The notes under the pieces: generated by a model | The model's input: the letters and a program-made list of their open reading frames with translations, nothing else | What the model was told of the DNA's origin: nothing | The model's database searches: none | Translations under genes and position numbers: made by a program | Virus record (IMG/VR): IMGVR_UViG_3300017752_000017 | Coordinates: 1-52,514 of that record | Strand: one strand, 5' to 3' | Source of the DNA: a virus | DNA: 52,514 nt | Part shown: piece by piece, positions 1 to 52,514 of the stretch | Layout of the letters: every line of letters starts with the position of its first letter | Position numbering within the stretch: the first letter of the stretch is position 1

Positions 1-3
1 CGT

Positions 4-447
4 TCAAGAACCGCGCGAAGTGTTGGTAGTGCCACTCTCATGTTGAGTTGATGTACACACTCCGAACAGACGTTCTTCGTTTAAAAACAGTCCATTTTTG
101 ACTGTGTGTGCCTCACCTTGTGTGTCTCTGTATTGCACACGTGACACTGGAATGCCTCGATCCCCTGGAAACACGATAGAGTCTCCAGGTTTGACATTTT
201 TGCACCCGTTGCCGACCATCAACACTCTACCCACTCTCCAGGCACGTGGTGATGTGTTCAGAGGAATATAAATTCCATCGCGTTCGATAGCATTACCGTC
301 AGGTGACACATCTGTGAATTCGGCGAGGATTATATCATCGAACAGTGTTGTTAGTTGGTGGTCCGGGAGAACAAACTCGTCTCCCACGTATTTGGACAAA
401 TCGATTAAACTTTCAGTTGGTGTTATTTGATCTATGTTTGAGCTCAT
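4..447 (-). CDS. 31: GroES-like co-chaperonin (T4 gp31-like)
   Basis: A 147-aa protein resembling phage co-chaperonins that replace host GroES so that GroEL can fold the major capsid protein. The GroES-type beta-barrel is recognisable: a start FDDIILAEF, then GIYIP, a VGRVLMVGNG strand and KPGDSIVFPG near the C-terminal half. The ORF stays open upstream to a TTG at 489, but ATG 447 (MSSN) is the better start because it gives a shorter overlap with the upstream gene. It is the last gene of a three-gene unit with a gp62-like subunit and a DUF366-like protein. It is longer than T4 gp31 (111 aa). The family assignment is good; the exact start is less sure. Confidence 0.75.
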   Translation of the reverse strand: MSSNIDQITPTESLIDLSKYVGDEFVLPDHQLTTLFDDIILAEFTDVSPDGNAIERDGIYIPLNTSPRAWRVGRVLMVGNGCKNVKPGDSIVFPGDRGIPVSRVQYRDTQGEAHTVKNGLFLNEERLFGVCTSTQHESGTTNTSRGS

Positions 448-805
448 GTTGTTGTAATAGATACTTAACCTCACGAGTCGATAGTTCAAGTGTATCAGCT
501 AACAATTCGATATTTGTTTCTGGTTCACTGTCTTGTTGTTTTTCGTTTTTGTGTTTTTTAATGTATTGTATGTATCTTTTATGATACGAAGGTAAAACTT
601 TGAGCAAGAATTTGTAGTGCTGTTGTTTCGTTTCCAGCACGGGGTACATCCAATTGACAGTGGCATTAACAATATTTGCGGTTTCGTCAGAATACATGCT
701 GACCCACCGATTGATCATATATTGATTGTAGTCTGACTCATTGTCAACGTTACCTAGACTATTGCCTCTTTTGTGAAACAATATGTCATTCAGATGTTCA
801 AACAT
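413..805 (-). CDS. 62: Clamp-loader small subunit-like (T4 gp62-like)
   Basis: A 130-aa protein that I match by pattern to the short gp62 of marine T4-like phages. An N-terminal FEHLNDILFHK segment is followed by YNQYMINRWVSM, then a KQQHYKFLLKVLPSYHKRY stretch, in the order FMVNR ... YDFLI ... KRF typical of that group. gp62 works with the ATPase gp44 to load the gp45 sliding clamp; gp44 is not in this window. Its ATG directly follows the TAG of the DUF366-like gene (TAGATG) and its 3' end overlaps gp31. The C-terminal third is acidic and polar. The call rests on remembered family patterns, so confidence is moderate. Confidence 0.6.
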   Translation of the reverse strand: MFEHLNDILFHKRGNSLGNVDNESDYNQYMINRWVSMYSDETANIVNATVNWMYPVLETKQQHYKFLLKVLPSYHKRYIQYIKKHKNEKQQDSEPETNIELLADTLELSTREVKYLLQQHELKHRSNNTN

Positions 806-1393
806 CTATTTGCTTATGATTTTCGTAGTTGCGATGAACATATCATCATTGATTGCATAGAACAGATCAATCACATCTCGCATGAATGGTTCGATTTGAA
901 CATCAGTCAACCCGGTGCTGAAGGCATGCGCGGGTGCTTTGCTACCAGCAGTGACATTTATACCTGTATGTCCTAATGCCGCACCATCTTTCGTGTACGT
1001 GATACTCACACTACATTTGCCTTTGTTTTGCACAATACCACCTTGTGTGTGTTCTCGGTGTACGATCATGTCATCACCATCAAGTTCAATTGGAGCATTC
1101 AGATACTTCGAGCTCAGTATGTGAGCTATTTGTGTGTTGAGCAATCTTTGATATGCAACAGCACCAAACGAATCTAAATTCGGAATCTCCCAACAAAAAT
1201 TTATAGCATCATCACTATAAATAAATTCACCTTTGATGATGTCTTCTTCATCTATCATCCCATCTGCTTCAACGAGCATGGGGCTTCTGAAAGCCACAAT
1301 GTTGCCGATAGGTAGTGTTCTGTCTCTGAAATGTTTGTATGCAAATCTGCTGTGTATCAAGTCACCGTTGTATGTTTTTTGATCGATAATCAT
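806..1393 (-). CDS. DUF366-like protein
   Basis: A 195-aa protein resembling the mostly archaeal DUF366 family: SRFAYKHF near residue 16, GNIVAFRSPM near 30, a DEEDI segment, then a C-terminal SVSITYTKDGAALGHTGINV-type motif. Length fits the family (about 180-195 aa). The biochemical function is not known to me. It is first in an operon with the gp62-like and gp31-like genes and has its own early-type promoter ending 6 nt before ATG 1393. Because the phage also carries FolE, QueD, QueE and QueC, a role in 7-deazaguanine chemistry is possible, but that is only inference from gene content. Confidence 0.6.
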   Translation of the reverse strand: MIIDQKTYNGDLIHSRFAYKHFRDRTLPIGNIVAFRSPMLVEADGMIDEEDIIKGEFIYSDDAINFCWEIPNLDSFGAVAYQRLLNTQIAHILSSKYLNAPIELDGDDMIVHREHTQGGIVQNKGKCSVSITYTKDGAALGHTGINVTAGSKAPAHAFSTGLTDVQIEPFMRDVIDLFYAINDDMFIATTKIISK

Positions 1394-1427
1394 ACTACTA
1401 TTATAGATTATATATCGGTAAAATCAA
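1394..1427 (-). promoter_or_regulatory. Early-type promoter of the DUF366-gp62-gp31 unit
   Basis: On the minus strand TTGATT (1427-1422), a 16-bp spacer, TATAAT (1405-1400), then 6 nt and ATG 1393. The predicted transcript starts at the A of the ATG, so the mRNA would be leaderless. Confidence 0.75.
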
Positions 1428-2064
1428 CCACACGATCTTGCCTCAACCCATCACCATTTATTTCCATTCTCATCAACACTTTATTGACCCATAATGTTTT
1501 ACGTGACAATCTGTCGCATTGCTTGATGACCCTGTAATCACCACACTTCCAACCATCCCATTTAACTTGTTTTAGCAGCGAAGTTCGAGCAATAAAGCAA
1601 CCAGTATCAATCGCACATAATTTGATTCTTCTCATGACACAATCTTGATACCTGGGTAACACACCAGCAAATGTATCTGCTCGTGTGATCAACATGTCAA
1701 CATCATCTGTTAGCAGAGACATAATCATATGAACACTATCAGGTAACAAAAAGTTATCATCATCTAGATGGTAAACCCAGTCACTTTCTATATGATCATA
1801 AGCTATATTGAAATATAAATTGTGAATGGCATGCTTCTTGGGAGATGCAGACTCAGGTGCCGGTTCGTTGTATGAGCTTTGTAACGAGTCTCTATCAACT
1901 TGATGTACCATTTGAATATCGTAATCACACACATAATCTTTAGATGCTTGATTGTCAACTATAACATGATGCTCTATATCAATTTTTTGTTGTTTCAGAC
2001 TCTCACAACATCTGCTAAATAGATTAGGTCGATTGCTAGTCCTCGTTACTACGGCTAATTTCAC
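1408..2064 (-). CDS. Family 2-type (GT-A) glycosyltransferase
   Basis: A 218-aa GT-A-fold glycosyltransferase. It starts KLAVVTRTSNRPNLFSRC, the usual first beta strand and loop of GT2 enzymes, followed by a VIVDN strand and a DxD-type metal/nucleotide-sugar motif HLDDDN near residue 99. The start is GTG 2064, preceded by AAAGGAG 4 nt upstream, a strong Shine-Dalgarno site. It overlaps the end of the preceding glycosyltransferase by 29 bp, so the two are likely co-translated. It probably transfers a sugar to DNA, a virion protein or a cell-surface acceptor; the acceptor cannot be told from the sequence. Confidence 0.8.
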   Translation of the reverse strand: MKLAVVTRTSNRPNLFSRCCESLKQQKIDIEHHVIVDNQASKDYVCDYDIQMVHQVDRDSLQSSYNEPAPESASPKKHAIHNLYFNIAYDHIESDWVYHLDDDNFLLPDSVHMIMSLLTDDVDMLITRADTFAGVLPRYQDCVMRRIKLCAIDTGCFIARTSLLKQVKWDGWKCGDYRVIKQCDRLSRKTLWVNKVLMRMEINGDGLRQDRVVDFTDI

Positions 2065-2869
2065 GTAACTCCTTTAATCTTGTCGAAAGTTTAGTAACCT
2101 TCACTGGTTTTTTACATGTAAATTCACTCAACAGTTGTTCTTTACTCACTCCACGTTGTATGGACCAGTATCTTCTATGATAATGTACACCTAACCCATG
2201 TACCAACTTTTCATGCTTATCATGGCCATAAGCACATGCACCTTTGATTGTCTTCTCAACAAAATGATCATATGACCTGATGTTGTAATGTAGTAGTGCT
2301 AGATTGGTCCATAAATTGTCTCCAGATCCTTTGACTCTACCATGATGATTACCTTGATCTGTTGCAACAAACCAATTACTATGATAAAATGTCTTTGCAT
2401 ACCTGTTCTTCCAGTTAATATCTGCAGTGATGTTTTTAAACAACGAGAGTTCAGTTATATCTGTAGGTTCATTACTTGGTACAACATCTAGTTGGTTCAA
2501 TTTGTACCTGTAACCGTTCTTCACTGGCAACCGGTTGAATTCATTTAAGATTTGACCACCATCAACTCCAACACGTCTGTCTCGGTATGTCACGACAAAC
2601 TCATCACAATCCAGTGGCAGAACAAAACAATCATCACAATGTTGTTTTATTTTATCAGTAATAATTTTATGTTTGTTTTGAAAACTACTTTTGTTCAAAA
2701 ACACATTGACACCTCGATCTTTCCACTTCTTAAGTATGTGGTGAGTATTGTCAGTTGAGCCGTTGTCTATTATATAAACATTATGTGGATCAACAATATT
2801 GGTATGATGTAACAACCAATCGTTGATAACATCTTGTTCATTTCTAATGAATGAAAATATTTTTAACAC
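2036..2869 (-). CDS. Glycosyltransferase, Glyco_tranf_2_4/GT92-like
   Basis: A 277-aa glycosyltransferase-like protein. The N-terminus (FSFIRNEQDVINDWLLHH) matches the 'N-E-x-x-x-x-x-W-L-x-H' opening of this family, then YIIDNGSTDNT, and a DCDEF metal-binding motif near residue 97. Start is GTG 2869; the ATG two bases upstream is out of frame and stops at once. An early-type promoter lies just upstream, inside the 3' end of the neighbouring gene. It forms a two-gene unit with the downstream GT2 enzyme. Substrate unknown. Confidence 0.75.
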   Translation of the reverse strand: MLKIFSFIRNEQDVINDWLLHHTNIVDPHNVYIIDNGSTDNTHHILKKWKDRGVNVFLNKSSFQNKHKIITDKIKQHCDDCFVLPLDCDEFVVTYRDRRVGVDGGQILNEFNRLPVKNGYRYKLNQLDVVPSNEPTDITELSLFKNITADINWKNRYAKTFYHSNWFVATDQGNHHGRVKGSGDNLWTNLALLHYNIRSYDHFVEKTIKGACAYGHDKHEKLVHGLGVHYHRRYWSIQRGVSKEQLLSEFTCKKPVKVTKLSTRLKELREISRSNED

Positions 2870-2902
2870 ATGTAATTATACACTCTTCGAGAGAAATTTC
2901 AA
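2870..2902 (-). promoter_or_regulatory. Early-type promoter of the two-glycosyltransferase unit
   Basis: Minus strand TTGAAA (2902-2897), 16-bp spacer, TATAAT (2880-2875), then 5 nt to the GTG start at 2869. It overlaps the 3' end of the upstream small gene. The predicted mRNA has essentially no leader. Confidence 0.75.
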
Positions 2903-3136
2903 CGCTTTTTGCATCTCTCTTAAAACTGTACCTTTGCCACGACCTGGTGCTTCAACTTGGTTACCATCTTCATCTTCAGTTATTGTAGATGATGTTTGTC
3001 GTTTAAACTCATCGCGAAACGCGTTTACAAATTCGTTGCTAAGCTTAAGTTTCCTAGGAAACCTCTCTTTGACAATAGTCTTTAACACGCCGTAACGCTC
3101 TAAAAGTGTTTCAAATTCTATGTTATATTTGCTCAC
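2876..3136 (-). CDS. Hypothetical small charged protein
   Basis: An 86-aa protein I do not recognise. It is rich in Lys, Arg and Glu, probably helical (ETLLERYGVLKTIVKERF), with a middle acidic/Gly turn (TEDEDGNQVEAPGRGKG). Start is GTG 3136, placed 5 nt after a late-type AATAAATA box, so it is probably expressed late even though its neighbours have early promoters. No enzyme motif is visible. Confidence 0.65.
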   Translation of the reverse strand: MSKYNIEFETLLERYGVLKTIVKERFPRKLKLSNEFVNAFRDEFKRQTSSTITEDEDGNQVEAPGRGKGTVLREMQKALKFLSKSV

Positions 3137-3149
3137 AATATTATTTATT
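3137..3149 (-). promoter_or_regulatory. Late-type promoter, leaderless geometry
   Basis: Minus strand AATAAATA (3149-3142), 5 nt (ATATT), then GTG 3136. It matches the T4 late -10 consensus TATAAATA except at the first base. I see no -35 element. Confidence 0.65.
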
Positions 3150-3855
3150 ATATGATGAGCTTATTTACGTCTTTTGGATCTGTATAACCGTCTTTAGTGT
3201 TTCTGAACTGTGCTTCAATCTTTTCCATTTCATTAATATCTAACAATCCTTGCTCGTCAATAGACTTACCTGTATCAGGGTCAATATACAACTGGATCAT
3301 ATGTAATCTTTCTCTAGGATTACCAAAGACTTCAATTATAGCAGGTTTGTCATCTTTAGGAAAGAAGGTTGATGTCGGTTGCAACCACTGCTGATACATA
3401 GCTTTATATAGATTATCAATTTCCTTAATGTATTTATCATCAGTTTCGCGTTGTGATCTACTCACAATATCAACTGGTGCTACTGATGTTATAGGTATAA
3501 AAAATATTATGTCTATAAACTTCATAGACTCTCTTACTAGTGGTACACACTTGTCAATGAATTCTCTGTCAAATCCATCTTTATTTTTATCATGAGACCA
3601 TAGACTATACACGATATTATCTAGTGGACATCTATCAAAAATAATATTTTGACCACTATGATAATTCATTAGTTGTTCAGACATAAAATCTAAAATCTTA
3701 AATTGTTGCTCGATTGTAGTGTCTTTGCTATGACACTCATCAAGTATGTCTCTATAACTAGTTTCTGGTTGTTTGTATGATGTATATGTTTTTAAAAAAT
3801 CATTAATCAAGGTTGTTTTACCTTGACATGATGTACCTGATACTGCGATTCTCAT
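3148..3855 (-). CDS. P-loop kinase / AAA_28-type NTPase
   Basis: A 235-aa nucleotide-binding protein with an N-terminal Walker A (MRIAVSGTSCQGKTTLI; GTSCQGKT at about residues 7-14) and a downstream DRCPLDNIVYSLW motif like NadR- and thymidylate-kinase-type P-loop kinases. Such AAA_28 proteins recur in marine T4-like phages next to nucleotide-metabolism genes. The ORF extends to 3894, but ATG 3855 places the P-loop at the N-terminus, lies just after the upstream stop, and is 5 nt after a CATAAATA late box. It follows the phosphoribosyltransferase gene. A nucleoside or nucleotide kinase is likely; the substrate is unknown. Confidence 0.75.
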   Translation of the reverse strand: MRIAVSGTSCQGKTTLINDFLKTYTSYKQPETSYRDILDECHSKDTTIEQQFKILDFMSEQLMNYHSGQNIIFDRCPLDNIVYSLWSHDKNKDGFDREFIDKCVPLVRESMKFIDIIFFIPITSVAPVDIVSRSQRETDDKYIKEIDNLYKAMYQQWLQPTSTFFPKDDKPAIIEVFGNPRERLHMIQLYIDPDTGKSIDEQGLLDINEMEKIEAQFRNTKDGYTDPKDVNKLII

Positions 3856-3868
3856 GTTAATATTTATG
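3856..3868 (-). promoter_or_regulatory. Late-type promoter, leaderless geometry
   Basis: Minus strand CATAAATA (3868-3861), then TTAAC and ATG 3855. The box overlaps the TAA stop of the upstream phosphoribosyltransferase gene. It would give the kinase a late transcript besides read-through from the queD unit. Confidence 0.6.
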
Positions 3869-4382
3869 TACGTTCCCACGGGAACACAAGCCATTTATTA
3901 TCACAACGGTTACCAGTGTAATCAGGAACAAACACACTCCGATCTTTACAATATAATGCAGCTGTTGATATACTAACAACACCTTTATGAAACTTCTTAT
4001 ACATACGATTAACTAATCCTTTCATAGTCACACCTTCGTCGCATAGATCATCAACTATCAAGATGTTACGACCTGGTAAACCTTTCATGAGATCGTACAT
4101 TACATCCTGGTACATCATTCCATGTACATTACTAACATCTCTCTTTTTAGTTTCATCGTCATAACTATGATATCCATGTACCATAACTTCTCTGATTTTA
4201 AGTTTATGTGCTAAGATTGTAGCTGGTACTAAACCACCTCTACTCAACCCTACAATGCTGTTGATAACAAGATCATCATTAGATATTTTATCCGCAATAA
4301 TATTACAACATTCTGTAATCTCATCCCACGACAACATAGATTTACAATCTAAACCGTTAGAGGTTTGAGTATCTGAGCTCAC
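3864..4382 (-). CDS. Type I phosphoribosyltransferase
   Basis: A 172-aa phosphoribosyltransferase. The PRPP-binding signature ILIVDDLCDEGVTM lies at about residues 106-119, and SIVGLSRGGLVPATILA near residue 43 is the usual upstream loop of hypoxanthine/xanthine-type enzymes. It transfers ribose 5-phosphate from PRPP to a nucleobase. Start is GTG 4382, abutting the queE stop (TGAGTG), so it is translationally coupled to queE. Being next to queE and a P-loop kinase, it could act in base salvage or on a 7-deazapurine base; that is inference, and the substrate is not readable from the sequence. Confidence 0.8.
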   Translation of the reverse strand: MSSDTQTSNGLDCKSMLSWDEITECCNIIADKISNDDLVINSIVGLSRGGLVPATILAHKLKIREVMVHGYHSYDDETKKRDVSNVHGMMYQDVMYDLMKGLPGRNILIVDDLCDEGVTMKGLVNRMYKKFHKGVVSISTAALYCKDRSVFVPDYTGNRCDNKWLVFPWERT

Positions 4383-5147
4383 TCAAACTCCGGTTGTCTG
4401 ATCCCAGGCACTTACATGAAGCCGGGTGAGACCTACAAAACCATACTTCTTAGCCATTTCCATACAAAACAATGTACGTTCATGATAATCTTCTTGTTTA
4501 TCTAAACCAGGCATCATCAATACTCGTGTAGGTTCAATGTCGAAAGGTATCACAAAATCTTCAACAATTTCTTTTATGTCATCTTCTTGACTTATTACAA
4601 ATTTAAAAAAGTGATTATGATGTTCTTTGATACGCTCAAGAGCCTTGTTGACAATTCGACGATCTTTACTCATGCCACTATTTTCTAGCTTAACGGAGCA
4701 ATTGATTTGATGTAATTTACTAAACAAATCATTCTCAATGAAGATTGTACCGTTGGTTTCAATTTCATTGTAAACACTACTACTTGGGTTTTTTGAATAA
4801 AACCATTCTAAGAAATTGTTTATGGATTGTTGGTTCTTAGGGATGGTGGGTTCACCGCCAGTCCAGATGAGATGTACTCGACCCTGTTTAATCCAGTTGA
4901 GTACATCATACTCTTTCCATCTATCGACAAGGTATTCAAAAGGCTTTTCTAAACCTTTCTTCCAAACATATTCAGTATCACACCACCAAGTGGCTTTACC
5001 TTCTTTTACCAAACTACCATCTCTACCTCCACACATCAGATTACATGCTTTTAGTCTGATGAAATATGCTGGTACACCAGTAGTAGCACCTTCTCCTTGA
5101 ATAGAATAAAAATCCTCGGAGATGTTTAAAGTCTCGTACTTATGCAT
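4383..5147 (-). CDS. queE: 7-carboxy-7-deazaguanine synthase QueE (radical SAM)
   Basis: A 254-aa radical SAM enzyme that converts 6-carboxytetrahydropterin to 7-carboxy-7-deazaguanine, the third step to preQ0. Visible are FYSIQGEGATTGVPAYFIRL (substrate loop), IWTGGEPT (the SAM-binding GGE motif) and NEIETNGT. The iron-sulfur cysteines are unusually spaced: C35-X3-C39-X16-C56, so a 14-residue insertion separates the second and third cysteines of the usual CX3CX2C. ATG 5147 is chosen because it overlaps the upstream stop by 8 bp (ATGCATAA). It is in one unit with QueD and a small conserved protein. Confidence 0.9.
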   Translation of the reverse strand: MHKYETLNISEDFYSIQGEGATTGVPAYFIRLKACNLMCGGRDGSLVKEGKATWWCDTEYVWKKGLEKPFEYLVDRWKEYDVLNWIKQGRVHLIWTGGEPTIPKNQQSINNFLEWFYSKNPSSSVYNEIETNGTIFIENDLFSKLHQINCSVKLENSGMSKDRRIVNKALERIKEHHNHFFKFVISQEDDIKEIVEDFVIPFDIEPTRVLMMPGLDKQEDYHERTLFCMEMAKKYGFVGLTRLHVSAWDQTTGV

Positions 5148-5382
5148 TACTGCTTCCGCTTTCTTCGCTTGTTGTATTATCGTTTGCAAAATATTTTTGT
5201 ATTGTTGCGATCAAAGAGTCTAACTTGTCTATCTCTTCAATCTTGGTTCTTATTTCTTGTCCAATGTCGCTATGTTCACCGACACCTACAGGTCGTTCAA
5301 GATACACGGTCAAGTCCGCGATCACTTCATCTTTTCTACCAGCATATTGTGACAGTATTCCGTTAATGTGTTGTTTACTCAT
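5140..5382 (-). CDS. Conserved small protein between queD and queE
   Basis: An 80-aa mostly helical protein. The pattern RKDEVIADLTVYLERPVGVG followed by EHSDIGQEIRTKIEEIDKLD resembles a small protein I recall from many marine T4-like phages, without known function. It sits between queD (3-nt gap) and queE (8-bp overlap), so it is co-transcribed with the 7-deazaguanine genes. This does not prove a role in that pathway. The C-terminus is low-complexity and acidic. Confidence 0.7.
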   Translation of the reverse strand: MSKQHINGILSQYAGRKDEVIADLTVYLERPVGVGEHSDIGQEIRTKIEEIDKLDSLIATIQKYFANDNTTSEESGSSNA

Positions 5383-5385
5383 AAA

Positions 5386-6024
5386 TTAAAATCCCCAGGT
5401 AGTCTCACCGGTGAGCCATGTGTTTTTTTCTTTCTTAGGCCAAAGATTAGTCTTTGACTTATCTCTTGTATCATTTAACACTGCAGTTTTATTCACTTCA
5501 ACTACTTCTTCGACTCGTTCTTCAACTGCAATTGGCTCATCCATATTTATGATATTACTTGCTTGAGTATCAATCGCAACTGTTTTGTCTACCTTTTCAA
5601 AGATCGCTGAATTATTTTCATGTTCAAAAACTTCAACCTTGATACATTTACATCTCTTGTCTGTCAATCGTTGTACATGTTCATCTGCTGTACCATGGCA
5701 CCATTCGGCAAATTTTTCTATACCAACTCCATCCATGATTCTAAGATCACATAACTCATTATCTCGCAGTTGCTCAAACAACATGATTTTTGGATCAGCT
5801 CTGGATATACATGTTGTGTGGTCGAATTGGTTTTGTAAAATATTTTTCAGTTCTTTAAGACCACCAAAATCCACTACCCAATTGTTTTCATCAAGACTAC
5901 TTGCTTCAAACCAAAATTTAGCTGTGAGTCTATATCCATGTAGATATTTACAATGAGATGTAGCTGTAGGTTGGCGGAATGCGCAGCTACCTAACTCTAT
6001 AATTTTAGTACTTTTAAATGACAT
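5386..6024 (-). CDS. queD: 6-carboxytetrahydropterin synthase-like QueD
   Basis: A 212-aa member of the 6-pyruvoyltetrahydropterin synthase/QueD family, which turns dihydroneopterin triphosphate into 6-carboxytetrahydropterin. The Cys of the active site is kept (SHCKYLHGY; Cys25), as are DFGGLKEL, FDHTT and a C-terminal VEVFEHENN glutamate. Two of the three classical zinc histidines are not: AHR is AFR (Phe16) and HGH is HGY (Tyr31). About 70 extra C-terminal residues are low-complexity. An early-type promoter ends 6 nt before ATG 6024. It heads the unit queD, 80-aa gene, queE, phosphoribosyltransferase, kinase. Confidence 0.8.
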   Translation of the reverse strand: MSFKSTKIIELGSCAFRQPTATSHCKYLHGYRLTAKFWFEASSLDENNWVVDFGGLKELKNILQNQFDHTTCISRADPKIMLFEQLRDNELCDLRIMDGVGIEKFAEWCHGTADEHVQRLTDKRCKCIKVEVFEHENNSAIFEKVDKTVAIDTQASNIINMDEPIAVEERVEEVVEVNKTAVLNDTRDKSKTNLWPKKEKNTWLTGETTWGF

Positions 6025-6058
6025 GCTTTAATTATAGCATATCATTTTCGAGATTCAA
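6025..6058 (-). promoter_or_regulatory. Early-type promoter of the queD-queE unit
   Basis: Minus strand TTGAAT (6058-6053), 16-bp spacer, TATAAT (6036-6031), 6 nt, then ATG 6024. It has the same geometry as the folE and gp32 promoters. The mRNA would start at the ATG. Confidence 0.8.
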
Positions 6059-6338
6059 GGTCTTTATCCAATTTTATTTCAATTGTTTGTATCATGTTGT
6101 TGAGATTATCTGCGAACCAGCAGCAACCTGCACTAGCGAATGGTAATAATATAAATGTATTATATTCCATGAGGCTGTTGAATATTAAAACCAAACAACC
6201 GGCCCAGAAACCGAGACACAAACTACATGATAACAATTCCTTCAACAATTTACATTTACACAGGAATACCCGGGGCACATTAAGTATAGTGCCATATTTT
6301 AGTATAAAAACTAAACCGATGCAGGTGAGTAAGTCTAT
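6042..6338 (-). CDS. Small membrane protein with CSLCLGFWAG motif
   Basis: A hydrophobic protein with a conserved-looking LLSCSLCLGFWAG motif and two or three membrane segments, the type of small unknown membrane protein common in bacteria and phages. The first ordinary start is GTG 6278 (78 aa), but the same frame is open upstream to a TGA just past 6350 and encodes a further hydrophobic segment (IDLLTCIGLVFILKYG) with no ATG, GTG or TTG. The nearest plausible start is ATA 6338, overlapping the TAG of the upstream gene (ATAG), giving 98 aa. The start is unresolved; the coding call is good. Confidence 0.6.
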   Translation of the reverse strand: MDLLTCIGLVFILKYGTILNVPRVFLCKCKLLKELLSCSLCLGFWAGCLVLIFNSLMEYNTFILLPFASAGCCWFADNLNNMIQTIEIKLDKDLESRK

Positions 6339-6511
6339 TGCTTTTCTAGCTTGTTGACCGCATCAGTAACCATTTTTGCTTGGCTTTTTTCCATTGTGAC
6401 AGTGTTACCGTAATCGTCTTTGATCTTGACTTTACCGTCATCGGTGATGGTTAGTTCAGGGCAGCATTTCTTACCACCGCATAATACAATTGTTTTGCTC
6501 TTTTCGCTCAT
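6335..6511 (-). CDS. Small hypothetical protein, 58 aa
   Basis: A 58-aa ORF from ATG 6511 to TAG 6335: a cysteine-containing start (IVLCGGKKCCPELTI), then TDDGKVKIKDDYGNTVTM and a helical C-terminus VTDAVNKLEKQ. The small beta-rich part followed by a helix looks like a real folded mini-protein. It starts 5 nt after a late-type AATAAATA box and its stop overlaps the membrane protein frame. CGG and CC could bind a metal, but that is speculative. Confidence 0.7.
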   Translation of the reverse strand: MSEKSKTIVLCGGKKCCPELTITDDGKVKIKDDYGNTVTMEKSQAKMVTDAVNKLEKQ

Positions 6512-6524
6512 ACAAATATTTATT
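6512..6524 (-). promoter_or_regulatory. Late-type promoter, leaderless geometry
   Basis: Minus strand AATAAATA (6524-6517), TTTGT, then ATG 6511. No -35 element and no Shine-Dalgarno site fit upstream of the start. Confidence 0.65.
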
Positions 6525-6530
6525 ATAACT

Positions 6531-6935
6531 TCATACGTTTTCTATCTTGATAACGTTTAATTCAGTACCTGATTCTCCTGTATCATAGAAATCGATGTTC
6601 TTACCTAAAAAAGTGTCTTGCACGCGACCTTGGTCGTCCATCACTGTGACTGAAATCTCATCCGATTGTGTGGAGATAATCTGTATCAGTTTATTATTGC
6701 TCTCATCTCTGGCGATCAATGTTGTTGTGTCGTTTTGTGTTGTTGTGTTGATCACTTCTCCTGAGTATGGTCTCTGAATCGCACCATTTGCTGGTCTGAT
6801 ATAAATGTGTATAGTGTCAATTCCATATTCATCAACTTCAGGTTGTGTTAAGTCATCGTCCTCATGTAACATACACATAGGTTCATGTGACATGTTCATG
6901 TAGATATCAGCAATGGTGTGTATCTCGTTGCTCAT
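6531..6935 (-). CDS. Hypothetical acidic protein
   Basis: A 134-aa acidic protein I do not recognise. After an N-terminal helix (EIHTIADIYMNM) it is predicted to be mostly beta, with repeated Thr/Asn/Asp stretches (NTTTQNDTTTLIARD), suggesting a small virion-type beta domain. Its ATG overlaps the TGA of the upstream nucleotidyltransferase gene (TGATG), so the two are coupled. A possible late box (AATAAATA) lies 13 nt before the start. Confidence 0.65.
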   Translation of the reverse strand: MSNEIHTIADIYMNMSHEPMCMLHEDDDLTQPEVDEYGIDTIHIYIRPANGAIQRPYSGEVINTTTQNDTTTLIARDESNNKLIQIISTQSDEISVTVMDDQGRVQDTFLGKNIDFYDTGESGTELNVIKIENV

Positions 6936-7624
6936 CAGTTTAGTAAAATATTTATTACCTGGTCTTCCTGATCTGGAGATAAAAATCCAGGACCATTGAA
7001 TTCAGCACCAGCACCAGGCCCTGGTAACAGATTTCTCAACGTGTCAGCATCTTTTATACCAATCGCGATATCATGTATTGCACCTCTTGTTTCTGTACCG
7101 GAAGCATATCTAGCTACTGGTCTAGCCATAACATCTGTCACATGTGAACCTTTGTATAATACACCATCTTTGAAGAACGCGGAGTATCTTCCTTTCAGGT
7201 CTTCGGCTCCTGCGTATAAAGAAACCTGTAACTGTTTACTTTTAGATTTGTTGTATATATCTTGGGCATCACTATGTACGTCAATCTGCTTGTCAGATAC
7301 TAATTTGCCGCTGTTGTTGAGCAAATTGACAGCTTGATATGTAACCGCAACCGGGCTACCTGATACAACTTTGATTTCAATGTTAGGTTTTTGCATTGCT
7401 TCAAGATAAATCTTCCATATCGCTACCATCTTCTCAACAGTTATATTAGGGTCTCTACAACTGTCAGATGCAATTATATAACAATTGGTATTCTCTTCAC
7501 TCATTTGTTTAGCAGTCATATAATGACCTTTGTGAGGTGGTGAAAAGCACCCTGGGAAGAAACCAACGCTTGTCTGTTGTTGTTCGTCAACAAAAGATTC
7601 AAAAAATTCTTTAAATGTGTTCAT
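6935..7624 (-). CDS. HxGH nucleotidyltransferase with head-targeting-like leader
   Basis: A 229-aa protein with a cytidylyl/adenylyltransferase core: VGFFPGCFSPPHKGHYMTA contains the nucleotide-binding HKGH at about residues 32-35, and the ISSTxxR-type motif region may be the RYASGTETRGAI stretch. Such enzymes couple a nucleotide to a phosphorylated substrate. The N-terminus MNTFKEFFESFVDEQ looks like the short leader of T4 internal head proteins (compare the ligase-like protein at 10091-11431). It overlaps the upstream gene by 1 nt (TAATG). Substrate unknown; packaging in the capsid is inferred from the leader only. Confidence 0.75.
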   Translation of the reverse strand: MNTFKEFFESFVDEQQQTSVGFFPGCFSPPHKGHYMTAKQMSEENTNCYIIASDSCRDPNITVEKMVAIWKIYLEAMQKPNIEIKVVSGSPVAVTYQAVNLLNNSGKLVSDKQIDVHSDAQDIYNKSKSKQLQVSLYAGAEDLKGRYSAFFKDGVLYKGSHVTDVMARPVARYASGTETRGAIHDIAIGIKDADTLRNLLPGPGAGAEFNGPGFLSPDQEDQVINILLN

Positions 7625-8040
7625 TATGTTTTGAAGCTGTTTCTGTAAATGTTGAGCAACTGCAAATCACACAATCCGAATTGTCCTAAATACATCTCAA
7701 GTTGTTCAAGTGTTTCTATTAAATCTAGTTGTTTCAATTCACATTCAGATTCGATATGACCATGTTTGATTAAACATTCCATCGCAGCTCCCTTGAGCTT
7801 ACATAAACTAGATTCAACCGGCGGTTGTATCATTTCTATAGAATCAGCTCCAACATTCATTATTCCATCCATCAAACCTGGGATGAATATAGTAGCACTA
7901 TTTGATGTTTCATCCTCTTCAAGTAAATACCCTTCATAACTTTGCATGGATTCATGGTTACCTGGATCACGTTTGAATCTAATTTTCTTAAGAGATATCG
8001 AGCCTAGTGCTTGTTGAATTATATTATTGAGACTACTCAC
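7624..8040 (-). CDS. Hypothetical protein
   Basis: A 138-aa protein I do not recognise. An N-terminal helix (NNIIQQALGSISLKKI) and a central beta region with PGLMDGIMNVG precede a helical C-terminus. Start is GTG 8040, 5 nt after an AATAAATA late box. It is first in a likely late unit with the nucleotidyltransferase and the 134-aa protein, which may be virion proteins. Confidence 0.6.
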   Translation of the reverse strand: MSSLNNIIQQALGSISLKKIRFKRDPGNHESMQSYEGYLLEEDETSNSATIFIPGLMDGIMNVGADSIEMIQPPVESSLCKLKGAAMECLIKHGHIESECELKQLDLIETLEQLEMYLGQFGLCDLQLLNIYRNSFKT

Positions 8041-8053
8041 AACATTATTTATT
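8041..8053 (-). promoter_or_regulatory. Late-type promoter, leaderless geometry
   Basis: Minus strand AATAAATA (8053-8046), ATGTT, then GTG 8040. It lies back-to-back with the early-type promoter of folE on the other strand. Confidence 0.65.
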
Positions 8054-8064
8054 TAATAAAACAG

Positions 8065-8099
8065 TTGAAATACTCAATTGAGCAGTTATAATTGTGTTT
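8065..8099 (+). promoter_or_regulatory. Early-type promoter of folE
   Basis: TTGAAA (8065-8070), 16-bp spacer, TATAAT (8087-8092), then 7 nt to ATG 8100. It is close to the sigma-70 consensus. The predicted start is 8099, so the mRNA has at most a 1-nt leader. Confidence 0.85.
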
Positions 8100-8762
8100 A
8101 TGAGTAATGTTATGAATTTAGATGGAGTGAAGCTAACCTTTGCAAATGGTAATCATCCGCGGTCAGAAGAAGAAAAACAACAGATTATTGAGAATGCTGC
8201 TAAGGCGTATGAAGCGTATATGGATGCCCTAGGATTTGATTGGAGAAATGACCCTAACAGCGCTGATACACCTAGAAGAGTCGCGAAAGCTTTTGTAAAC
8301 GATTTGGCTGCCGGTTGTTATGATGCCCCTCCGAAGATTACGACTTTTGATAATGTGGATCAGTATGATGGTCTTGTGTTTCAAGGTAACATCAAAACCA
8401 ACTCTTTCTGTTCTCATCACCATCTACCTTTTATAGGTCAAACACATGTAGCGTATATACCAGGTAAGGATGGTCAGGTTATCGGTTTGAGCAAATTGAA
8501 TCGTATAGTGGAGTGGTTCTCTCGTCGACCACAAGTGCAAGAAAACTTAACCATGCAGATACACAAACATATTAATGAGGTGTGTGTAGGTAACAATGGA
8601 GTGGCAGTACTTGTTGAGGCTAACCACACTTGCGCTGGTCTTAGAGGTGTCAAACATGACAGTACAATGAAAACTGCGAGAATGAGCGGAGCCTTTTTTG
8701 ACAAGAAGGACATAAACACCAGACAGGAATTTTACGATTTTGTGAGAGATTTAAAAAGATGA
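8100..8762 (+). CDS. folE: GTP cyclohydrolase I, FolE
   Basis: A 220-aa GTP cyclohydrolase I that makes dihydroneopterin triphosphate from GTP, the first step of preQ0 synthesis. The zinc and active-site residues are in place: FCSHHHLPF (Cys and His ligands), AYIPGKDGQVIGLSKLNRI, and NHTCAGLRGVKH with the third ligand Cys. Length and full-domain conservation fit a functional enzyme. The frame also has a GTG at 8094, but ATG 8100 sits right after the promoter. With queD, queE and queC elsewhere in the window it completes the preQ0 set. Confidence 0.95.
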   Translation: MSNVMNLDGVKLTFANGNHPRSEEEKQQIIENAAKAYEAYMDALGFDWRNDPNSADTPRRVAKAFVNDLAAGCYDAPPKITTFDNVDQYDGLVFQGNIKTNSFCSHHHLPFIGQTHVAYIPGKDGQVIGLSKLNRIVEWFSRRPQVQENLTMQIHKHINEVCVGNNGVAVLVEANHTCAGLRGVKHDSTMKTARMSGAFFDKKDINTRQEFYDFVRDLKR

Positions 8763-8914
8763 AAACAATTATAGATAAAATAGACATTAAGTGTGCTTCA
8801 GGTTTATGTGAACACACAATACATAATTACAACCTAATATCATGGTTTGCAGTGATAGCAATTGCCACAATCGTGTTTAAATATACACATGAGTACAACA
8901 AAAACAAAAACTAA
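8759..8914 (+). CDS. Small single-span membrane protein, 51 aa
   Basis: A 51-aa ORF starting with ATG inside the folE stop (ATGA). It has a hydrophilic N-terminus with two cysteines (KCASGLC), one membrane span (NLISWFAVIAIATIVFKY) and a basic tail (EYNKNKN). The overlap coupling and clear topology support it as a real gene. Function unknown; a small phage membrane protein. Confidence 0.6.
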   Translation: MKTIIDKIDIKCASGLCEHTIHNYNLISWFAVIAIATIVFKYTHEYNKNKN

Positions 8915-9107
8915 GAAACCAGTCGATCAAACAGAAGATGTTTCAGATTTAAATACTATGATAAATTTATCATTATCGTTCACGAAAGAAATCGAAAACA
9001 TTATGACTGTTGATAAACTTACTTTCACTGAAAGATCTAGCGCACTAGGTACAGCTACAAAATATTTTGTTGAGGCTGTTAATGAAGTGGCTGAAAGAAA
9101 TGCTTGA
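8889..9107 (+). CDS. Hypothetical small protein, 72 aa
   Basis: A 72-aa protein from ATG 8889, overlapping the preceding small membrane gene by 26 bp in another frame. The N-terminus is basic (TTKTKTKKP) and the rest helical (SDLNTMINLSLSFTKEIENI ending VEAVNEVAERNA). I do not recognise it. It continues the folE unit; the next gene overlaps its stop by 8 bp. Confidence 0.6.
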   Translation: MSTTKTKTKKPVDQTEDVSDLNTMINLSLSFTKEIENIMTVDKLTFTERSSALGTATKYFVEAVNEVAERNA

Positions 9108-9618
9108 AGATTGCATTTACGGCTTAACATCCGCGCGATACAAAAAACTAAAACGCCCGGCACAGTTAGCAGCTACTAAGCCAGATACATGTGTCAAGAT
9201 TTTAAACAAAAGCGCATATTATGTTATTAAAGATTGCGCTGAAATAACACTAAAGTATTTACCACATTATATTTATAGTGGTATACGAGACCCGATATCT
9301 AAATTAAGAGGTAACGTACCAGAGCAGGATATAATAGATTTTGCTAATAGATCTAGTCGTGAGGATCACACACAACAATTATTAAGATTAATACTTGATG
9401 ATATCACCCGCGAAACAGTTGCTGTTAAAACAATACAACAGGAATCAACATCAATTGATTTCACATTAACAGGTGAAGAGGATGATGTGTATGGTGATTA
9501 TGAGTATGGTCCGACTGAAGAACTAGAGCCTATTGAAGAAGTAACTCCAGTGAGTGACAGCGTCAATATAAATGATGCAAGTTCGGTAATATATACTCTA
9601 AAGCAAGCCTTGTTATAA
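9100..9618 (+). CDS. Hypothetical protein, acidic C-terminus
   Basis: A 172-aa protein. The N-terminal part is basic (SARYKKLKRPAQ) with predicted helices; the last third is strongly acidic and tyrosine-rich (GEEDDVYGDYEYGPTEELE). ATG 9100 is chosen because it overlaps the previous stop as ATGCTTGA; in-frame TTG 9067 and ATG 9082 are alternatives. Last gene of the folE unit. No family recognised. Confidence 0.6.
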   Translation: MLEDCIYGLTSARYKKLKRPAQLAATKPDTCVKILNKSAYYVIKDCAEITLKYLPHYIYSGIRDPISKLRGNVPEQDIIDFANRSSREDHTQQLLRLILDDITRETVAVKTIQQESTSIDFTLTGEEDDVYGDYEYGPTEELEPIEEVTPVSDSVNINDASSVIYTLKQALL

Positions 9619-9636
9619 TTATACTTGCTCGTTTTT
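9602..9636 (+). terminator. Possible terminator between convergent genes
   Basis: A short inverted repeat AGCAAG (9602-9607) and CTTGCT (9624-9629) encloses the palindrome TATAATTATA and is followed by CG and five T. It lies over the convergent stops at 9618/9619. The stem is only 6 bp, so the call is weak. Confidence 0.3.
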
Positions 9637-9798
9637 CTTGTCTTGTATTTCTTTCCTACGACACTTGCTCAACTTATTAATCTCGTTCAACGCTTTACGA
9701 GCTCTTGTACCAGCTGCTTTGTTGAATTTTTCTTCAAACTTCTGGCTTTCTGCGTGATAAATCTCAATTTGTTCTATTAATTGTTCATGAGTTGTCAT
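9619..9798 (-). CDS. Small basic histone-like conserved protein, 59 aa
   Basis: A 59-aa basic, fully helical protein: EQLIEQIEIYHAESQKFEEK, then KAAGTRARKALNEINKL and a Lys/Arg-rich tail. The AGTRARKAL pattern resembles a small protein I recall as widespread in marine T4-like phages and sometimes labelled histone-like. DNA binding is plausible from charge, not shown. The open frame runs further upstream, but ATG 9798 follows a late-type box by 5 nt and gives the conserved length. Convergent with the folE unit. Confidence 0.7.
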   Translation of the reverse strand: MTTHEQLIEQIEIYHAESQKFEEKFNKAAGTRARKALNEINKLSKCRRKEIQDKKNEQV

Positions 9799-9811
9799 GA
9801 TAATACTTAAT
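9799..9811 (-). promoter_or_regulatory. Late-type promoter variant, leaderless geometry
   Basis: Minus strand ATTAAGTA (9811-9804), TTATC, then ATG 9798. It differs from TATAAATA by A-to-T and A-to-G changes; its position is what makes it credible. It is divergent to the late promoter at 9828-9841. Confidence 0.5.
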
Positions 9812-9827
9812 ATTTTATGTGTGTAAA

Positions 9828-9841
9828 TATAAATAATTACG
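9828..9841 (+). promoter_or_regulatory. Late promoter, perfect TATAAATA
   Basis: TATAAATA (9828-9835), 6 nt, then ATG 9842. With the T4 late rule (TATAAATA at -13 to -6) transcription would start exactly at the ATG. Confidence 0.75.
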
Positions 9842-10090
9842 ATGAATAAATTTGATAAAAAATTTAGTAACCTGTTGTCAGATGTATACTCAAGCATGTG
9901 TTTGAACGAATATCAAGAGACAGAAGAAGAGGACAAAGATGCAGCACTAGATGCAGCAAAAACTGCGAGTGATGGTACTGAAGTTTCTCGCGCTAAAGAG
10001 AAACATGACAGAGAGTTAGAGAAGGTACTTGATCAGAAGACTAAAAATTTAAGACAAGCTGGTAGAGATTTGAAGAAACCTCAAGCTTGA
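9842..10090 (+). CDS. Small late protein with head-targeting-like leader
   Basis: An 82-aa very charged protein. It begins MNKFDKKFSNLLSDV and reaches MCLNEY, an LxE-type site as used by the T4 prohead protease, followed by an acidic/Lys-rich helical body (TEEEDKDAALDAAKTA; AKEKHDRELEKVLDQ). This looks like a small prohead core or internal head protein. It stands alone on the plus strand between minus-strand late genes, with its own late promoter. No homolog recognised by sequence. Confidence 0.65.
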   Translation: MNKFDKKFSNLLSDVYSSMCLNEYQETEEEDKDAALDAAKTASDGTEVSRAKEKHDRELEKVLDQKTKNLRQAGRDLKKPQA

Positions 10091-11431
10091 TTATTTTTGA
10101 AACTTACCTGTTGTTAGATTCTTAGCAGAGAAATCTAACCGGTCAACAATCTTGACTTGATTGTCACCAACAAACAACACGAAGCCTTCGCCTCTGCTCA
10201 AAGCAAATGACCCATCGTCTTGTGGTATAAAACTCTTACCAATCTTTCCTCCAGTTTTTTGAATCTGTGTCTCAACTTGTGTGAACAAATCAACAATCAC
10301 TCTTTTCACGGCGATCATGTAGTGTGTAGCAATCACAAAATGCTGGAAGCTATCATTCTCAAACATGTTCTTGTAACCAGCCATTCGTTGTTTTGCATTC
10401 CCTATACCACGCTCACCTTTACCTGCTGATTCTTTATCGAAATTTTTCTTGAGAAATGTGTAAAATCTTTTGCTAAACACTTCTTCTTTGAAATCGTTAC
10501 CATCAAATGCTCGTGAGTATACATTGTTTTTGGTACGTTCAGCCTTCTTCACTTCATCGTTGAGAAACCGCTGCACGATTCCCATGAACTTTTTGTTATT
10601 GACATACGCAGTGTCAAATGTATCCGTTACGTGTTCGATGTGCTGTTGTGCATGTGCAAGCAAACTGTCTAGCTCCACTTTGACCTGTCTAGGTAAATTG
10701 AGATTGATTTGTTTTTGATTGTATGTACTACTTTCAATGAACACATTGTTGGTTTTACCTGCTTGAACCAACTGATCAATATTTTTGTTCGGAGCGGTGA
10801 AGCGAATGTTAGTTCCATCATCAGTAACTCCCTTGAAACTGTCATGCACTGCGATTCCAAAATCTGCATTGTTCACTCGATGATACAACTCGCTTTGATC
10901 ATCGACTGGTACAGCGTACTTGATCAACTGAGGTTGAAACACGACGTGCGGTTGCCCGTCAATTGATTCCGATTTCTTCACATCGGGTGTGAATATGATG
11001 TCACCTTGAAATATTCTGTCTGACCCGATGCTTTCGTACACAGGCTTGAGAGACAGTAACGCTTGATTGAGCTTCTCAGCTAACCCAGGAGCATGTCCGT
11101 GATTCGCAGCAATCTCTTCTGATGTGTGGTTGATCTTGGGTGTTTTATTGAACCCGCTCTTGCTCGCTACAAAGAATTGACCCTTGTGATCTGGTCTAGG
11201 GTCAGCACCAAAATACAATGCTGGTGCTCCATCTACTTTGAGGTTCACAACAGTTTCACTATCCAATCCATACACATAGTTCTTAAGGTTGGTTATATGA
11301 TCAACAAAATTAGCAAAACCTTGCTTGCCTTGTTCGATCACTAGATCTTCTAGATGGCTCAAGTGTAATTTAACACCCGGGTTAATTTTGGCTTCTAAGA
11401 AGAGTTGATAGTATTGTTTAAATGTGTTCAT
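10091..11431 (-). CDS. Ligase-like (KxDG) virion protein, DUF6267-like
   Basis: A 446-aa protein related, by my reading, to large phage proteins of the DUF6267 type. VVNLKVDGAPALYFG at about residues 60-74 has the KxDG motif I of DNA/RNA ligases and capping enzymes, followed by FFVASKSGF and a motif-III-like IFQGDIIFT; motifs IV and V are not clear. The N-terminus MNTFKQYYQLFLEAK closely resembles the T4 capsid-targeting leader. It is last in a three-gene late unit with a PD-(D/E)XK-like protein (4-nt ATGA overlap). Nucleotidyl-transfer activity and packaging in the head are inferences. Confidence 0.65.
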   Translation of the reverse strand: MNTFKQYYQLFLEAKINPGVKLHLSHLEDLVIEQGKQGFANFVDHITNLKNYVYGLDSETVVNLKVDGAPALYFGADPRPDHKGQFFVASKSGFNKTPKINHTSEEIAANHGHAPGLAEKLNQALLSLKPVYESIGSDRIFQGDIIFTPDVKKSESIDGQPHVVFQPQLIKYAVPVDDQSELYHRVNNADFGIAVHDSFKGVTDDGTNIRFTAPNKNIDQLVQAGKTNNVFIESSTYNQKQINLNLPRQVKVELDSLLAHAQQHIEHVTDTFDTAYVNNKKFMGIVQRFLNDEVKKAERTKNNVYSRAFDGNDFKEEVFSKRFYTFLKKNFDKESAGKGERGIGNAKQRMAGYKNMFENDSFQHFVIATHYMIAVKRVIVDLFTQVETQIQKTGGKIGKSFIPQDDGSFALSRGEGFVLFVGDNQVKIVDRLDFSAKNLTTGKFQK

Positions 11432-12987
11432 GTAAGAGTTATACCCATTCCTTTGTTTCTTGAGTCTACACCAGCTGCACCAGCTATCAATCTAGGGTGC
11501 TTTTCAAGTTGAGAGAAAACTGATAAATACACATCACCTAAATTCTCACCAGTGAATTTTAATGATATAGCGTCTAAATGTCTTTCGGTGTTTATTATTA
11601 GCAAGTATGGAAAACCGTGTACGGCTTGGTACGAAGTCGCGTGTAGTGCTAACTGCATCCGTTGTAAGGTTCTTTGTCCTAGTGATTGTATATTGCCTTT
11701 ACCTGGCTCTTTACCTTTTAATAAATCACGTTGTATATCCGGTCTACTAAACACTTGTTCGATTCCAGCGATTAAATTAGTTACTTGTGCCTGGTCGAGG
11801 GGCTCAGTCCGCATTTCAACAAACGCTTCCGCTAGTTCAGCGGGTGTGAAATTCCATTTATTGTTAAACATATACTGAGCTGAGTCTTGCCACTTGTATG
11901 CATCGGCATTGATTTCTGATACATTTACTAAAGCCTTCTGTAAACATTGTATCACATCATTCATCCATGTATTCAGTTTTTTGATCCCGGTAGTAGTATT
12001 AACACCAGCCATCACCATAAACCCACTCCACATCTTACTCAATGTACTGTATGCCAGTTGTATATCTTCTCGGTCTTGCAAGCTCTCTTTATTAAGATGA
12101 GAGATAATATCTCTTATTGATGTTAATTGGTTAATGTCAATATCACCTCTCTTTGTTGCATTTGGCATGTATGATTGATCGATATACTTCCCGGCTAGCT
12201 CAGCAGTTCTGGATACAACATCAATACTACGTCTTGTATCTGCATCTGCAAAGTGCATTCCTTTACTTTGCAATATGTCGAGATATCTGTTGGTTTGTCC
12301 TGTTCCACCGGCTCCAGCTGTAGTGATACCTTTTGTATAATCTGACGAGCCTAATCTCCCGGAATCACCTTTAACTTCAACCTCGCTTCCACCAACATAC
12401 AGATCTCCAGATTGTTGTTTACCGTTCTCATCTAAATCTGCTTTATTTGCGTTTGTAAATAGAGATATACCAACTTCACCTCGACCGACACTAACATTGT
12501 TTATTTTAGGTTGTACTTCATTACAAATTTCTGTAAAAAACTCTTTCCACGTTGGTGTCAGTTTTTTAATTAGAGGATCTAAGCAATTTTCTAGAGACCA
12601 TATACCATCGCCTGTTAGATATTTTTCAATGCTACCTAACGTACCCTCCTTCTTTTTGTTTATTATCTGTAATAATACAGAATTGTTTATATCATGGTTG
12701 AGAGAAATATTAATTAAATGATCATCAATCACCGGGACTTGTTCCCATTTTGCTAATCTTAATAACTGAAGAAATAGCTCTTCAGTACCTCCAACACTCT
12801 TAGACAGTATTGTTCTTTTTAATTTGTTATAATAATCTGCCGGTATTTCTCCTAGAGACTCTTCTGGTTGACCTGTCGGTATACCGATGATTTCAACATC
12901 TTCATTCACAAACCGACTACTGATAGTATCAAATCTCTTGTTAGTAACAGATTTAGAATAGAGTTTAGCTATGTCTCGATCACTCAT
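11428..12987 (-). CDS. Late protein with PD-(D/E)XK-like nuclease motif
   Basis: A 519-aa protein. GRGEVGISLF, then SGDLYVGGSEVEVKGDSG at about residues 190-208 reads as a restriction-endonuclease-like core: an upstream Glu, an Asp, and E-V-K on the next strand. The remainder is helical and unrecognised; QTNRYLDILQ and HGFPYLLII stand out as ordered parts. It is ATGA-coupled to genes on both sides, in a late unit with the ligase-like protein. Similar genes in marine T4-like phages are usually labelled structural. The nuclease fold is probable; activity is unproven. Confidence 0.6.
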   Translation of the reverse strand: MSDRDIAKLYSKSVTNKRFDTISSRFVNEDVEIIGIPTGQPEESLGEIPADYYNKLKRTILSKSVGGTEELFLQLLRLAKWEQVPVIDDHLINISLNHDINNSVLLQIINKKKEGTLGSIEKYLTGDGIWSLENCLDPLIKKLTPTWKEFFTEICNEVQPKINNVSVGRGEVGISLFTNANKADLDENGKQQSGDLYVGGSEVEVKGDSGRLGSSDYTKGITTAGAGGTGQTNRYLDILQSKGMHFADADTRRSIDVVSRTAELAGKYIDQSYMPNATKRGDIDINQLTSIRDIISHLNKESLQDREDIQLAYSTLSKMWSGFMVMAGVNTTTGIKKLNTWMNDVIQCLQKALVNVSEINADAYKWQDSAQYMFNNKWNFTPAELAEAFVEMRTEPLDQAQVTNLIAGIEQVFSRPDIQRDLLKGKEPGKGNIQSLGQRTLQRMQLALHATSYQAVHGFPYLLIINTERHLDAISLKFTGENLGDVYLSVFSQLEKHPRLIAGAAGVDSRNKGMGITLT

Positions 12988-14339
12988 CAGCTTACTCCTG
13001 GTCCGGGATCAATATCGTGCATCTCAAGATCCGGGTAATGGTCACGAACCAATTTGTTCAGCAACGTCTTGAGCTCTCTAACATTACTAGCGGATACTTT
13101 GGTTGTCAACTTGCTATACGACACTGAATCAATATCATTTGGATTGATGATCAATGCTTGTCGCACCAATTCTAACATGTCTATTTGCAACTTGTCCACA
13201 TCATCTGGTTCGAATTCCATGGTGTCGTCAACTGGTGGTTCCACAGCAGCTTGTTCTGGTTCAGCAGGTACTTCAGCTGGTGGTGCTTCATCTTCTGGTG
13301 CTTCCATGATGGGCATGCCAGTGTCTCGTATGATCTGTTCGAATGTTTTCATTTTTAAATTGTTTTCTAGATTAATGATAGTTTGAAGCTTTTGTAGGTT
13401 GTTGAGATCCAAATCCCCTTTTTTAAACATTTTTAATATTTTTTCTCGTTTATCAGCATCTACACCACCTGGATATTCTGCCAATGCAGTTAGTAAACCC
13501 TTCTCATCTTTTGAATATCCTTTTTCGTCCCAAAATCGATCAAGCTCTAGTTGTTCATTGCCCTTGTCTACTTGCTTCATCTGTTTGATATTTCTCAACG
13601 CTTCACCGCGTGGACCGTATAACAAATTACCAACAACCTTCGCTCCCTTCATACTACCGGCTGCAATTTGTTTGGCACCTCTAGCAGCACTCTTGACACC
13701 TTCCTTACCAGCTGATATATTGCTTTGAAATTCATCATTATCTAAACCGTATGGATTTTTATCTGACTTCTTCCCTCTGCTCAGAGCACCCAAACCTCGA
13801 GCCACATTACCCAAACTCTTGACAGCTTTAACTGGAGACGATCTGGTCATTCTGTTCTTGATAGTATCAAAAACACCCTCGAGCTGAATGTTGTATTCTG
13901 GAAATGATTGCTGTATCAGCTCTATCAATTGAGTTGAGTTGCTGACCAGCATCTCGATCTCGTGATCTGGTATCTGTCTACCCAGCATGCGTTTCAAATC
14001 CGCACGATCTTCATCACCAACCGGTGACATTTCTTGTATGATGTCTGTGAATTGATCAACAGCTTGTTCATTTGTTGTCTGTTCTCCCCAGGTGAATGGT
14101 TGAGGTGACACACGTTGCAACAGAGCTAGAAACTCTGTTGGATTGGTTGATACATTTTCCACTGCATCAATGTTACTAGCGGATGGAGCATCTCTTCTGG
14201 ACGAAACACCTTCTGATTGAAAAAATGTGGTGAGCACATCCGCCCATCTCTTTTTATCAGTACCTGTAGTAAAATTCTTTACTTTGGCCTGTTGCATCTG
14301 ATTTTCAGCAGAAGATATCATGTTATCGAATTGATCCAT
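12987..14339 (-). CDS. Late virion-type protein with internal leader-like segment
   Basis: A 450-aa polar protein. It contains a Lys/Arg/Gly-rich central section (SLGNVARGLGALSRGKK; GAKQIAAGSMKGAKVVG) and an acidic proline/alanine linker (EAPPAEVPAEPEQAAVEPP). Near residue 331 it has MKTFEQIIRDTGMPIMEA, very like a T4-type capsid-targeting leader, but inside the protein. No promoter or Shine-Dalgarno site is seen there, so it may be a fusion or a processing site. First gene of the late unit 14339-10091, behind a perfect TATAAATA box. Probably an internal head or structural protein. Confidence 0.6.
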   Translation of the reverse strand: MDQFDNMISSAENQMQQAKVKNFTTGTDKKRWADVLTTFFQSEGVSSRRDAPSASNIDAVENVSTNPTEFLALLQRVSPQPFTWGEQTTNEQAVDQFTDIIQEMSPVGDEDRADLKRMLGRQIPDHEIEMLVSNSTQLIELIQQSFPEYNIQLEGVFDTIKNRMTRSSPVKAVKSLGNVARGLGALSRGKKSDKNPYGLDNDEFQSNISAGKEGVKSAARGAKQIAAGSMKGAKVVGNLLYGPRGEALRNIKQMKQVDKGNEQLELDRFWDEKGYSKDEKGLLTALAEYPGGVDADKREKILKMFKKGDLDLNNLQKLQTIINLENNLKMKTFEQIIRDTGMPIMEAPEDEAPPAEVPAEPEQAAVEPPVDDTMEFEPDDVDKLQIDMLELVRQALIINPNDIDSVSYSKLTTKVSASNVRELKTLLNKLVRDHYPDLEMHDIDPGPGVS

Positions 14340-14353
14340 TGATATTATTTATA
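14340..14353 (-). promoter_or_regulatory. Late promoter, perfect TATAAATA
   Basis: Minus strand TATAAATA (14353-14346), 6 nt (ATATCA), then ATG 14339. It drives the three-gene unit ending at 10091; the predicted mRNA is leaderless. Confidence 0.75.
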
Positions 14354-14915
14354 AAAAAACCAGATTCTTTATTTTTATATTGTTAAAATACTGTTGAGAT
14401 AGATATGTTAATTCGTATTTTTCAGCAAACTTTTTAGCTTTTTCGAAATCGAATCGTTTGTTTTGTTGTTTGCGCAAAAATTCAGATATGACTGATGCTC
14501 TGGCGCGCAATTCACCTCGACCTTCTTTACATCTATCAACAAATATATCGAAGTCATCCTCATGGTTATATATCTTGATAGGTAACAGTTGTCTAACTTT
14601 GGCTGTCAGGGTGTTGATGAAGTTGATTACTTGTGTTCTAGATGAGTGTTTGAACAACTCTAGCTGAATGTTTGACAAGTTGTTATACAGTATAACCTTG
14701 TTCGTGGTATCTATGCTCATTACTGACTCACATATTTCATGAATCACATGATGATACATTACTTTCTTAGTATCACTGCTCCTCATGTTCAATTTATTTA
14801 ACAGATCAAACTGATGTAGATCATCAATTATGTTAGTTTCGCAATTGATTAACACTTGTCGATAATCAACCAAACAAAAACTCAATGTAGGTAATTCAAA
14901 ACATTCAATCGGCAT
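14349..14915 (-). CDS. Hypothetical protein
   Basis: A 188-aa mostly helical protein with no recognised family. Features: an N-terminal ELPTLSFCLVDYRQVLI, a middle VMYHHVIHEICESV, and a basic C-terminal half (KEGRGELRARASVISEFLRK). ATG 14915 overlaps the stop of the upstream nuclease-like gene by 11 bp; a GTG lies one codon earlier. Its stop ends near the late promoter of the next unit. Confidence 0.6.
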   Translation of the reverse strand: MPIECFELPTLSFCLVDYRQVLINCETNIIDDLHQFDLLNKLNMRSSDTKKVMYHHVIHEICESVMSIDTTNKVILYNNLSNIQLELFKHSSRTQVINFINTLTAKVRQLLPIKIYNHEDDFDIFVDRCKEGRGELRARASVISEFLRKQQNKRFDFEKAKKFAEKYELTYLSQQYFNNIKIKNLVFL

Positions 14916-15408
14916 CACGCATCATCATGAGTTGTTGTTTAACATCTGTAAAAAAATCATCATACGAAACAATATAGTATTGTTTATATTTAAAGTGATT
15001 TTGATGTGTCATGCAACTGTTTAATTGTGTGAACGTGTTATCACTCATCAACACAAATGACCCTCTGCGTGTTATCTTGAATATTAAAAACCATGTCTTA
15101 ATGTCACTCCATGCTTGTTCAATCCAACTGTCTAAGGTTTTATTTTCTGTCCATAGTTGATGAAACGCAAAATCACCATAATTCTTACACTCGATCTTCA
15201 AGTGATCAATTTCATCAGGTACAAGTATATCACCTTCGTATATCAACTGCTGTGATTTAGATAACTGATTGTATCTCACGTTGTTTTTCCCACCAACAAA
15301 AGCGCCAGAGTTAGGCACTCGTTCAAAATTGTACCCAAAAACTTCAGTTAATTCTGTGGCAATTTGTCGCTCAAACACATTACCTTTGTTTTTTGATTTG
15401 CTTGGCAT
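14905..15408 (-). CDS. Holliday-junction-resolvase-like PD-(D/E)XK nuclease
   Basis: A 167-aa protein with the pattern of archaeal Hjc/VRR-type nucleases: KGNVFERQIATELTEVFG (Glu in the first helix), SGAFVGGKN, EGDILVPDE (catalytic Asp) and HLKIECKNYGDF (E-x-K) at about residues 85-96. It could cleave branched or packaged DNA. It lies in the late block, after the poly-lysine protein, with a degenerate late box (AATAAGTT) 7 nt before its start. T4's own resolvase gp49 is a different fold, so this might serve as its counterpart; that is inference. Confidence 0.75.
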   Translation of the reverse strand: MPSKSKNKGNVFERQIATELTEVFGYNFERVPNSGAFVGGKNNVRYNQLSKSQQLIYEGDILVPDEIDHLKIECKNYGDFAFHQLWTENKTLDSWIEQAWSDIKTWFLIFKITRRGSFVLMSDNTFTQLNSCMTHQNHFKYKQYYIVSYDDFFTDVKQQLMMMRDAD

Positions 15409-15427
15409 GTACTAAAACTTATTCAGT

Positions 15428-15733
15428 TCAACTGCCAAAACCACTCATGGATCCTGACGAACCAAAACTAGCACCTGTTGTGATGCCACTGAATCTCGTC
15501 TGTACCGGGAAAGCTTCCCCAGAACTCATATCTATTTTTTGACTTTGCTTTTTCTTTTTCTTCTTTTTACTTCTTTTTTTCTTTTTACTGATACTCTTGG
15601 CACCTAAAATTGATGGTATTCGAGTATCTCCATCCGCATAACCTTGACCTGATTGATTACCAAACACACCACCAGCACCGGCAGTATTGTCTTCATCAAG
15701 AAGGTGTAAAAAAATTGTTTTATATAATGACAT
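15428..15733 (-). CDS. Poly-lysine small protein with head-targeting-like leader
   Basis: A 101-aa protein in three parts: a leader MSLYKTIFLHLLDEDN with an LDE site, a Gly/Asp-rich stretch, then a run of 14 Lys/Arg within KKKKRSKKKKKKKQSQK (about residues 51-67), and a Gly/Ser-rich tail. The pattern suggests an internal head protein that binds packaged DNA after leader removal, comparable in logic to T4 internal proteins. A late-like box ATTAAATA lies 16 nt before ATG 15733, with AAGG between them. No homolog recognised. Confidence 0.65.
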   Translation of the reverse strand: MSLYKTIFLHLLDEDNTAGAGGVFGNQSGQGYADGDTRIPSILGAKSISKKKKRSKKKKKKKQSQKIDMSSGEAFPVQTRFSGITTGASFGSSGSMSGFGS

Positions 15734-15744
15734 GTGTTTAGACC

Positions 15745-15789
15745 TTGATTATTTAATATAGTAGTATATACTTATACTTATCGCAAGTG
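15745..15789 (+). promoter_or_regulatory. Early-type promoter of the uvsY-uvsW-55-47-46 unit
   Basis: TTGATT (15745-15750), 16-bp spacer, TATACT (15767-15772). The predicted start is about 15779, giving an 11-nt leader to ATG 15790, longer than at the other early promoters. A second TATACT lies at 15773. Confidence 0.6.
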
Positions 15790-16188
15790 ATGAGTAACCT
15801 TATTGAACAATATGTCAAAGAAATGGAGAAGGATGTATTCTTCGATGATTTCAGTATCAAAGAAACTCAAATGAAATTACCTGCTATCAAACACAAGTGG
15901 GTAGGTAGATTGATCAGACATAAACGTGATTTGAATATCAAGCGCGATGAATATAACAAGTTGAAAAAATATTTGATTGACGAAGCTAAAAAAAATAGTG
16001 CGTACCAAGTTTCAGCTCCTGCATTGGAAAAGATAGTTGTGCGCCATGACAAATTAATTACCAAACAACAAGAGATAGATGACTTTTTGCTGGTAGTTGA
16101 ATTATTAGAAAAAGCTGAAAAACTTTTCAGTAGCATGTCATTTGATATTAAAAATCTGGTTGAAATAATGAAAATGGAGACGCTATGA
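15790..16188 (+). CDS. uvsY: Recombination mediator UvsY-like
   Basis: A 132-aa helical basic protein matching UvsY in size, position and pattern (MEKDVFFDDFSIKETQMKL near the N-terminus, compare KKDVFIDSTKL of T4; then HKWVGRLIRHKRDL). UvsY helps load the UvsX recombinase on gp32-covered single-stranded DNA. It directly precedes uvsW and gp55, as in other T4-like phages. A GTG lies one codon upstream of ATG 15790. It overlaps uvsW by 4 nt. Confidence 0.75.
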   Translation: MSNLIEQYVKEMEKDVFFDDFSIKETQMKLPAIKHKWVGRLIRHKRDLNIKRDEYNKLKKYLIDEAKKNSAYQVSAPALEKIVVRHDKLITKQQEIDDFLLVVELLEKAEKLFSSMSFDIKNLVEIMKMETL

Positions 16189-17618
16189 GTATAAAATTTA
16201 CATTAGATAAATCAGGTCAAAAGGGTGTTATTTCTGGAGATCGTTTCGAAGAGATACGTGAAGCATTCAGTGTTGCAAATGATGCCGCAAAATTCATGAG
16301 ATATCGCTCACGTTTCGCGCCTTCACGTAGATATGCCATCACACCAGGTGGTAAGTTTGATATCGGGTTATATTATGAAATAAAAAAATATCTTGTATCA
16401 CAATCAATCACTAGCAACATATTGGTTGAAGATGATTTTCGTAAAGTTGTCACGCCAGGTTATAATAACAAGCAAACAGCCAAATTAAATTTGTCGTTGA
16501 GAGATTACCAGCAATCGATTGTCGATATGTGTCTACGAGTGGGTAGAGGTGTATGTGTGCTTGCTACTGCAGGTGGTAAGACTTTAACAATTGCTAGTCT
16601 AATTCAATCTGTATTTGACACAAACAAGACCATCAAGTGTTTGTTGTTGGTACCGGATCTAGGACTCGTGAATCAGACGTACGCTGATTTTAAAGAATAC
16701 GGAGTTTCATTCTTGTATAGCAAATGGACAGGTAATGAACCTTTAAATCTAGGATCTAACGTGATTATTGCCAATATGGGTATATTGCAAAGTAGTAAGA
16801 GTGATATATCTTGGATCAAGCATATAGACATGTTAATAATTGATGAAGTTCATAAGCTTCGAAAAACGAACAAAATTAATAAAATTATAAAGAGTATACA
16901 CACTCACAACCGGTTTGGTTTCACAGGTACGATGCCAGAAGAAAAAATTGATCAATGGAATATAATTGGTCAAATCGGTCCGATACTATATGAGAAAAAC
17001 AGTTATCAGTTGAGACAAGGTGACTATATAGCTTCTGTCGTCGCACAAGTTCTCAAGTTGGAATACAAGGGTAAACCTAAAGCTGGTAAACCTGGAGCTC
17101 CTACTGATGGATATAGAAAAGAACATGATTTTATAATCGAGTCAGAGTTCAGAAATAACCTGATTGGTAAACTGTGTTCCAACTTCAACAACAATTCACT
17201 AGTATTAATAGACTATATACGTCATGGTGAAGTGCTATATGAATACGTAAAACGAGCATCTCCAGACAAGCAAGTGTTTTTCATACAAGGTGAGGTTGAA
17301 GTGTCACAACGAGACGCGATCCGCAAGTTAATGGAGCAACAAACAAATGTGGTTTGTATAGCTATATCAAAAATATTCTCAACAGGTGTGAATATAAAGA
17401 ATTTACACTTTATTGTGTTCGCTGGTGGTGGTAAGGCTAAGATCAAGACACTACAATCAATAGGACGTGGTTTGAGAAAACATGACACAAAAGACCGGTT
17501 AACAATTATTGATATTGCTGACCAACTCAAATACGGTTATCAGCATATGGTCAAAAGACTGACATTTTACAAAAAGGAGAAAATCAATTATGGCATTAAA
17601 AAAATCAACGAAAACTGA
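16185..17618 (+). CDS. uvsW: DNA helicase UvsW
   Basis: A 477-aa superfamily 2 helicase of the UvsW type, which unwinds branched DNA and R-loops and moves the phage to recombination-dependent replication. Motif I VLATAGGKTLTIA (ATAGGKT at 127-133), motif II DEVH in LIIDEVHKLR, motif III FTGTMPE, and motif VI QSIGRGLRKHD are present. Length is close to T4 UvsW. Start ATG follows a GGAG Shine-Dalgarno site and overlaps uvsY as ATGA. Confidence 0.92.
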   Translation: MSIKFTLDKSGQKGVISGDRFEEIREAFSVANDAAKFMRYRSRFAPSRRYAITPGGKFDIGLYYEIKKYLVSQSITSNILVEDDFRKVVTPGYNNKQTAKLNLSLRDYQQSIVDMCLRVGRGVCVLATAGGKTLTIASLIQSVFDTNKTIKCLLLVPDLGLVNQTYADFKEYGVSFLYSKWTGNEPLNLGSNVIIANMGILQSSKSDISWIKHIDMLIIDEVHKLRKTNKINKIIKSIHTHNRFGFTGTMPEEKIDQWNIIGQIGPILYEKNSYQLRQGDYIASVVAQVLKLEYKGKPKAGKPGAPTDGYRKEHDFIIESEFRNNLIGKLCSNFNNNSLVLIDYIRHGEVLYEYVKRASPDKQVFFIQGEVEVSQRDAIRKLMEQQTNVVCIAISKIFSTGVNIKNLHFIVFAGGGKAKIKTLQSIGRGLRKHDTKDRLTIIDIADQLKYGYQHMVKRLTFYKKEKINYGIKKINEN

Positions 17619-18102
17619 ACAAGACGAAGCTCCACCGGCCAAGCCAGTCAAGAGACCACGTGGTAAGAAGAATGTTCATTATGTGAGTGGTAAAGAGTTA
17701 TTACAACAAATAACGGACTATTATAAGATGGATGCAGAAGTTACAATCCCAGACTTGTTGGGTTCGAATGTATACAAGATAGCCAAAGGATTATCATTTG
17801 CTCCAAACTTCATAAACTATTCATACAAAGATGATATGATCGGTGACGCTATAGTAAAAATGTTTTCAGCACTACAGCAACACAAGTTCAACATCGACTC
17901 TGGATACAATCCATTTTCATATTTTACTACCATTGCTTATCATGCTTTTATCAACAGAATCAAAAAAGAAAAGAAACATAGAGAAGCATTGACAGAGTAT
18001 CAAGAAGCAGTTTATGATGAATTGTTAGGTTCAGATTATAGTGAGGTAGGAGATCAACCAAACCTAACAAATCCATATTCTAGCGAAACAGATGAACAGT
18101 AA
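17590..18102 (+). CDS. 55: Late sigma factor gp55
   Basis: A 170-aa sigma factor of the T4 gp55 type, directing RNA polymerase to TATAAATA late promoters. Sigma region 2-like features are visible: DDMIGDAIVKMFSALQQHKF, then NPFSYFTTIAYHAFINRIKKEKKH. It matches the abundant nATAAATA boxes in this window. Strong Shine-Dalgarno AAGGAG before ATG 17590; it overlaps the end of uvsW by 29 bp and gp47 by 11 bp. Confidence 0.9.
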   Translation: MALKKSTKTEQDEAPPAKPVKRPRGKKNVHYVSGKELLQQITDYYKMDAEVTIPDLLGSNVYKIAKGLSFAPNFINYSYKDDMIGDAIVKMFSALQQHKFNIDSGYNPFSYFTTIAYHAFINRIKKEKKHREALTEYQEAVYDELLGSDYSEVGDQPNLTNPYSSETDEQ

Positions 18103-19147
18103 TATCACATTCACACAACCACAGGTGTGTTGTGTGTCTGATATACATATCGGTGTACATCAAAATGGTACTCTCTGGCATGAAATAGCTGTCAGTTGGG
18201 CTCAATGGTTACGCGATGAGCTAAGAAAAAACAAGATACATGACATCATAATATGTGGTGATTTGTTTCATTATCGAGATGAGATAGCTGTAAACACGAT
18301 ACAAGTAACTACACAGATATTAGAGATGTGGCAAGAATTTAATATAGTGGTGCTTGTAGGAAATCATGACGCATATTACAAAGATAGATCTGATGTAAAT
18401 TCATTATCTATACTCAGAGGATGGACCAACATAACTGTTATAGATAAATTGACACAAATTACATCGTATGATAGAGACCTGCTCTTTTGTCCATGGGGCA
18501 CAAAAAAATCTGAACTAACAAAAAATGATATAATATTTGGTCATTTTGAAATTGAATCGTTCAAGTTAAACCATTTTAAAGTTTGTACAGAAGGGATAAA
18601 ATCAAAAGACCTACTAGCAAAAACAGATCTTGTCATAACCGGTCATTTCCACCATCGTGAGGAACGTGAATATAAAAACGGTAAAATATTGTATTTAGGT
18701 AATCCATTTGAGATGGATTTTGGTGATATAAACACTATAAAAGGCTATTATTTGCTGAATTTATCAGATAAAAAATTTAATTTTATTGAAAACAAAAGCT
18801 CACCCAAGCATCACAAAATATTTTTATCAAACCTCGCAAAGGACACAACAATAACTAAAGCAACAAGAAGTAAAATAAAAAATAATATAGTCAGATTCAT
18901 TGTGGATAAAAACATAATGTCAGATGAAGCTGATTTTGTTATACAGAAGTTACTTCAATCGAAACCAAAAGCTTTTAACGTTGATTATGCGATCAATTTT
19001 AACAAGTTCAGCGATGGTGCAGAGCAATTCGATATGTCAGGTTTTGATATTGTGACAGCCATACATGAGTTCGTTGATCTATTAGAGATTGACAACAAGC
19101 AAGATGTTGTCAATCATACAATTGAACTGTATAAAAACTGTAAATGA
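18092..19147 (+). CDS. 47: Recombination nuclease subunit gp47 (Mre11/SbcD-like)
   Basis: A 351-aa calcineurin-type nuclease. The metal-binding motifs are SDIHIGVHQNG, GDLFHYRDE, VGNHDAYY and GHFHHRE, in order. With gp46 it resects DNA ends for recombination and host DNA breakdown. It overlaps gp46 by 4 nt (ATGA). Confidence 0.93.
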   Translation: MNSNITFTQPQVCCVSDIHIGVHQNGTLWHEIAVSWAQWLRDELRKNKIHDIIICGDLFHYRDEIAVNTIQVTTQILEMWQEFNIVVLVGNHDAYYKDRSDVNSLSILRGWTNITVIDKLTQITSYDRDLLFCPWGTKKSELTKNDIIFGHFEIESFKLNHFKVCTEGIKSKDLLAKTDLVITGHFHHREEREYKNGKILYLGNPFEMDFGDINTIKGYYLLNLSDKKFNFIENKSSPKHHKIFLSNLAKDTTITKATRSKIKNNIVRFIVDKNIMSDEADFVIQKLLQSKPKAFNVDYAINFNKFSDGAEQFDMSGFDIVTAIHEFVDLLEIDNKQDVVNHTIELYKNCK

Positions 19148-20958
19148 AATATATAAAATTCACTAAATTACGTATCAAAAACTTTCTATCAGTTGGAGAA
19201 GAGCAGGTAGATGTGGACTTCTCTACTGGTATTAACATTATAACTGGTATAAACAAGGATAAATCAAACAGGCGAAACGGTGTGGGTAAGTCGACAGTTG
19301 CTGATGCAGTTTATTTTACTATATTTGGCTCTACTCTCCGTGAGATAAAAAAAGAAAATATAGGTAATAACATAACCACCGGTCAAACAGAAACAAGTGT
19401 AGATTTCACAGTCATTGAGAATCAAACTTCAACCGAATATACAATAGTACGGTTGTTAAACCCATCCAAGTGTTACATATACAAAGACGGTGTTGATAAG
19501 ACTAGAGATTCTATATCCAACACAAACAAGTACATAACAGACATTCTTTGTAGTTCTCCGGATGTGTTTCAAAACTGCATCATCATGACACTGAACAACA
19601 CTGTACCGTTCATGGCGCAAAAGAAAACAGACAAGAGAAAATTTATCGAAGGTATATTAAACTTGCAGGTATTCGGTGACATGTTACAGTTAGCGAAATC
19701 TGACTATAATGAGCACGTGAAAAATTTAGAAGTTGAATGTTCGAGATATGAAACAACATCAAGCCAGATAGAGTCTTTAACGGCTCAAAAAAACCGGCAA
19801 ATTGAAAATATAAAAGATCAAATAACAAAACTTTACACTCGGAGAAAATCTAATGAACAAGAAATTGCAAATTTAAAAAAATCTACAAAGACTACAATAG
19901 TCAAAAGTATTGCTGACTATCAAAAGAGTATAGACGAGATGAATGAAAATGTAAGACTGTGTAACGATAAACATATTAGACTGATATCAAAAATTTCTAG
20001 AATTAAAACAAACAATGAACACCTGAAGCAAACACTTGATAAAATGACAACCGGAGAAACAACCTGTCCTGCCTGTCGTCGACCAATTGAGGATCATGAT
20101 AGAAAAATGATCGAAGAAGAAATATCATCATTACAACAGCAAATAGATAACAACAAGTTATTACAAAGTGAATTTAACAAGAAGTTAAACAAGGTTGATG
20201 AGTTAAAAGACAAAATAAGGTCGAAGATTGCATCATGTGAGGATCAAATGCATAAACAAAAGATAGAAATAAAAGAGAAGGACAACATATTAAAACGTGT
20301 GAACCAACTTGAAGATTTAAATCAGACAATTGATCATGATATTGAGGAAGCTGCAAAAAATAAAACATCGTTCGATGAATTGATTGATCAATCTACAGAA
20401 TCGCTTGATGTGACACAACGTGATATTGATAAAGTTAAACAGACAATAAACAAGTTAGATGTTGTTAAGTTTGTGGTATCAGAAGAAGGTGTTCGTTCAT
20501 ACATTGTAAAAAAGATATTACAGTTACTAAACGGTAAACTAGCGTACTATCTGAAGAAAATGGATGCTAATTGTATGTGTGTATTCAATGAGTACTTTGA
20601 AGAGCAAATAATAGATGAGAAAGGCAAGATATGTTCATATCATAACTTTAGTGGTGCAGAAAGAAAGAATATAGATTTGGGTTGTCTGTTTGCATTCATG
20701 GACATCCGTCGAATGCAAGGTGATGTGGCTTTTAATTTTAGTGTATATGATGAGTTGCTCGATTCTAGTCTAGACGAGAAGGGAATTGAACTTGTGCTCG
20801 AAATTCTTCGTGAAAGAGTTGAGAAATATGATGAATGTGTAATGGTCATCTCACACAGAAAAGAAAGTGTCAAACACGCGACTAACGGCGTTATCTTTTT
20901 AGAGAAATCTAATGGTATAACAAGAAGAGTCGCACCACAATTAGCAGAGGATAAATAG
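19144..20958 (+). CDS. 46: Recombination ATPase subunit gp46 (Rad50/SbcC-like)
   Basis: A 604-aa SMC/Rad50-type ATPase. Walker A RRNGVGKST (43-51), two coiled-coil arms around a zinc-hook CPAC motif near residue 307, an ABC signature-like FSGAERKNIDLG, Walker B with YDELLDSSLDEKG and a terminal VISHRKE. It partners gp47. Length is similar to T4 gp46 (560 aa). Confidence 0.93.
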   Translation: MKYIKFTKLRIKNFLSVGEEQVDVDFSTGINIITGINKDKSNRRNGVGKSTVADAVYFTIFGSTLREIKKENIGNNITTGQTETSVDFTVIENQTSTEYTIVRLLNPSKCYIYKDGVDKTRDSISNTNKYITDILCSSPDVFQNCIIMTLNNTVPFMAQKKTDKRKFIEGILNLQVFGDMLQLAKSDYNEHVKNLEVECSRYETTSSQIESLTAQKNRQIENIKDQITKLYTRRKSNEQEIANLKKSTKTTIVKSIADYQKSIDEMNENVRLCNDKHIRLISKISRIKTNNEHLKQTLDKMTTGETTCPACRRPIEDHDRKMIEEEISSLQQQIDNNKLLQSEFNKKLNKVDELKDKIRSKIASCEDQMHKQKIEIKEKDNILKRVNQLEDLNQTIDHDIEEAAKNKTSFDELIDQSTESLDVTQRDIDKVKQTINKLDVVKFVVSEEGVRSYIVKKILQLLNGKLAYYLKKMDANCMCVFNEYFEEQIIDEKGKICSYHNFSGAERKNIDLGCLFAFMDIRRMQGDVAFNFSVYDELLDSSLDEKGIELVLEILRERVEKYDECVMVISHRKESVKHATNGVIFLEKSNGITRRVAPQLAEDK

Positions 20959-20959
20959 A

Positions 20960-22183
20960 ATGATGATAGGTACATCTATAGGATCTGTGTTTGGTGACCC
21001 AAAAAACGCATTTAATAAAGCTCGTAGAGACGGCAAACAAAAGACTCAATTAACATCCGCTTCGCAGCAAAAACAATCTGAAACTAGAGGATTAAATTAT
21101 TATGCAGATTTCAGTGGATGTGGTCACTGGAGAATGATCTGGCCGGAAATAATTATGAACGGTTATCAACATTGTACAGTACATGGATCAACAAGCATGA
21201 TTTTAGACCCTAGATATTATGCTGGGTTGGACACTGTGAGAATACAAAGACAGGCTAGCCCAGCTCAATACAAGTTTATAGAATTCTTAAACAACATGAA
21301 AAAGGGTCCACAACAATTCAATTTAATATATGAGATAGATGACGTGTTGTTGTACGAAGATATACCCATGTATAATAAATTTCGTGAAGCTTTTGCAAAC
21401 AACGAAGTTAGAAACACGGCAATAACCATAATGGACTCATGTGATGAGATAACAGTCACATGTGATTACATGAAAGATTATTACGCTAGTAAAATAAACA
21501 ATAAAAATATAACTGTCATACCAAATTTTGTACCAAGATTCTGGATGGGTGATTTGTATGATGCTGATCAAAGATCTCGCGAATATACAAAATCAATAAA
21601 ACATAGAAAAAAACCAAGAGTGATGTGGAGTGGTAGTGGTGCGCATTTCGATACAACAGGTAAGCACAAGATAGACGATTTTTCTCATATAATTAAAACG
21701 ATCAAGAAGACACTCAACAAATATCAGTGGGTTCTGTTTGGTTCATTTCCAACCGAATTAATGACAGAGATATCAACAGGTAAGATTGAATTTCATAAAT
21801 GGGTACCAATTTATGATTATCCACGAAAATTAAAATCACTTAAAGCTGATATATTCATTGCACCGTTACATGACAACCCATTCAATAACTCCAAGAGCGA
21901 TCTGAAGTACATAGAAGGGTGCGCCATGGGCACCCCGGTGGTTTGCCAGGATATTGCAACTTATAAGGATACACCTTATAAGTTTAACACTGGTGAAGAG
22001 ATGGTCGATTTGATAGACAGTATTGTTAAATCTAAGGATGTTTACATGAAAGCCAGTAGAAAATTTGCAACTCAAATTGAATCTCGTTGGTTGGAACCTA
22101 ATATACAAACATATGTAGAGTTATACAAATATCCATACGGTCATGAGATGAGAAAAAATATTAATAAATTTAATTGCACATAA
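20960..22183 (+). CDS. GT-B glycosyltransferase (GT4-like)
   Basis: A 407-aa protein. The N-terminal half has YYADFSGCGHWRMIWP and EIDDVLL; the C-terminal half has a GT-B donor-binding domain (RVMWSGSGAHFD, VLFGSFP, then IAPLHDNPFNNSKSDLKYIE and GCAMGTPVVC), typical of GT4-like enzymes. It begins 1 nt after gp46 and ends the early recombination unit. Acceptor unknown: DNA, virion glycan or host surface are all possible. It carries a DxD-like IDD but no clear sugar-specificity sign. Confidence 0.8.
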   Translation: MMIGTSIGSVFGDPKNAFNKARRDGKQKTQLTSASQQKQSETRGLNYYADFSGCGHWRMIWPEIIMNGYQHCTVHGSTSMILDPRYYAGLDTVRIQRQASPAQYKFIEFLNNMKKGPQQFNLIYEIDDVLLYEDIPMYNKFREAFANNEVRNTAITIMDSCDEITVTCDYMKDYYASKINNKNITVIPNFVPRFWMGDLYDADQRSREYTKSIKHRKKPRVMWSGSGAHFDTTGKHKIDDFSHIIKTIKKTLNKYQWVLFGSFPTELMTEISTGKIEFHKWVPIYDYPRKLKSLKADIFIAPLHDNPFNNSKSDLKYIEGCAMGTPVVCQDIATYKDTPYKFNTGEEMVDLIDSIVKSKDVYMKASRKFATQIESRWLEPNIQTYVELYKYPYGHEMRKNINKFNCT

Positions 22184-22208
22184 AATATAACTACCCTACA
22201 ATACACGT
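22174..22208 (+). promoter_or_regulatory. Early-type promoter of gp43
   Basis: TTGCAC (22174-22179), 17-bp spacer, TACAAT (22197-22202), 6 nt, ATG 22209. The transcript would start at the ATG. Confidence 0.65.
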
Positions 22209-24785
22209 ATGTACAGAAACATAACATACGATCAACGATCGCAAAGCGTGCAAATCGGTACGTGGGATGAAACCGGTGAACCGATAACTGTAACATGTAG
22301 TTACGAACCGTATCTATACACGGAAACCAAAATGAAGACACCGTATAGGTCCTTACATGGTACATACCTTGAGCGAAAAGAATTCCGGTCAGTTTCTCAC
22401 CGCAATAGATTCCTCCGTGAGACAGGGCAAAAAAGAGTTTTTGAAAATATCAGATGGGATCAACAGTTCTTGATCGACAGGTTTGGAGATGTAAATGAAG
22501 ATCTAGAATTCAGTAAATATCCACTTCGAGTATATTTCTTCGACATAGAGACATACAGTCCTAATGGCTTCCCTGTACCGGATCAAGCAAGTGACACAGT
22601 TAATGTTATAACAATTTATGATACAATAACTGAAAAATTTACAACATGGGGATTGAACAAGTTAGAGAAGAGTATTGACAATTGTGAATACATCCACTGC
22701 GAGAATGAAGCAATATTGCTAGATAAGTTTGTGACGTTTATGGAAGAAACACCACCGGATATCTTATCGGGTTGGAACAGTGAATTTTTTGACATACCTT
22801 ATATAATAAATCGCATCGCACGTGTGTTGTCTGAACACGATGTGAAGAGACTGTCTCCAAGCAAGAATGTACACTCTAGATTGATACAGGCAAAATTTGG
22901 TAAAGAGCAAAACAAGTGGTATATTGAAGGTGTAGCATGTATTGACTTCTTAGACATCTATAAAAAATTCAGCGTAGGTTTAAGAGAATCATACAAACTT
23001 GACGCGATTGGATCTTTAGAATTAGGGGAAAGAAAAGTAGATTATGGTAACACAGACCTGGTAGGTCTAGCGGATAACAACTGGCAAACTTTTGTAGAAT
23101 ATAACGTGCAGGATGTAAATTTACTCGCTAGATTGGAAGACAAATTAAGATATTTAGAACTGTTGCGTATGCTAGCATACACAGGGTTAACAACGTTAGA
23201 AGGTGCGATGGGTACATTGCAAGTGATCACCGGTGCTGCAGTGATAAAAGCTAGACAAAAAAAGAAGATCATACCTACTTTTGTAAAAGATTCATCAATC
23301 AAAACAAAATATGAAGGCGCATATGTTGGAGAACCTGAACGTGGCTTCCAGGATGATGTTGTATCGTTTGACGCGAACAGCTTGTATCCTAACACAATGA
23401 TATCATTAAATTTATCACCTGAGACAAAAATAGGTAAGATAATTGAAACATCTGACACACATGTTACATTAAAGCTTGTGAACAACCAAACCATGCATAT
23501 ATCTCATGCTAAATTCGCAGAGTTTGTAGACAAGCATAAGGTGGCAATATCCAAAGCCAAAGTGATGTTTAGTCAACTTGAGAAAGGCATCATGCCAGAA
23601 ATCGTTGATCGTGTGTATCAGCAACGTGTTAAAATTAAAGATCAATTACAAAAGTTAAAGAGAGAGAATGAAAAATTGCCCGCGGATGACCCCAAGCATA
23701 TTACAAATACTAGACTCATAGGTCAACTGGATATCAAGCAATTCACCATGAAGATTTTGATCAACACTGTGTACGGGTATTTTGGTAACAAGCATGCCCC
23801 CATGGGAGATCCAGATATTGCTCGTAGCATCACCTTAACTGGACAGGCTGTGATCAAGCAATCAAACAAAATATTGACAGAGTATATCAAACGGGTGTGT
23901 GGTATTGAAGATGATAAATACACCCCGGTGATATACAATGATACTGATTCAAGTTACATAACAATCGCTGAGTTGATGAAGCACCATGGTGAACCATTCA
24001 AAACCAAGACCGGAAAAGTGAGCGTTTCAGCCAAGAAGGCTGCACAAGACATAGAAGACCATTTGAATGTTGAGATAATCAAATGGGGTGAAAGTGTATT
24101 GAATAGTAAAGATTGTAGATTTGTGTTCAAGCGAGAAGCCATGGCTGATGTTGGTATCTTTATTGCCAAGAAGAGGTATGTATTACATGTGATAGATGAC
24201 GAAGGATTCGCGTGTGACAAGTATAAATACACCGGTGTTGAAATCGTCCGAACCACATTACCCGCAAGCTTGAAGCCATCAATAAAACGTATTGTTGAAA
24301 CCATGATGGAAACCAAAAACTATCAAGCTACAAATGATATGTTCCTTGAGACATACGACAAATTCAAATCATTATCCGTTGAGGATATAGCGTTTGTGAT
24401 GGGTGCTAAAGAGTACGATAAATATGCAGACAAATGCTCCGGTTTCAGTTTTGTGAAACGTATGCCAATCCATATAAAGTCATCGTATATATACAATCAG
24501 TTACTTGATAAATATAAATTGACAGAAAAATATGAATCGATTGGAAGTGGTGACAAGATTAGATATTTTTATGTGATGCAGCCTAATAAATTTGGTGTTG
24601 CAACACTTGCTTACAAATACTATTTCCCGGAAGAATTCCACCATGACTTTAAACCTGACGTAGAGAAAATGTTCGATAAAATTGTGTATAGTATTGTCGA
24701 GAGATTTTATGAAGCAGTCAACTGGAAGCTGAGACGACCAGGTTTACAGACACAAACTGACTTATTTGAACTGTTGGGTGTATGA
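22209..24785 (+). CDS. 43: DNA polymerase gp43 (family B)
   Basis: An 858-aa family B replicative polymerase with proofreading domain. Exonuclease motifs: FFDIETYS (DIE at 112-114), SGWNSEFFDIPY, and YNVQDVNLL. Polymerase motifs: FDANSLYPNTM (motif A), LINTVYGYFGN (motif B), YNDTDSSYI (motif C). Close to T4 gp43 length (898 aa), no break or intein seen. It acts with gp45, the clamp loader, gp32, gp41 and gp61. Confidence 0.97.
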   Translation: MYRNITYDQRSQSVQIGTWDETGEPITVTCSYEPYLYTETKMKTPYRSLHGTYLERKEFRSVSHRNRFLRETGQKRVFENIRWDQQFLIDRFGDVNEDLEFSKYPLRVYFFDIETYSPNGFPVPDQASDTVNVITIYDTITEKFTTWGLNKLEKSIDNCEYIHCENEAILLDKFVTFMEETPPDILSGWNSEFFDIPYIINRIARVLSEHDVKRLSPSKNVHSRLIQAKFGKEQNKWYIEGVACIDFLDIYKKFSVGLRESYKLDAIGSLELGERKVDYGNTDLVGLADNNWQTFVEYNVQDVNLLARLEDKLRYLELLRMLAYTGLTTLEGAMGTLQVITGAAVIKARQKKKIIPTFVKDSSIKTKYEGAYVGEPERGFQDDVVSFDANSLYPNTMISLNLSPETKIGKIIETSDTHVTLKLVNNQTMHISHAKFAEFVDKHKVAISKAKVMFSQLEKGIMPEIVDRVYQQRVKIKDQLQKLKRENEKLPADDPKHITNTRLIGQLDIKQFTMKILINTVYGYFGNKHAPMGDPDIARSITLTGQAVIKQSNKILTEYIKRVCGIEDDKYTPVIYNDTDSSYITIAELMKHHGEPFKTKTGKVSVSAKKAAQDIEDHLNVEIIKWGESVLNSKDCRFVFKREAMADVGIFIAKKRYVLHVIDDEGFACDKYKYTGVEIVRTTLPASLKPSIKRIVETMMETKNYQATNDMFLETYDKFKSLSVEDIAFVMGAKEYDKYADKCSGFSFVKRMPIHIKSSYIYNQLLDKYKLTEKYESIGSGDKIRYFYVMQPNKFGVATLAYKYYFPEEFHHDFKPDVEKMFDKIVYSIVERFYEAVNWKLRRPGLQTQTDLFELLGV

Positions 24786-24813
24786 ATATCTCAGATCGGG
24801 TCAAGAAACTTAG

Positions 24814-24847
24814 TTGACTTCCGAATATTATACTATAATATAATGGT
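24814..24847 (+). promoter_or_regulatory. Early-type promoter, irregular spacing
   Basis: TTGACT (24814-24819) and two overlapping TATAAT hexamers (24834-24839, 24839-24844) before ATG 24848. The spacers are 14 or 19 bp, so neither pair has the usual 16 bp. The start region is clear; the exact -10 is not. Confidence 0.5.
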
Positions 24848-25243
24848 ATGAGCAACAAAGTTATTTCATTCGTAGATAGTGTAGGTCGAGTTATTGTCGG
24901 TCGTGAAGCCCAAGAGAAGAATACTGATTCTAAACTGGCTATTTCAAATCCATCTGTCGTGAACATTAATGTCAATCAGGAGTCTGGTAACATCTCCGTA
25001 CAACTCTTGCCTTATATTTTCCGTGAGTTTATTTCGGCTGAGGCGAGATTTGAGAGTCATGTTTGGTTCTTTAACCGGAGTCAAATCACCACTGCAGAGA
25101 GTTTTGATATTGACTCATCTGTAGAAAATCAATACATTCAAATTTTTGAGACGGTACCAGCTCCAGTTGAAAATGTTTCGACAGAACAAGCGGAGGAAAC
25201 TGTCGAGTTGTTCGATGAAGAACCAGCCGTAGAATCAACCTAG
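24848..25243 (+). CDS. Conserved hypothetical protein between gp43 and uvsX
   Basis: A 131-aa protein of an N-terminal beta-rich part (VISFVDSVGRVIVGREAQ; AISNPSVVNINVN; LLPYIFREFIS) and an acidic tail (VELFDEEPAVEST). The opening resembles a small protein found between polymerase and uvsX in other marine T4-like phages. Function unknown; position suggests a replication-linked role. It has its own promoter and is followed by a strong terminator. Confidence 0.75.
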   Translation: MSNKVISFVDSVGRVIVGREAQEKNTDSKLAISNPSVVNINVNQESGNISVQLLPYIFREFISAEARFESHVWFFNRSQITTAESFDIDSSVENQYIQIFETVPAPVENVSTEQAEETVELFDEEPAVEST

Positions 25244-25265
25244 TTTACAAACACAACAATTAACC

Positions 25266-25297
25266 AAGCCTAGGTACTCCGGTCCTAGGCTTTTTTT
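25266..25297 (+). terminator. Rho-independent terminator
   Basis: A perfect 9-bp stem AAGCCTAGG (25266-25274) / CCTAGGCTT (25284-25292) with a 9-nt loop, running into seven T. It separates the 131-aa gene from uvsX; the uvsX -35 element follows at once. Confidence 0.9.
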
Positions 25298-25299
25298 AT

Positions 25300-25334
25300 T
25301 TGCCTTTGTCTAGCTAGAATCTATAATATGTTAT
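25300..25334 (+). promoter_or_regulatory. Early-type promoter of uvsX
   Basis: TTGCCT (25300-25305), 16-bp spacer, TATAAT (25322-25327), 7 nt, ATG 25335. It begins a few bases after the terminator T-run. Confidence 0.75.
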
Positions 25335-26396
25335 ATGACTTCAATAGACAAAGACACATTAAAAATTTTTGATAAATTAGACAAGCTAAACCCGGAAGCA
25401 AAATTTCTCTCAGAAAGCGCGCTATCGAGTGTGACCGAATGGCATGACACAGGTTGTATGGTGTTGAATGCAATATGTTCTGGTAGTTTATATGGAGGTA
25501 TACCCAAGGGTCGCATTGTCGGCTTCGCAGGTCCAAGCCAAGCCGGTAAAACATATATCACTAATAAAATTTTAGCCCGGGCCCAATCTGAAGGTCTCAT
25601 CCCGGTAATTTTCGATACTGAAATGGCGGTTGATGAAGCTGCTTGTAAGAGTAGTGGTCTAGACTCATCGAGCGTCAAATACGTACCGGTACAGACCGTT
25701 GAAGATTGTCGGAATCAGCTCGTCGCATTTCTGGATAGTGTGATTGAAGCCAAAGCTCAAGGCCGGTTCATCATATGTATAGATTCACTTGGTAATTTAG
25801 CAAGTCAGAAAGAGATTGATGATGTTGAGAAGGGTAAAACAGCGATGGACATGGGAACTAGAGCCAAGGGTCTGAAGAGCATGATGCGGACACTCACATT
25901 CAAAGCTGCACATGCAAACACAACTATATTATTTGTCAATCATACATATGACGACCCAGCGGCTATGTTCCCTACTCTTGTCAAGCAACAGAGTGGAGGT
26001 AAAGGTCCAGTGTATCTGGCAAGTGTTCTTGTACAACTGGCCAAACGCGACGAGAAGCAAGATAAAAATAATGAAGATGATGAAATGCTACCGGATGCTA
26101 ACAAATATAGTGGAGTAACATTAAGAGCTCTAACAATAAAAAATCGTTTTGTTCCTCCGTTTTTAGAAGCTGAAATGTATCTAAATTTTAAGACTGGTTT
26201 AGACAAATACTCTGGGTTGAGAGAAATGGCTATCAATCACGGAGCATTACAACAAAATGGTAGTACATACTGTTTACCAGACGGTAGCAAACTCGGCTAC
26301 TTTAAAAACTGGTGTAAAAATACAGAATTATGGGACGACAAGATATTACCAATACTTGAAGAAAATCTTAAGAAGTCCTTCCGGTATGGTAGTTAA
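25335..26396 (+). CDS. uvsX: Recombinase UvsX (RecA-like)
   Basis: A 353-aa strand-exchange recombinase. Walker A GPSQAGKT (66-73), an FDTEMAVDE strand, Walker B FIICIDSLGNLAS, and MVNHT-like ILFVNHTYDDP are in RecA order. It works with UvsY and gp32. The 3' end overlaps the minus-strand 59-aa gene by 4 bp. Confidence 0.95.
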   Translation: MTSIDKDTLKIFDKLDKLNPEAKFLSESALSSVTEWHDTGCMVLNAICSGSLYGGIPKGRIVGFAGPSQAGKTYITNKILARAQSEGLIPVIFDTEMAVDEAACKSSGLDSSSVKYVPVQTVEDCRNQLVAFLDSVIEAKAQGRFIICIDSLGNLASQKEIDDVEKGKTAMDMGTRAKGLKSMMRTLTFKAAHANTTILFVNHTYDDPAAMFPTLVKQQSGGKGPVYLASVLVQLAKRDEKQDKNNEDDEMLPDANKYSGVTLRALTIKNRFVPPFLEAEMYLNFKTGLDKYSGLREMAINHGALQQNGSTYCLPDGSKLGYFKNWCKNTELWDDKILPILEENLKKSFRYGS

Positions 26397-26572
26397 TCTT
26401 TCTTGACATCCTCTACACTTATCAAACCTTTGCGAATAAACTGCCCGGAGCTAGGGCAAATCCAATGAGCTTCAGAATAAATTTTTCCCAAGTATTCACG
26501 TTGTCTTATTCTAGGCTTGACGAGGTCTCCCGTGTATGGAGATCTGATAGGCTGTGGGTTTACTGTATCCAT
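26393..26572 (-). CDS. Small conserved protein, 59 aa
   Basis: A 59-aa protein with a compact pattern VNPQPIRSPYTGDLVKPRI, then SEAHWICPSSGQFIRKGLIS. I recall similar short proteins in marine T4-like phages, without a known function. ATG 26572 is preferred over the longer frame because it lies 5 nt after a late-type box. It is a lone minus-strand late gene inside the early plus-strand region. Confidence 0.7.
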   Translation of the reverse strand: MDTVNPQPIRSPYTGDLVKPRIRQREYLGKIYSEAHWICPSSGQFIRKGLISVEDVKKD

Positions 26573-26585
26573 AAGAATATTTAGT
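26573..26585 (-). promoter_or_regulatory. Late-type promoter, leaderless geometry
   Basis: Minus strand ACTAAATA (26585-26578), TTCTT, then ATG 26572. It is divergent to the queC promoter, partly sharing bases with that promoter's weak -35 region. Confidence 0.6.
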
Positions 26586-26618
26586 CGCAAACAATAAAAA
26601 TTATACTATAATAAGAAT
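26585..26618 (+). promoter_or_regulatory. Early-type promoter of queC
   Basis: TATAAT (26607-26612), 6 nt, then ATG 26619. At the usual 16-bp distance there is only TCGCAA (26585-26590), a weak -35. Confidence 0.6.
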
Positions 26619-27326
26619 ATGAAGAAATGTGTGGTACCTGTTAGCGGTGGAATAGATTCAACAGTAATACTATATCTTGCTCTGAGCGAGGGGTATGAAG
26701 TGTTTCCTGTGAGTTATGATTACGGTCAGAAACATAAAGAAAAGGAATTGCTCTGCGCGGAACGTAATGTGTACCGAACAACAAATCAAAATACAAAAGT
26801 GTTAGATTTACGTTTCTTTAAAGATATTGTGACTACTAGCGCACTCACAAACGATGATATTGATGTTGCTAAAACAAGAGATGTTCTAGGAGATCCTCAG
26901 ACAGTAAATTATGTACCAAATCGTAACATGATGATGTTGTCAATATGTACTGCATATGCAGAGTCAATCGGAGCTGAGACTGTGTTTCATGGAGCTGCTC
27001 TTGTGGATAGCCAGGCTGGTTTCTGGGACGGTTCAAAGGAGTTTTTAGATGCAATAAACAAAGTGAATGCTCTAAACAGACGAACTCATATCAAAATTTC
27101 AGCACCACTGATATTGAAGAGCAAGAAGGACATAATACAAATGGGAATGAAGCTAGGTGTTGACTTTTCATTGACATGGACATGTTACGAAGGAAAAGCA
27201 CAAGCTTGTGGTGAGTGTACTGCATGCAGCTCGAGAATACAAGGATTCATCGATGCAGGTTATAAAGACCCGGTGCAGTATAGCCGTGACATACCATGGA
27301 GTAAGTTTAATTTAACAGAAGTGTAA
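26619..27326 (+). CDS. queC: 7-cyano-7-deazaguanine (preQ0) synthase QueC
   Basis: A 235-aa ATP-dependent enzyme converting 7-carboxy-7-deazaguanine and ammonia to preQ0. The N-terminal PP-loop is VPVSGGIDSTVILYLAL (SGGIDS), YVPNRNMMML matches the QueC substrate region, and CYEGKAQACGECTACSSR provides the four zinc cysteines. Full length. The class II amidotransferase starts 1 nt after its stop, so they are probably made together. Confidence 0.95.
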   Translation: MKKCVVPVSGGIDSTVILYLALSEGYEVFPVSYDYGQKHKEKELLCAERNVYRTTNQNTKVLDLRFFKDIVTTSALTNDDIDVAKTRDVLGDPQTVNYVPNRNMMMLSICTAYAESIGAETVFHGAALVDSQAGFWDGSKEFLDAINKVNALNRRTHIKISAPLILKSKKDIIQMGMKLGVDFSLTWTCYEGKAQACGECTACSSRIQGFIDAGYKDPVQYSRDIPWSKFNLTEV

Positions 27327-27327
27327 C

Positions 27328-27993
27328 ATGTGTGGTATATTCGGAGCAAAAGATTTTAAACGATTTGAGAAGCTATATATAAAAAATTGTGATCGAGGAA
27401 ATTTCGCTCATGGCTTTGTGTATGTCAACAGAAACGGTTCTATGTATATCAAGAAAAATAGAGGTGTATGTTCATTGACTGGTCAATACGCTTGGCAACA
27501 TCAATTACAGTATGATATGTATCTAGGTCATACACAAGCACCAACATCTGCAGAAAGAGATTACACATCCTGCTATTCACATCCATTCGATGTTGGTAAT
27601 TTTATAGTCGCACATAACGGTGTATTAGAAAATCATCTCGATTTAGCCATTGAACATCGAATTGACCCAAGTGAAATCAAAGTCGATAGTCAAATATTCC
27701 CTATGCTGATGGATGATTTGTTTGTTGGTAGTGATGTCCTTGCGATACAAGAAACATGTAGTATGATAAAAGGTATATTCGCATGCTGGGTATTTTGTAA
27801 GCATACTAAATTAACATATGTTGTAAAAAATGGCAGTACACTTTACACGAACAAAAACCGAACTACATTTTCATCGATAAAAGTTGAAGATGTTGATCAG
27901 GAGTTAAATGACGGTATCGTATACTGTTTCACTACTGAAGGTCTAGCAGAAGTCGGTGAATTCAAGACCGATAATCCTTTTTTTATATTATGA
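27328..27993 (+). CDS. Class II glutamine amidotransferase beside queC
   Basis: A 221-aa Ntn-type glutaminase domain: nucleophile Cys2 in MCGIFG, DRGNFAHGFVY, GHTQAPTSAER (glutamine-binding Arg region) and VAHNGVLEN. It releases ammonia from glutamine for a partner. There is no synthase domain, so the partner is separate; queC, 1 nt upstream, is the obvious candidate. In known Gat-QueC proteins such a domain is fused to a QueC-like part and makes archaeosine-type amidines from preQ0. Here the two parts are separate genes, and that role is inference. It overlaps the next gene as ATGA. Confidence 0.85.
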   Translation: MCGIFGAKDFKRFEKLYIKNCDRGNFAHGFVYVNRNGSMYIKKNRGVCSLTGQYAWQHQLQYDMYLGHTQAPTSAERDYTSCYSHPFDVGNFIVAHNGVLENHLDLAIEHRIDPSEIKVDSQIFPMLMDDLFVGSDVLAIQETCSMIKGIFACWVFCKHTKLTYVVKNGSTLYTNKNRTTFSSIKVEDVDQELNDGIVYCFTTEGLAEVGEFKTDNPFFIL

Positions 27994-28187
27994 ATAATTA
28001 TGCTATAACATACGAGCTACAAAATTATGACCTGACATTTGTTAGATACGTCCAATCACAGAATACTGATGATGCGATTAGACAGTTTAACACTACATGT
28101 CGATCAGAACACCCGAACAAGCTTACAAAAGTTTTGCGGATCCGTAAAGTCAAGGAGCAACAGGATAAGATAGTAGTATCACAATGA
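27990..28187 (+). CDS. Small hypothetical protein, 65 aa
   Basis: A 65-aa protein, ATGA-coupled on both sides (amidotransferase and glycosyltransferase). It reads as a small alpha-beta domain: NYAITYELQNYDLTFVRYV, then NTDDAIRQFNTTC and a basic tail LRIRKVKEQQ. It resembles no family I know. Part of the queC unit. Confidence 0.65.
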   Translation: MNNYAITYELQNYDLTFVRYVQSQNTDDAIRQFNTTCRSEHPNKLTKVLRIRKVKEQQDKIVVSQ

Positions 28188-28888
28188 AACCAATATTAAT
28201 AGTAAGCTGTACTAGAGGTACAAAATCTAGTACTAAAATTTACCAAAGCATGAACATATTGTCAGGTGGTGAAGTCAAGCTAAATATTGTTGAGAATAAT
28301 GACGAAAGCTTACCTGTAGTATACAACAGGTTTCTAAATAAAAAGACACAGAACAAACACGACATTGTGCTGTTTGTACACGATGATGTGTATATTGATG
28401 ATTTAAAACTCCGCGGCAAGTTGTATAGTAATATGTGTGTGTATGATATTGTCGGTCTCGCAGGATGTATCAAGCCGGTTATTAAAAAACCAACCTTGTG
28501 GCACCTGATGACGTCACGAGAAAACCTAAGAGGTTCTGTTGCTCATCCAGTTAAACCAGTTACTAAGACCGGAACAGATGAGTATGTTATATCAAACACG
28601 TCGTTTGGCTACACACCATGTCGAGTGGCCATAATCGATGGTTTGTTCATGGCAGTTAATCTCAAAAAGATTCTTAAAACCGGGTGGAAATTCAATGAAA
28701 ATTTTGATTTTCATCATTATGATATTGCTAGTTGTCTAGATGCAAATAAATTGAGATTAAAAATAGGTGTTGCGCCAATACATGTGATACACGATTCTCC
28801 AGGATTGCTCGACGTTAACGATATATCATGGACCAAATCACAAGAAAAATTATTAGAGTTATATGGAACAACAAACAACAGCGATTGA
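28184..28888 (+). CDS. StrF-like glycosyltransferase (Glyco_tranf_2_5)
   Basis: A 234-aa GT-A-type enzyme. PILIVSCTRGTKSSTKIYQS opens the fold, VLFVHDDVYIDDL carries the DxD-like motif near residue 68, then IDGLFMAVNL and FDFHHYDIASCLDA, as in StrF-type transferases. It lies in the queC unit and overlaps the gp41 helicase gene by 26 bp. Linked expression with the preQ0 genes makes sugar addition to a modified base a thinkable role, but nothing in the sequence shows the acceptor. Confidence 0.75.
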   Translation: MKPILIVSCTRGTKSSTKIYQSMNILSGGEVKLNIVENNDESLPVVYNRFLNKKTQNKHDIVLFVHDDVYIDDLKLRGKLYSNMCVYDIVGLAGCIKPVIKKPTLWHLMTSRENLRGSVAHPVKPVTKTGTDEYVISNTSFGYTPCRVAIIDGLFMAVNLKKILKTGWKFNENFDFHHYDIASCLDANKLRLKIGVAPIHVIHDSPGLLDVNDISWTKSQEKLLELYGTTNNSD

Positions 28889-30245
28889 CCTAGATTTTTA
28901 TGAGAGAGTGATAATATATCACTGCTTGACAGATGAGTCATATCTTGGTACAATAATTGAGTATATCGATTCAGATTATTTTACAGATAGGAGCATAAAG
29001 GATATAATCCGTGTCGTTGTAGATTTCCACAGAGATAGAGACCAGGTACCTACTCTGACAGAAATCAAAGCTCGGCTTGTGACGACTGATCTAGTTAGTA
29101 GTTTCAAAGTAGTCGTTGAGTATATCAAAACATTCGATCAAAAATTTAATAAAGACGAATTATACTCTAACACTGAACAATTTTTTAAGCAAAAGGCAGT
29201 GTATAACACCATGCTGTCAGTTGCAGAGAAATGTGACACAGGAGAGGTCGACACTAGTGATATTTTGAATAAGTTTGAGAGTGCATGTAACATTACATTA
29301 GATGTCAATCACGGGTTGGATTATTTTAATGAAATAGATACACATGTAAAAGATCTGTTACAGCAAGACAGCACCATTTCAACCGGTTGGAAGTGGTTGG
29401 ATGAGAGACTAGGTGGTGGGTTTTTAGAGAATGGTAGAGCAATATACGTGTTCGCTGGTGAAACAAACATCGGTAAGTCAATATTTTTAGGTAACATAGC
29501 AGTGAACCTGGCCGAGCAGGGCAAAACAGTGTTGTTGGTGACATTAGAAATGTCTGAACTTGTTTATGCCAAGAGATTGAGCACACAGATAACACAGATA
29601 CCAATCAATGAATTATCAACACAAACAGAATTTCTTAAGGAGAGTGTTTTAGAATATAAACAAGATAAACCAAATTCTCGTATATTGATCAAAGAATTTC
29701 CTCCTAGCACAATAACATGTTCACAATTACAAGCATATGTAAAAAAACTACAAAACTCTGGAATTAAAATTGATGCAATTGTTTTAGATTACGTTAATCT
29801 GTTAACAACACAAGCAGGTGTGAATTCATATGAACGAGTAAAATATGTTACAGAGAAATTGAGAGCACTTAGTTATGTATTTTCCTGCCCTGTAATCACT
29901 GCAACACAATTAAATCGTACCGGTTATAATGAAATTAACCCGGGGTTAGAAACTGTAGGAGAGAGTTACGGTCTAGCAGCAACAGCTGATTGTATGTTTA
30001 GTATTTGGCAAGAAGAGGAAGATGCTGAACTCGGCATAATTAAATTGGGTTTGATGAAAAACCGTTTCGGTCAGAACTTTGGTAGTTGTACACTAGCTAT
30101 TGATTATTCGACCTTGACCTTAAGAGAAGATCCGAGTTTAGCAGAATCACTACCAGAAGAGTCTGATGCCACAAAGCCAACAGAATTCACACAGAGTGAC
30201 GGAATCTTAACTAGCACACTAGATTTTCTCAACGATATAAAGTGA
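28863..30245 (+). CDS. 41: Replicative helicase gp41 (DnaB-like)
   Basis: A 460-aa hexameric replicative helicase. A short N-terminal domain is followed by the RecA-like ATPase: STGWKWLDERLGGG, Walker A GETNIGKS (199-206), VLLVTLEMSE, Walker B AIVLDYVNLL, and ITATQLNR. It unwinds DNA ahead of gp43 and activates the primase gp61. Length is close to T4 gp41 (475 aa). Confidence 0.95.
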   Translation: MEQQTTAIDLDFYERVIIYHCLTDESYLGTIIEYIDSDYFTDRSIKDIIRVVVDFHRDRDQVPTLTEIKARLVTTDLVSSFKVVVEYIKTFDQKFNKDELYSNTEQFFKQKAVYNTMLSVAEKCDTGEVDTSDILNKFESACNITLDVNHGLDYFNEIDTHVKDLLQQDSTISTGWKWLDERLGGGFLENGRAIYVFAGETNIGKSIFLGNIAVNLAEQGKTVLLVTLEMSELVYAKRLSTQITQIPINELSTQTEFLKESVLEYKQDKPNSRILIKEFPPSTITCSQLQAYVKKLQNSGIKIDAIVLDYVNLLTTQAGVNSYERVKYVTEKLRALSYVFSCPVITATQLNRTGYNEINPGLETVGESYGLAATADCMFSIWQEEEDAELGIIKLGLMKNRFGQNFGSCTLAIDYSTLTLREDPSLAESLPEESDATKPTEFTQSDGILTSTLDFLNDIK

Positions 30246-30246
30246 G

Positions 30247-30283
30247 TTGATATTCATCATTTTACCTAGTAAATATATCGATA
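30247..30283 (+). promoter_or_regulatory. Possible early-type promoter of the DHH gene
   Basis: TTGATA (30247-30252), 16-bp spacer, GTAAAT (30269-30274), 9 nt, ATG 30284. The -10 is poor, so this is tentative. Confidence 0.4.
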
Positions 30284-31201
30284 ATGCCACACAAAAACAA
30301 AATACATGTTTTTACCGATTGTGATTTAGATGGAGCCGGCGCATACTTAATGCTATGTCTAGCAACAAAGCAAAAGTTACCATATACTACCCTCAGGGTT
30401 GTTGATGCAGCTGAAAAAATTGGCGCTTGGTTGGATAATAATGACTTGCAAAGTTATGACCGAGTTTATATCGCTGATCTTGACATAAGTCAATCACCCG
30501 GTTTAATTGAAAGACTCGACCATCCAAATGTGACTGTGATTGACCATCACAAGCAACATATTGATTCCAAGGACCGATACAATCATGCAGATACAATGAT
30601 AAGAACTGACACATCGACGACAAAAATTGTATACAAGATGTTCAATTTAAGTGAGTCACTATCTAGTGAACAGAAATTATTAGTGCTGATGGTTGATGAT
30701 TATGATTCGTATAAATTTAAGGTACCAAAATCTCATGAGTTGAATATAATATTCTGGTCATATCAGGGAGACCGAATCGCAAAATTTATAGATGAGTTCG
30801 GTATTGGTTTTGTGTCATTCAATCAACAACAACAAAACATAATACAATTTTATAATAAAAAACTTCACAACATAAAAAGTAATCTTGACGTACACACAAC
30901 AAGCATCAGCATTCAAGGTAAGACGAGAAGAATAGTAGCCGTATTTGCTGATTCATGTATCAATGATGTCGCGGATTACATTATAAAAAATTATAAATGT
31001 GATATCGGTATGGTTATTAATCTCAGATCAAATAAGGTGTCTATACGTCGATCTCAATCCGATCAAACAGACCTCAACAAATTAGCGGAAAAGCTGTTTG
31101 ATCAAGGAGGTGGTCATGTTGATGCATCCGGGGGTGTGATATGTGAGAAATTTCTAGCATTCTCAAAACTGTTTGAACCAATGAAAATAAAGCAAATCTG
31201 A
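30284..31201 (+). CDS. DHH-family phosphoesterase
   Basis: A 305-aa DHH/DHHA1 protein, related to RecJ and nanoRNase/c-di-AMP phosphodiesterases. Metal-binding motifs: FTDCDLDGAG, IADLDIS, VIDHHKQH (the DHH), and a C-terminal GGGHVDASGG. It could degrade short RNA or single-stranded DNA, or a signalling nucleotide. It sits between gp41 and gp32, suggesting nucleic-acid work during replication. It overlaps the next gene by 1 nt. Confidence 0.85.
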   Translation: MPHKNKIHVFTDCDLDGAGAYLMLCLATKQKLPYTTLRVVDAAEKIGAWLDNNDLQSYDRVYIADLDISQSPGLIERLDHPNVTVIDHHKQHIDSKDRYNHADTMIRTDTSTTKIVYKMFNLSESLSSEQKLLVLMVDDYDSYKFKVPKSHELNIIFWSYQGDRIAKFIDEFGIGFVSFNQQQQNIIQFYNKKLHNIKSNLDVHTTSISIQGKTRRIVAVFADSCINDVADYIIKNYKCDIGMVINLRSNKVSIRRSQSDQTDLNKLAEKLFDQGGGHVDASGGVICEKFLAFSKLFEPMKIKQI

Positions 31202-31509
31202 TGGGAAAATTAACACAGAGTATATTAGGCGGTGACCCGACATATCAAACATATAAAAAGGAATATAATCATTTGTTTTTGTCTTTCTGCACACTGGTGT
31301 GTCACATGAATAATAAGAAGCTAAATCTCCCGAACATATTCATAATAATTTTAAAACATAAAGACATGAGAGAGTTGTACAAGAGTATGATGTGTATAGA
31401 TAGTGACTATGATGCATGTAAGAAATTCTTAGAATATGATCCCACGTTATACAAGTCAAAGTATATTAAAAATTTCATCACAAATAACAATATAGAAGAA
31501 TTAATATAG
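31201..31509 (+). CDS. Hypothetical protein, 102 aa
   Basis: A 102-aa helical, Lys-rich protein (YKKEYNHLFLSFCTLVCHM; CKKFLEYDPTLYKSKYIKNF). Position before gp32 and a faint resemblance of the last 30 residues to part of T4 gp59 hint at a replication accessory factor, but this is too weak to name it. Start overlaps the DHH stop (TGATG). Confidence 0.6.
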   Translation: MGKLTQSILGGDPTYQTYKKEYNHLFLSFCTLVCHMNNKKLNLPNIFIIILKHKDMRELYKSMMCIDSDYDACKKFLEYDPTLYKSKYIKNFITNNNIEELI

Positions 31510-32186
31510 TGAAAATAACCGAGTACGAAAAACTAATATACAACAAGTATTTGATCTCTTCGAGAACAAACCAAAACAAACCGTTCAAGTTGAGAAAAGA
31601 TTTTTCAGATATTGATGAAAACACATTACACTTATTAAAAAAGTTGTCATTATTTTTCAACAAATTTACACATGTATCTGTAGATGACTTCTTCAATGCA
31701 CCATGGGCAATATATCCGGACCATAATGTGTTTGACCTCAAGTTTTACTCAACACAACGAGCATTAAAAATATACACGCTATACATAAATAGAAGATCCG
31801 CGTCAAGACCAGATACAGAAGAACAGTTATATGACATAAAAAAGTCTCTACAATACATTCTAAAGTTTTGCATATCAAACAAAATACAAGTTTCTGAATA
31901 TATAGACCATAAAACAAACAATGTGTACACATTCATGTTGCACTTAAGAGAGCATAAAGTTAATATATACACATTATTCGGATTTAATAAGTTTGAAAGC
32001 AATATGAACAACATTGACCAAGATCACATCCAATTCATGCTAGGTGAATTGCAGCAAAATATGAGCACCTTTCGCACCAATTATATATCATCCACAAAAG
32101 CAAAACATTTTATTCAATTAGGAATATCAAAAATACAAACAATACAAAATAAAAGCACAAAACAAGTTGAAAATTCAAACAAATAA
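31509..32186 (+). CDS. Hypothetical protein upstream of gp32
   Basis: A 225-aa protein from GTG 31509, predicted mostly helical: DDFFNAPWAIYPDHNVFDL and FYSTQRALKIYTLYINRR are the most distinctive segments. Asn/Lys-rich tail. No family recognised. The gp32 promoter lies inside its last codons. Position suggests a replication or recombination accessory role. Confidence 0.65.
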   Translation: MKITEYEKLIYNKYLISSRTNQNKPFKLRKDFSDIDENTLHLLKKLSLFFNKFTHVSVDDFFNAPWAIYPDHNVFDLKFYSTQRALKIYTLYINRRSASRPDTEEQLYDIKKSLQYILKFCISNKIQVSEYIDHKTNNVYTFMLHLREHKVNIYTLFGFNKFESNMNNIDQDHIQFMLGELQQNMSTFRTNYISSTKAKHFIQLGISKIQTIQNKSTKQVENSNK

Positions 32187-32201
32187 TCTATAATAAAAAC
32201 T
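32167..32201 (+). promoter_or_regulatory. Early-type promoter of gp32
   Basis: TTGAAA (32167-32172), 16-bp spacer, TATAAT (32189-32194), 7 nt, ATG 32202. Both hexamers and the spacing are identical to the folE promoter. Confidence 0.85.
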
Positions 32202-33086
32202 ATGAGCACATTCACTACATCCATGTTCGCAAGCATCAAAGGTGCTTTGCAGAAAGACAACAAACCTGCAAATGCAGTATCTGACATTTTAAGATTTACT
32301 AAAGGTAACAGTTACGTCGTACGATTAGTACCAAACGTCTCAAACCCGGAAAAGACATTTTTTCATTTTTACTCACATGGCTGGGAAAGCTTCGCAACTG
32401 GTCAGTATATATCGGCCGTGAGCCCTCAAACGTTCGGTGAACGTGACCCTATTGCAGAGTTTAGATACAAGGTGAATCGTACTGGTACGGAAGATGATAA
32501 GAATAAAGCTAAATCTATCATCAGATCAGAAAAATGGTTAGTTAATGCATATGTTGTTGATGACCCGATCAACCCGGAAAATAACGGTAAGGTGAAAATT
32601 CTTCGCTATGGTAAGCAGCTGCACAACATTATTATGTCGGCTATTGAAGGTGAAGATGCTCAAGAGCTCGGTCCACGTATATTTGACTTGACAGAAGTTG
32701 GTTGTAGTCTACGGGTCAAGGTTGAAGACCAGGGTGGTTACCCGACATATGTTTCAAGTAAATTCTTGATGCCTGGAGCACTGCCCGGTGTTACAGACGG
32801 TGCTCGGTCTAAAATTGAGCAAGATGTTATTGATTTAGATCAAGTGTTTAAGATTAAGAGCTCTGATGAGTTACAAGAATTGTTAAATGAACATTATCAT
32901 TGTACTGATTCAACTCCTGTACAAGCTACACAACAACCAGTCACTCAAACAACTGCAGCAGATACTACCAAAGTAGATTTAGGTGAAGACGTTGACATGA
33001 CACCAAGTTCACCTCAACCAGCCACAGAGGACGTTGATTTGGATGATGATAAAATAAAAGAATTGTTGCAAGGTTTAGATGAATGA
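32202..33086 (+). CDS. 32: Single-stranded DNA-binding protein gp32
   Basis: A 294-aa protein with the gp32 layout: basic N-terminus (SIKGALQKD), core (ILRFTKGNSYVVRLVPN; ISAVSPQTFGERDPI; LRYGKQLHNII; SSKFLMPGALPG) and an acidic tail ending IKELLQGLDE. It coats single-stranded DNA in replication and recombination. The zinc-ligand cysteines of T4 gp32 are absent in the matching region, so the core is probably zinc-free. Overlaps the next gene by 8 bp. Confidence 0.92.
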   Translation: MSTFTTSMFASIKGALQKDNKPANAVSDILRFTKGNSYVVRLVPNVSNPEKTFFHFYSHGWESFATGQYISAVSPQTFGERDPIAEFRYKVNRTGTEDDKNKAKSIIRSEKWLVNAYVVDDPINPENNGKVKILRYGKQLHNIIMSAIEGEDAQELGPRIFDLTEVGCSLRVKVEDQGGYPTYVSSKFLMPGALPGVTDGARSKIEQDVIDLDQVFKIKSSDELQELLNEHYHCTDSTPVQATQQPVTQTTAADTTKVDLGEDVDMTPSSPQPATEDVDLDDDKIKELLQGLDE

Positions 33087-33651
33087 TCAAAAAGAACATG
33101 TATCAATTGACACAACTCGACATGAAAATGATTCTGGTATCACCCCTGATGATGTTAGTCTGTTAGCAGCATTTACACAAACAGTAACAAAAGAGTTAAG
33201 AACCGTTGACCATAGAAATGTCGGTAGTAACAGTAACATCAAAGCTTTACAACTGGATCAAAAAAAAATTCTACAAGGAGTTGATAAACCAGTGGGGGAG
33301 TCTCAACCGAGTGCTCCACCGGTTCAATCTGTTGAAAGTTCATCGATGGAAAAACCGGTCAAGGTAAAGCCTACTCAAGAGCATAAACACCAACCACAAG
33401 TCGCGCAAGTTACAAGTACATTGGATCAACATGAGTTAATAGACCTTCAAAAACGTGTTACAAGAATTGAAAACTCACTCAATATAATTAAAAAGTCTCG
33501 TCGTATAAAGCGAAACGCTCGATACACTGTGAGTTCAAACAGTTTCAAGGGAGTTATAAAAGATGCTGAACTGCTTGCTGAATATGTTGTTTCTGAAGTT
33601 GCAAAGGGAGTAAAAAGTATTACTATAAAGATAGATGATTGTAAAGATTAA
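33079..33651 (+). CDS. Hypothetical protein between gp32 and gp45
   Basis: A 190-aa protein: polar N-terminus, a disordered Pro/Gln/Ser linker (residues about 70-115), a coiled-coil-like segment (LIDLQKRVTRIENSLNII), a basic patch KKSRRIKRNARY and a C-terminal small domain. It may bridge replication proteins, but no family is recognised. Overlaps gp45 by 17 bp. Confidence 0.65.
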   Translation: MNDQKEHVSIDTTRHENDSGITPDDVSLLAAFTQTVTKELRTVDHRNVGSNSNIKALQLDQKKILQGVDKPVGESQPSAPPVQSVESSSMEKPVKVKPTQEHKHQPQVAQVTSTLDQHELIDLQKRVTRIENSLNIIKKSRRIKRNARYTVSSNSFKGVIKDAELLAEYVVSEVAKGVKSITIKIDDCKD

Positions 33652-34369
33652 CAATAGATCAGAATTCGTTGATAAGTTTTTATCACCTATCAGCCGGATT
33701 AATGAGAATGCAGTAATTAAAGTATCTGATACAAAGATATCTTCTTTGGCTACTACTAATGACGAAACCATGATATTATATGTTGTGTACAACACACCTG
33801 ATGGTTCCCAACAGATATTTGATCTAAACATACCAGATATAAATCGGTTAGTCAAAGTGTTGAGTTGTATAGAAATGGATAATATAGAGATTGAATTTGA
33901 TAAAAACAAACTCAAATACAAATCTAACAATATAAACTTTAAGTATCACCTGCTTGAAGATGGTATAATATCCACACCAAACATAAGTTTTGACAAAATT
34001 AAAAAGTTAAATTTTAGTACGTCATTCAATCTTGCGTCAGGTAGTGTTTCAAACTTAATAAAAGCATCAACGTTCACTGTTGATACAGATAAAGTTTATA
34101 TTTATACTAAGGATGGTTCAGTTTATTGTGAGTTGACCGATCATCAAAAACACAACATGGATAGCTTCTCAAGAGTGTTAGCTGATGCTTTCACTGGGTC
34201 AGAACTAGCAACACCAATACCTCTAAATTTCGAGATATTTCGATTGATGAGTAGCTTACGTTTTGAGAGTTGTAGTGTAAACTTAGACCCAGAAAAGAAG
34301 GTGTTGTTATTCGTCATCACCTCTGGTGATTATACGCTCAACTTTGTCACAGTCGGTCTAGTAGGTTAA
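33635..34369 (+). CDS. 45: Sliding clamp gp45
   Basis: A 244-aa beta-rich protein with the pattern of T4-like sliding clamps (FLSPISRINENAVIKVSD near the N-terminus; DINRLVKVLSCI; NFSTSFNLASGSVSNLIKAS; LNFEIFRLMSSLRF). It would be the trimeric processivity factor for gp43 and the activator of late transcription with gp55. Length agrees with T4 gp45 (228 aa). The sequence is divergent, but position and pattern agree. Confidence 0.8.
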   Translation: MIVKINNRSEFVDKFLSPISRINENAVIKVSDTKISSLATTNDETMILYVVYNTPDGSQQIFDLNIPDINRLVKVLSCIEMDNIEIEFDKNKLKYKSNNINFKYHLLEDGIISTPNISFDKIKKLNFSTSFNLASGSVSNLIKASTFTVDTDKVYIYTKDGSVYCELTDHQKHNMDSFSRVLADAFTGSELATPIPLNFEIFRLMSSLRFESCSVNLDPEKKVLLFVITSGDYTLNFVTVGLVG

Positions 34370-34372
34370 TTT

Positions 34373-34714
34373 ATGAAGAACAAGATATCAACATTAAGCT
34401 ATTTTATAAAGAGGTTGAAAGACAACAATTTTGTTGTGTGGAAGATGTTTGATAAATACAACATCGGTGATCCGCGCAAATGGACTGTTCTTATAAACCC
34501 TGGGTTCCATTCTGTTTACATCACATGTTACATAGACAATCAAAGCTTGAAAAATGAACCTGTTTTTTATTTTGATGATGGTGGAGCATGGGGAATAAAG
34601 CCTAATGAAAAATTACAAACCAAATCAATTGAAATAGTTATAAACAAATTGATCGAATGTGGTGTTACACAAGATTCAACATTCTATATTAATAACCAAG
34701 AAAAAAATGACTGA
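34373..34714 (+). CDS. Conserved small phage protein
   Basis: A 113-aa alpha-beta protein (STLSYFIKRLKDNNFVVWKM; RKWTVLINPGFHSVYITCYI; VFYFDDGGAW). The order FIKRLKD ... WTVLI ... DGG resembles a small protein I recall from T4-like cyanophages; function unknown. It starts 3 nt after gp45 and overlaps the next gene as ATGACTGA. Confidence 0.7.
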   Translation: MKNKISTLSYFIKRLKDNNFVVWKMFDKYNIGDPRKWTVLINPGFHSVYITCYIDNQSLKNEPVFYFDDGGAWGIKPNEKLQTKSIEIVINKLIECGVTQDSTFYINNQEKND

Positions 34715-35084
34715 CGGAGATGCTGAGTTTGATGGATTGAGTGATTTTGATCCGGATGAAGATTATGAACACCTGGAGAATGATATACCACCAAAAAAGA
34801 AGTCGAAGAAAGTGTCACGAGAGTATGAGTTGATACGTAGTGCACTTGAATCACATCTAGTAGAGTATAATAAAAGAAAGCATGCAAAAAAACGCAATGT
34901 TGATCAAATAACTGGTATAGTTGAAGAGTATCTTGGATCATTTGTGTTACTCGGTTACAATTATGAAGGTGAACCTGTGACCATTGTCAGTGCAACGACG
35001 CAACAACATTCAGATTCGCTCAGTACACTGCTCCAAAAATTTATGGTTGATGCCTCTGGTAACACACCAGGGGGTATGATGTAA
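34707..35084 (+). CDS. Hypothetical protein, possible transcription accessory factor
   Basis: A 125-aa protein from ATG 34707, which overlaps the previous stop by 8 bp. Acidic N-terminus (FDGLSDFDPDEDYEHLE), a Lys-rich stretch (KKKSKKVSREYE), then a small alpha-beta part (GIVEEYLGSFVLLGYNYEG). Its place after the clamp gene raises the idea of a gp33-like late co-activator, but I see no convincing sequence match. Confidence 0.65.
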   Translation: MTDGDAEFDGLSDFDPDEDYEHLENDIPPKKKSKKVSREYELIRSALESHLVEYNKRKHAKKRNVDQITGIVEEYLGSFVLLGYNYEGEPVTIVSATTQQHSDSLSTLLQKFMVDASGNTPGGMM

Positions 35085-35947
35085 TGAGATTGTTAATCTT
35101 AGGTAAGGGGTATGTGGGTACTCATTTATATAAAAAAGTGTTACCAGTTGAGCAAATAGAAACAGTGATGTTTTACAGTAAAGATACACTTGACTATACT
35201 AACAGAGATATACTGATCAGTTTCTTAAATGAACATCATGTGGATGTTGTTGTGAATGCCAGTGGTTTCACAGGGAGACCCAACGTTGACCAGTGTGAAG
35301 AGATGCCAAATGAATGTTGGTATTATAACGTTGTAGCGCCGTGTATAATACAGGGTGCGTGTAAAGCAACAAATACAAAATTTATTCAAATATCTTCAGG
35401 GTGCATATATACAGGATATGAGAAACAGTGGTCAGAACATGACACACCGAACTTTGGTGTGTTTGATCAAAGCAGCACTTATAGTAAAACAAAACATGCC
35501 AGTGAGATGGCATTAGACAAAGCATACACAGTGATACTAAGAATCAGAATGCCATTTTCAGAATGTAGTTCCTCTCGCAATTTTATTAATAAATTATTAC
35601 GGTATGAACGATTGATAAGTTATGACAATAGCATGACATGTGTCGAGGATTTTTGTCAAGTATTGTTATCAAATCTACGTACAGTGAAACCTGGTATATA
35701 TAATATGGTGCATGACCAACCATTATCAGCGCGGCAGATAACAGACGTAATCAAGATGCACAGTGATAGAAAATTTGAGTTTGTGGATATAAGTGAGTTG
35801 GTTTTGAAAGCTCCAAGAAGTAATTGTGTGCTCTCAGCCAAGAAAATTCAACAACACGGGATGTCGTTACCACCAGTTCATGTCTCTCTCGACAGATGCC
35901 TTAACAAATTGATGAATGCTAGGTTGGCTGAAAAGAAAAAGTCCTGA
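35084..35947 (+). CDS. NAD(P)-dependent sugar epimerase/reductase (RmlD-like)
   Basis: A 287-aa short-chain dehydrogenase. RLLILGKGYVGTHLYKK carries the Rossmann GxGxxG-type loop, VVNASGFTGRPNVDQCE and ISSGCIYTGYE follow, and YSKTKHASE has the catalytic YxxxK. Likely acts on a nucleotide-sugar, such as dTDP-4-dehydrorhamnose or a GDP-sugar, to supply a glycosyltransferase. It begins 1 nt within the preceding stop and overlaps the next gene by 32 bp. Confidence 0.85.
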   Translation: MRLLILGKGYVGTHLYKKVLPVEQIETVMFYSKDTLDYTNRDILISFLNEHHVDVVVNASGFTGRPNVDQCEEMPNECWYYNVVAPCIIQGACKATNTKFIQISSGCIYTGYEKQWSEHDTPNFGVFDQSSTYSKTKHASEMALDKAYTVILRIRMPFSECSSSRNFINKLLRYERLISYDNSMTCVEDFCQVLLSNLRTVKPGIYNMVHDQPLSARQITDVIKMHSDRKFEFVDISELVLKAPRSNCVLSAKKIQQHGMSLPPVHVSLDRCLNKLMNARLAEKKKS

Positions 35948-36212
35948 TAAGCAGCAGTCAGAAGTAGAACAAGGAGCTGCATATGGTGTGAGTGCAGGTC
36001 GGTATGTTGGTGAATTCTTTATATTAATGGAACAGGATTCAAAAACTATCACGTTCTTATCATTACCTGACATGAAGATTAGAGAAATTACAGTTGCACA
36101 ATTCAAAACAGGAGTTGATAATAAAATAATTGAATTCCAAGAAGTATTACCAGATGATATTAAACAAGTATGTATAGAACAATATGACACAGCAAAGAAA
36201 TCTAATAATTGA
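35916..36212 (+). CDS. Conserved small phage protein (MLGWLKRK-type)
   Basis: A 98-aa protein. Start MLGWLKRKSPDK, then GVSAGRYVGEFFILMEQ and NKIIEFQEVLPDDI give a small beta-rich domain, a pattern I recall from T4-like cyanophages. Function unknown. It overlaps the epimerase (32 bp) and RNase H (29 bp). Confidence 0.7.
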   Translation: MLGWLKRKSPDKQQSEVEQGAAYGVSAGRYVGEFFILMEQDSKTITFLSLPDMKIREITVAQFKTGVDNKIIEFQEVLPDDIKQVCIEQYDTAKKSNN

Positions 36213-37062
36213 TTCGAACAATTTGTTACACAGAGTACACTGGGTGTGTAGCAAATACGATAACATTTCCATACCAAAAATGTTCTTTACATGTATCAGG
36301 AGTTATATAAATGATCACATGATAACTCCAGGTGATGTGTATATGGCATGGGATGATAAGCTGGTGCGAGGCAGTACAAATCATCGTAAACAGGCGCAAG
36401 ATGTTGAATATAAAGCGACACGTGATCATGAAAAAAATGCAAAAGTATATGACTTGTATAAACATCTACACAAGATGTGCAAGTACATCGGCTTCAAGAA
36501 CATGCACCCGGGTGTACTAGAAGCCGATGATGTGATCGCATTTCTTTCAAAAAAATTACCAGGTCATTCTGTGATAGTGAGTGTAGATCAAGATCTCTTG
36601 CAGTTGATAGACGAATCAACAGACGTATACAACCCCATAAAAAAACACATAATATCACATTCAAACTTTCAACAACATCAACCAGTACCTATTGAGCAGT
36701 TCGTATTTTACAAAGCTGCTATGGGTGACAAGTCTGATAACATCACAGGACTGAACAAAGTGGGTCCTAAGCGCGCAGTACAGCTTGTGTCAAGGGGTAT
36801 AGATAGACTGTCTCCTGATGATAGAGCCATAGTAGATAGAAACATACAGTTGATGGATTTAAATTACAGCTTGCAAGCGTATCCCGGTGAAATTAAACTG
36901 TACAAAAAACAATTAGACATAAGACAAAAAGAAAATGAAATCGATTATACACGTGTGATTGATGTATGCAAACAGATTGAGTGTAAAGACATGACTGAAG
37001 ATTTTATAACAAGCCTGCATGCTACGAGCAACACACCTACCGTGACGCAAATTTTGTCGTGA
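36184..37062 (+). CDS. rnh: RNase H / 5'-3' exonuclease (FEN-like)
   Basis: A 292-aa 5' nuclease of the T4 RNase H family that removes RNA primers. Active-site acids appear in LIIDSNNLL, VYMAWDDK, GVLEADDVIAFL and SVDQDLLQLID; the helix-hairpin-helix is MGDKSDNITGLNKVGPKRA. Length is close to T4 RNase H (305 aa). It overlaps the primase start as GTGA. Confidence 0.92.
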   Translation: MTQQRNLIIDSNNLLHRVHWVCSKYDNISIPKMFFTCIRSYINDHMITPGDVYMAWDDKLVRGSTNHRKQAQDVEYKATRDHEKNAKVYDLYKHLHKMCKYIGFKNMHPGVLEADDVIAFLSKKLPGHSVIVSVDQDLLQLIDESTDVYNPIKKHIISHSNFQQHQPVPIEQFVFYKAAMGDKSDNITGLNKVGPKRAVQLVSRGIDRLSPDDRAIVDRNIQLMDLNYSLQAYPGEIKLYKKQLDIRQKENEIDYTRVIDVCKQIECKDMTEDFITSLHATSNTPTVTQILS

Positions 37063-38090
37063 TTGGTATACCTGAAGATTATGTGCTCCAAAAATTTTAT
37101 GAGCATGCTGGTTACCCTAAACACAAAAAAATAACAAATGTACACGAGGCCGGTTGCCCAACTTGTCAAGAAGGTCACAGTTGGGGTAAGAAGAGACGGT
37201 TATACTATATACCGAAAGAGAATGTGATATGCTGTCATAATTGTGGTTGGTATGGTTCACCTAAAAAATGGATACATCAAATCGCAAGAATGTCATATGA
37301 AGAAATTGATTACGAGTTAACTACCGGTGATTATAAGTACATTGACATGTCTCCAAAAGCAACACCAGTGTTACATAACATGGTAGTAGAGCCATTACCG
37401 AGAGATAGTATAAACATGTTCGATACTCAACAATTGAGATACTATAAAAATAACCAAATAGTAAAGAAGTGTTTGGATCTAATCGCATCTAGAAGGTTAG
37501 ACACAGCGGTCAACAGACCCAAGGCTTTGTATCTCAGCTTATCCGACAAGGTACATAAAAACCGATTATGCATACCATTTTATGATGTATCTGGTAACGT
37601 GACACATTATCAAACGCGAGGGTTTGTTGAGAGAGATCTAACAGAGAAACCTAAATACTTGTCAAAAATAAACAGCGCTAAAACTTTGTTTAATATAAAC
37701 AATGTACGTGTTGATGCGGACCACATGTACATTTTTGAAGGTCCTATAGATTCATTTTTTGTAAGAGACTCAGTAGCAACAGCAGGTATACAAGAATCAT
37801 CAGACGCATTATTTACAACCAAGCAACAACAGATGATAGAAACTAGACCGTTCGCGAACAGCATCTGGATACTCGATAATCAATGGGTGGATCAAGCCAG
37901 CAGAAACAAAACAAAATTATTAATAAAAAACAGTGTACCGGTTTTCATTTGGCCTAAATCTATCAAAGATTTTAAAGACTTCAATGATTTGACAATCAAC
38001 TACAAGCTGGATGAAATTGATTCAAATTTTATACACAGCAATACTTTCACCGGCATGACCGCTCGGTTGATGTTGAGTAAGATTAAATAG
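37059..38090 (+). CDS. 61: DNA primase gp61 (DnaG-type)
   Basis: A 343-aa primase. The N-terminal zinc ribbon has two Cys pairs (CPTCQEGHSW and CCHNCGWYGS), then a TOPRIM domain with IFEGPIDSFFV and SIWILDNQWVDQ. It makes RNA primers with the gp41 helicase. Start GTG 37059 overlaps RNase H by 4 nt. Its end overlaps the minus-strand gene by 8 bp. Confidence 0.93.
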   Translation: MIGIPEDYVLQKFYEHAGYPKHKKITNVHEAGCPTCQEGHSWGKKRRLYYIPKENVICCHNCGWYGSPKKWIHQIARMSYEEIDYELTTGDYKYIDMSPKATPVLHNMVVEPLPRDSINMFDTQQLRYYKNNQIVKKCLDLIASRRLDTAVNRPKALYLSLSDKVHKNRLCIPFYDVSGNVTHYQTRGFVERDLTEKPKYLSKINSAKTLFNINNVRVDADHMYIFEGPIDSFFVRDSVATAGIQESSDALFTTKQQQMIETRPFANSIWILDNQWVDQASRNKTKLLIKNSVPVFIWPKSIKDFKDFNDLTINYKLDEIDSNFIHSNTFTGMTARLMLSKIK

Positions 38091-38502
38091 TACCAGCTTT
38101 AGTTTCTTCGCTTCTTGCAGTGAGTAAATATTGCTTCAAAGACTCACTAAGACCTGATAGGTCTTGAGCTAACCGGGAGATTTTCTTAGATTCACTACGT
38201 TTAACATCCGCTAAGATGCTGTCACAATCTGTTCTGTTTAATTGTGAATTTATTGACCCGTCCTCCAGACCGTTAAGATATGCAATGAATGATTCAACTT
38301 CGGTGATCCATGTTTGCAGTGTGGTGATTGTGTTCGCCGTTTGTTGAGCTTGAAACTGTGCAACAGGATTGTCTGGTACGTCATTAAATGCTTCAGGGTT
38401 GGTCCCATCATCTAATCCTGATTGAAATGCTGCAGCATCACCAGCTGGCTCGTCTTGGTCTTCCTCTAGTAAATTGATAAACTTGTTTTGAAACACTTTC
38501 AT
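38083..38502 (-). CDS. Late protein with head-targeting-like leader
   Basis: A 139-aa protein. The leader MKVFQNKFINLLEEDQD ends in an LEE/LLE site, followed by an acidic, Gln/Ala-rich linker and a helical C-terminus (WITEVESFIAYLN; SKKISRLAQDLSGLSESL). This fits a small internal head or prohead core protein. It has a perfect TATAAATA box 8 nt before ATG 38502. No family recognised. Confidence 0.65.
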   Translation of the reverse strand: MKVFQNKFINLLEEDQDEPAGDAAAFQSGLDDGTNPEAFNDVPDNPVAQFQAQQTANTITTLQTWITEVESFIAYLNGLEDGSINSQLNRTDCDSILADVKRSESKKISRLAQDLSGLSESLKQYLLTARSEETKAGTI

Positions 38503-38518
38503 ATTAAAAATATTTATA
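38503..38518 (-). promoter_or_regulatory. Late promoter, perfect TATAAATA
   Basis: Minus strand TATAAATA (38518-38511), 8 nt, ATG 38502. It is divergent to the plus-strand late box at 38528; the two boxes are 9 bp apart. Confidence 0.7.
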
Positions 38519-38527
38519 GCTGCCGGC

Positions 38528-38541
38528 CATAAATAATTAAA
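38528..38541 (+). promoter_or_regulatory. Late-type promoter, leaderless geometry
   Basis: CATAAATA (38528-38535), 6 nt (ATTAAA), ATG 38542. Confidence 0.7.
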
Positions 38542-38937
38542 ATGAGCACAGATAAAAAGTTGTTACTCGAGGATCTAACACAACCTGGTGGTGAGTATAA
38601 TAGTCACAAACACAACCCAGCGGGTATGAGCCAGCGGCCAAAGCAGGTCAGTCTAGCAGATTTAGTTGATTATCAAAAACGTATTGACAATTTAATGACA
38701 AGGGCGCCAAATGTCATGCCTTTTCCGTTGACAAGCAATTTAGTAGAACACATCGGTGAAATATACGTACAGGCCGCAAAGGTTCAATCTGAACTAGGTC
38801 AAGCGTATCAGAGTCCATTAATCTCAGATGATGAGCATGCGACTAAAACATTAAAATCACTATATAAGAAATTACAAAAAATAAAACTAATTGTAAAATC
38901 TGTAGCCGATGAGTTAAAACAGCTTGATATTGAGTAA
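38542..38937 (+). CDS. Late hypothetical protein
   Basis: A 131-aa polar protein, mostly helical. N-terminus STDKKLLLEDLTQPGGEYN could hold a short LLE-type leader, but less clearly than its neighbours. The rest (VDYQKRIDNLMTRA; SLYKKLQKIKLIVKS) suggests a helical bundle. Likely a virion or head protein from its late promoter. No family recognised. Confidence 0.65.
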   Translation: MSTDKKLLLEDLTQPGGEYNSHKHNPAGMSQRPKQVSLADLVDYQKRIDNLMTRAPNVMPFPLTSNLVEHIGEIYVQAAKVQSELGQAYQSPLISDDEHATKTLKSLYKKLQKIKLIVKSVADELKQLDIE

Positions 38938-38957
38938 ACGTCTATTATAATAGATAC
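38924..38957 (+). promoter_or_regulatory. Early-type promoter before the membrane zinc-ribbon gene
   Basis: TTGATA (38924-38929), 16-bp spacer, TATAAT (38946-38951), 6 nt, GTG 38958. The predicted leaderless start is the GTG. Confidence 0.75.
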
Positions 38958-39416
38958 GTGAGTATTTATAGTTTAATAAGATCTGTGATGATCCTATGTG
39001 TAATTGGATCAATAGGATCGGTAATTGCATATAGTTTATCATATTCAACGATAAAGGGGTTTTTGTTAACACTGGTTGTTCAGCTAGTATTATATAATAT
39101 GTTCAAGTATATAAGAGACGGTTGGATGACAGTCAAAATTAAGCAGATGGAGCTTGAAGAGATAAAAAGTTTTGAAAAACAGGGAATGGATTTAGAGTGT
39201 GCACATTGTAGGCACATCACATATGTTCCTATCAGGTTTGATCAGCAGAACGTGCTTGAGTGTCCTGATTGTAATAAAAACAACGCTATATATTTGAATG
39301 TGACGGTTGCGCGTGAGACAGTACCACTCAACACTGAAGCGATCACAACCCGGTTATTGATTGATGAAGAAGAGAGAGTCAAGCAAACAATACGAGAATC
39401 AAATGACGATGAATAA
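38958..39416 (+). CDS. Membrane protein with cytoplasmic zinc ribbon
   Basis: A 152-aa protein: two hydrophobic segments (about residues 7-27 and 32-50), a helix (VKIKQMELEEIKSFEKQ), then a zinc ribbon with CAHCRH and CPDCNK. A membrane-anchored metal-binding protein, made early, so it more likely acts on the host envelope or replication attachment than in the virion. The start is GTG 38958. No family recognised. Confidence 0.7.
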   Translation: MSIYSLIRSVMILCVIGSIGSVIAYSLSYSTIKGFLLTLVVQLVLYNMFKYIRDGWMTVKIKQMELEEIKSFEKQGMDLECAHCRHITYVPIRFDQQNVLECPDCNKNNAIYLNVTVARETVPLNTEAITTRLLIDEEERVKQTIRESNDDE

Positions 39417-39825
39417 TGAAGAGTTAAAAATTTCAACCGAAGGTGCTAGCACAGCAAGTTCGATAAACGCACCATCCAAACCAGAAAAGGTAAACCTAGA
39501 TCAAGTGTTGAGTATATTGCAGAAGTATTTTAAAGACTGCTCTTATGATTGTGGTAAAAATTATACTGATGGAATGAACGTGGAATTAACTAGAGACAAG
39601 TTAGATTCTACAACATTGTTGACATGTATAATACGTATAGTATTTGATCAAATACGCTTACAGTCAGATCTCACAGAAAATAGAAAAATAGAACTCTCAT
39701 TGATTTTGCAGTCAATAGAGAAACAGCTACAAATATTAAGGACTGACGATAAAAATGTTGCATGTGTCGATGTTTTATGTAGAATAATAGGATACTGTAT
39801 GAAGAATTACAAGATATACAAATAA
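39403..39825 (+). CDS. Hypothetical protein
   Basis: A 140-aa protein, helical in its C-terminal two thirds (VNLDQVLSILQKYFKDC; LLTCIIRIVFDQIRLQSD; CRIIGYCMKNYKIYK). ATG 39403 or 39409 (overlapping the previous stop as ATGAATAA) is the likely start; the frame runs further upstream without a good start. No family recognised; co-transcribed with the zinc-ribbon gene. Confidence 0.6.
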   Translation: MTMNNEELKISTEGASTASSINAPSKPEKVNLDQVLSILQKYFKDCSYDCGKNYTDGMNVELTRDKLDSTTLLTCIIRIVFDQIRLQSDLTENRKIELSLILQSIEKQLQILRTDDKNVACVDVLCRIIGYCMKNYKIYK

Positions 39826-39832
39826 CTAAATT

Positions 39833-40093
39833 ATGATAGACTGCGACAAATACAAACAAAAAAAAATTAAATTAACAACGTCTGGTGATGAAAAATCTGA
39901 GATGTCATATTACGAGATGTCTAGATGGATGTCGCTGATAGAAGGAGTTGAATTTGTTGATAAAAAATGCAAACAGCTCAACATACCAGACTCGAGTAAC
40001 AGTTGGATCAAGCCAAATGCCTTGCAAAAATATCTCGATGAACGTACACCTAGTATGTTGTTTGAAATAACAAACGACGACACAATTTGCTAA
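39833..40093 (+). CDS. Hypothetical protein, 86 aa
   Basis: An 86-aa protein with a Lys-rich start (DKYKQKKIKL) and the helical segment YYEMSRWMSLIEGVEFVDKK, then WIKPNALQKYLDE. Not recognised. Follows the preceding gene by 7 nt in one unit. Confidence 0.55.
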   Translation: MIDCDKYKQKKIKLTTSGDEKSEMSYYEMSRWMSLIEGVEFVDKKCKQLNIPDSSNSWIKPNALQKYLDERTPSMLFEITNDDTIC

Positions 40094-40094
40094 T

Positions 40095-40391
40095 ATGCAT
40101 TACATAATCGGATCAACACAATTAATTTTCCACCGAAAACCACCTAGAGTCGGTATTACATCTTCAACAAAGATGAACACCAAACCACAGGAGTTTGAGT
40201 ATAATAAGGTATACACGCTATACAATATAAAAAAGGTAGATGACGAATGGTGTTATGTATTTAGAGACTCCACCGGTAAATTAATTGATAAACACTTCGA
40301 ATCAACATCTCAAGCGGATAGTTGGATTGCAGAAAAGCGAGGAGATGTACTACCAGATTATAACAAATTTTATGTCAACAATAGCAGTTGA
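40095..40391 (+). CDS. Hypothetical protein, 98 aa
   Basis: A 98-aa beta-rich protein (HYIIGSTQLIFHRKPPRVGI; YNKVYTLYNIKKVDDEWCYV). Not recognised. It ends the plus-strand unit and is convergent, without a gap, with the gp14-like gene. Confidence 0.55.
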   Translation: MHYIIGSTQLIFHRKPPRVGITSSTKMNTKPQEFEYNKVYTLYNIKKVDDEWCYVFRDSTGKLIDKHFESTSQADSWIAEKRGDVLPDYNKFYVNNSS

Positions 40392-41036
40392 TCAAACATA
40401 ATCACCATATATGTCATCATTGGCATTATACTCATCATAATCAAAAACCTCTTTTGATAGTTGATCTACCAACGGATCATCATCTACTTGTTCGCTAGCA
40501 CCTTCAGGTTCTAGACCTGGTTCATGGCTATAATCGTAGCGTTTAGCTTTTATCAACCAGACATAATGACCTAGTAGCGGATTTATTTGATTAACATCCT
40601 GATCCAATCGTTCTGTAATTTCAAATTTTTTCCCTGTTCTGTCACCTGGACGTGAGATACCAAGTTCAGACAAATCAAACACATCCCCGGATTTGGGTTC
40701 AGCACCTTCACCAAAAATGGTATAGTATGTGTTGATGTGTATGAAGCCAGTTATCTCATCATCTGCAACCAAACCGAATTGTTTCATAACAACAGCATTC
40801 TCATTTAATGTTAACGCTAAAATGATTCTTTTTGAGTCAGCAAACTGAGCTGTTGGTTGCTCACCATAAATCTCATCACTCGCGGATAATGAAAAGGTGT
40901 TTACAAAATATTCGACCTCGGTACCATACAACTGTAATTGTTCCTTCCACCAGCCATCATAGTTCTGCCGTTCATTGACATTTACACTTTTGTCTAGAAA
41001 TCTCAGACCTGAGTTAAATTTAAACACATCACTCAT
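40392..41036 (-). CDS. Virion neck-like structural protein (gp14-like)
   Basis: A 214-aa structural protein whose pattern resembles the gp14 neck family: WWKEQLQLYGTEVEYFVN, then IYGEQPTAQF, KQFGLVADDEI, PKSGDVFDLSELG and a late GHYVWLIKAKRYDYS strand. gp14 caps the filled head with gp13. Marine T4-like phages also have a related second gene of this kind, so this may be that paralog and not gp14 itself. ATG 41036 overlaps the upstream stop as ATGA. The C-terminus is acidic. Confidence 0.7.
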   Translation of the reverse strand: MSDVFKFNSGLRFLDKSVNVNERQNYDGWWKEQLQLYGTEVEYFVNTFSLSASDEIYGEQPTAQFADSKRIILALTLNENAVVMKQFGLVADDEITGFIHINTYYTIFGEGAEPKSGDVFDLSELGISRPGDRTGKKFEITERLDQDVNQINPLLGHYVWLIKAKRYDYSHEPGLEPEGASEQVDDDPLVDQLSKEVFDYDEYNANDDIYGDYV

Positions 41037-41350
41037 TTCCGTATAGTCCATCCTCCAGTGGGTAATTGTACGATCTTTATCCCTGTTGTGCCTAATTCTT
41101 TGCCTGTTTGAATGTCTTTTATATTGTATCGTTGTTTAATATAATTGATGTCACTAGGAGACAGCACAGCGCTGTTAGAACCTCCATCACGCTTCCGTAG
41201 AGATTCAACTTTGCTATTCAAGTCTCCACGACCTTTAGCGTACTGTGGTACTTGATTGAGTCTCTTTCTACTCAAACCTCTAGTAGCTCGCACTTGATAT
41301 GGCTTCAGGTCTTCATTCAGACAGGAAAGAAATATTTTGCTGTAAAGCAT
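41033..41350 (-). CDS. Late protein with head-targeting-like leader, 105 aa
   Basis: A 105-aa protein. Leader MLYSKIFLSCLNEDLK ends in an LNE site; the rest is basic (VRATRGLSRKRLNQVPQ; KGRGDLNSKVESLRKRDGG). It precedes the gp14-like gene by ATGA overlap and has a perfect late promoter after a terminator. A head-internal or neck-associated role is likely. No homolog recognised. Confidence 0.65.
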   Translation of the reverse strand: MLYSKIFLSCLNEDLKPYQVRATRGLSRKRLNQVPQYAKGRGDLNSKVESLRKRDGGSNSAVLSPSDINYIKQRYNIKDIQTGKELGTTGIKIVQLPTGGWTIRK

Positions 41351-41363
41351 ATCTATATTTATA
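41351..41363 (-). promoter_or_regulatory. Late promoter, perfect TATAAATA
   Basis: Minus strand TATAAATA (41363-41356), TAGAT, then ATG 41350. It directly abuts the T-run of the upstream terminator. Confidence 0.75.
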
Positions 41364-41394
41364 AAAAAACCCTGCGGCTTTCACCACAGGGTTT
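41362..41394 (-). terminator. Rho-independent terminator before a late promoter
   Basis: Minus strand stem AAACCCTG (41394-41387) / CAGGGTTT (41374-41367), extended by GG/CC around one mismatch, 6-nt loop, followed by a run of T. It ends the transcript of the nested structural gene; the next promoter starts in its tail. Confidence 0.85.
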
Positions 41395-41416
41395 CAAATT
41401 GAGCGTTGTTGGTTAC

Positions 41417-41944
41417 TTAGCTTAAGAGACCTTGGTTGCCGCCCTTGACGTGTCCGTCAACTTTGTTGCTAGAACCTGAAGTCATTTTGCTAACTGTGTC
41501 GGGTAAGGATTTTGGTTTGCCACCGTCCTCTTGACCGCTTGTGTCTGCGCTAGCGCCACCGGTTGTAGTTTTGCTGGCATGCCCAGGTACCTTATTGTTG
41601 TTACCTGTAAGACCGGATGGATCATGACCAGGTTGTGAACCGTCATTAGTATGCTGTGCTTCTACACCTTCTGGAAATGGATTCTCATTTTCAAAGCCTC
41701 CATCCTCACCACCGTCGAGATCTTCAATTTCATCTTCACCTTCTCCTTCGATCTGGGAAAGAATCTCTTTAAGAGCACCAACTTGGTCTTGCGTTAATGT
41801 AATGGTAACGTCACCGCCCTCGATGCCGTCATCCATACCCTCATCACCTTCATCACCGAATCCAATGTCGAGAGAGTCACCTAACTCATCATCAGCTTCC
41901 ATGATTGTGGAGTACAATTTATCGAAAATATTTTTATCGCTCAT
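41417..41944 (-). CDS. Nested short form of the prohead-core-like protein
   Basis: A 175-aa product from the in-frame ATG 41944: SDKNIFDKLYSTIMEADDE is a typical leader ending in IME, then DVTITLTQDQVGALKEIL and the acidic body and Gly-rich tail shared with the long form. A perfect TATAAATA lies 5 nt before it, the same geometry as separate late genes. I recall marine T4-like phages with a stand-alone protein of this kind. So the long form may be a fusion of two genes, or both forms may be made. Confidence 0.6.
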   Translation of the reverse strand: MSDKNIFDKLYSTIMEADDELGDSLDIGFGDEGDEGMDDGIEGGDVTITLTQDQVGALKEILSQIEGEGEDEIEDLDGGEDGGFENENPFPEGVEAQHTNDGSQPGHDPSGLTGNNNKVPGHASKTTTGGASADTSGQEDGGKPKSLPDTVSKMTSGSSNKVDGHVKGGNQGLLS

Positions 41945-42214
41945 AACACTATTTATATTGTCATTCACTGTTTTCACTGTTTTTTCAACTTTTTTTGACT
42001 TCGGAGCACCCTTGACAGTCTTATCTTTCTTATCTACCTCTGTTGGTGTGTTGATACCATCAACATTCTCTGGCCCGCTATTTTTCGGATGTACTTGGTC
42101 ATCGACGTTCTTTTCTGTATCAAAACCTTTGAGTTTAGTACTTTCTTGAAGAACATCTTCATAAAGTGTTTCAAGATCTTTCATGTGCCTGGTTAGATTT
42201 CTAGATTGTTTCAC
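41417..42214 (-). CDS. Prohead-core-like acidic structural protein, long form
   Basis: A 265-aa acidic protein from GTG 42214, or 255 aa from ATG 42184 (MKDLETLYEDVLQES, a leader ending in LQE). After a Lys/Val-rich linker it contains a second leader-like start at residue 91, a very acidic Gly-rich middle (EGEGEDEIEDLDGGEDGG) and a Gly/Ser/Asn tail ending GGNQGLLS. GTG 42214 lies 5 nt after CATAAATA, so it obeys the leaderless rule. Likely a head scaffold/core component close to the terminase gene. The in-frame second start at 41944 suggests two products. Confidence 0.6.
   Translation of the reverse strand: MKQSRNLTRHMKDLETLYEDVLQESTKLKGFDTEKNVDDQVHPKNSGPENVDGINTPTEVDKKDKTVKGAPKSKKVEKTVKTVNDNINSVMSDKNIFDKLYSTIMEADDELGDSLDIGFGDEGDEGMDDGIEGGDVTITLTQDQVGALKEILSQIEGEGEDEIEDLDGGEDGGFENENPFPEGVEAQHTNDGSQPGHDPSGLTGNNNKVPGHASKTTTGGASADTSGQEDGGKPKSLPDTVSKMTSGSSNKVDGHVKGGNQGLLS
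41945..41957 (-). promoter_or_regulatory. Internal late promoter, perfect TATAAATA
   Basis: Minus strand TATAAATA (41957-41950), GTGTT, then the in-frame ATG 41944, inside the open frame of the longer protein. Confidence 0.75.
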
Positions 42215-42227
42215 GTAATTATTTATG
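42215..42227 (-). promoter_or_regulatory. Late-type promoter, leaderless geometry
   Basis: Minus strand CATAAATA (42227-42220), ATTAC, then GTG 42214. It is divergent to the terminase gene. Confidence 0.6.
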
Positions 42228-42252
42228 TCCACAGGGAAGAAAAACAATTTTT

Positions 42253-43932
42253 ATGAAAACAAACACGAGAGACTATTATCTTGGAAACAAAAACTTACCA
42301 ACAGATTCAGCTAGATTTGAATATACATCAGGGATGGTTCGACAGCTCAAAAAAGCAAGTACAAACTTGCTATACTTTGCAGAGAATTTTTTTTACATAA
42401 TAAATCTTGACACTGGAAGACAGACAATCTCATTGCACAAATGTCAAAAACGTGCACTCCGAAAGATGAGAGACAATCGATTCATAATATTATTAGCAAG
42501 CCGACAGTGCGGAAAAACAACAATGATGACCATATATGCCCTCTGGAATGCATGCTTTAATGATGATCAAAGAGTGTTGATTGTAGCCAACAAAGAAGGT
42601 ACAGCTATAGAAATATTCCAAAGGATACGATTAGCATATGAAGAATTACCTAACTGGCTCAAACCTGGGGTGAAGGAATATGGAAAAACTAGCATGACAT
42701 TAACTAACGGTACTCGAATCGGTATTAGCACCACAACCGGTACAGCAGCAAGAGGTCAATCGGTCAATTGTTTGATATTGGATGAGCTGGCGTTTATCGA
42801 CACGCATTTAGTGGAGCCGTTCTGGAAGTCTGTATATCCTATTATTTCGAGCTCCAAAAAATCAAAAATTTTCATAGCTAGTACACCAAATGGAACGGAG
42901 AACTTATTTTATAAACTATACACCGGTGCAGATACCGGTGGTAACGGATGGACACCTGAGCGAATTGATTGGTGGGAAATTCCTGGTAGAGATGAAAAGT
43001 GGAGAGACCAGACTGTCAAGACATTAGGAAGCTCTGAAACATTTGATCAAGAGTTTGGTAACGTGTTTTTACAGACTGGTGAGAGTGTGATTGACGAAGA
43101 GTTGTTAGACATATTATCTCTAACCACAAAAACTCCAGAACATGTTCTTGAAGACGGTCATTATAAAATCTGGAATACACCAGAACCAGAACACATTTAT
43201 TGTGTTGGTGTAGATATTAGTGAAGGTGTAGGTCAAGCGTCATCTGTGATTCAGGTAATCGACATAACAGATTTGACTAACATTATACAAGTTGCTACAT
43301 ACGCTAGTAACAAGATCAATCCGTTCAACTTCACAACAAAATTATATGAAATATTACAACAGTGGGGATCTCCACTGGCATTGATAGAGAGAAACAATTG
43401 CGGAGCTCAAGTGGTTGATACACTCAAGAACAAATATTCATATGAAGGTATAGTCACATATATGCCAGATAAAACAAAGGTTTCTAACAACAGGATTGGA
43501 GTGATGGCACACACAAATACAAAATACAGAGGTGTGGTTAATATGAGATACTGGATGAACGAACTTAAGTGCGTTGCATTGCAGGATAAAGCCACAGTAC
43601 ATGAATTGAAAAATTTTGTGAGATATCCAAACGGTACATGGAAAGCTCGACAAGGTGCGGATATACATGATGATCGAGTGATGGCATTGATATGGGCTCT
43701 GATGATTTTAGAGACAAGCATAACACAAAGATATCTCGAGATAATAAAGACAGATGAGAATGACAAACCATTGATCGTTAAACCGCTTGATTATGGTATA
43801 CAGGCGTTTGAGCAAAAGGACGGTCCGATAACAAGTTTTTTACAAGATAACATGATGCCCGCCATGTTCAGTGATTATGACACACCAGCTGACTTGACGG
43901 ATTTAGAGTCTCAAGGTTGGGAGTTATTATAA
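42253..43932 (+). CDS. 17: Terminase large subunit gp17
   Basis: A 559-aa packaging motor. Walker A ASRQCGKTT (82-90), Walker B LILDELAFID near 180, coupling ASTPNGTE, and a C-terminal RNase H-like nuclease with VGVDISEG and DDRVMALIWAL. It pumps DNA into the prohead and cuts it. An AGGGAAG Shine-Dalgarno site precedes ATG 42253. The stop overlaps the next late promoter. Length is slightly below T4 gp17 (610 aa). Confidence 0.95.
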   Translation: MKTNTRDYYLGNKNLPTDSARFEYTSGMVRQLKKASTNLLYFAENFFYIINLDTGRQTISLHKCQKRALRKMRDNRFIILLASRQCGKTTMMTIYALWNACFNDDQRVLIVANKEGTAIEIFQRIRLAYEELPNWLKPGVKEYGKTSMTLTNGTRIGISTTTGTAARGQSVNCLILDELAFIDTHLVEPFWKSVYPIISSSKKSKIFIASTPNGTENLFYKLYTGADTGGNGWTPERIDWWEIPGRDEKWRDQTVKTLGSSETFDQEFGNVFLQTGESVIDEELLDILSLTTKTPEHVLEDGHYKIWNTPEPEHIYCVGVDISEGVGQASSVIQVIDITDLTNIIQVATYASNKINPFNFTTKLYEILQQWGSPLALIERNNCGAQVVDTLKNKYSYEGIVTYMPDKTKVSNNRIGVMAHTNTKYRGVVNMRYWMNELKCVALQDKATVHELKNFVRYPNGTWKARQGADIHDDRVMALIWALMILETSITQRYLEIIKTDENDKPLIVKPLDYGIQAFEQKDGPITSFLQDNMMPAMFSDYDTPADLTDLESQGWELL

Positions 43933-43941
43933 ATAGTTTAC
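43928..43941 (+). promoter_or_regulatory. Late promoter, perfect TATAAATA
   Basis: TATAAATA (43928-43935), 6 nt, ATG 43942. The box contains the terminase stop codon. Confidence 0.75.
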
Positions 43942-44514
43942 ATGACAACTGAAATTTCTCAATCCGTCTTGAACAAATCAAGAACCGATAAATTCTTGAT
44001 GGTGCTGACACTACCAAAAGCGTTACGGGATGTTAACACGAAAAACGACCGGCAGAATACTAACGTGATACAGGACTCGCTTCAGTTTAGTATTTACGGA
44101 GTTGTTATACCTAAAGTAATGGTAACAGATGTGGAAGGGCGGTACTCCGGGCAAACATTTCATTTTACAAGTCACAAGCGACCGGCATATGAAAATGTCA
44201 GAGTAAAATTTACACTTGATAACAAATTTAATAACTACTGGGTGATTTACAAATGGATCAATCTCCTCAACAATAACCAAGAAGGTTTCTTTCATGCGGA
44301 TGATATACCCATCGTGGATCAACCTTATGAGCTGTATTCAACAACAATAACTGTTTATGGGTTAGATGAGTATGATAATAAGACTATACAGTTCGATTTT
44401 GTTGGTGTTATACCTGTATCTCTAGGAGAGATTGACTACAATTATAGAGATGCTAAAGAGATAGAATCTGAATTTGAATTCTCTTTTTCTCAGTTAATAG
44501 CTAAATTATTGTAA
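43942..44514 (+). CDS. Tail/baseplate structural protein, tube-like
   Basis: A 190-aa protein between terminase and sheath genes. Beta-rich, with SLQFSIYGVVIPKVMV, FHFTSHKRPAYENVRVKFTL, WVIYKWINLL and TTITVYGLDEYDNKTI, in the style of tube-fold tail proteins. gp19 is separate at 47036, so this would be a second tube-like or baseplate member. The name is tentative. Confidence 0.65.
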   Translation: MTTEISQSVLNKSRTDKFLMVLTLPKALRDVNTKNDRQNTNVIQDSLQFSIYGVVIPKVMVTDVEGRYSGQTFHFTSHKRPAYENVRVKFTLDNKFNNYWVIYKWINLLNNNQEGFFHADDIPIVDQPYELYSTTITVYGLDEYDNKTIQFDFVGVIPVSLGEIDYNYRDAKEIESEFEFSFSQLIAKLL

Positions 44515-44530
44515 AATGCAGGTAGAAACA

Positions 44531-44558
44531 AATAAATAATTTTAACTATTTATATATT
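44531..44558 (+). promoter_or_regulatory. Late-type promoter of gp18
   Basis: AATAAATA (44531-44538) lies 20 nt before ATG 44559, giving about a 14-nt leader without a Shine-Dalgarno site. The downstream CTATTTATATATT next to the ATG is a TATAAATAG on the other strand. Confidence 0.45.
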
Positions 44559-47018
44559 ATGGCGCGTACAATTCAATCACCCGGTGTAGAGATTAATGAG
44601 ATTGATCTTTCCTTAAGACCCGATCTACCAGTCGGTACAAACATATTAATACCAGGCTTTAGTCCTACAGGACCTGTGGATGAAGTCCTTCAAGTAGCAA
44701 GTCTGTCCGAATTCGAGCAAGTTTACGGGCTACCGACTAATGCTGCAGAGAGGTATTTTTATCACACTGTCCGTGGAGCATTTCAAAGCCCTGGAAACAT
44801 TTATGTATCTAGACTACCATATGGTGCAGATAGGGGTGACACATTTGAAGACAAACATTATTCAGCGACAATATATCCAGTCCGACCTGTAAAGCATACA
44901 TACAATGAAGGTAATGTTGTATCGACTGAGTTTGTTGATGATTATAAAAACTATAATGAGATCAACGGGTATGATATTCACGCACCAGAATTCATCGAGC
45001 TCAATCAAGACCAATATCAGAAATTAATAGATGGTGAAGTTGAGTGGAACTCGACATACACGACCAGCAATGCATCACTCTCAGGTGACAGTGATGGTAC
45101 GATAATGCAGCGTATTGGTAATGCTGGTATTGTTATACTCAATCATCGATCCTTTACAGTAAATGAAAAATTTGAAGGATATTATGTTGGTCTTGCCGAT
45201 TCTGATGATTTCTTTCCTAACTCAAATTATGAGAGTGTTAAGAGTGTAAGAACTATCAATAAAAACTCAGCAACGCAATCAAAGTCACTTGAAAACGCAT
45301 ATCGTGATATACCAACATCTAGATTGTCATTTGGTTTAGATTGTGCAAATGAAACTGCAGAATCAGCTACACCTGGGTTGAATAGATACGCTGAAGGTAC
45401 AGTTTCTGAAGTGGTTGAGAACTTACCATCATTTGATATATCAACAGATGAATTTACAGATATATTAGTGTTAGGTTTATTTAAATTGCGCAAATCAACT
45501 TTAGATCCGGATACAGAAAAACTAGACTATGTACTGTCTGAGTATCATATTGGTTCATTAAACTCTAACAGACAGCAGTACGATCCAAACGGAGGCACTC
45601 CGGTGTCGTTCGCATTAAAAGACCTGACAGACTCATCACCTAATGTTCAGTTGTTTATCAACAAACATATATCCGAATCAGGTGATTGGGTTGACCGGTA
45701 TGGTGACTCTAGAGAAGACAAATATGGTACCCGAACTTCACCAGGTTCTGGTGTTGAAGTTGAAGATTTTGTATCTGAATCTGTATTGTCAAGAATCAAA
45801 ATGACAGTCAAGCCAGAGGCAAAAGCTCTTTTTGCCCATGGGTTGTACAAGGAAGCAGCAGTCACAACCAATCAAGTAGGAGCGATACCGACTAAACTAG
45901 AACGTATATTTGAGTTGATTGACAATCATGAACTATTCCCGCTTGACCTCACACTTGAAGGTGGGTTAGGTACAATCTTCGCCGCTACTAACGGTGGTAG
46001 AGACACCGCGAATTTTGATGACGAAAAAGCGTTAAATTTGATGAGCAGTGCCGCTAATGGTGGACCTTCCTGGGATCCAATAGATGGTCCATCACATGCA
46101 TGGGATTACAGTTATACTGACGGAGAAGGCAAGACTCAAAATTTACTATACAGTGCCGGTCAACATCAATTCCTAGGTGGTCCTGTCATTTGGTATCGTA
46201 ATGTAGCTAATCGATTCGTTGAATTCGCAGAAAAGAAACGGAAAGATCATATGTGTATTCTAGATCCGATGAGACATATTTTTGTACAAGGCGTCAATTC
46301 AACAGTTCTGAGTGACAAAAACAAAAATTTTAGCCAACATGTATACTGGCCACTGCGGCATATTTATTCAAGTATCAACACTAGCTACGGTGCAGTTTAT
46401 GGCAATTGGTCTAAAGTGTTTGACGGTCAATTAGGTAGAAATGTATGGGTGCCAATGAGCGGTTACATGGCTGCTATGTATGCCAATACGGATGCTAATT
46501 ACCAGCCCTGGTTCGCACCAGCTGGTTTCACTCGAGGTGTACTCAATGGTATCGCTGATATCGCAGTTTATCCAAAACAAAAGCACCGTGATCAGTTGTA
46601 CAAAATCAATGTGAACCCGGTAGCAAATTTCCCTAATGATGGGTTTGTAGTATTCGGACAAAAGACATTGCTATCAAAACCAAGTGCATTTGACCGAGTC
46701 AATGTACGTAGATTGTTCTTATACCTTGAGAAAGCCACGCGTGCCACAGTCAAATACTTTGTTTTCGAACCTAACACACTATTCACACGTACACAAGTGG
46801 GTAACGTGTTAGCACCTATCTTTGACCGGGCCAAAAATACACAAGGATTATATGATTACTTGTTAATCTGCGATGAGAGAAACAACACACCTGATGTGAT
46901 TGATCAAAATGAGATGGTGATTGATATTTACATCAAGCCAGTACGAGCAGCAGAATTCATCTTAGTCAACTTCTACGCAACTAGAACAGGTCAAGACTTC
47001 AGTGAATTAGTGTCCTAA
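44559..47018 (+). CDS. 18: Tail sheath protein gp18
   Basis: An 819-aa contractile sheath protein. The N-terminus RTIQSPGVEINEIDLSLRP and VFIPGF-like NILIPGFSPTGPVDE, then a C-terminal sheath domain with NPVANFPNDGFVVFGQKTL, DRVNVRRLFLYLEKA and IKPVRAAEFILVNF, are typical. It is longer than T4 gp18 (659 aa), the extra mass lying in the middle, surface-exposed domains. It contracts around the gp19 tube during infection. Confidence 0.95.
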   Translation: MARTIQSPGVEINEIDLSLRPDLPVGTNILIPGFSPTGPVDEVLQVASLSEFEQVYGLPTNAAERYFYHTVRGAFQSPGNIYVSRLPYGADRGDTFEDKHYSATIYPVRPVKHTYNEGNVVSTEFVDDYKNYNEINGYDIHAPEFIELNQDQYQKLIDGEVEWNSTYTTSNASLSGDSDGTIMQRIGNAGIVILNHRSFTVNEKFEGYYVGLADSDDFFPNSNYESVKSVRTINKNSATQSKSLENAYRDIPTSRLSFGLDCANETAESATPGLNRYAEGTVSEVVENLPSFDISTDEFTDILVLGLFKLRKSTLDPDTEKLDYVLSEYHIGSLNSNRQQYDPNGGTPVSFALKDLTDSSPNVQLFINKHISESGDWVDRYGDSREDKYGTRTSPGSGVEVEDFVSESVLSRIKMTVKPEAKALFAHGLYKEAAVTTNQVGAIPTKLERIFELIDNHELFPLDLTLEGGLGTIFAATNGGRDTANFDDEKALNLMSSAANGGPSWDPIDGPSHAWDYSYTDGEGKTQNLLYSAGQHQFLGGPVIWYRNVANRFVEFAEKKRKDHMCILDPMRHIFVQGVNSTVLSDKNKNFSQHVYWPLRHIYSSINTSYGAVYGNWSKVFDGQLGRNVWVPMSGYMAAMYANTDANYQPWFAPAGFTRGVLNGIADIAVYPKQKHRDQLYKINVNPVANFPNDGFVVFGQKTLLSKPSAFDRVNVRRLFLYLEKATRATVKYFVFEPNTLFTRTQVGNVLAPIFDRAKNTQGLYDYLLICDERNNTPDVIDQNEMVIDIYIKPVRAAEFILVNFYATRTGQDFSELVS

Positions 47019-47019
47019 C

Positions 47020-47035
47020 CATAAATAATTTAACC
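47020..47035 (+). promoter_or_regulatory. Late-type promoter of gp19
   Basis: CATAAATA (47020-47027), 8 nt, ATG 47036. The transcript would begin 1-2 nt before the ATG. Confidence 0.65.
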
Positions 47036-47587
47036 ATGCCAGACGTAAATCAAACAATAACGGACTTCTATAGAGTATCACAAGAGAGGGATTTTCAACG
47101 CGACTTCCAGTTCCGGGTGCTGAACATTCAAGGAGGCGACGGTACGAGTGTCGAGTTCTCTGAAGACGACTTGGTGTACATCAGGACAGCATCACTACCT
47201 GGTAAGAGCATACAGAACAAAACAGTACCATACATGGGACTGCAGTTCAATATACCTGGTAGTGTACAATATGATGGTTCATCTGCCTGGCAAGTACAGT
47301 TCTACTGTGACCAAACCAGTGCTCTTCGACAAGCATTTGAAAATTATCTATCAGATGTGTTTGATGACTCAACAAGTACTGGTAATTATTTCATGCCTAA
47401 GGCGGATGCGGTTGTAGATTTAGTGCAGCTAAACACACAACTGGAAGCAGTTGCAAGTTATCAATTAGTCGGGGTGTACGCACAATCAATTGGTGCCATG
47501 AATTACAGTCCAGCAGACGGTACAGGTGACACAATGAAGTTTGATACTACATTAGCTTATCAATACTGGAGAAGAACCACCCCGTAA
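47036..47587 (+). CDS. 19: Tail tube protein gp19
   Basis: A 183-aa tube protein. FQRDFQFRVLNIQGGD, YIRTASLPGKSIQN, GLQFNIPGSVQYDGSSAWQV and DTTLAYQYW match T4-like gp19. Length is near T4 gp19 (163 aa). It forms the inner tube through which DNA passes. Confidence 0.92.
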   Translation: MPDVNQTITDFYRVSQERDFQRDFQFRVLNIQGGDGTSVEFSEDDLVYIRTASLPGKSIQNKTVPYMGLQFNIPGSVQYDGSSAWQVQFYCDQTSALRQAFENYLSDVFDDSTSTGNYFMPKADAVVDLVQLNTQLEAVASYQLVGVYAQSIGAMNYSPADGTGDTMKFDTTLAYQYWRRTTP

Positions 47588-47601
47588 AAACAGAATTGAT
47601 G

Positions 47602-47614
47602 CATAAGTATTTGT
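47602..47614 (+). promoter_or_regulatory. Late-type promoter variant, leaderless geometry
   Basis: CATAAGTA (47602-47609), TTTGT, then ATG 47615. One A-to-G change from the usual box. Confidence 0.55.
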
Positions 47615-48583
47615 ATGGGTAACATACTCAAGCAAATACAAAAAGGCGCTCAACGAGTCGGAGACATCACCGGCAAAATAACTGATGTTCTAGGTTTTTT
47701 CGGTGCTGATGTTGTTGGTCTGGTTGAAGGTCGTAATTTCCCGTATCGTGATCACTTCCATCAGATGCTTGATACATGGGATTTCTCAATACCCAATAGA
47801 ACACTTTGGGTGGTTCATATACCAGTATTTCCTCCAGGGTTATTTCACGAGACAAACAACAAATCACTAGTCAATCTATTAGACATTAATGGGTTGGGAT
47901 TTGACCATAACGGTCGGAAGTGGAAATTCGCAAAAAATAATAAAACGTTGACACGTTATGAATATCAAGACACACCTGGTGGTTGTGTATTTGCTCAAGG
48001 TGTTGCAATACCTGGCGAAAGTTTTAACGTGCAACATGTGAAACCTGAAAACAATCGCGGAATGATACCCGGTCGGGTTGCCACGGAGCGTGGAGCACCT
48101 GACAATCTGGTGATTGAGTTCCGTGAAACAAATACATCTTTTATTGACAACATTGTTAGACCTTGGTTAATCATGGGTAGTCATTACGGCTTTGTCGCTA
48201 GAGCGGACGACGATATAAAAAATGTAATGTCAACAGTCTACATATATCAGTTGGGTAAGACATTCGCGGGATCTCCGAATGTTCATCGTAAGGTGTGGGC
48301 TTATCATAACTGCGTACCAACTAGACTCAACCCAGTTCAGCTCACATATGATATAGATTCACAGAATGAAATCACCTCAACACAATGGTCGTATACACAT
48401 TATACTGTGGAACAATTACCAGATTTACCTATGCAACTCGTGTTGGATCAAATCATGGGTGGAGGAGTGATGAAAATACTAGATAAAGTCACAAGAGGAA
48501 AATCCGGAGATTTGATCGGAAAGGTGACTAAACCTTTAGACTCAGTCAAAAACGCAGGTAAGGTTTTGAAAAATTTGTTTTAG
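47615..48583 (+). CDS. Baseplate tail-tube initiator-like protein (gp54/gp48-like)
   Basis: A 322-aa protein. The central part is a tube-like fold (GVAIPGESFNVQHVKPENNR; NLVIEFRETNTSFIDN; VWAYHNCVPTRLNPVQLTYD; STQWSYTHYTV). T4 gp54 (320 aa) has the same order (early IPG-type strand, FRMDSE, GCIPISV) and length. It would join baseplate hub and tube. gp48 is the alternative. The C-terminus is a short basic helix (SVKNAGKVLKNLF). Confidence 0.7.
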   Translation: MGNILKQIQKGAQRVGDITGKITDVLGFFGADVVGLVEGRNFPYRDHFHQMLDTWDFSIPNRTLWVVHIPVFPPGLFHETNNKSLVNLLDINGLGFDHNGRKWKFAKNNKTLTRYEYQDTPGGCVFAQGVAIPGESFNVQHVKPENNRGMIPGRVATERGAPDNLVIEFRETNTSFIDNIVRPWLIMGSHYGFVARADDDIKNVMSTVYIYQLGKTFAGSPNVHRKVWAYHNCVPTRLNPVQLTYDIDSQNEITSTQWSYTHYTVEQLPDLPMQLVLDQIMGGGVMKILDKVTRGKSGDLIGKVTKPLDSVKNAGKVLKNLF

Positions 48584-48585
48584 GG

Positions 48586-48598
48586 TATAAATTTTTAT
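48586..48598 (+). promoter_or_regulatory. Late-type promoter variant, leaderless geometry
   Basis: TATAAATT (48586-48593), TTTAT, then GTG 48599. An ATG two bases upstream is out of frame and stops at once. Confidence 0.55.
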
Positions 48599-49495
48599 GT
48601 GAACCGTTTTTGTTACGATGTGTATGTACCAAGCATACAATCCAATGTTAAGTTTTATGAATTGATCAATAGTGATTATTTGAGCATGCTCAAATTCTTG
48701 CAAAACAATGATGATGAAGGTCTTTCAGCATTTATAGAGTATTTACTTATACAATTGATCGTTGACAAGAAACATCACCATCAATTCGATCGACTGGATA
48801 AATACTGTATCTTACTCACTGTCATAATGATATCCTCCGGGAATGTACTAGAGTTTACAACGACATGCGCAGAAACTAAAAAACAATACAATATAGAGGT
48901 TGTACTTGGTGAAATCATATCTGCTATAAATGATATTAAAATTTCCGGTACGGAGGTAAACGTGGATAACAACATAAAGATAAAGTTGAGTCCACCTCGG
49001 TCATTACGAGGACCGTTTAACACACCAATAACGAGTATAACTATTGATTCGATTGAGCAAGACACTACCAATTTCACAACAGATCAATTAGACGATTTAA
49101 TATCCGTACTACCTTACAACGTTTTTACAGACTTACAACAGACATATAAAACCATACATGATAGCTGCACCGGTGTTGATTATTTCAGTTACATAAACCC
49201 ATATCAACCTGAAGCTCAACCTATTAAGTATACATTCAATCTGTTTGATGATAGTTTTTATCAATTTATCAAGCTTGTACTCAAAGAAGATTTATTGAAT
49301 TATTACAAGGTTATGTATACATTGACGACAAAATTCAAGTTAGATATGTCATATATCCAAAGCATAACACCCAATGAGACCAAAACATATCTATCACTAA
49401 TCAAACAAGACATAAAGGAGATCAAAGAAGGTCATCAACAAAATCAGCAACAACAACCACCTACACAACCAGTTGCACCTGATCCGGCTGGGTAA
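48599..49495 (+). CDS. Baseplate hub protein, gp26/gp28-like
   Basis: A 298-aa protein whose N-terminal part (YDVYVPSIQSNVKFYELI; SMLKFLQNNDDEGLSAFIEY; FDRLDKYCILLTVI) follows the pattern of T4 gp26-type baseplate hub proteins: a strand, a long helix and a 'D-x-x-Y-x-x-L-x-x' segment. C-terminal Gln/Pro-rich tail. The next gene is of the same family. Start GTG 48599. Confidence 0.6.
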   Translation: MNRFCYDVYVPSIQSNVKFYELINSDYLSMLKFLQNNDDEGLSAFIEYLLIQLIVDKKHHHQFDRLDKYCILLTVIMISSGNVLEFTTTCAETKKQYNIEVVLGEIISAINDIKISGTEVNVDNNIKIKLSPPRSLRGPFNTPITSITIDSIEQDTTNFTTDQLDDLISVLPYNVFTDLQQTYKTIHDSCTGVDYFSYINPYQPEAQPIKYTFNLFDDSFYQFIKLVLKEDLLNYYKVMYTLTTKFKLDMSYIQSITPNETKTYLSLIKQDIKEIKEGHQQNQQQQPPTQPVAPDPAG

Positions 49496-49506
49496 TAATT
49501 ATTATA
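49494..49506 (+). promoter_or_regulatory. Degenerate late-type promoter
   Basis: AATAATTA (49494-49501), TTATA, GTG 49507. One mismatch from the AATAAATA form seen elsewhere, same position. Confidence 0.4.
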
Positions 49507-50262
49507 GTGAGTGAGCAATACAATAACCTGTTAGAGCAACTTAAGCAGCACAGCGAGTCGTCTCGAGTGTCTATATGGATACCAACCATGAATAAGTCTG
49601 TTGAATTCAAGCCGCTCACCGTGAAGCAGCAGACAGATATCATTGCCGGTGTGCTGTCATCCACCAAGCAACAAAACATATATGCGTATCAAAACATTGT
49701 AGATCAAATAATATTAAGCAATTGTGATGAACAAGATAAGATATCATTGGCTGCGATTGATAGAAATAGCATTCTAGTGCAGATACGTATGTTTACCATG
49801 GGAGAGACATTGCAGATAGACGGTACATCACATGACCTGAAAGAACATGTTGACAGTTACTCTAACCAATGTCTAGATACAGATCGCTTAGACACAACAG
49901 TTGAGTATCAAGGTATAAAAGTTTATGCTTCTGCTCCGAGACTGTTAGATGAATACACACTCAACAACCAGGTGCCAGATTTCTTCAAGAACACAACAGA
50001 TCATGATTCTGTTGGCAAGGTGTTTTTAATTGAGCTCGCCAAATATATAGTTAGTATTGATTTCGATGGAAATGCAATCAAGTTTGAAGAACTGGATCTG
50101 AAGCAAAAGACTCAAATATGTGAGATGTTGCCAATGACACTAAGTCAAAAAATTGTTGAATTTGTTGAGAACGTCCGTGAACTTGAACAACCTTATCTCA
50201 ACATCACAACCGACCAAGGATCTGTAGAGATACCGATCGACTCTCAACTATTTGATCGCTGA
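49507..50262 (+). CDS. 26: Baseplate hub protein gp26-like
   Basis: A 251-aa protein with the T4 gp26-type opening: VSIWIPTMNKSVEFKPLTVK, QQTDIIAGVLSS, then IVDQIILSNC and IDRNSILVQIRMFTMGE. It belongs to the hub of the baseplate. Start GTG 49507 follows a degenerate late box. The C-terminal half (KTQICEMLPMTLSQKIVEFV) is helical. The family call is good; equivalence to T4 gp26 specifically is less certain. Confidence 0.7.
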   Translation: MSEQYNNLLEQLKQHSESSRVSIWIPTMNKSVEFKPLTVKQQTDIIAGVLSSTKQQNIYAYQNIVDQIILSNCDEQDKISLAAIDRNSILVQIRMFTMGETLQIDGTSHDLKEHVDSYSNQCLDTDRLDTTVEYQGIKVYASAPRLLDEYTLNNQVPDFFKNTTDHDSVGKVFLIELAKYIVSIDFDGNAIKFEELDLKQKTQICEMLPMTLSQKIVEFVENVRELEQPYLNITTDQGSVEIPIDSQLFDR

Positions 50263-50285
50263 ATAAGTACTTTGTAGTACTTATT
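50262..50285. repeat. Perfect inverted repeat before the 488-aa gene
   Basis: AATAAGTAC (50262-50270) and GTACTTATT (50277-50285) are exact reverse complements around a TTTGTA loop, ending 2 nt before ATG 50288. Each arm includes a late-like AATAAGTA. It has no T-run, so it is not a standard terminator. Confidence 0.75.
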
Positions 50286-50287
50286 TC

Positions 50288-51754
50288 ATGAACGAGCGAA
50301 CATTTGAACAGATTGTGGACCGGTTACACCGGTATGTAGATGTGTTGTCTACTGAGTCAATCGATTTGGAGCAGGTTATATATCAGTTAATACAATCAAC
50401 AGATATTGTATTTGCTAACGTGGTACCGATCGATTTACCATCACTAGAACAAACACAGCAACAAACAATAGGTCATCAGTTAGTTCATTTCAAAGGTGAT
50501 CTTAGAGTACCAGAAATTGAAAAGGATCATTTGATACAGGCTGACGAACTAGCTGAATCTGCAGATCCATTTGACGTGAGTTCATTCTTCAGTACACCTT
50601 TTGGTTGGCTTGGTTTGAAGTTGTTACTCACCAGGATGAACAAGCACCGTGCTAGTCGTTATAACAAAAAACCCAAACCATACAATTCCTTAGATGTAGG
50701 TGGTAGATCTAAAGACAGCCGCCTGAAAAAACAACATCCTCATAAAAAACAAAAAAACAAACCTGGCACAAACATTAAGTCACGTAAACGTGATGCTACC
50801 GGTCGGAAAATAAAACAAACGGCAACCAGACCTACTCCTAATAAATTGTCTAGTAAATCGAAAGATTTAGCTGACATTATCGAGGTAGAGAGTGATCGAT
50901 CCGTTGACAAGATTAATAAACAAAACAAAAACTTTCATGAACAGTTTAAAAATCGTTTAGCCAGCGATTTCCCGGATAGGTTCAAGCTGAATCAAAATAA
51001 CCACTTACTGGAGGTTAAACCTGACAATACATACAAACCAGTTTCAAATAAAGATCTTGTAAAACATATGGATGAATTAGTAGTCCTGGATGTAAAGTTC
51101 CCAAAAGCATTAAAAGCTCTGAAAGCTCTAGCAACTGTGGCTGGTGTAGTGTTCACAATTTATGATCTATATAGAGTTTATAATATTGTCACAGACGATA
51201 CATTATCGAGAGATGAAAAAATACAAGGCGTTGTTCCAATAATTGGTGAACTTGTAGGAGCAGGAACCGGTGCTTTGGCTGGTGGTATACTTGGTACTGC
51301 TGTCACAGGTGGTCCATGGGGCACCTTTGCTGGTGCTATTGTGGGAGGAATCACTGGTGCTTTTGCCGGTGATATAGTCGGTGAAGTACTCGCGGGATGT
51401 ATTGTCGACAATATGAATGAAGCACCATCTCACCCTTCAGGTAAGGACTGGGACAAACTCACTCAACAAGAAATTGAACAGTGGATGACGAAAAGAGCTA
51501 CCCAAACTCAGCGTAAGTTTATAGACTCTACAAGTACTCAGGAGTTGGAATCACAGCCACCTGTTTTCAATCAACCAGAATTGCAATTCAAACTGGATGC
51601 AATGCCTGATCGACCAGTTGAAAACACAACAGTATCATCACAACAATTGTCTGACGAGAACGTATCACAATTGATAAATCAGTACATTATTGATAAAAAT
51701 CGTATAAAACAACAACGTCAACAAATGATACGAGATATTGAGCAACTAGTATGA
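50288..51754 (+). CDS. Large virion/tail protein with basic and glycine-zipper regions
   Basis: A 488-aa protein: helical N-terminus, a Lys/Arg-rich disordered section (about 117-175), a globular part, a hydrophobic segment (271-300) and a long glycine zipper (313-370; ELVGAGTGALAGGILGTAV, GAIVGGITGAFAGDIVGEVL), then a Gln-rich coiled C-terminus. Glycine zippers often insert into or cross membranes. Placed after the gp26-like genes, it could be the gp29-like tape measure/hub or an injected pore former; neither is proven. Next gene overlaps as ATGA. Confidence 0.65.
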   Translation: MNERTFEQIVDRLHRYVDVLSTESIDLEQVIYQLIQSTDIVFANVVPIDLPSLEQTQQQTIGHQLVHFKGDLRVPEIEKDHLIQADELAESADPFDVSSFFSTPFGWLGLKLLLTRMNKHRASRYNKKPKPYNSLDVGGRSKDSRLKKQHPHKKQKNKPGTNIKSRKRDATGRKIKQTATRPTPNKLSSKSKDLADIIEVESDRSVDKINKQNKNFHEQFKNRLASDFPDRFKLNQNNHLLEVKPDNTYKPVSNKDLVKHMDELVVLDVKFPKALKALKALATVAGVVFTIYDLYRVYNIVTDDTLSRDEKIQGVVPIIGELVGAGTGALAGGILGTAVTGGPWGTFAGAIVGGITGAFAGDIVGEVLAGCIVDNMNEAPSHPSGKDWDKLTQQEIEQWMTKRATQTQRKFIDSTSTQELESQPPVFNQPELQFKLDAMPDRPVENTTVSSQQLSDENVSQLINQYIIDKNRIKQQRQQMIRDIEQLV

Positions 51755-52514
51755 GCGACTTTGCCACAGTCTACAACCAATTTTCCGCGCATCTGGAAAA
51801 TAACCAAAATATACAATCAAGCGAGAACGACCAGTTTGAACAACAGCTAGCTACGAGACTGGCCAGCATAACGCGACATGTTATAGTTTCTTCAAAAACA
51901 TTAATAAACAACATGGATATTGTAAGAGATTACCCGCGAGACGTATATATATCACAACCTGGTGAAATCACAAGCTTCACCGGCGAATTTCCAGAACAAA
52001 AACCAACAGAAATAGACATAACGTTACAGCAACAGGCGGGCGATACATCCATGCCATTCTTGCCAATGTTATTACCATTCCTCCCTGGACTGACATTACC
52101 AACAACCTCAAAAATAAGCAACCAACCAAAACCGCCAGTCAAAAAACCAGTACAGACGGTGCTTGATGACAAGACAAGCAAACAAATACCTCAAAAACAA
52201 ATAGAACACCCGGACGAGCAACAAGTAAAACAACAAGAACAAGTTGTGATACAAGAAACTGTACCACTGGTGAAAACAACACCTGATGAAACACCTGCGA
52301 GGATACCTATTGAAACTCAAATCGAACCGGAAATCGAGGTAAAGCCACCTGTCATAATAACACCTAAACCACCACAAGAAACTACGTCACTTAAATTAAA
52401 GCCTGCAAAACCATCTACGGTTGAGATTAAGAAGCCAGTGACTGCCGTTCCACCGAGTTCATCTCCAAAACCAACACCAGTTAAGCCAAATATAACTCTC
52501 AAACAAATGAATCC
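51751..52514 (+). CDS. Proline/glutamine-rich tail protein, partial
   Basis: Open from ATG 51751 (overlapping the previous stop as ATGA) to the window end: 254 codons visible, no stop. A helical start (SDFATVYNQFSAHLENNQ), PFLPMLLPFLPGLTLP as the only hydrophobic stretch, then a Pro/Gln/Lys-rich, probably disordered region with KPPVKKP and PPVIITPKPPQ. It may be a tail fibre, hub or head-decorating component; the C-terminal domain is outside the window. Confidence 0.7.
   Translation, partial: MSDFATVYNQFSAHLENNQNIQSSENDQFEQQLATRLASITRHVIVSSKTLINNMDIVRDYPRDVYISQPGEITSFTGEFPEQKPTEIDITLQQQAGDTSMPFLPMLLPFLPGLTLPTTSKISNQPKPPVKKPVQTVLDDKTSKQIPQKQIEHPDEQQVKQQEQVVIQETVPLVKTTPDETPARIPIETQIEPEIEVKPPVIITPKPPQETTSLKLKPAKPSTVEIKKPVTAVPPSSSPKPTPVKPNITLKQMN

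Follow-up and report, generated by a model that had tools for sequence, protein, structure and literature searches.

FolE, QueD, QueE and QueC are thought to be a closed enzyme set for the precursors of queuosine and archaeosine. Vibrio phage KVP40 and 6E35.1a carry a folE-queC-amidotransferase cluster in a T4-like phage background, as do the phages described here, and in KVP40 this cluster lies close to the gene for the gp31 co-chaperonin. Cui et al. 2023 reportedly predicted the phage protein DpdL to be a 7-carboxy-7-deazaguanine decarboxylase. A protein of Pyrococcus horikoshii with a DUF366 domain has a solved structure (2ddz), the entry title of which states no function. We found no paper that uses DUF366 as a word, and nothing relevant either under the family and structure identifiers (COG2029, PF04017, PH1223, 2DDZ) or in literature tying queuosine to biotin or lipoate ligase. 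Deazaguanylation by Cap9/QatC combines QueC chemistry with a second protein, according to passages of PMC13329287 and PMC13279940; the former is a 2026 survey of the QueC family, in the main text of which DUF366 occurs 0 times.

The window (the whole stretch of DNA analysed) is an entire linear IMG/VR record of 52,514 bases. Judged from its sequence, the record is a fragment of a T4-like phage, with genes for gp32, a DnaB-type helicase, a family B polymerase, RecA/UvsX, terminase, sheath and baseplate. The initial annotation described a phage with a preQ0 pathway, and we matched all four preQ0 genes within the window: FolE GTP cyclohydrolase I (8094..8762, plus strand; Pfam E 1.9e-47; the promoter fits an ATG at 8100), a QueD-like 6-carboxytetrahydropterin synthase (5386..6024, minus strand; Pfam PTPS E 1.4e-16, PHROG 2389 E 9e-33), a QueE-like radical SAM protein, the 7-carboxy-7-deazaguanine (CDG) synthase (4383..5189, minus strand; PHROG 2076 E 5e-45; NCBIfam QueE E 3e-20, which is under the curated cut-off), and QueC, the preQ0 synthase (26619..27326, plus strand; Pfam PF06508 E 4.7e-57). 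Directly 3' of QueC is a class II glutamine amidotransferase-like protein (27328..27993, plus strand; Pfam GATase_6 E 4.7e-4, under cut-off; 33% identity to the QueC-adjoining protein of locus L089), and a glycosyltransferase (28184..28888, plus strand; Pfam PF13712 E 7e-9) accompanies the two. QueE is adjoined by a phosphoribosyltransferase (3864..4382, minus strand; Pfam PF00156 E 1.2e-12), and a P-loop kinase resembling deoxynucleoside and thymidylate kinases is encoded at 3148..3894 on the minus strand (PHROG 2107 E 2.4e-14). The phosphoribosyltransferase is of the xanthine/hypoxanthine type and possibly makes a 7-deazaguanine nucleotide.

The gene considered here is an open reading frame of 195 codons at 806..1393 on the minus strand, with its ATG at 1393; our listing of reading frames gave the same coordinates as the initial annotation. 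Its assignment to DUF366 was borne out by a Pfam profile search (PF04017, E 5.4e-21, 75.4 bits against a cut-off of 29.9), in which residues 4-191 of the protein align to positions 8-182 of the 184 in the profile. PHROGs version 4 has no match for the protein at E up to 0.1. No que gene adjoins DUF366 in the window, where QueE lies 3 kb upstream and QueC 25 kb away.

We collected phage relatives in two sets. Set 1 consists of the best 80 of 465 DUF366 relatives from a scan of viral contigs (81 loci with the window), and set 2 of the best 80 of 149 relatives from a second scan that used a distant DUF366 member as query. By contig name no overlap between the sets was noticed; L089 and L153 are one contig. 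We looked for QueE, QueD and QueC in 46 records of set 1 and for QueE in 15 records of set 2 (80 records in each set), which together include all 11 records longer than 60 kb (eight from set 1, three from set 2). The 46 set 1 records contain QueC in 8, QueD in 26 and strong QueE matches in 29, and QueE is present in 9 of the 15 set 2 records; radical SAM matches in G039 (E 5e-6) and G041 (E 5e-8) were judged to be other proteins and were left out of these QueE counts. QueE was found in all 11 DUF366 phage records above 60 kb, as against 27 of 50 shorter ones, so that the misses fall among short contigs, and QueC was found in six of the eight set 1 records above 60 kb. The expected co-occurrence with 7-deazaguanine genes in related phages is thus present, in counts that are not independent events because loci within the phage clade, as within each bacterial phylum below, share descent. 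For a baseline, of the 50,697 named phage records 266 match QueE and 2,505 match the terminase of the window phage, so that no more than roughly a tenth of such phages would carry QueE. The phosphoribosyltransferase occurs in few relatives (2 of 82 loci, and 1 of the 80 loci of set 2).

In 13 of the 80 set 2 loci, queC, the amidotransferase gene and the glycosyltransferase gene lie within 3.1 kb upstream of DUF366. Some of these loci branch deeply within the phage DUF366 clade (midpoint-rooted tree), suggesting that this neighbourhood may be the old one. The PF13712 glycosyltransferase thus accompanies queC and the amidotransferase at two different genome positions (26619-28888 in the window; set 2 loci such as L153), and with a glycosyltransferase that travels in this way, a glycosylated 7-deazaguanine is conceivable.

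A tblastn search with three queries, which can miss distant relatives, found DUF366 in only one of the 50,697 named phage records, the Microcystis phage MaAM05 (L082, MW495066.1). This record resembles a piece of a Vampirovibrio chromosome and was not counted as a phage; its locus was removed from the neighbourhood counts of set 1, and its DUF366 is nearly identical to that of L084. The 'phage' annotations of MW495066.1 include scpAB, secDF, fliM, glyS and fabI. Plasmid records gave no DUF366 match.

The initial annotation called the family mostly archaeal. This does not hold: DUF366 is present in 44 of 46 genomes of one bacterial phylum, that of L087, and in 132 of 292 sampled genomes of another, that of L083, while our archaeal members are one solved structure and two control genomes; Methanosarcina acetivorans is among the carriers. 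The L083 phylum is presumably Cyanobacteriota, a name that, like Melainabacteria, is taken in part from record titles. A first scan of bacterial and archaeal genomes returned six DUF366 loci, and in L087 queC, DUF366 and queE stand in a row, the queC stop and the DUF366 start overlapping as TGATG. We examined loci from 41 of the 44 positive genomes of the L087 phylum (G069, G076 and G078, which have split genes, were left out). queC directly precedes DUF366 in 32 of the 41 and is somewhere in the stretch in 38; queE directly follows in 28, and both genes flank DUF366 in 25. An HD-domain dGTPase-like gene (4102-5283 of L087) follows queE, and 31 of the 41 loci contain a match within the stretch (phylum of G051).

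Most of the 132 positive genomes of the L083 phylum are of 1.5-2.5 Mb. We examined 60 of them, namely the 30 best-scoring, 20 low-scoring, nine others and G047 (through L083), and found queC directly before DUF366 in 54. The pair is present in all 30 best-scoring and all 20 low-scoring loci, and in 15 of 20 loci of a chosen set that overlaps the best-scoring ones. Of the nine other genomes, four have it; the remaining five, which are larger, lack it, as does G047 (L083); with four more Vampirovibrio-type genomes without the pair, the count becomes 54 of 64. Five Vampirovibrio-type loci lack the pair and show no QueC in the stretch examined, and DUF366 is solitary, again with no QueC nearby in the stretch, in the five larger genomes of the phylum (L303-L307, 4.1-6.5 Mb). 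In L090, L092 and the records G047, G049, G050 and G052, all Vampirovibrio-type and carrying DUF366, two PTPS/QueD-type genes lie side by side. At one Cyanobacteriota-type locus that we scanned, the pair is surrounded by HEAT-repeat, SPOR and GatB genes; with neighbours so unrelated, the conserved pair there is queC-DUF366 itself.

The bacterial pair is a line of evidence independent of the phages, and makes the link to 7-deazaguanine much stronger. The initial annotation proposed DUF366 as a candidate for a step on a 7-deazaguanine, and the co-occurrence with QueE together with the queC-DUF366 pair in two bacterial phyla argues for this; we conclude that DUF366 very probably acts in 7-deazaguanine synthesis. 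The evidence points to the stage at which preQ0 is made, at the level of QueC, a stage in common with bacteria that have ordinary TGT and QueF, and not to a base-modification step specific to DNA.

Several other assignments were rejected. QueF and TGT are each present in 44 of 46 genomes of the L087 phylum, and QueD in all six DUF366-carrying cellular genomes, so a replacement of any of the three by DUF366 finds no support. QueC itself keeps its motifs in the loci examined (P-loop in 83 of 83, Cys motif in 82 of 83), which speaks against DUF366 supplying a lost QueC half-reaction. A fusion of QueC with DUF366 was not found among the DUF366 open frames listed, which at 46-273 amino acids are too short. 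The intact motifs cut both ways: a QueC that is not degenerate makes DUF366 more likely to be its partner than its replacement, and the same QueC may need no helper, which argues against a partner. In 14 control genomes QueC was matched in 12 (11 over cut-off) and DUF366 in 2, so many organisms manage without DUF366.

The AF2 model of DUF366, from 19 sequences, has a pLDDT of 92.6 and a pTM of 0.89. Foldseek returned 2ddz first and then lipoate and biotin ligases at E of about 5e-6. In the VIA comparison the model matches 2ddz with a Z of 23 over 179 residues, Aquifex biotin protein ligase (BPL) with 13.2, BirA with 12.9 and LipB with 12.3, the matches within the ligase superfamily reaching Z of about 11-13 over some 145-165 residues. 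As modelled, therefore, DUF366 has the biotin/lipoate-ligase fold; a relationship with the T-fold of FolE, QueD and QueF was considered and dropped, as the fold search returned the ligase fold. Sequence comparisons are suggestive. The best match of the DUF366 profile in the PDB after 2ddz is the Aquifex biotin ligase, at E 0.023, in a register that sets GdDlyv-eekKls against WPNDVYF-QEKKVS and iHvglN against VGIGIN. Profile-profile comparison with biotin ligases gave the same register weakly (probability 9%, and 21% with P 0.001), and with single LipB/LplA sequences nothing significant.

Six residues, D49, D52, D107, K114, H130 and N134 in the numbering of L087, are invariant in all 169 distinct sequences. 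The Asp of the ligase motif WPND and the Lys of KK, which we take to be catalytic residues of BPL, align to the invariant D107 and K114 (D108 and K126 of the window protein), in an alignment that is weak when made from sequence only. The GRGRxGR ATP/adenylate loop of the ligases is found in none of the 19 aligned DUF366 sequences. Where the ligases' strand-loop-strand bears it, DUF366 appears, by topology, to have M-(I/V)-D-x-E-D. With the ATP loop missing and D-x-E-D in its stead, adenylation by DUF366 alone is doubtful.

The pairing with QueC, a fold that handles carboxylic acids and the kept Asp and Lys together point to a 7-carboxy or 7-amide intermediate. Our leading proposal, which we put forward with evenly balanced confidence, is that DUF366 is a ligase-fold partner of QueC in preQ0 synthesis, handling one of these intermediates. 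DUF366 would bind CDG, the product of QueE, or its amide ADG, and would contact or partner QueC. The Asp/Lys pair inherited from the ligases might handle the acyl group of CDG or ADG, and the acidic D-x-E-D loop could bind a metal or the edge of the guanine; no usual adenylate would be made by DUF366 itself, given the missing ligase ATP loop. The protein may hand CDG from QueE to QueC, or it may complete or protect the amide-forming step. Were this true, a conserved QueC partner, found in archaea, in bacteria of two phyla and in a large, uncultivated group of T4-like phages, would be a missing piece of the textbook pathway, and a domain of unknown function would become a directly testable protein.

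The same intermediates might instead be drawn into a side branch, with DUF366 converting CDG or ADG to a different 7-deazaguanine; decarboxylation to 7-deazaguanine itself, the step predicted for DpdL, is one example. CDG bears the carboxylate that the Lys of the ligases would be expected to contact, and QueE is near: it lies 3 kb upstream of DUF366 in the window and is the next gene after it in the 28 of 41 bacterial loci given above. The bacterial partner is, however, QueC, which consumes CDG, and the L087 phylum retains TGT and QueF in 44 of 46 genomes each, as expected for ordinary queuosine. DpdL would act on the same CDG and is reported from cultured phages. The named phages, including the QueE-bearing Cellulophaga phages, lack DUF366 by tblastn except for MaAM05, from which it follows that DUF366 is probably not the published DpdL. 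We consider a side-branch enzyme unlikely.

Since BirA, a protein of the same fold, is both ligase and repressor, DUF366 could also be a sensor or regulator that binds preQ0 or CDG in a BirA-like manner and controls QueC or transcription, a role to which the pairing of its gene with queC would lend itself. As modelled, though, the 195 residues form a single ligase-fold domain with no DNA-binding domain, and the strict conservation of Asp and Lys looks catalytic; we judge this role improbable.

The fold relatives are also enzymes that attach carboxylic acids to protein lysines, which brings to mind an acyl transferase that would use QueC-activated CDG to modify amines on proteins or nucleic acids, and so provide another route of 'deazaguanylation'. 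Modification of protein N-termini with CDG is described or proposed for Cap9 and QatC, two relatives of QueC (passages of PMC13279940 and PMC13329287). Against such a transferase stand the missing ATP loop, the unrelated genes around the pair at the one Cyanobacteriota-type locus scanned and the lack of any substrate protein linked to the queC-DUF366 pair, and we think there is little likelihood of it. In the boldest form of the idea, which we regard as decidedly improbable, DUF366 would represent a novel class of acyl-transfer enzymes that lack the ATP loop and pass QueC-activated CDG to the amine of a protein, a nucleotide or DNA. If it were true, phages without a recognisable DpdA would make or load a modified guanine for replication in place of swapping bases afterwards.

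In the phages, DUF366 heads a trio of genes. The gene that follows it, at 413..805 on the minus strand, begins with no base between it and the DUF366 stop codon and encodes a gp62-type clamp-loader subunit (PHROG 225 E 6e-10); the next, at 4..489 on the minus strand, encodes a GroES-like co-chaperonin by a weak match (PHROG 3188 E 0.002; Pfam Cpn10 E 0.0087, under cut-off), and the profile of this family ranks GroES chains first in the PDB, but at E 0.14 only. This is the order, ahead of clamp-loader and co-chaperonin genes, that the initial annotation described. gp62 is downstream of DUF366 in 81 of 81 loci of set 1 with the window and in 78 of 80 of set 2, immediately 3' in 68 and 72 of these, respectively; elsewhere there is a longer gap after DUF366, usually of about one gene. 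A GroES-like gene accompanies them in 78 of the 81 loci and in all 80 of set 2. Identity to the window copies within set 1 is 67-93% for DUF366, 30-70% for gp62 and 35-72% for the GroES-like protein.

The promoter proposed ahead of DUF366 was also recovered. A sigma-70-type site, TTGATT-N16-TATAAT, lies at 1400..1427 on the minus strand, matches the consensus at 10 of 12 positions and ends 6 nt 5' of the DUF366 ATG. Promoter-like sites in window positions 1-9000 number 28 against 36.4 expected, not above chance, so a single site carries little weight. The promoter is, however, conserved: of the 62 distinct regions upstream of DUF366 in set 1, 51 have it, and in 43 of these the -10 box stands exactly 6 nt from the ATG. 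Control stretches, taken from the end of DUF366 and so mostly lying before gp62, gave 0 of 62, and shuffling of the bases would yield 0.73. In the two sets together, this promoter type precedes DUF366 in 86 of 117 cases, QueD in 10 of 13, FolE in 5 of 6, QueC in 8 of 14 and QueE in 8 of 18. Rates are lower for the kinase (6 of 31) and amidotransferase (2 of 13) genes and very low for gp62 (1 of 109) and GroES (1 of 107), and the QueC-adjoining glycosyltransferase has it in 0 of 15 cases. DUF366 thus has this promoter type in common with the 7-deazaguanine genes; the QueD-like gene of the window has it 6 nt 5' of its ATG. It also precedes UvsX, gp32 and a glycosyltransferase in the window, genes outside the pathway, and so marks the heads of transcription units and not the 7-deazaguanine pathway alone.

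TTGAAA-like/TATAAT promoters lie in the window at 1400-1427, 2875-2902 and 6031-6058 on the minus strand, at 8065-8092 on the plus strand, and 5' of the plus-strand genes at 25335 and 32202, with -10 boxes that end about 5-7 nt before the start codon. The 6-nt spacing would place the start of the DUF366 transcript at the ATG, and we predict a leaderless mRNA; by promoter spacing, FolE, QueD, a glycosyltransferase, UvsX and gp32 are predicted to have leaderless mRNAs as well. The phage DUF366 would be made from its own strong promoter, presumably early.

A place at the head of this trio might suggest that DUF366 is tied to replication only, an accessory of gp62 in phages in which que genes are merely common, and the constancy of gp62 downstream (81 of 81 and 78 of 80 loci, with 68 and 72 immediate) would fit. 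In bacteria, however, DUF366 pairs with queC, and gp62 lacks the promoter type that is frequent before the que genes. We strongly disfavour this explanation and hold it very unlikely, and return to DUF366 as a QueC partner.

For the phage, the purpose of such a partner might be to supply 7-deazaguanine for phage DNA, and modified bases in the DNA of the window phage are likely from its gene content. The TGT family (PF01702) was found in 0 of 21 DUF366 phage records. Three DpdA-type profiles (three DpdA2-like proteins, HVTV-1 gp69 and phiSM gp52) gave no match in the window, in 160 loci or in a 199 kb record, nor was a hidden DpdA recognised among the 13 window proteins of unknown or doubtful role; this search covers, in the window, a genome fragment and, among the several DpdA types, those behind these profiles. 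DUF366 phage records such as G010 (L252-L261) carry preQ0 genes and no recognisable DpdA/TGT transglycosylase. DUF366 may suggest how phages without a recognisable DpdA obtain or use 7-deazaguanine.

Compared with the described phage clusters, 6E35.1a has an annotated TGT-like protein in its cluster and KVP40 an unnamed protein of similar size there. Neither has DUF366 by tblastn, whereas the DUF366 phages have no recognised DpdA. The cultured phages of DpdL likewise lack DUF366 by tblastn apart from MaAM05. With 2ddz, a protein from a hyperthermophilic archaeon that belongs to the same family, the DUF366 profile has in common the motifs GDD, K-x-S-x-S and H-x-G-x-N. With biotin protein ligase/BirA and LplA/LipB (PF03099), DUF366 would share a like fold and, in register, the Asp of WPND and the Lys of KK(I/L/V); unlike them, it has no PF03099 match at E up to 0.1 and bears D-x-E-D in place of GRGRxGR. 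In Cap9/QatC, as set out in the passages cited above, the partner of the QueC chemistry is its substrate, whereas beside DUF366 the QueC motifs are canonical and the partner is predicted to have a ligase fold.

Follow-up and report, generated by a model that had tools for sequence, protein, structure and literature searches.

Probable promoters of two sigma classes adjoin start codons in an uncultured clade of T4-like phages, pointing to leaderless mRNAs

The window, i.e., the whole 52,514-nt stretch of DNA analysed here, represents a genome fragment from an uncultured T4-like myovirus; the genome has an A+T content of 63%. In a preliminary description, 15 late-type boxes were reported to lie 5–6 nt before ATG or GTG codons. 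All 15 are present as described, and the exact placement of 14 of them, good late boxes on both strands, was confirmed at 5 or 6 nt from ATG/GTG; the one at 9804 is weak. Two boxes beyond that list lie at a distance to the start codon (gap) of 8 nt. The late boxes and the features connected with them are as follows.

3149-3142, minus strand: late box AATAAATA, gap 5 to GTG 3136 (gene 2876-3136)
3868-3861, minus strand: late box CATAAATA, gap 5 to ATG 3855 (thymidylate-kinase-like gene 3148-3855)
6524-6517, minus strand: late box AATAAATA, gap 5 to ATG 6511 (58-aa ORF)
8053-8046, minus strand: late box AATAAATA, gap 5 to GTG 8040 (gene 7624-8040); retained in relatives G012 and G015
9804..9812, minus strand: weak late-like box TATTAAGTA (5/8 matches) preceding ATG 9798 (59-aa ORF)
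9828-9835, plus strand: late box TATAAATA, gap 6 to ATG 9842
14353-14346, minus strand: late box TATAAATA, gap 6 to ATG 14339 (450-aa protein)
17590..18102, plus strand: gp55-like late sigma factor (phrog_234, E 1.5e-33)
26585-26578, minus strand: late box ACTAAATA, gap 5 to ATG 26572 (59-aa ORF); retained in 6/7 relatives
33635..34369, plus strand: gp45-like sliding clamp (phrog_223, E 4.6e-8)
38518-38511, minus strand: late box TATAAATA, gap 8 to ATG 38502 (additional)
38528-38535, plus strand: late box CATAAATA, gap 6 to ATG 38542
41363-41356, minus strand: late box TATAAATA, gap 5 to ATG 41350, adjoining a terminator hairpin
41364..41398, minus strand: terminator-like hairpin and U-tract, ending directly at the late box of gene 41350
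41957-41950, minus strand: internal late box TATAAATA, gap 5 to ATG 41944
42227-42220, minus strand: late box CATAAATA, gap 5 to GTG 42214 (265 aa); retained in G001, G012 and G015
43928-43935, plus strand: late box TATAAATA, gap 6 to ATG 43942 (tail tube, phrog_45)
47020-47027, plus strand: late box CATAAATA, gap 8 to ATG 47036 (tail tube, phrog_45; additional)
47602-47609, plus strand: late box CATAAGTA, gap 5 to ATG 47615 (tail tube-like)
48586-48593, plus strand: late box TATAAATT, gap 5 to GTG 48599 (baseplate hub)

Late boxes are thus found on structural genes (tail tube proteins, baseplate hub) as well as on several genes of no assigned function, and three of the reported boxes stand before short frames of 58–59 aa (starts 6511, 9798, and 26572). 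The weak box at 9804 and the box at 9828 are divergent, as is the pair at 38511 and 38528. Regarding the two genes with gap 8, the distance is 5 for the 38502 gene and 5–7 for the 47036 gene in relatives G005, G012, G015, and G018. The use of GTG 3136 and GTG 48599 as starts, which had been deduced from box placement, is supported by orthologues: those of the former in G003, G012, and G018 retain the box at gap 5–6, and several of the latter also use a GTG start, preceded at gap 5 by a box-like word. Orthologues of the 3855 gene have an MRIA/MRVA N-terminus at the same place but no late box. The 41950 box is internal to the longer ORF that begins at 42214, in the same frame, and a shorter product of this ORF could arise from the 41944 start. 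The hairpin at 41364..41398 has a predicted fold of -21.1 kcal/mol and is followed by TTTTTTT and then by ATAAATA.

The prediction that distances from box to start would not be flatly distributed is borne out by a strong peak in the window, in seven longer relatives, and in 80 metagenomic loci. When a downstream ORF of at least 70 aa is required, ATAAATA lies 5–6 nt before an ATG/GTG start at 11 of its 32 sites in the window, versus 13 of 639 sites for 20 permuted words of the same letters (~0.65 expected; best single word 3), and the same test gives 0/65 in T4. Among the 80 relatives, TAAATA occurs at gaps 4, 5, 6, 7, and 8 from the start 22, 311, 115, 44, and 36 times, respectively, with about 5 per bin off the peak; the gap-5 peak is visible in 79/80 loci, and 167 gap-5 cases are left once redundant N-termini are removed. 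Across the clade, ATAAATA is placed at a start in 146/480 sites versus 291/17,979 for permuted words, many of whose hits are shifted copies of the same boxes. An unbiased 6-mer scan recovered TAAATA at gap 5 (83 vs. 4.1), TATAAT at gap 6 (41 vs. 2.5), and the -35-like words AGTTGA/TTGATT at gap 28–30; no Shine-Dalgarno word was among the words enriched in the clade. Some individual start classifications favour boxes by construction, and the T4, cyanophage, Caulobacter, and Sinorhizobium T4-like controls, which went through the same procedure, had no gap-5 peak like that of the clade.

Several features identify the boxes as probable T4-type late promoters. A gp55 match was obtained in 13/22 relative contigs; the others may be fragments. 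The logo of 181 gap-5 starts returns (A/T/C)ATAAATA with only TAAATA required, position -13 being variable; upstream of the box the late promoters carry no more than ~0.34 bit of information and no -35 word. In T4, the late box occupies -13 to -6, as the preliminary description had it (PMC1524935). Since gap 5 reproduces this geometry, +1 would fall on the start codon.

The same layout was also claimed for a second sigma class, and this claim is upheld: TATAAT at gap 6 and TTGA about 16 nt further upstream are independently enriched, giving the early/middle arrangement TTGA-N16-TATAAT-N6-ATG, and the two layouts are conserved by gene class among orthologues. In the window, the following -10 elements were found.

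1400..1405, minus strand: TATAAT, gap 6 to ATG 1393 (DUF366 protein)
6031..6036, minus strand: TATAAT, gap 6 to ATG 6024 (QueD-like); gap 6 kept in 6/6 relatives
8087..8092, plus strand: TATAAT, gap 7 to ATG 8100 (GTP cyclohydrolase I)
25322..25327, plus strand: -10 element, gap 7 to ATG 25335 (UvsX-like recombinase)
26607..26612, plus strand: TATAAT, gap 6 to ATG 26619 (QueC-like)
32189..32194, plus strand: TATAAT, gap 7 to ATG 32202 (gp32-like SSB)
38946..38951, plus strand: TATAAT, gap 6 to GTG 38958

Replication and preQ0 genes carry TATAAT instead of the late box. Among orthologues, the fraction with a late box is 0.59 for late genes and 0.01 for TATAAT genes, and the fraction with TATAAT is 0.58 for TATAAT genes and 0.05 for late genes; by comparison, identity over the 30 nt preceding the box is 33%.

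The bases around the start codon bear on where transcription would begin. A pyrimidine is found at -1 in 82% of gap-5 starts versus 53% elsewhere (p = 1.6e-21), and a -1 pyrimidine followed by a +1 purine is the signature that initiation by RNA polymerase would leave. Behind ATAAATA at gap 5, the start codons are ATG (77) or GTG (23), and TTG (0) does not occur. Most gap-6 starts have a purine at -1, and +1 may therefore lie one base earlier in these. Real promoters giving very short leaders (1–8 nt), with translation by 30S binding or scanning, would be compatible with this gap-6 pattern and with the occurrence of gaps 6, 7, and 8 in the 80-locus set; the dominance of gap 5 with its -1 pyrimidine and the absence of TTG behind ATAAATA speak against them, and such leaders appear rather unlikely as the general rule. 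As leaderless means an AUG at or near the 5' end, this explanation differs mainly in degree from transcription starting on the codon itself.

Regarding ribosome binding, the words GGAG and AGGA peak at no particular position in the clade, as they do in T4 and HTVC008M, and Shine-Dalgarno-like sites accompany 1% of boxed starts versus 53% of T4 starts. A few window genes do have Shine-Dalgarno-like sites (1408, 16185, 17590, and 40392). Some bacteria that do not rely on Shine-Dalgarno sites employ A-rich upstream regions, and in an A/T-rich clade without a Shine-Dalgarno signal the octamer might likewise be an A/U-rich, ribosome-recruiting enhancer in a short 5' UTR, with the true promoters further upstream. 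A single exact word at a single exact spacing is, however, not mere A/T richness; early genes bear another word, paired with a -35 element, and this division by gene class is conserved; the initiation signature marks the start; a terminator hairpin adjoins one box; and gp55 and gp45 are encoded, all of which makes such an enhancer quite improbable. A coincidence of base composition, by which A/T-rich intergenic DNA would yield TAAATA near starts in a genome of this A+T content, has practically no chance of being right, refuted as it is by the lack of the pattern both for permuted words of equal composition and in T4 and further T4-like phages with a similar composition.

The position of boxed genes within operons completes the picture. 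A box is present at only 9% of starts lying -8 to +4 from an upstream stop and at 65–69% of starts at gaps of 5–60, versus 0–4% in the same bins in T4. The conclusion drawn is that translation of operon-internal genes would begin where stop and start codons overlap. Upstream of many boxed genes lies another gene on the same strand, and readthrough transcripts with a leader may therefore occur as well.

Taken as promoters, the boxes would be genuine gp55/gp45-class late promoters from which transcription starts on the start codon or, for the minority with gaps of 6–8, 1–3 nt ahead of it, possibly leaving a leader of that length; early genes would be read by the ordinary sigma factor in the same register. 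With +1 at the start codon in both classes, the mRNAs would therefore be leaderless and devoid of a Shine-Dalgarno site. Ribosomes would most likely load straight onto the 5'-terminal AUG/GUG (70S-type leaderless initiation), and downstream operon genes would be initiated mainly by coupling at overlapping stop/start codons. From sequence, it is concluded that mRNAs of both sigma classes would start on, or 1–3 nt from, the start codon, and the full account, in which T4-type late and host-sigma promoters yield leaderless mRNAs with coupling in operons, is very probably correct. Selection on translation, as first proposed in the preliminary description, is the best inference, short of proof, because the two unrelated promoter classes have only the start-codon register in common, there are no Shine-Dalgarno words, and a box usually accompanies starts that are not close to an upstream stop. 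That an abundant aquatic T4-like clade has dropped Shine-Dalgarno-led initiation genome-wide, leaving only leaderless starts at promoters and coupled ones in operons, is a tentative extension, possible though on balance doubtful.

T4 late promoters (gp55-gp33-gp45; PMC2988020, PMC1524935) share with those of the clade the box consensus NATAAATA, the lack of a -35 element, the encoded gp55 and gp45, and the boxing of structural genes; the variable first T of the clade box also occurs in other T4-like phages. In T4, however, the box lies mostly 13–29 nt upstream, with GGAG 5–6 nt before the start, whereas the clade has gaps of 5–8 nt and no Shine-Dalgarno signal. Marine cyanomyovirus late promoters (S-PM2 type NATAAATA; PMC2984593) have the same box and the same gp55 family, but cyanophage-like loci (n = 80) exhibit a broad distance of 16–45 nt without a peak at 5. 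In Pelagibacter phage HTVC008M, 12 TAAATA boxes lie exactly 5 nt from an ATG (ORF of at least 70 aa), with matches falling on the annotated starts of the DNA end protector, head closure, baseplate tail tube cap, baseplate wedge, and tape-measure genes. Unlike the clade, HTVC008M has a mixed strategy, with 12 boxes at 15–29 nt and a clear Shine-Dalgarno peak, and its TerL is 67–69% identical to those of cyanophages and 34% to that of the window. As further leaderless candidates, Caulobacter phage Cr30 and Sinorhizobium phage phiM12 gave no peak, and Melnitz and phage C48C1 gave 5 and 1 matches, near control levels. Bacterial leaderless genes (Actinobacteria, Deinococcus-Thermus; PMC3160421, PMC9031893) likewise carry a -10 box some 12 nt ahead of the start codon, but in one host sigma class, while in the clade a phage-encoded sigma class is in the same register too. 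A -10-type box about 10–12 nt before the start codon with no Shine-Dalgarno site before the start, which marks TA-led leaderless genes (PMC3160421), is what the clade displays. Phage mRNAs beginning at AUG, such as lambda cI and other single leaderless messages (PMC9031893), are isolated cases compared with the genome-wide layout of the clade. No description of leaderless T4-type late genes was found in the literature searched, which covered few subscription journals.

With regard to the host, no close isolate was found (best TerL 33%, best DNA polymerase 33%), and a TerL search of bacterial and archaeal genomes returned no relative. WhiB is absent in 16 contigs. Five tRNAs with a CAT anticodon are encoded among several relatives; four, with the first base paired, resemble tRNA-Ile2 or elongator Met, and the fifth, G018 b, fits neither type clearly; none of the five has an initiator-type end, and a phage initiator tRNA was dropped as a candidate. 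Phage bS21 is present in four relatives, HTVC008M, and Melnitz; searches of the remaining leaderless contigs, possibly fragments, did not reveal it, and it hence cannot be claimed as the cause. Bacteroidetes promoters differ in form from TTGA/TATAAT and, because the early promoters of the clade are of this usual form, a Bacteroidetes host is disfavoured. Such a host has been proposed for other bS21 phages (PMC9723584).

The clade would be adapted to a host proficient in translating leaderless messages, and the layout narrows the candidate host to one doing so efficiently. A leaderless strategy may keep messages translatable under altered host initiation, e.g., by phage-encoded bS21. For uncultured phages, the layout offers a sequence-only predictor of leaderless expression and resolves start codons, among them GTG codons that may escape gene finders trained on Shine-Dalgarno sites. 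Late promoters were not found by the cyanophage method in a survey of pelagimyophages (PMC7029224), which start-adjacent boxes may explain; HTVC008M represents a cultured, partial version of the layout and, its host being cultured, makes the idea directly testable. T4 late promoters are a textbook system whose described members, among those examined, mostly drive leadered messages. In the present clade, both promoter types adjoin their genes so tightly that the mRNA should begin on the start codon, lacking the leader for ribosome binding that T4 and its relatives in cyanobacteria retain, and the alignment of a phage sigma and a host sigma on that codon would mean that the mode of translation can set promoter spacing. 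Found across an uncultured T4-like branch, the layout suggests a wholesale change in the way of starting protein synthesis.

The window spans 52,514 bases and is the entire IMG/VR record, an uncultured virus fragment. Its gene set, judged from sequence similarity, is a T4-type myovirus core, with UvsX, UvsY, a gp32-like SSB, a helicase, a gp46-like protein, tail tube proteins and the baseplate hub besides the following genes:

17590-18102, late sigma factor gp55
22209-24785, DNA polymerase
33635-34369, clamp gp45
42253-43932, large terminase
44559-47018, tail sheath

The closest isolates are remote (terminase and polymerase each 33% identical at best), and hundreds of relatives can be found in viral metagenomes, with terminase identities of 59-86% among the best 80. 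The tail sheath is long (819 aa). Isolate sheaths match it only from about residue 396 onwards, in the C-terminal half, and the N-terminal half may represent an insertion or domain peculiar to the clade. A preQ0/7-deazaguanine gene set is also present (806-1393(-), 4383-5189(-), 5386-6024(-), 8100-8762(+), 26619-27326(+), 27328-27993(+)), comprising DUF366, QueE-like, QueD-like, GTP cyclohydrolase I (65-90% identical across the clade) and QueC-like members, with a glutaminase-like gene adjoining QueC. This set suggests that the phage DNA carries a 7-deazaguanine modification, and an amidotransferase step may be involved.

The preliminary description listed 15 T4-type late promoter boxes at 5-6 nt from ATG or GTG. 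All 15 are found in the sequence, and 14 of them hold a good late box, the one at 9804 being weak. The 14 good boxes match TATAAATA at 6-8 of 8 positions, with ATG or GTG 5 or 6 nt downstream (the gap); three ORFs behind the reported boxes measure merely 58-59 aa, and gap-8 boxes before 38502 and 47036 are two additions to the set. When ATAAATA sites with a start 5-6 nt downstream and an open frame of 70 aa or more were counted against permuted words of the same letters, 11/32 sites passed in the window, where about 0.65 would be expected from the permuted words (13/639); the counts were 146/480 for the clade to which the window belongs and 0/65 for T4. The late box at 41950-41957(-) is internal to, and in frame with, ORF 41417-42214, and such a promoter may yield a 175-aa product besides the 265-aa one. 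Divergent late promoters, separated by a few tens of bases, can be found at 38502/38542 in the window and at 18916/18943 in the cultured Pelagibacter phage HTVC008M, each pair with a minus-strand late gene on one side and a plus-strand late gene on the other.

The preferred distance proposed earlier is borne out by the genome-wide histogram, which is not flat and peaks at about 5 nt in relatives. The TAAATA-to-start maximum lies at 4-6 nt in eight long contigs (window, G001, G003, G005, G010, G012, G015, G018). Among 80 terminase-anchored relatives, with 79 of the 80 loci contributing, gaps of 4/5/6/7 occur 22/311/115/44 times (10/167/58/24 with each N-terminus counted once), with few per bin past 13 nt; a separate count agreed. 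In T4, no start has an ATAAATA within 9 nt, and most copies lie at 13-29 nt; unlike in the window clade, the distance is about 16-45 nt in cyanophage S-SM1 and 80 cyanophage-like loci. The peak at 5 is absent in Caulobacter phage Cr30, Sinorhizobium phage phiM12 and Synechococcus phage BUCT-ZZ01.

The T4 late octamer covers positions -13 to -6, counted from the transcription start (PMC1524935), so that with a gap of exactly 5 the start codon's first base is +1; by this known geometry, we infer that clade mRNAs would begin at the start codon. A pyrimidine occupies -1 at 82% of gap-5 starts vs 53% of boxless starts (p = 1.6e-21), and behind ATAAATA at gap 5 every start codon begins with a purine (ATG 77, GTG 23, TTG 0). 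Because bacterial RNA polymerase usually prefers a pyrimidine at -1 and a purine at +1, the start-codon register bears the mark of a transcription start. At gap-6 starts the -1 base is mostly a purine, and those messages may thus carry a 1-nt leader. Upstream of gene 41350, a strong hairpin with a U-tract (-21.1 kcal/mol) ends on the late box; upstream transcription should stop at this predicted terminator, and the late box is the sole promoter-like element between it and the ATG.

When 6-mers that keep a fixed distance ahead of first ATGs were sought without bias, the list comprised TAAATA (gap 5), TATAAT (gap 6) and AGTTGA/TTGATT (gaps 30-28), and it included no Shine-Dalgarno word. By position, TATAAT and AGTTGA/TTGATT are the -10 and -35 elements of a second promoter class, with about 16 nt between them and 6 nt to the start codon, which agrees with the earlier proposal that two sigma classes share one start-codon register. 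In the window, the TATAAT class precedes the UvsX, QueC, QueD, GTP cyclohydrolase I, gp32-like SSB and DUF366 genes, and the late class the tail tube and hub genes. Among orthologue pairs, the late box is found in 59% for late genes and 1% for TATAAT genes, and TATAAT in 58% for TATAAT genes and 5% for late genes; promoter class is conserved, though the 30-nt stretch ahead of the late box retains only 33% identity.

Regarding translation, neither GGAG nor AGGA has a preferred position in the window clade. T4 does show such a peak (GGAG, 5-6 nt ahead of the start), and Shine-Dalgarno words also peak clearly in HTVC008M and similar phages. A Shine-Dalgarno-like word accompanies 1% of boxed starts in the clade vs 53% of T4 starts; such sites remain at a few window genes (1408, 16185, 17590, 40392). 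The box precedes just 9% of starts overlapping or touching the upstream stop (-8 to +4) and 65-69% of those 5-60 nt from it (T4, same bins: 0-4%), which suggests two putative modes of translation start, leaderless at promoters and coupled inside operons. At the former, ribosomes would load on the 5'-terminal AUG or GUG, as is understood for leaderless messages (PMC9031893). Several relatives, and the phages HTVC008M and Melnitz, carry translation-related genes:

L104:12277-12660 (+), tmRNA, G003 contig
L119:282-688 (-), tmRNA, G012 contig
L148:5-397 (-), tmRNA, G010 contig
L106:18905-18980, L126:19242-19316, L135:14398-14472 and L136:7272-7347, tRNAs with CAT anticodon, called Met
L380:1501-1617, bS21, with further matches in G012, G015 and G018
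HTVC008M 91237-91392, bS21
Melnitz (another phage) 35461-35619, bS21

The tmRNAs are genuine (Rfam RF00023, E 1e-33 to 7e-57), and their predicted tag peptides are long, at 27-33 aa. The CAT-anticodon tRNAs resemble tRNA-Ile2 (or elongator Met) rather than initiators. Ribosomal protein bS21 is phage-encoded in the leaderless relatives G012, G015, G016 and G018.

Both the promoter type and leaderless genes are already known, a -10 box about 12 nt upstream of the start being an accepted mark of bacterial leaderless genes (PMC3160421); the literature searched yielded no account of T4-type late genes arranged this way. The box, its spacing, the two classes, the missing Shine-Dalgarno signal, the operon pattern, the conservation and the contrast with controls are direct observations. 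The HTVC008M terminase shares 67-69% identity with cyanophage terminases and 34% with that of the window. Twelve late boxes of this phage sit at exactly gap 5, as in the window clade, but 12 others at gaps 15-29. Its deposited annotation independently agrees, the gap-5 ATGs being annotated gene starts (DNA end protector, head closure, baseplate tail tube cap, baseplate wedge, tape measure and others), and a minor peak at 5 is seen in its relatives (70-78% group). Since HTVC008M lies near cyanophages by terminase yet has gap-5 boxes, the leaderless layout probably has two or more origins, with the window clade having adopted it completely and HTVC008M and its relatives only in part. In a pelagimyophage survey, the cyanophage method failed to find late promoters (PMC7029224), for which the short box-to-start distance may be the reason. 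More speculatively, the layout could be linked with phage bS21, or could represent an adaptation to a host in which leaderless genes abound.
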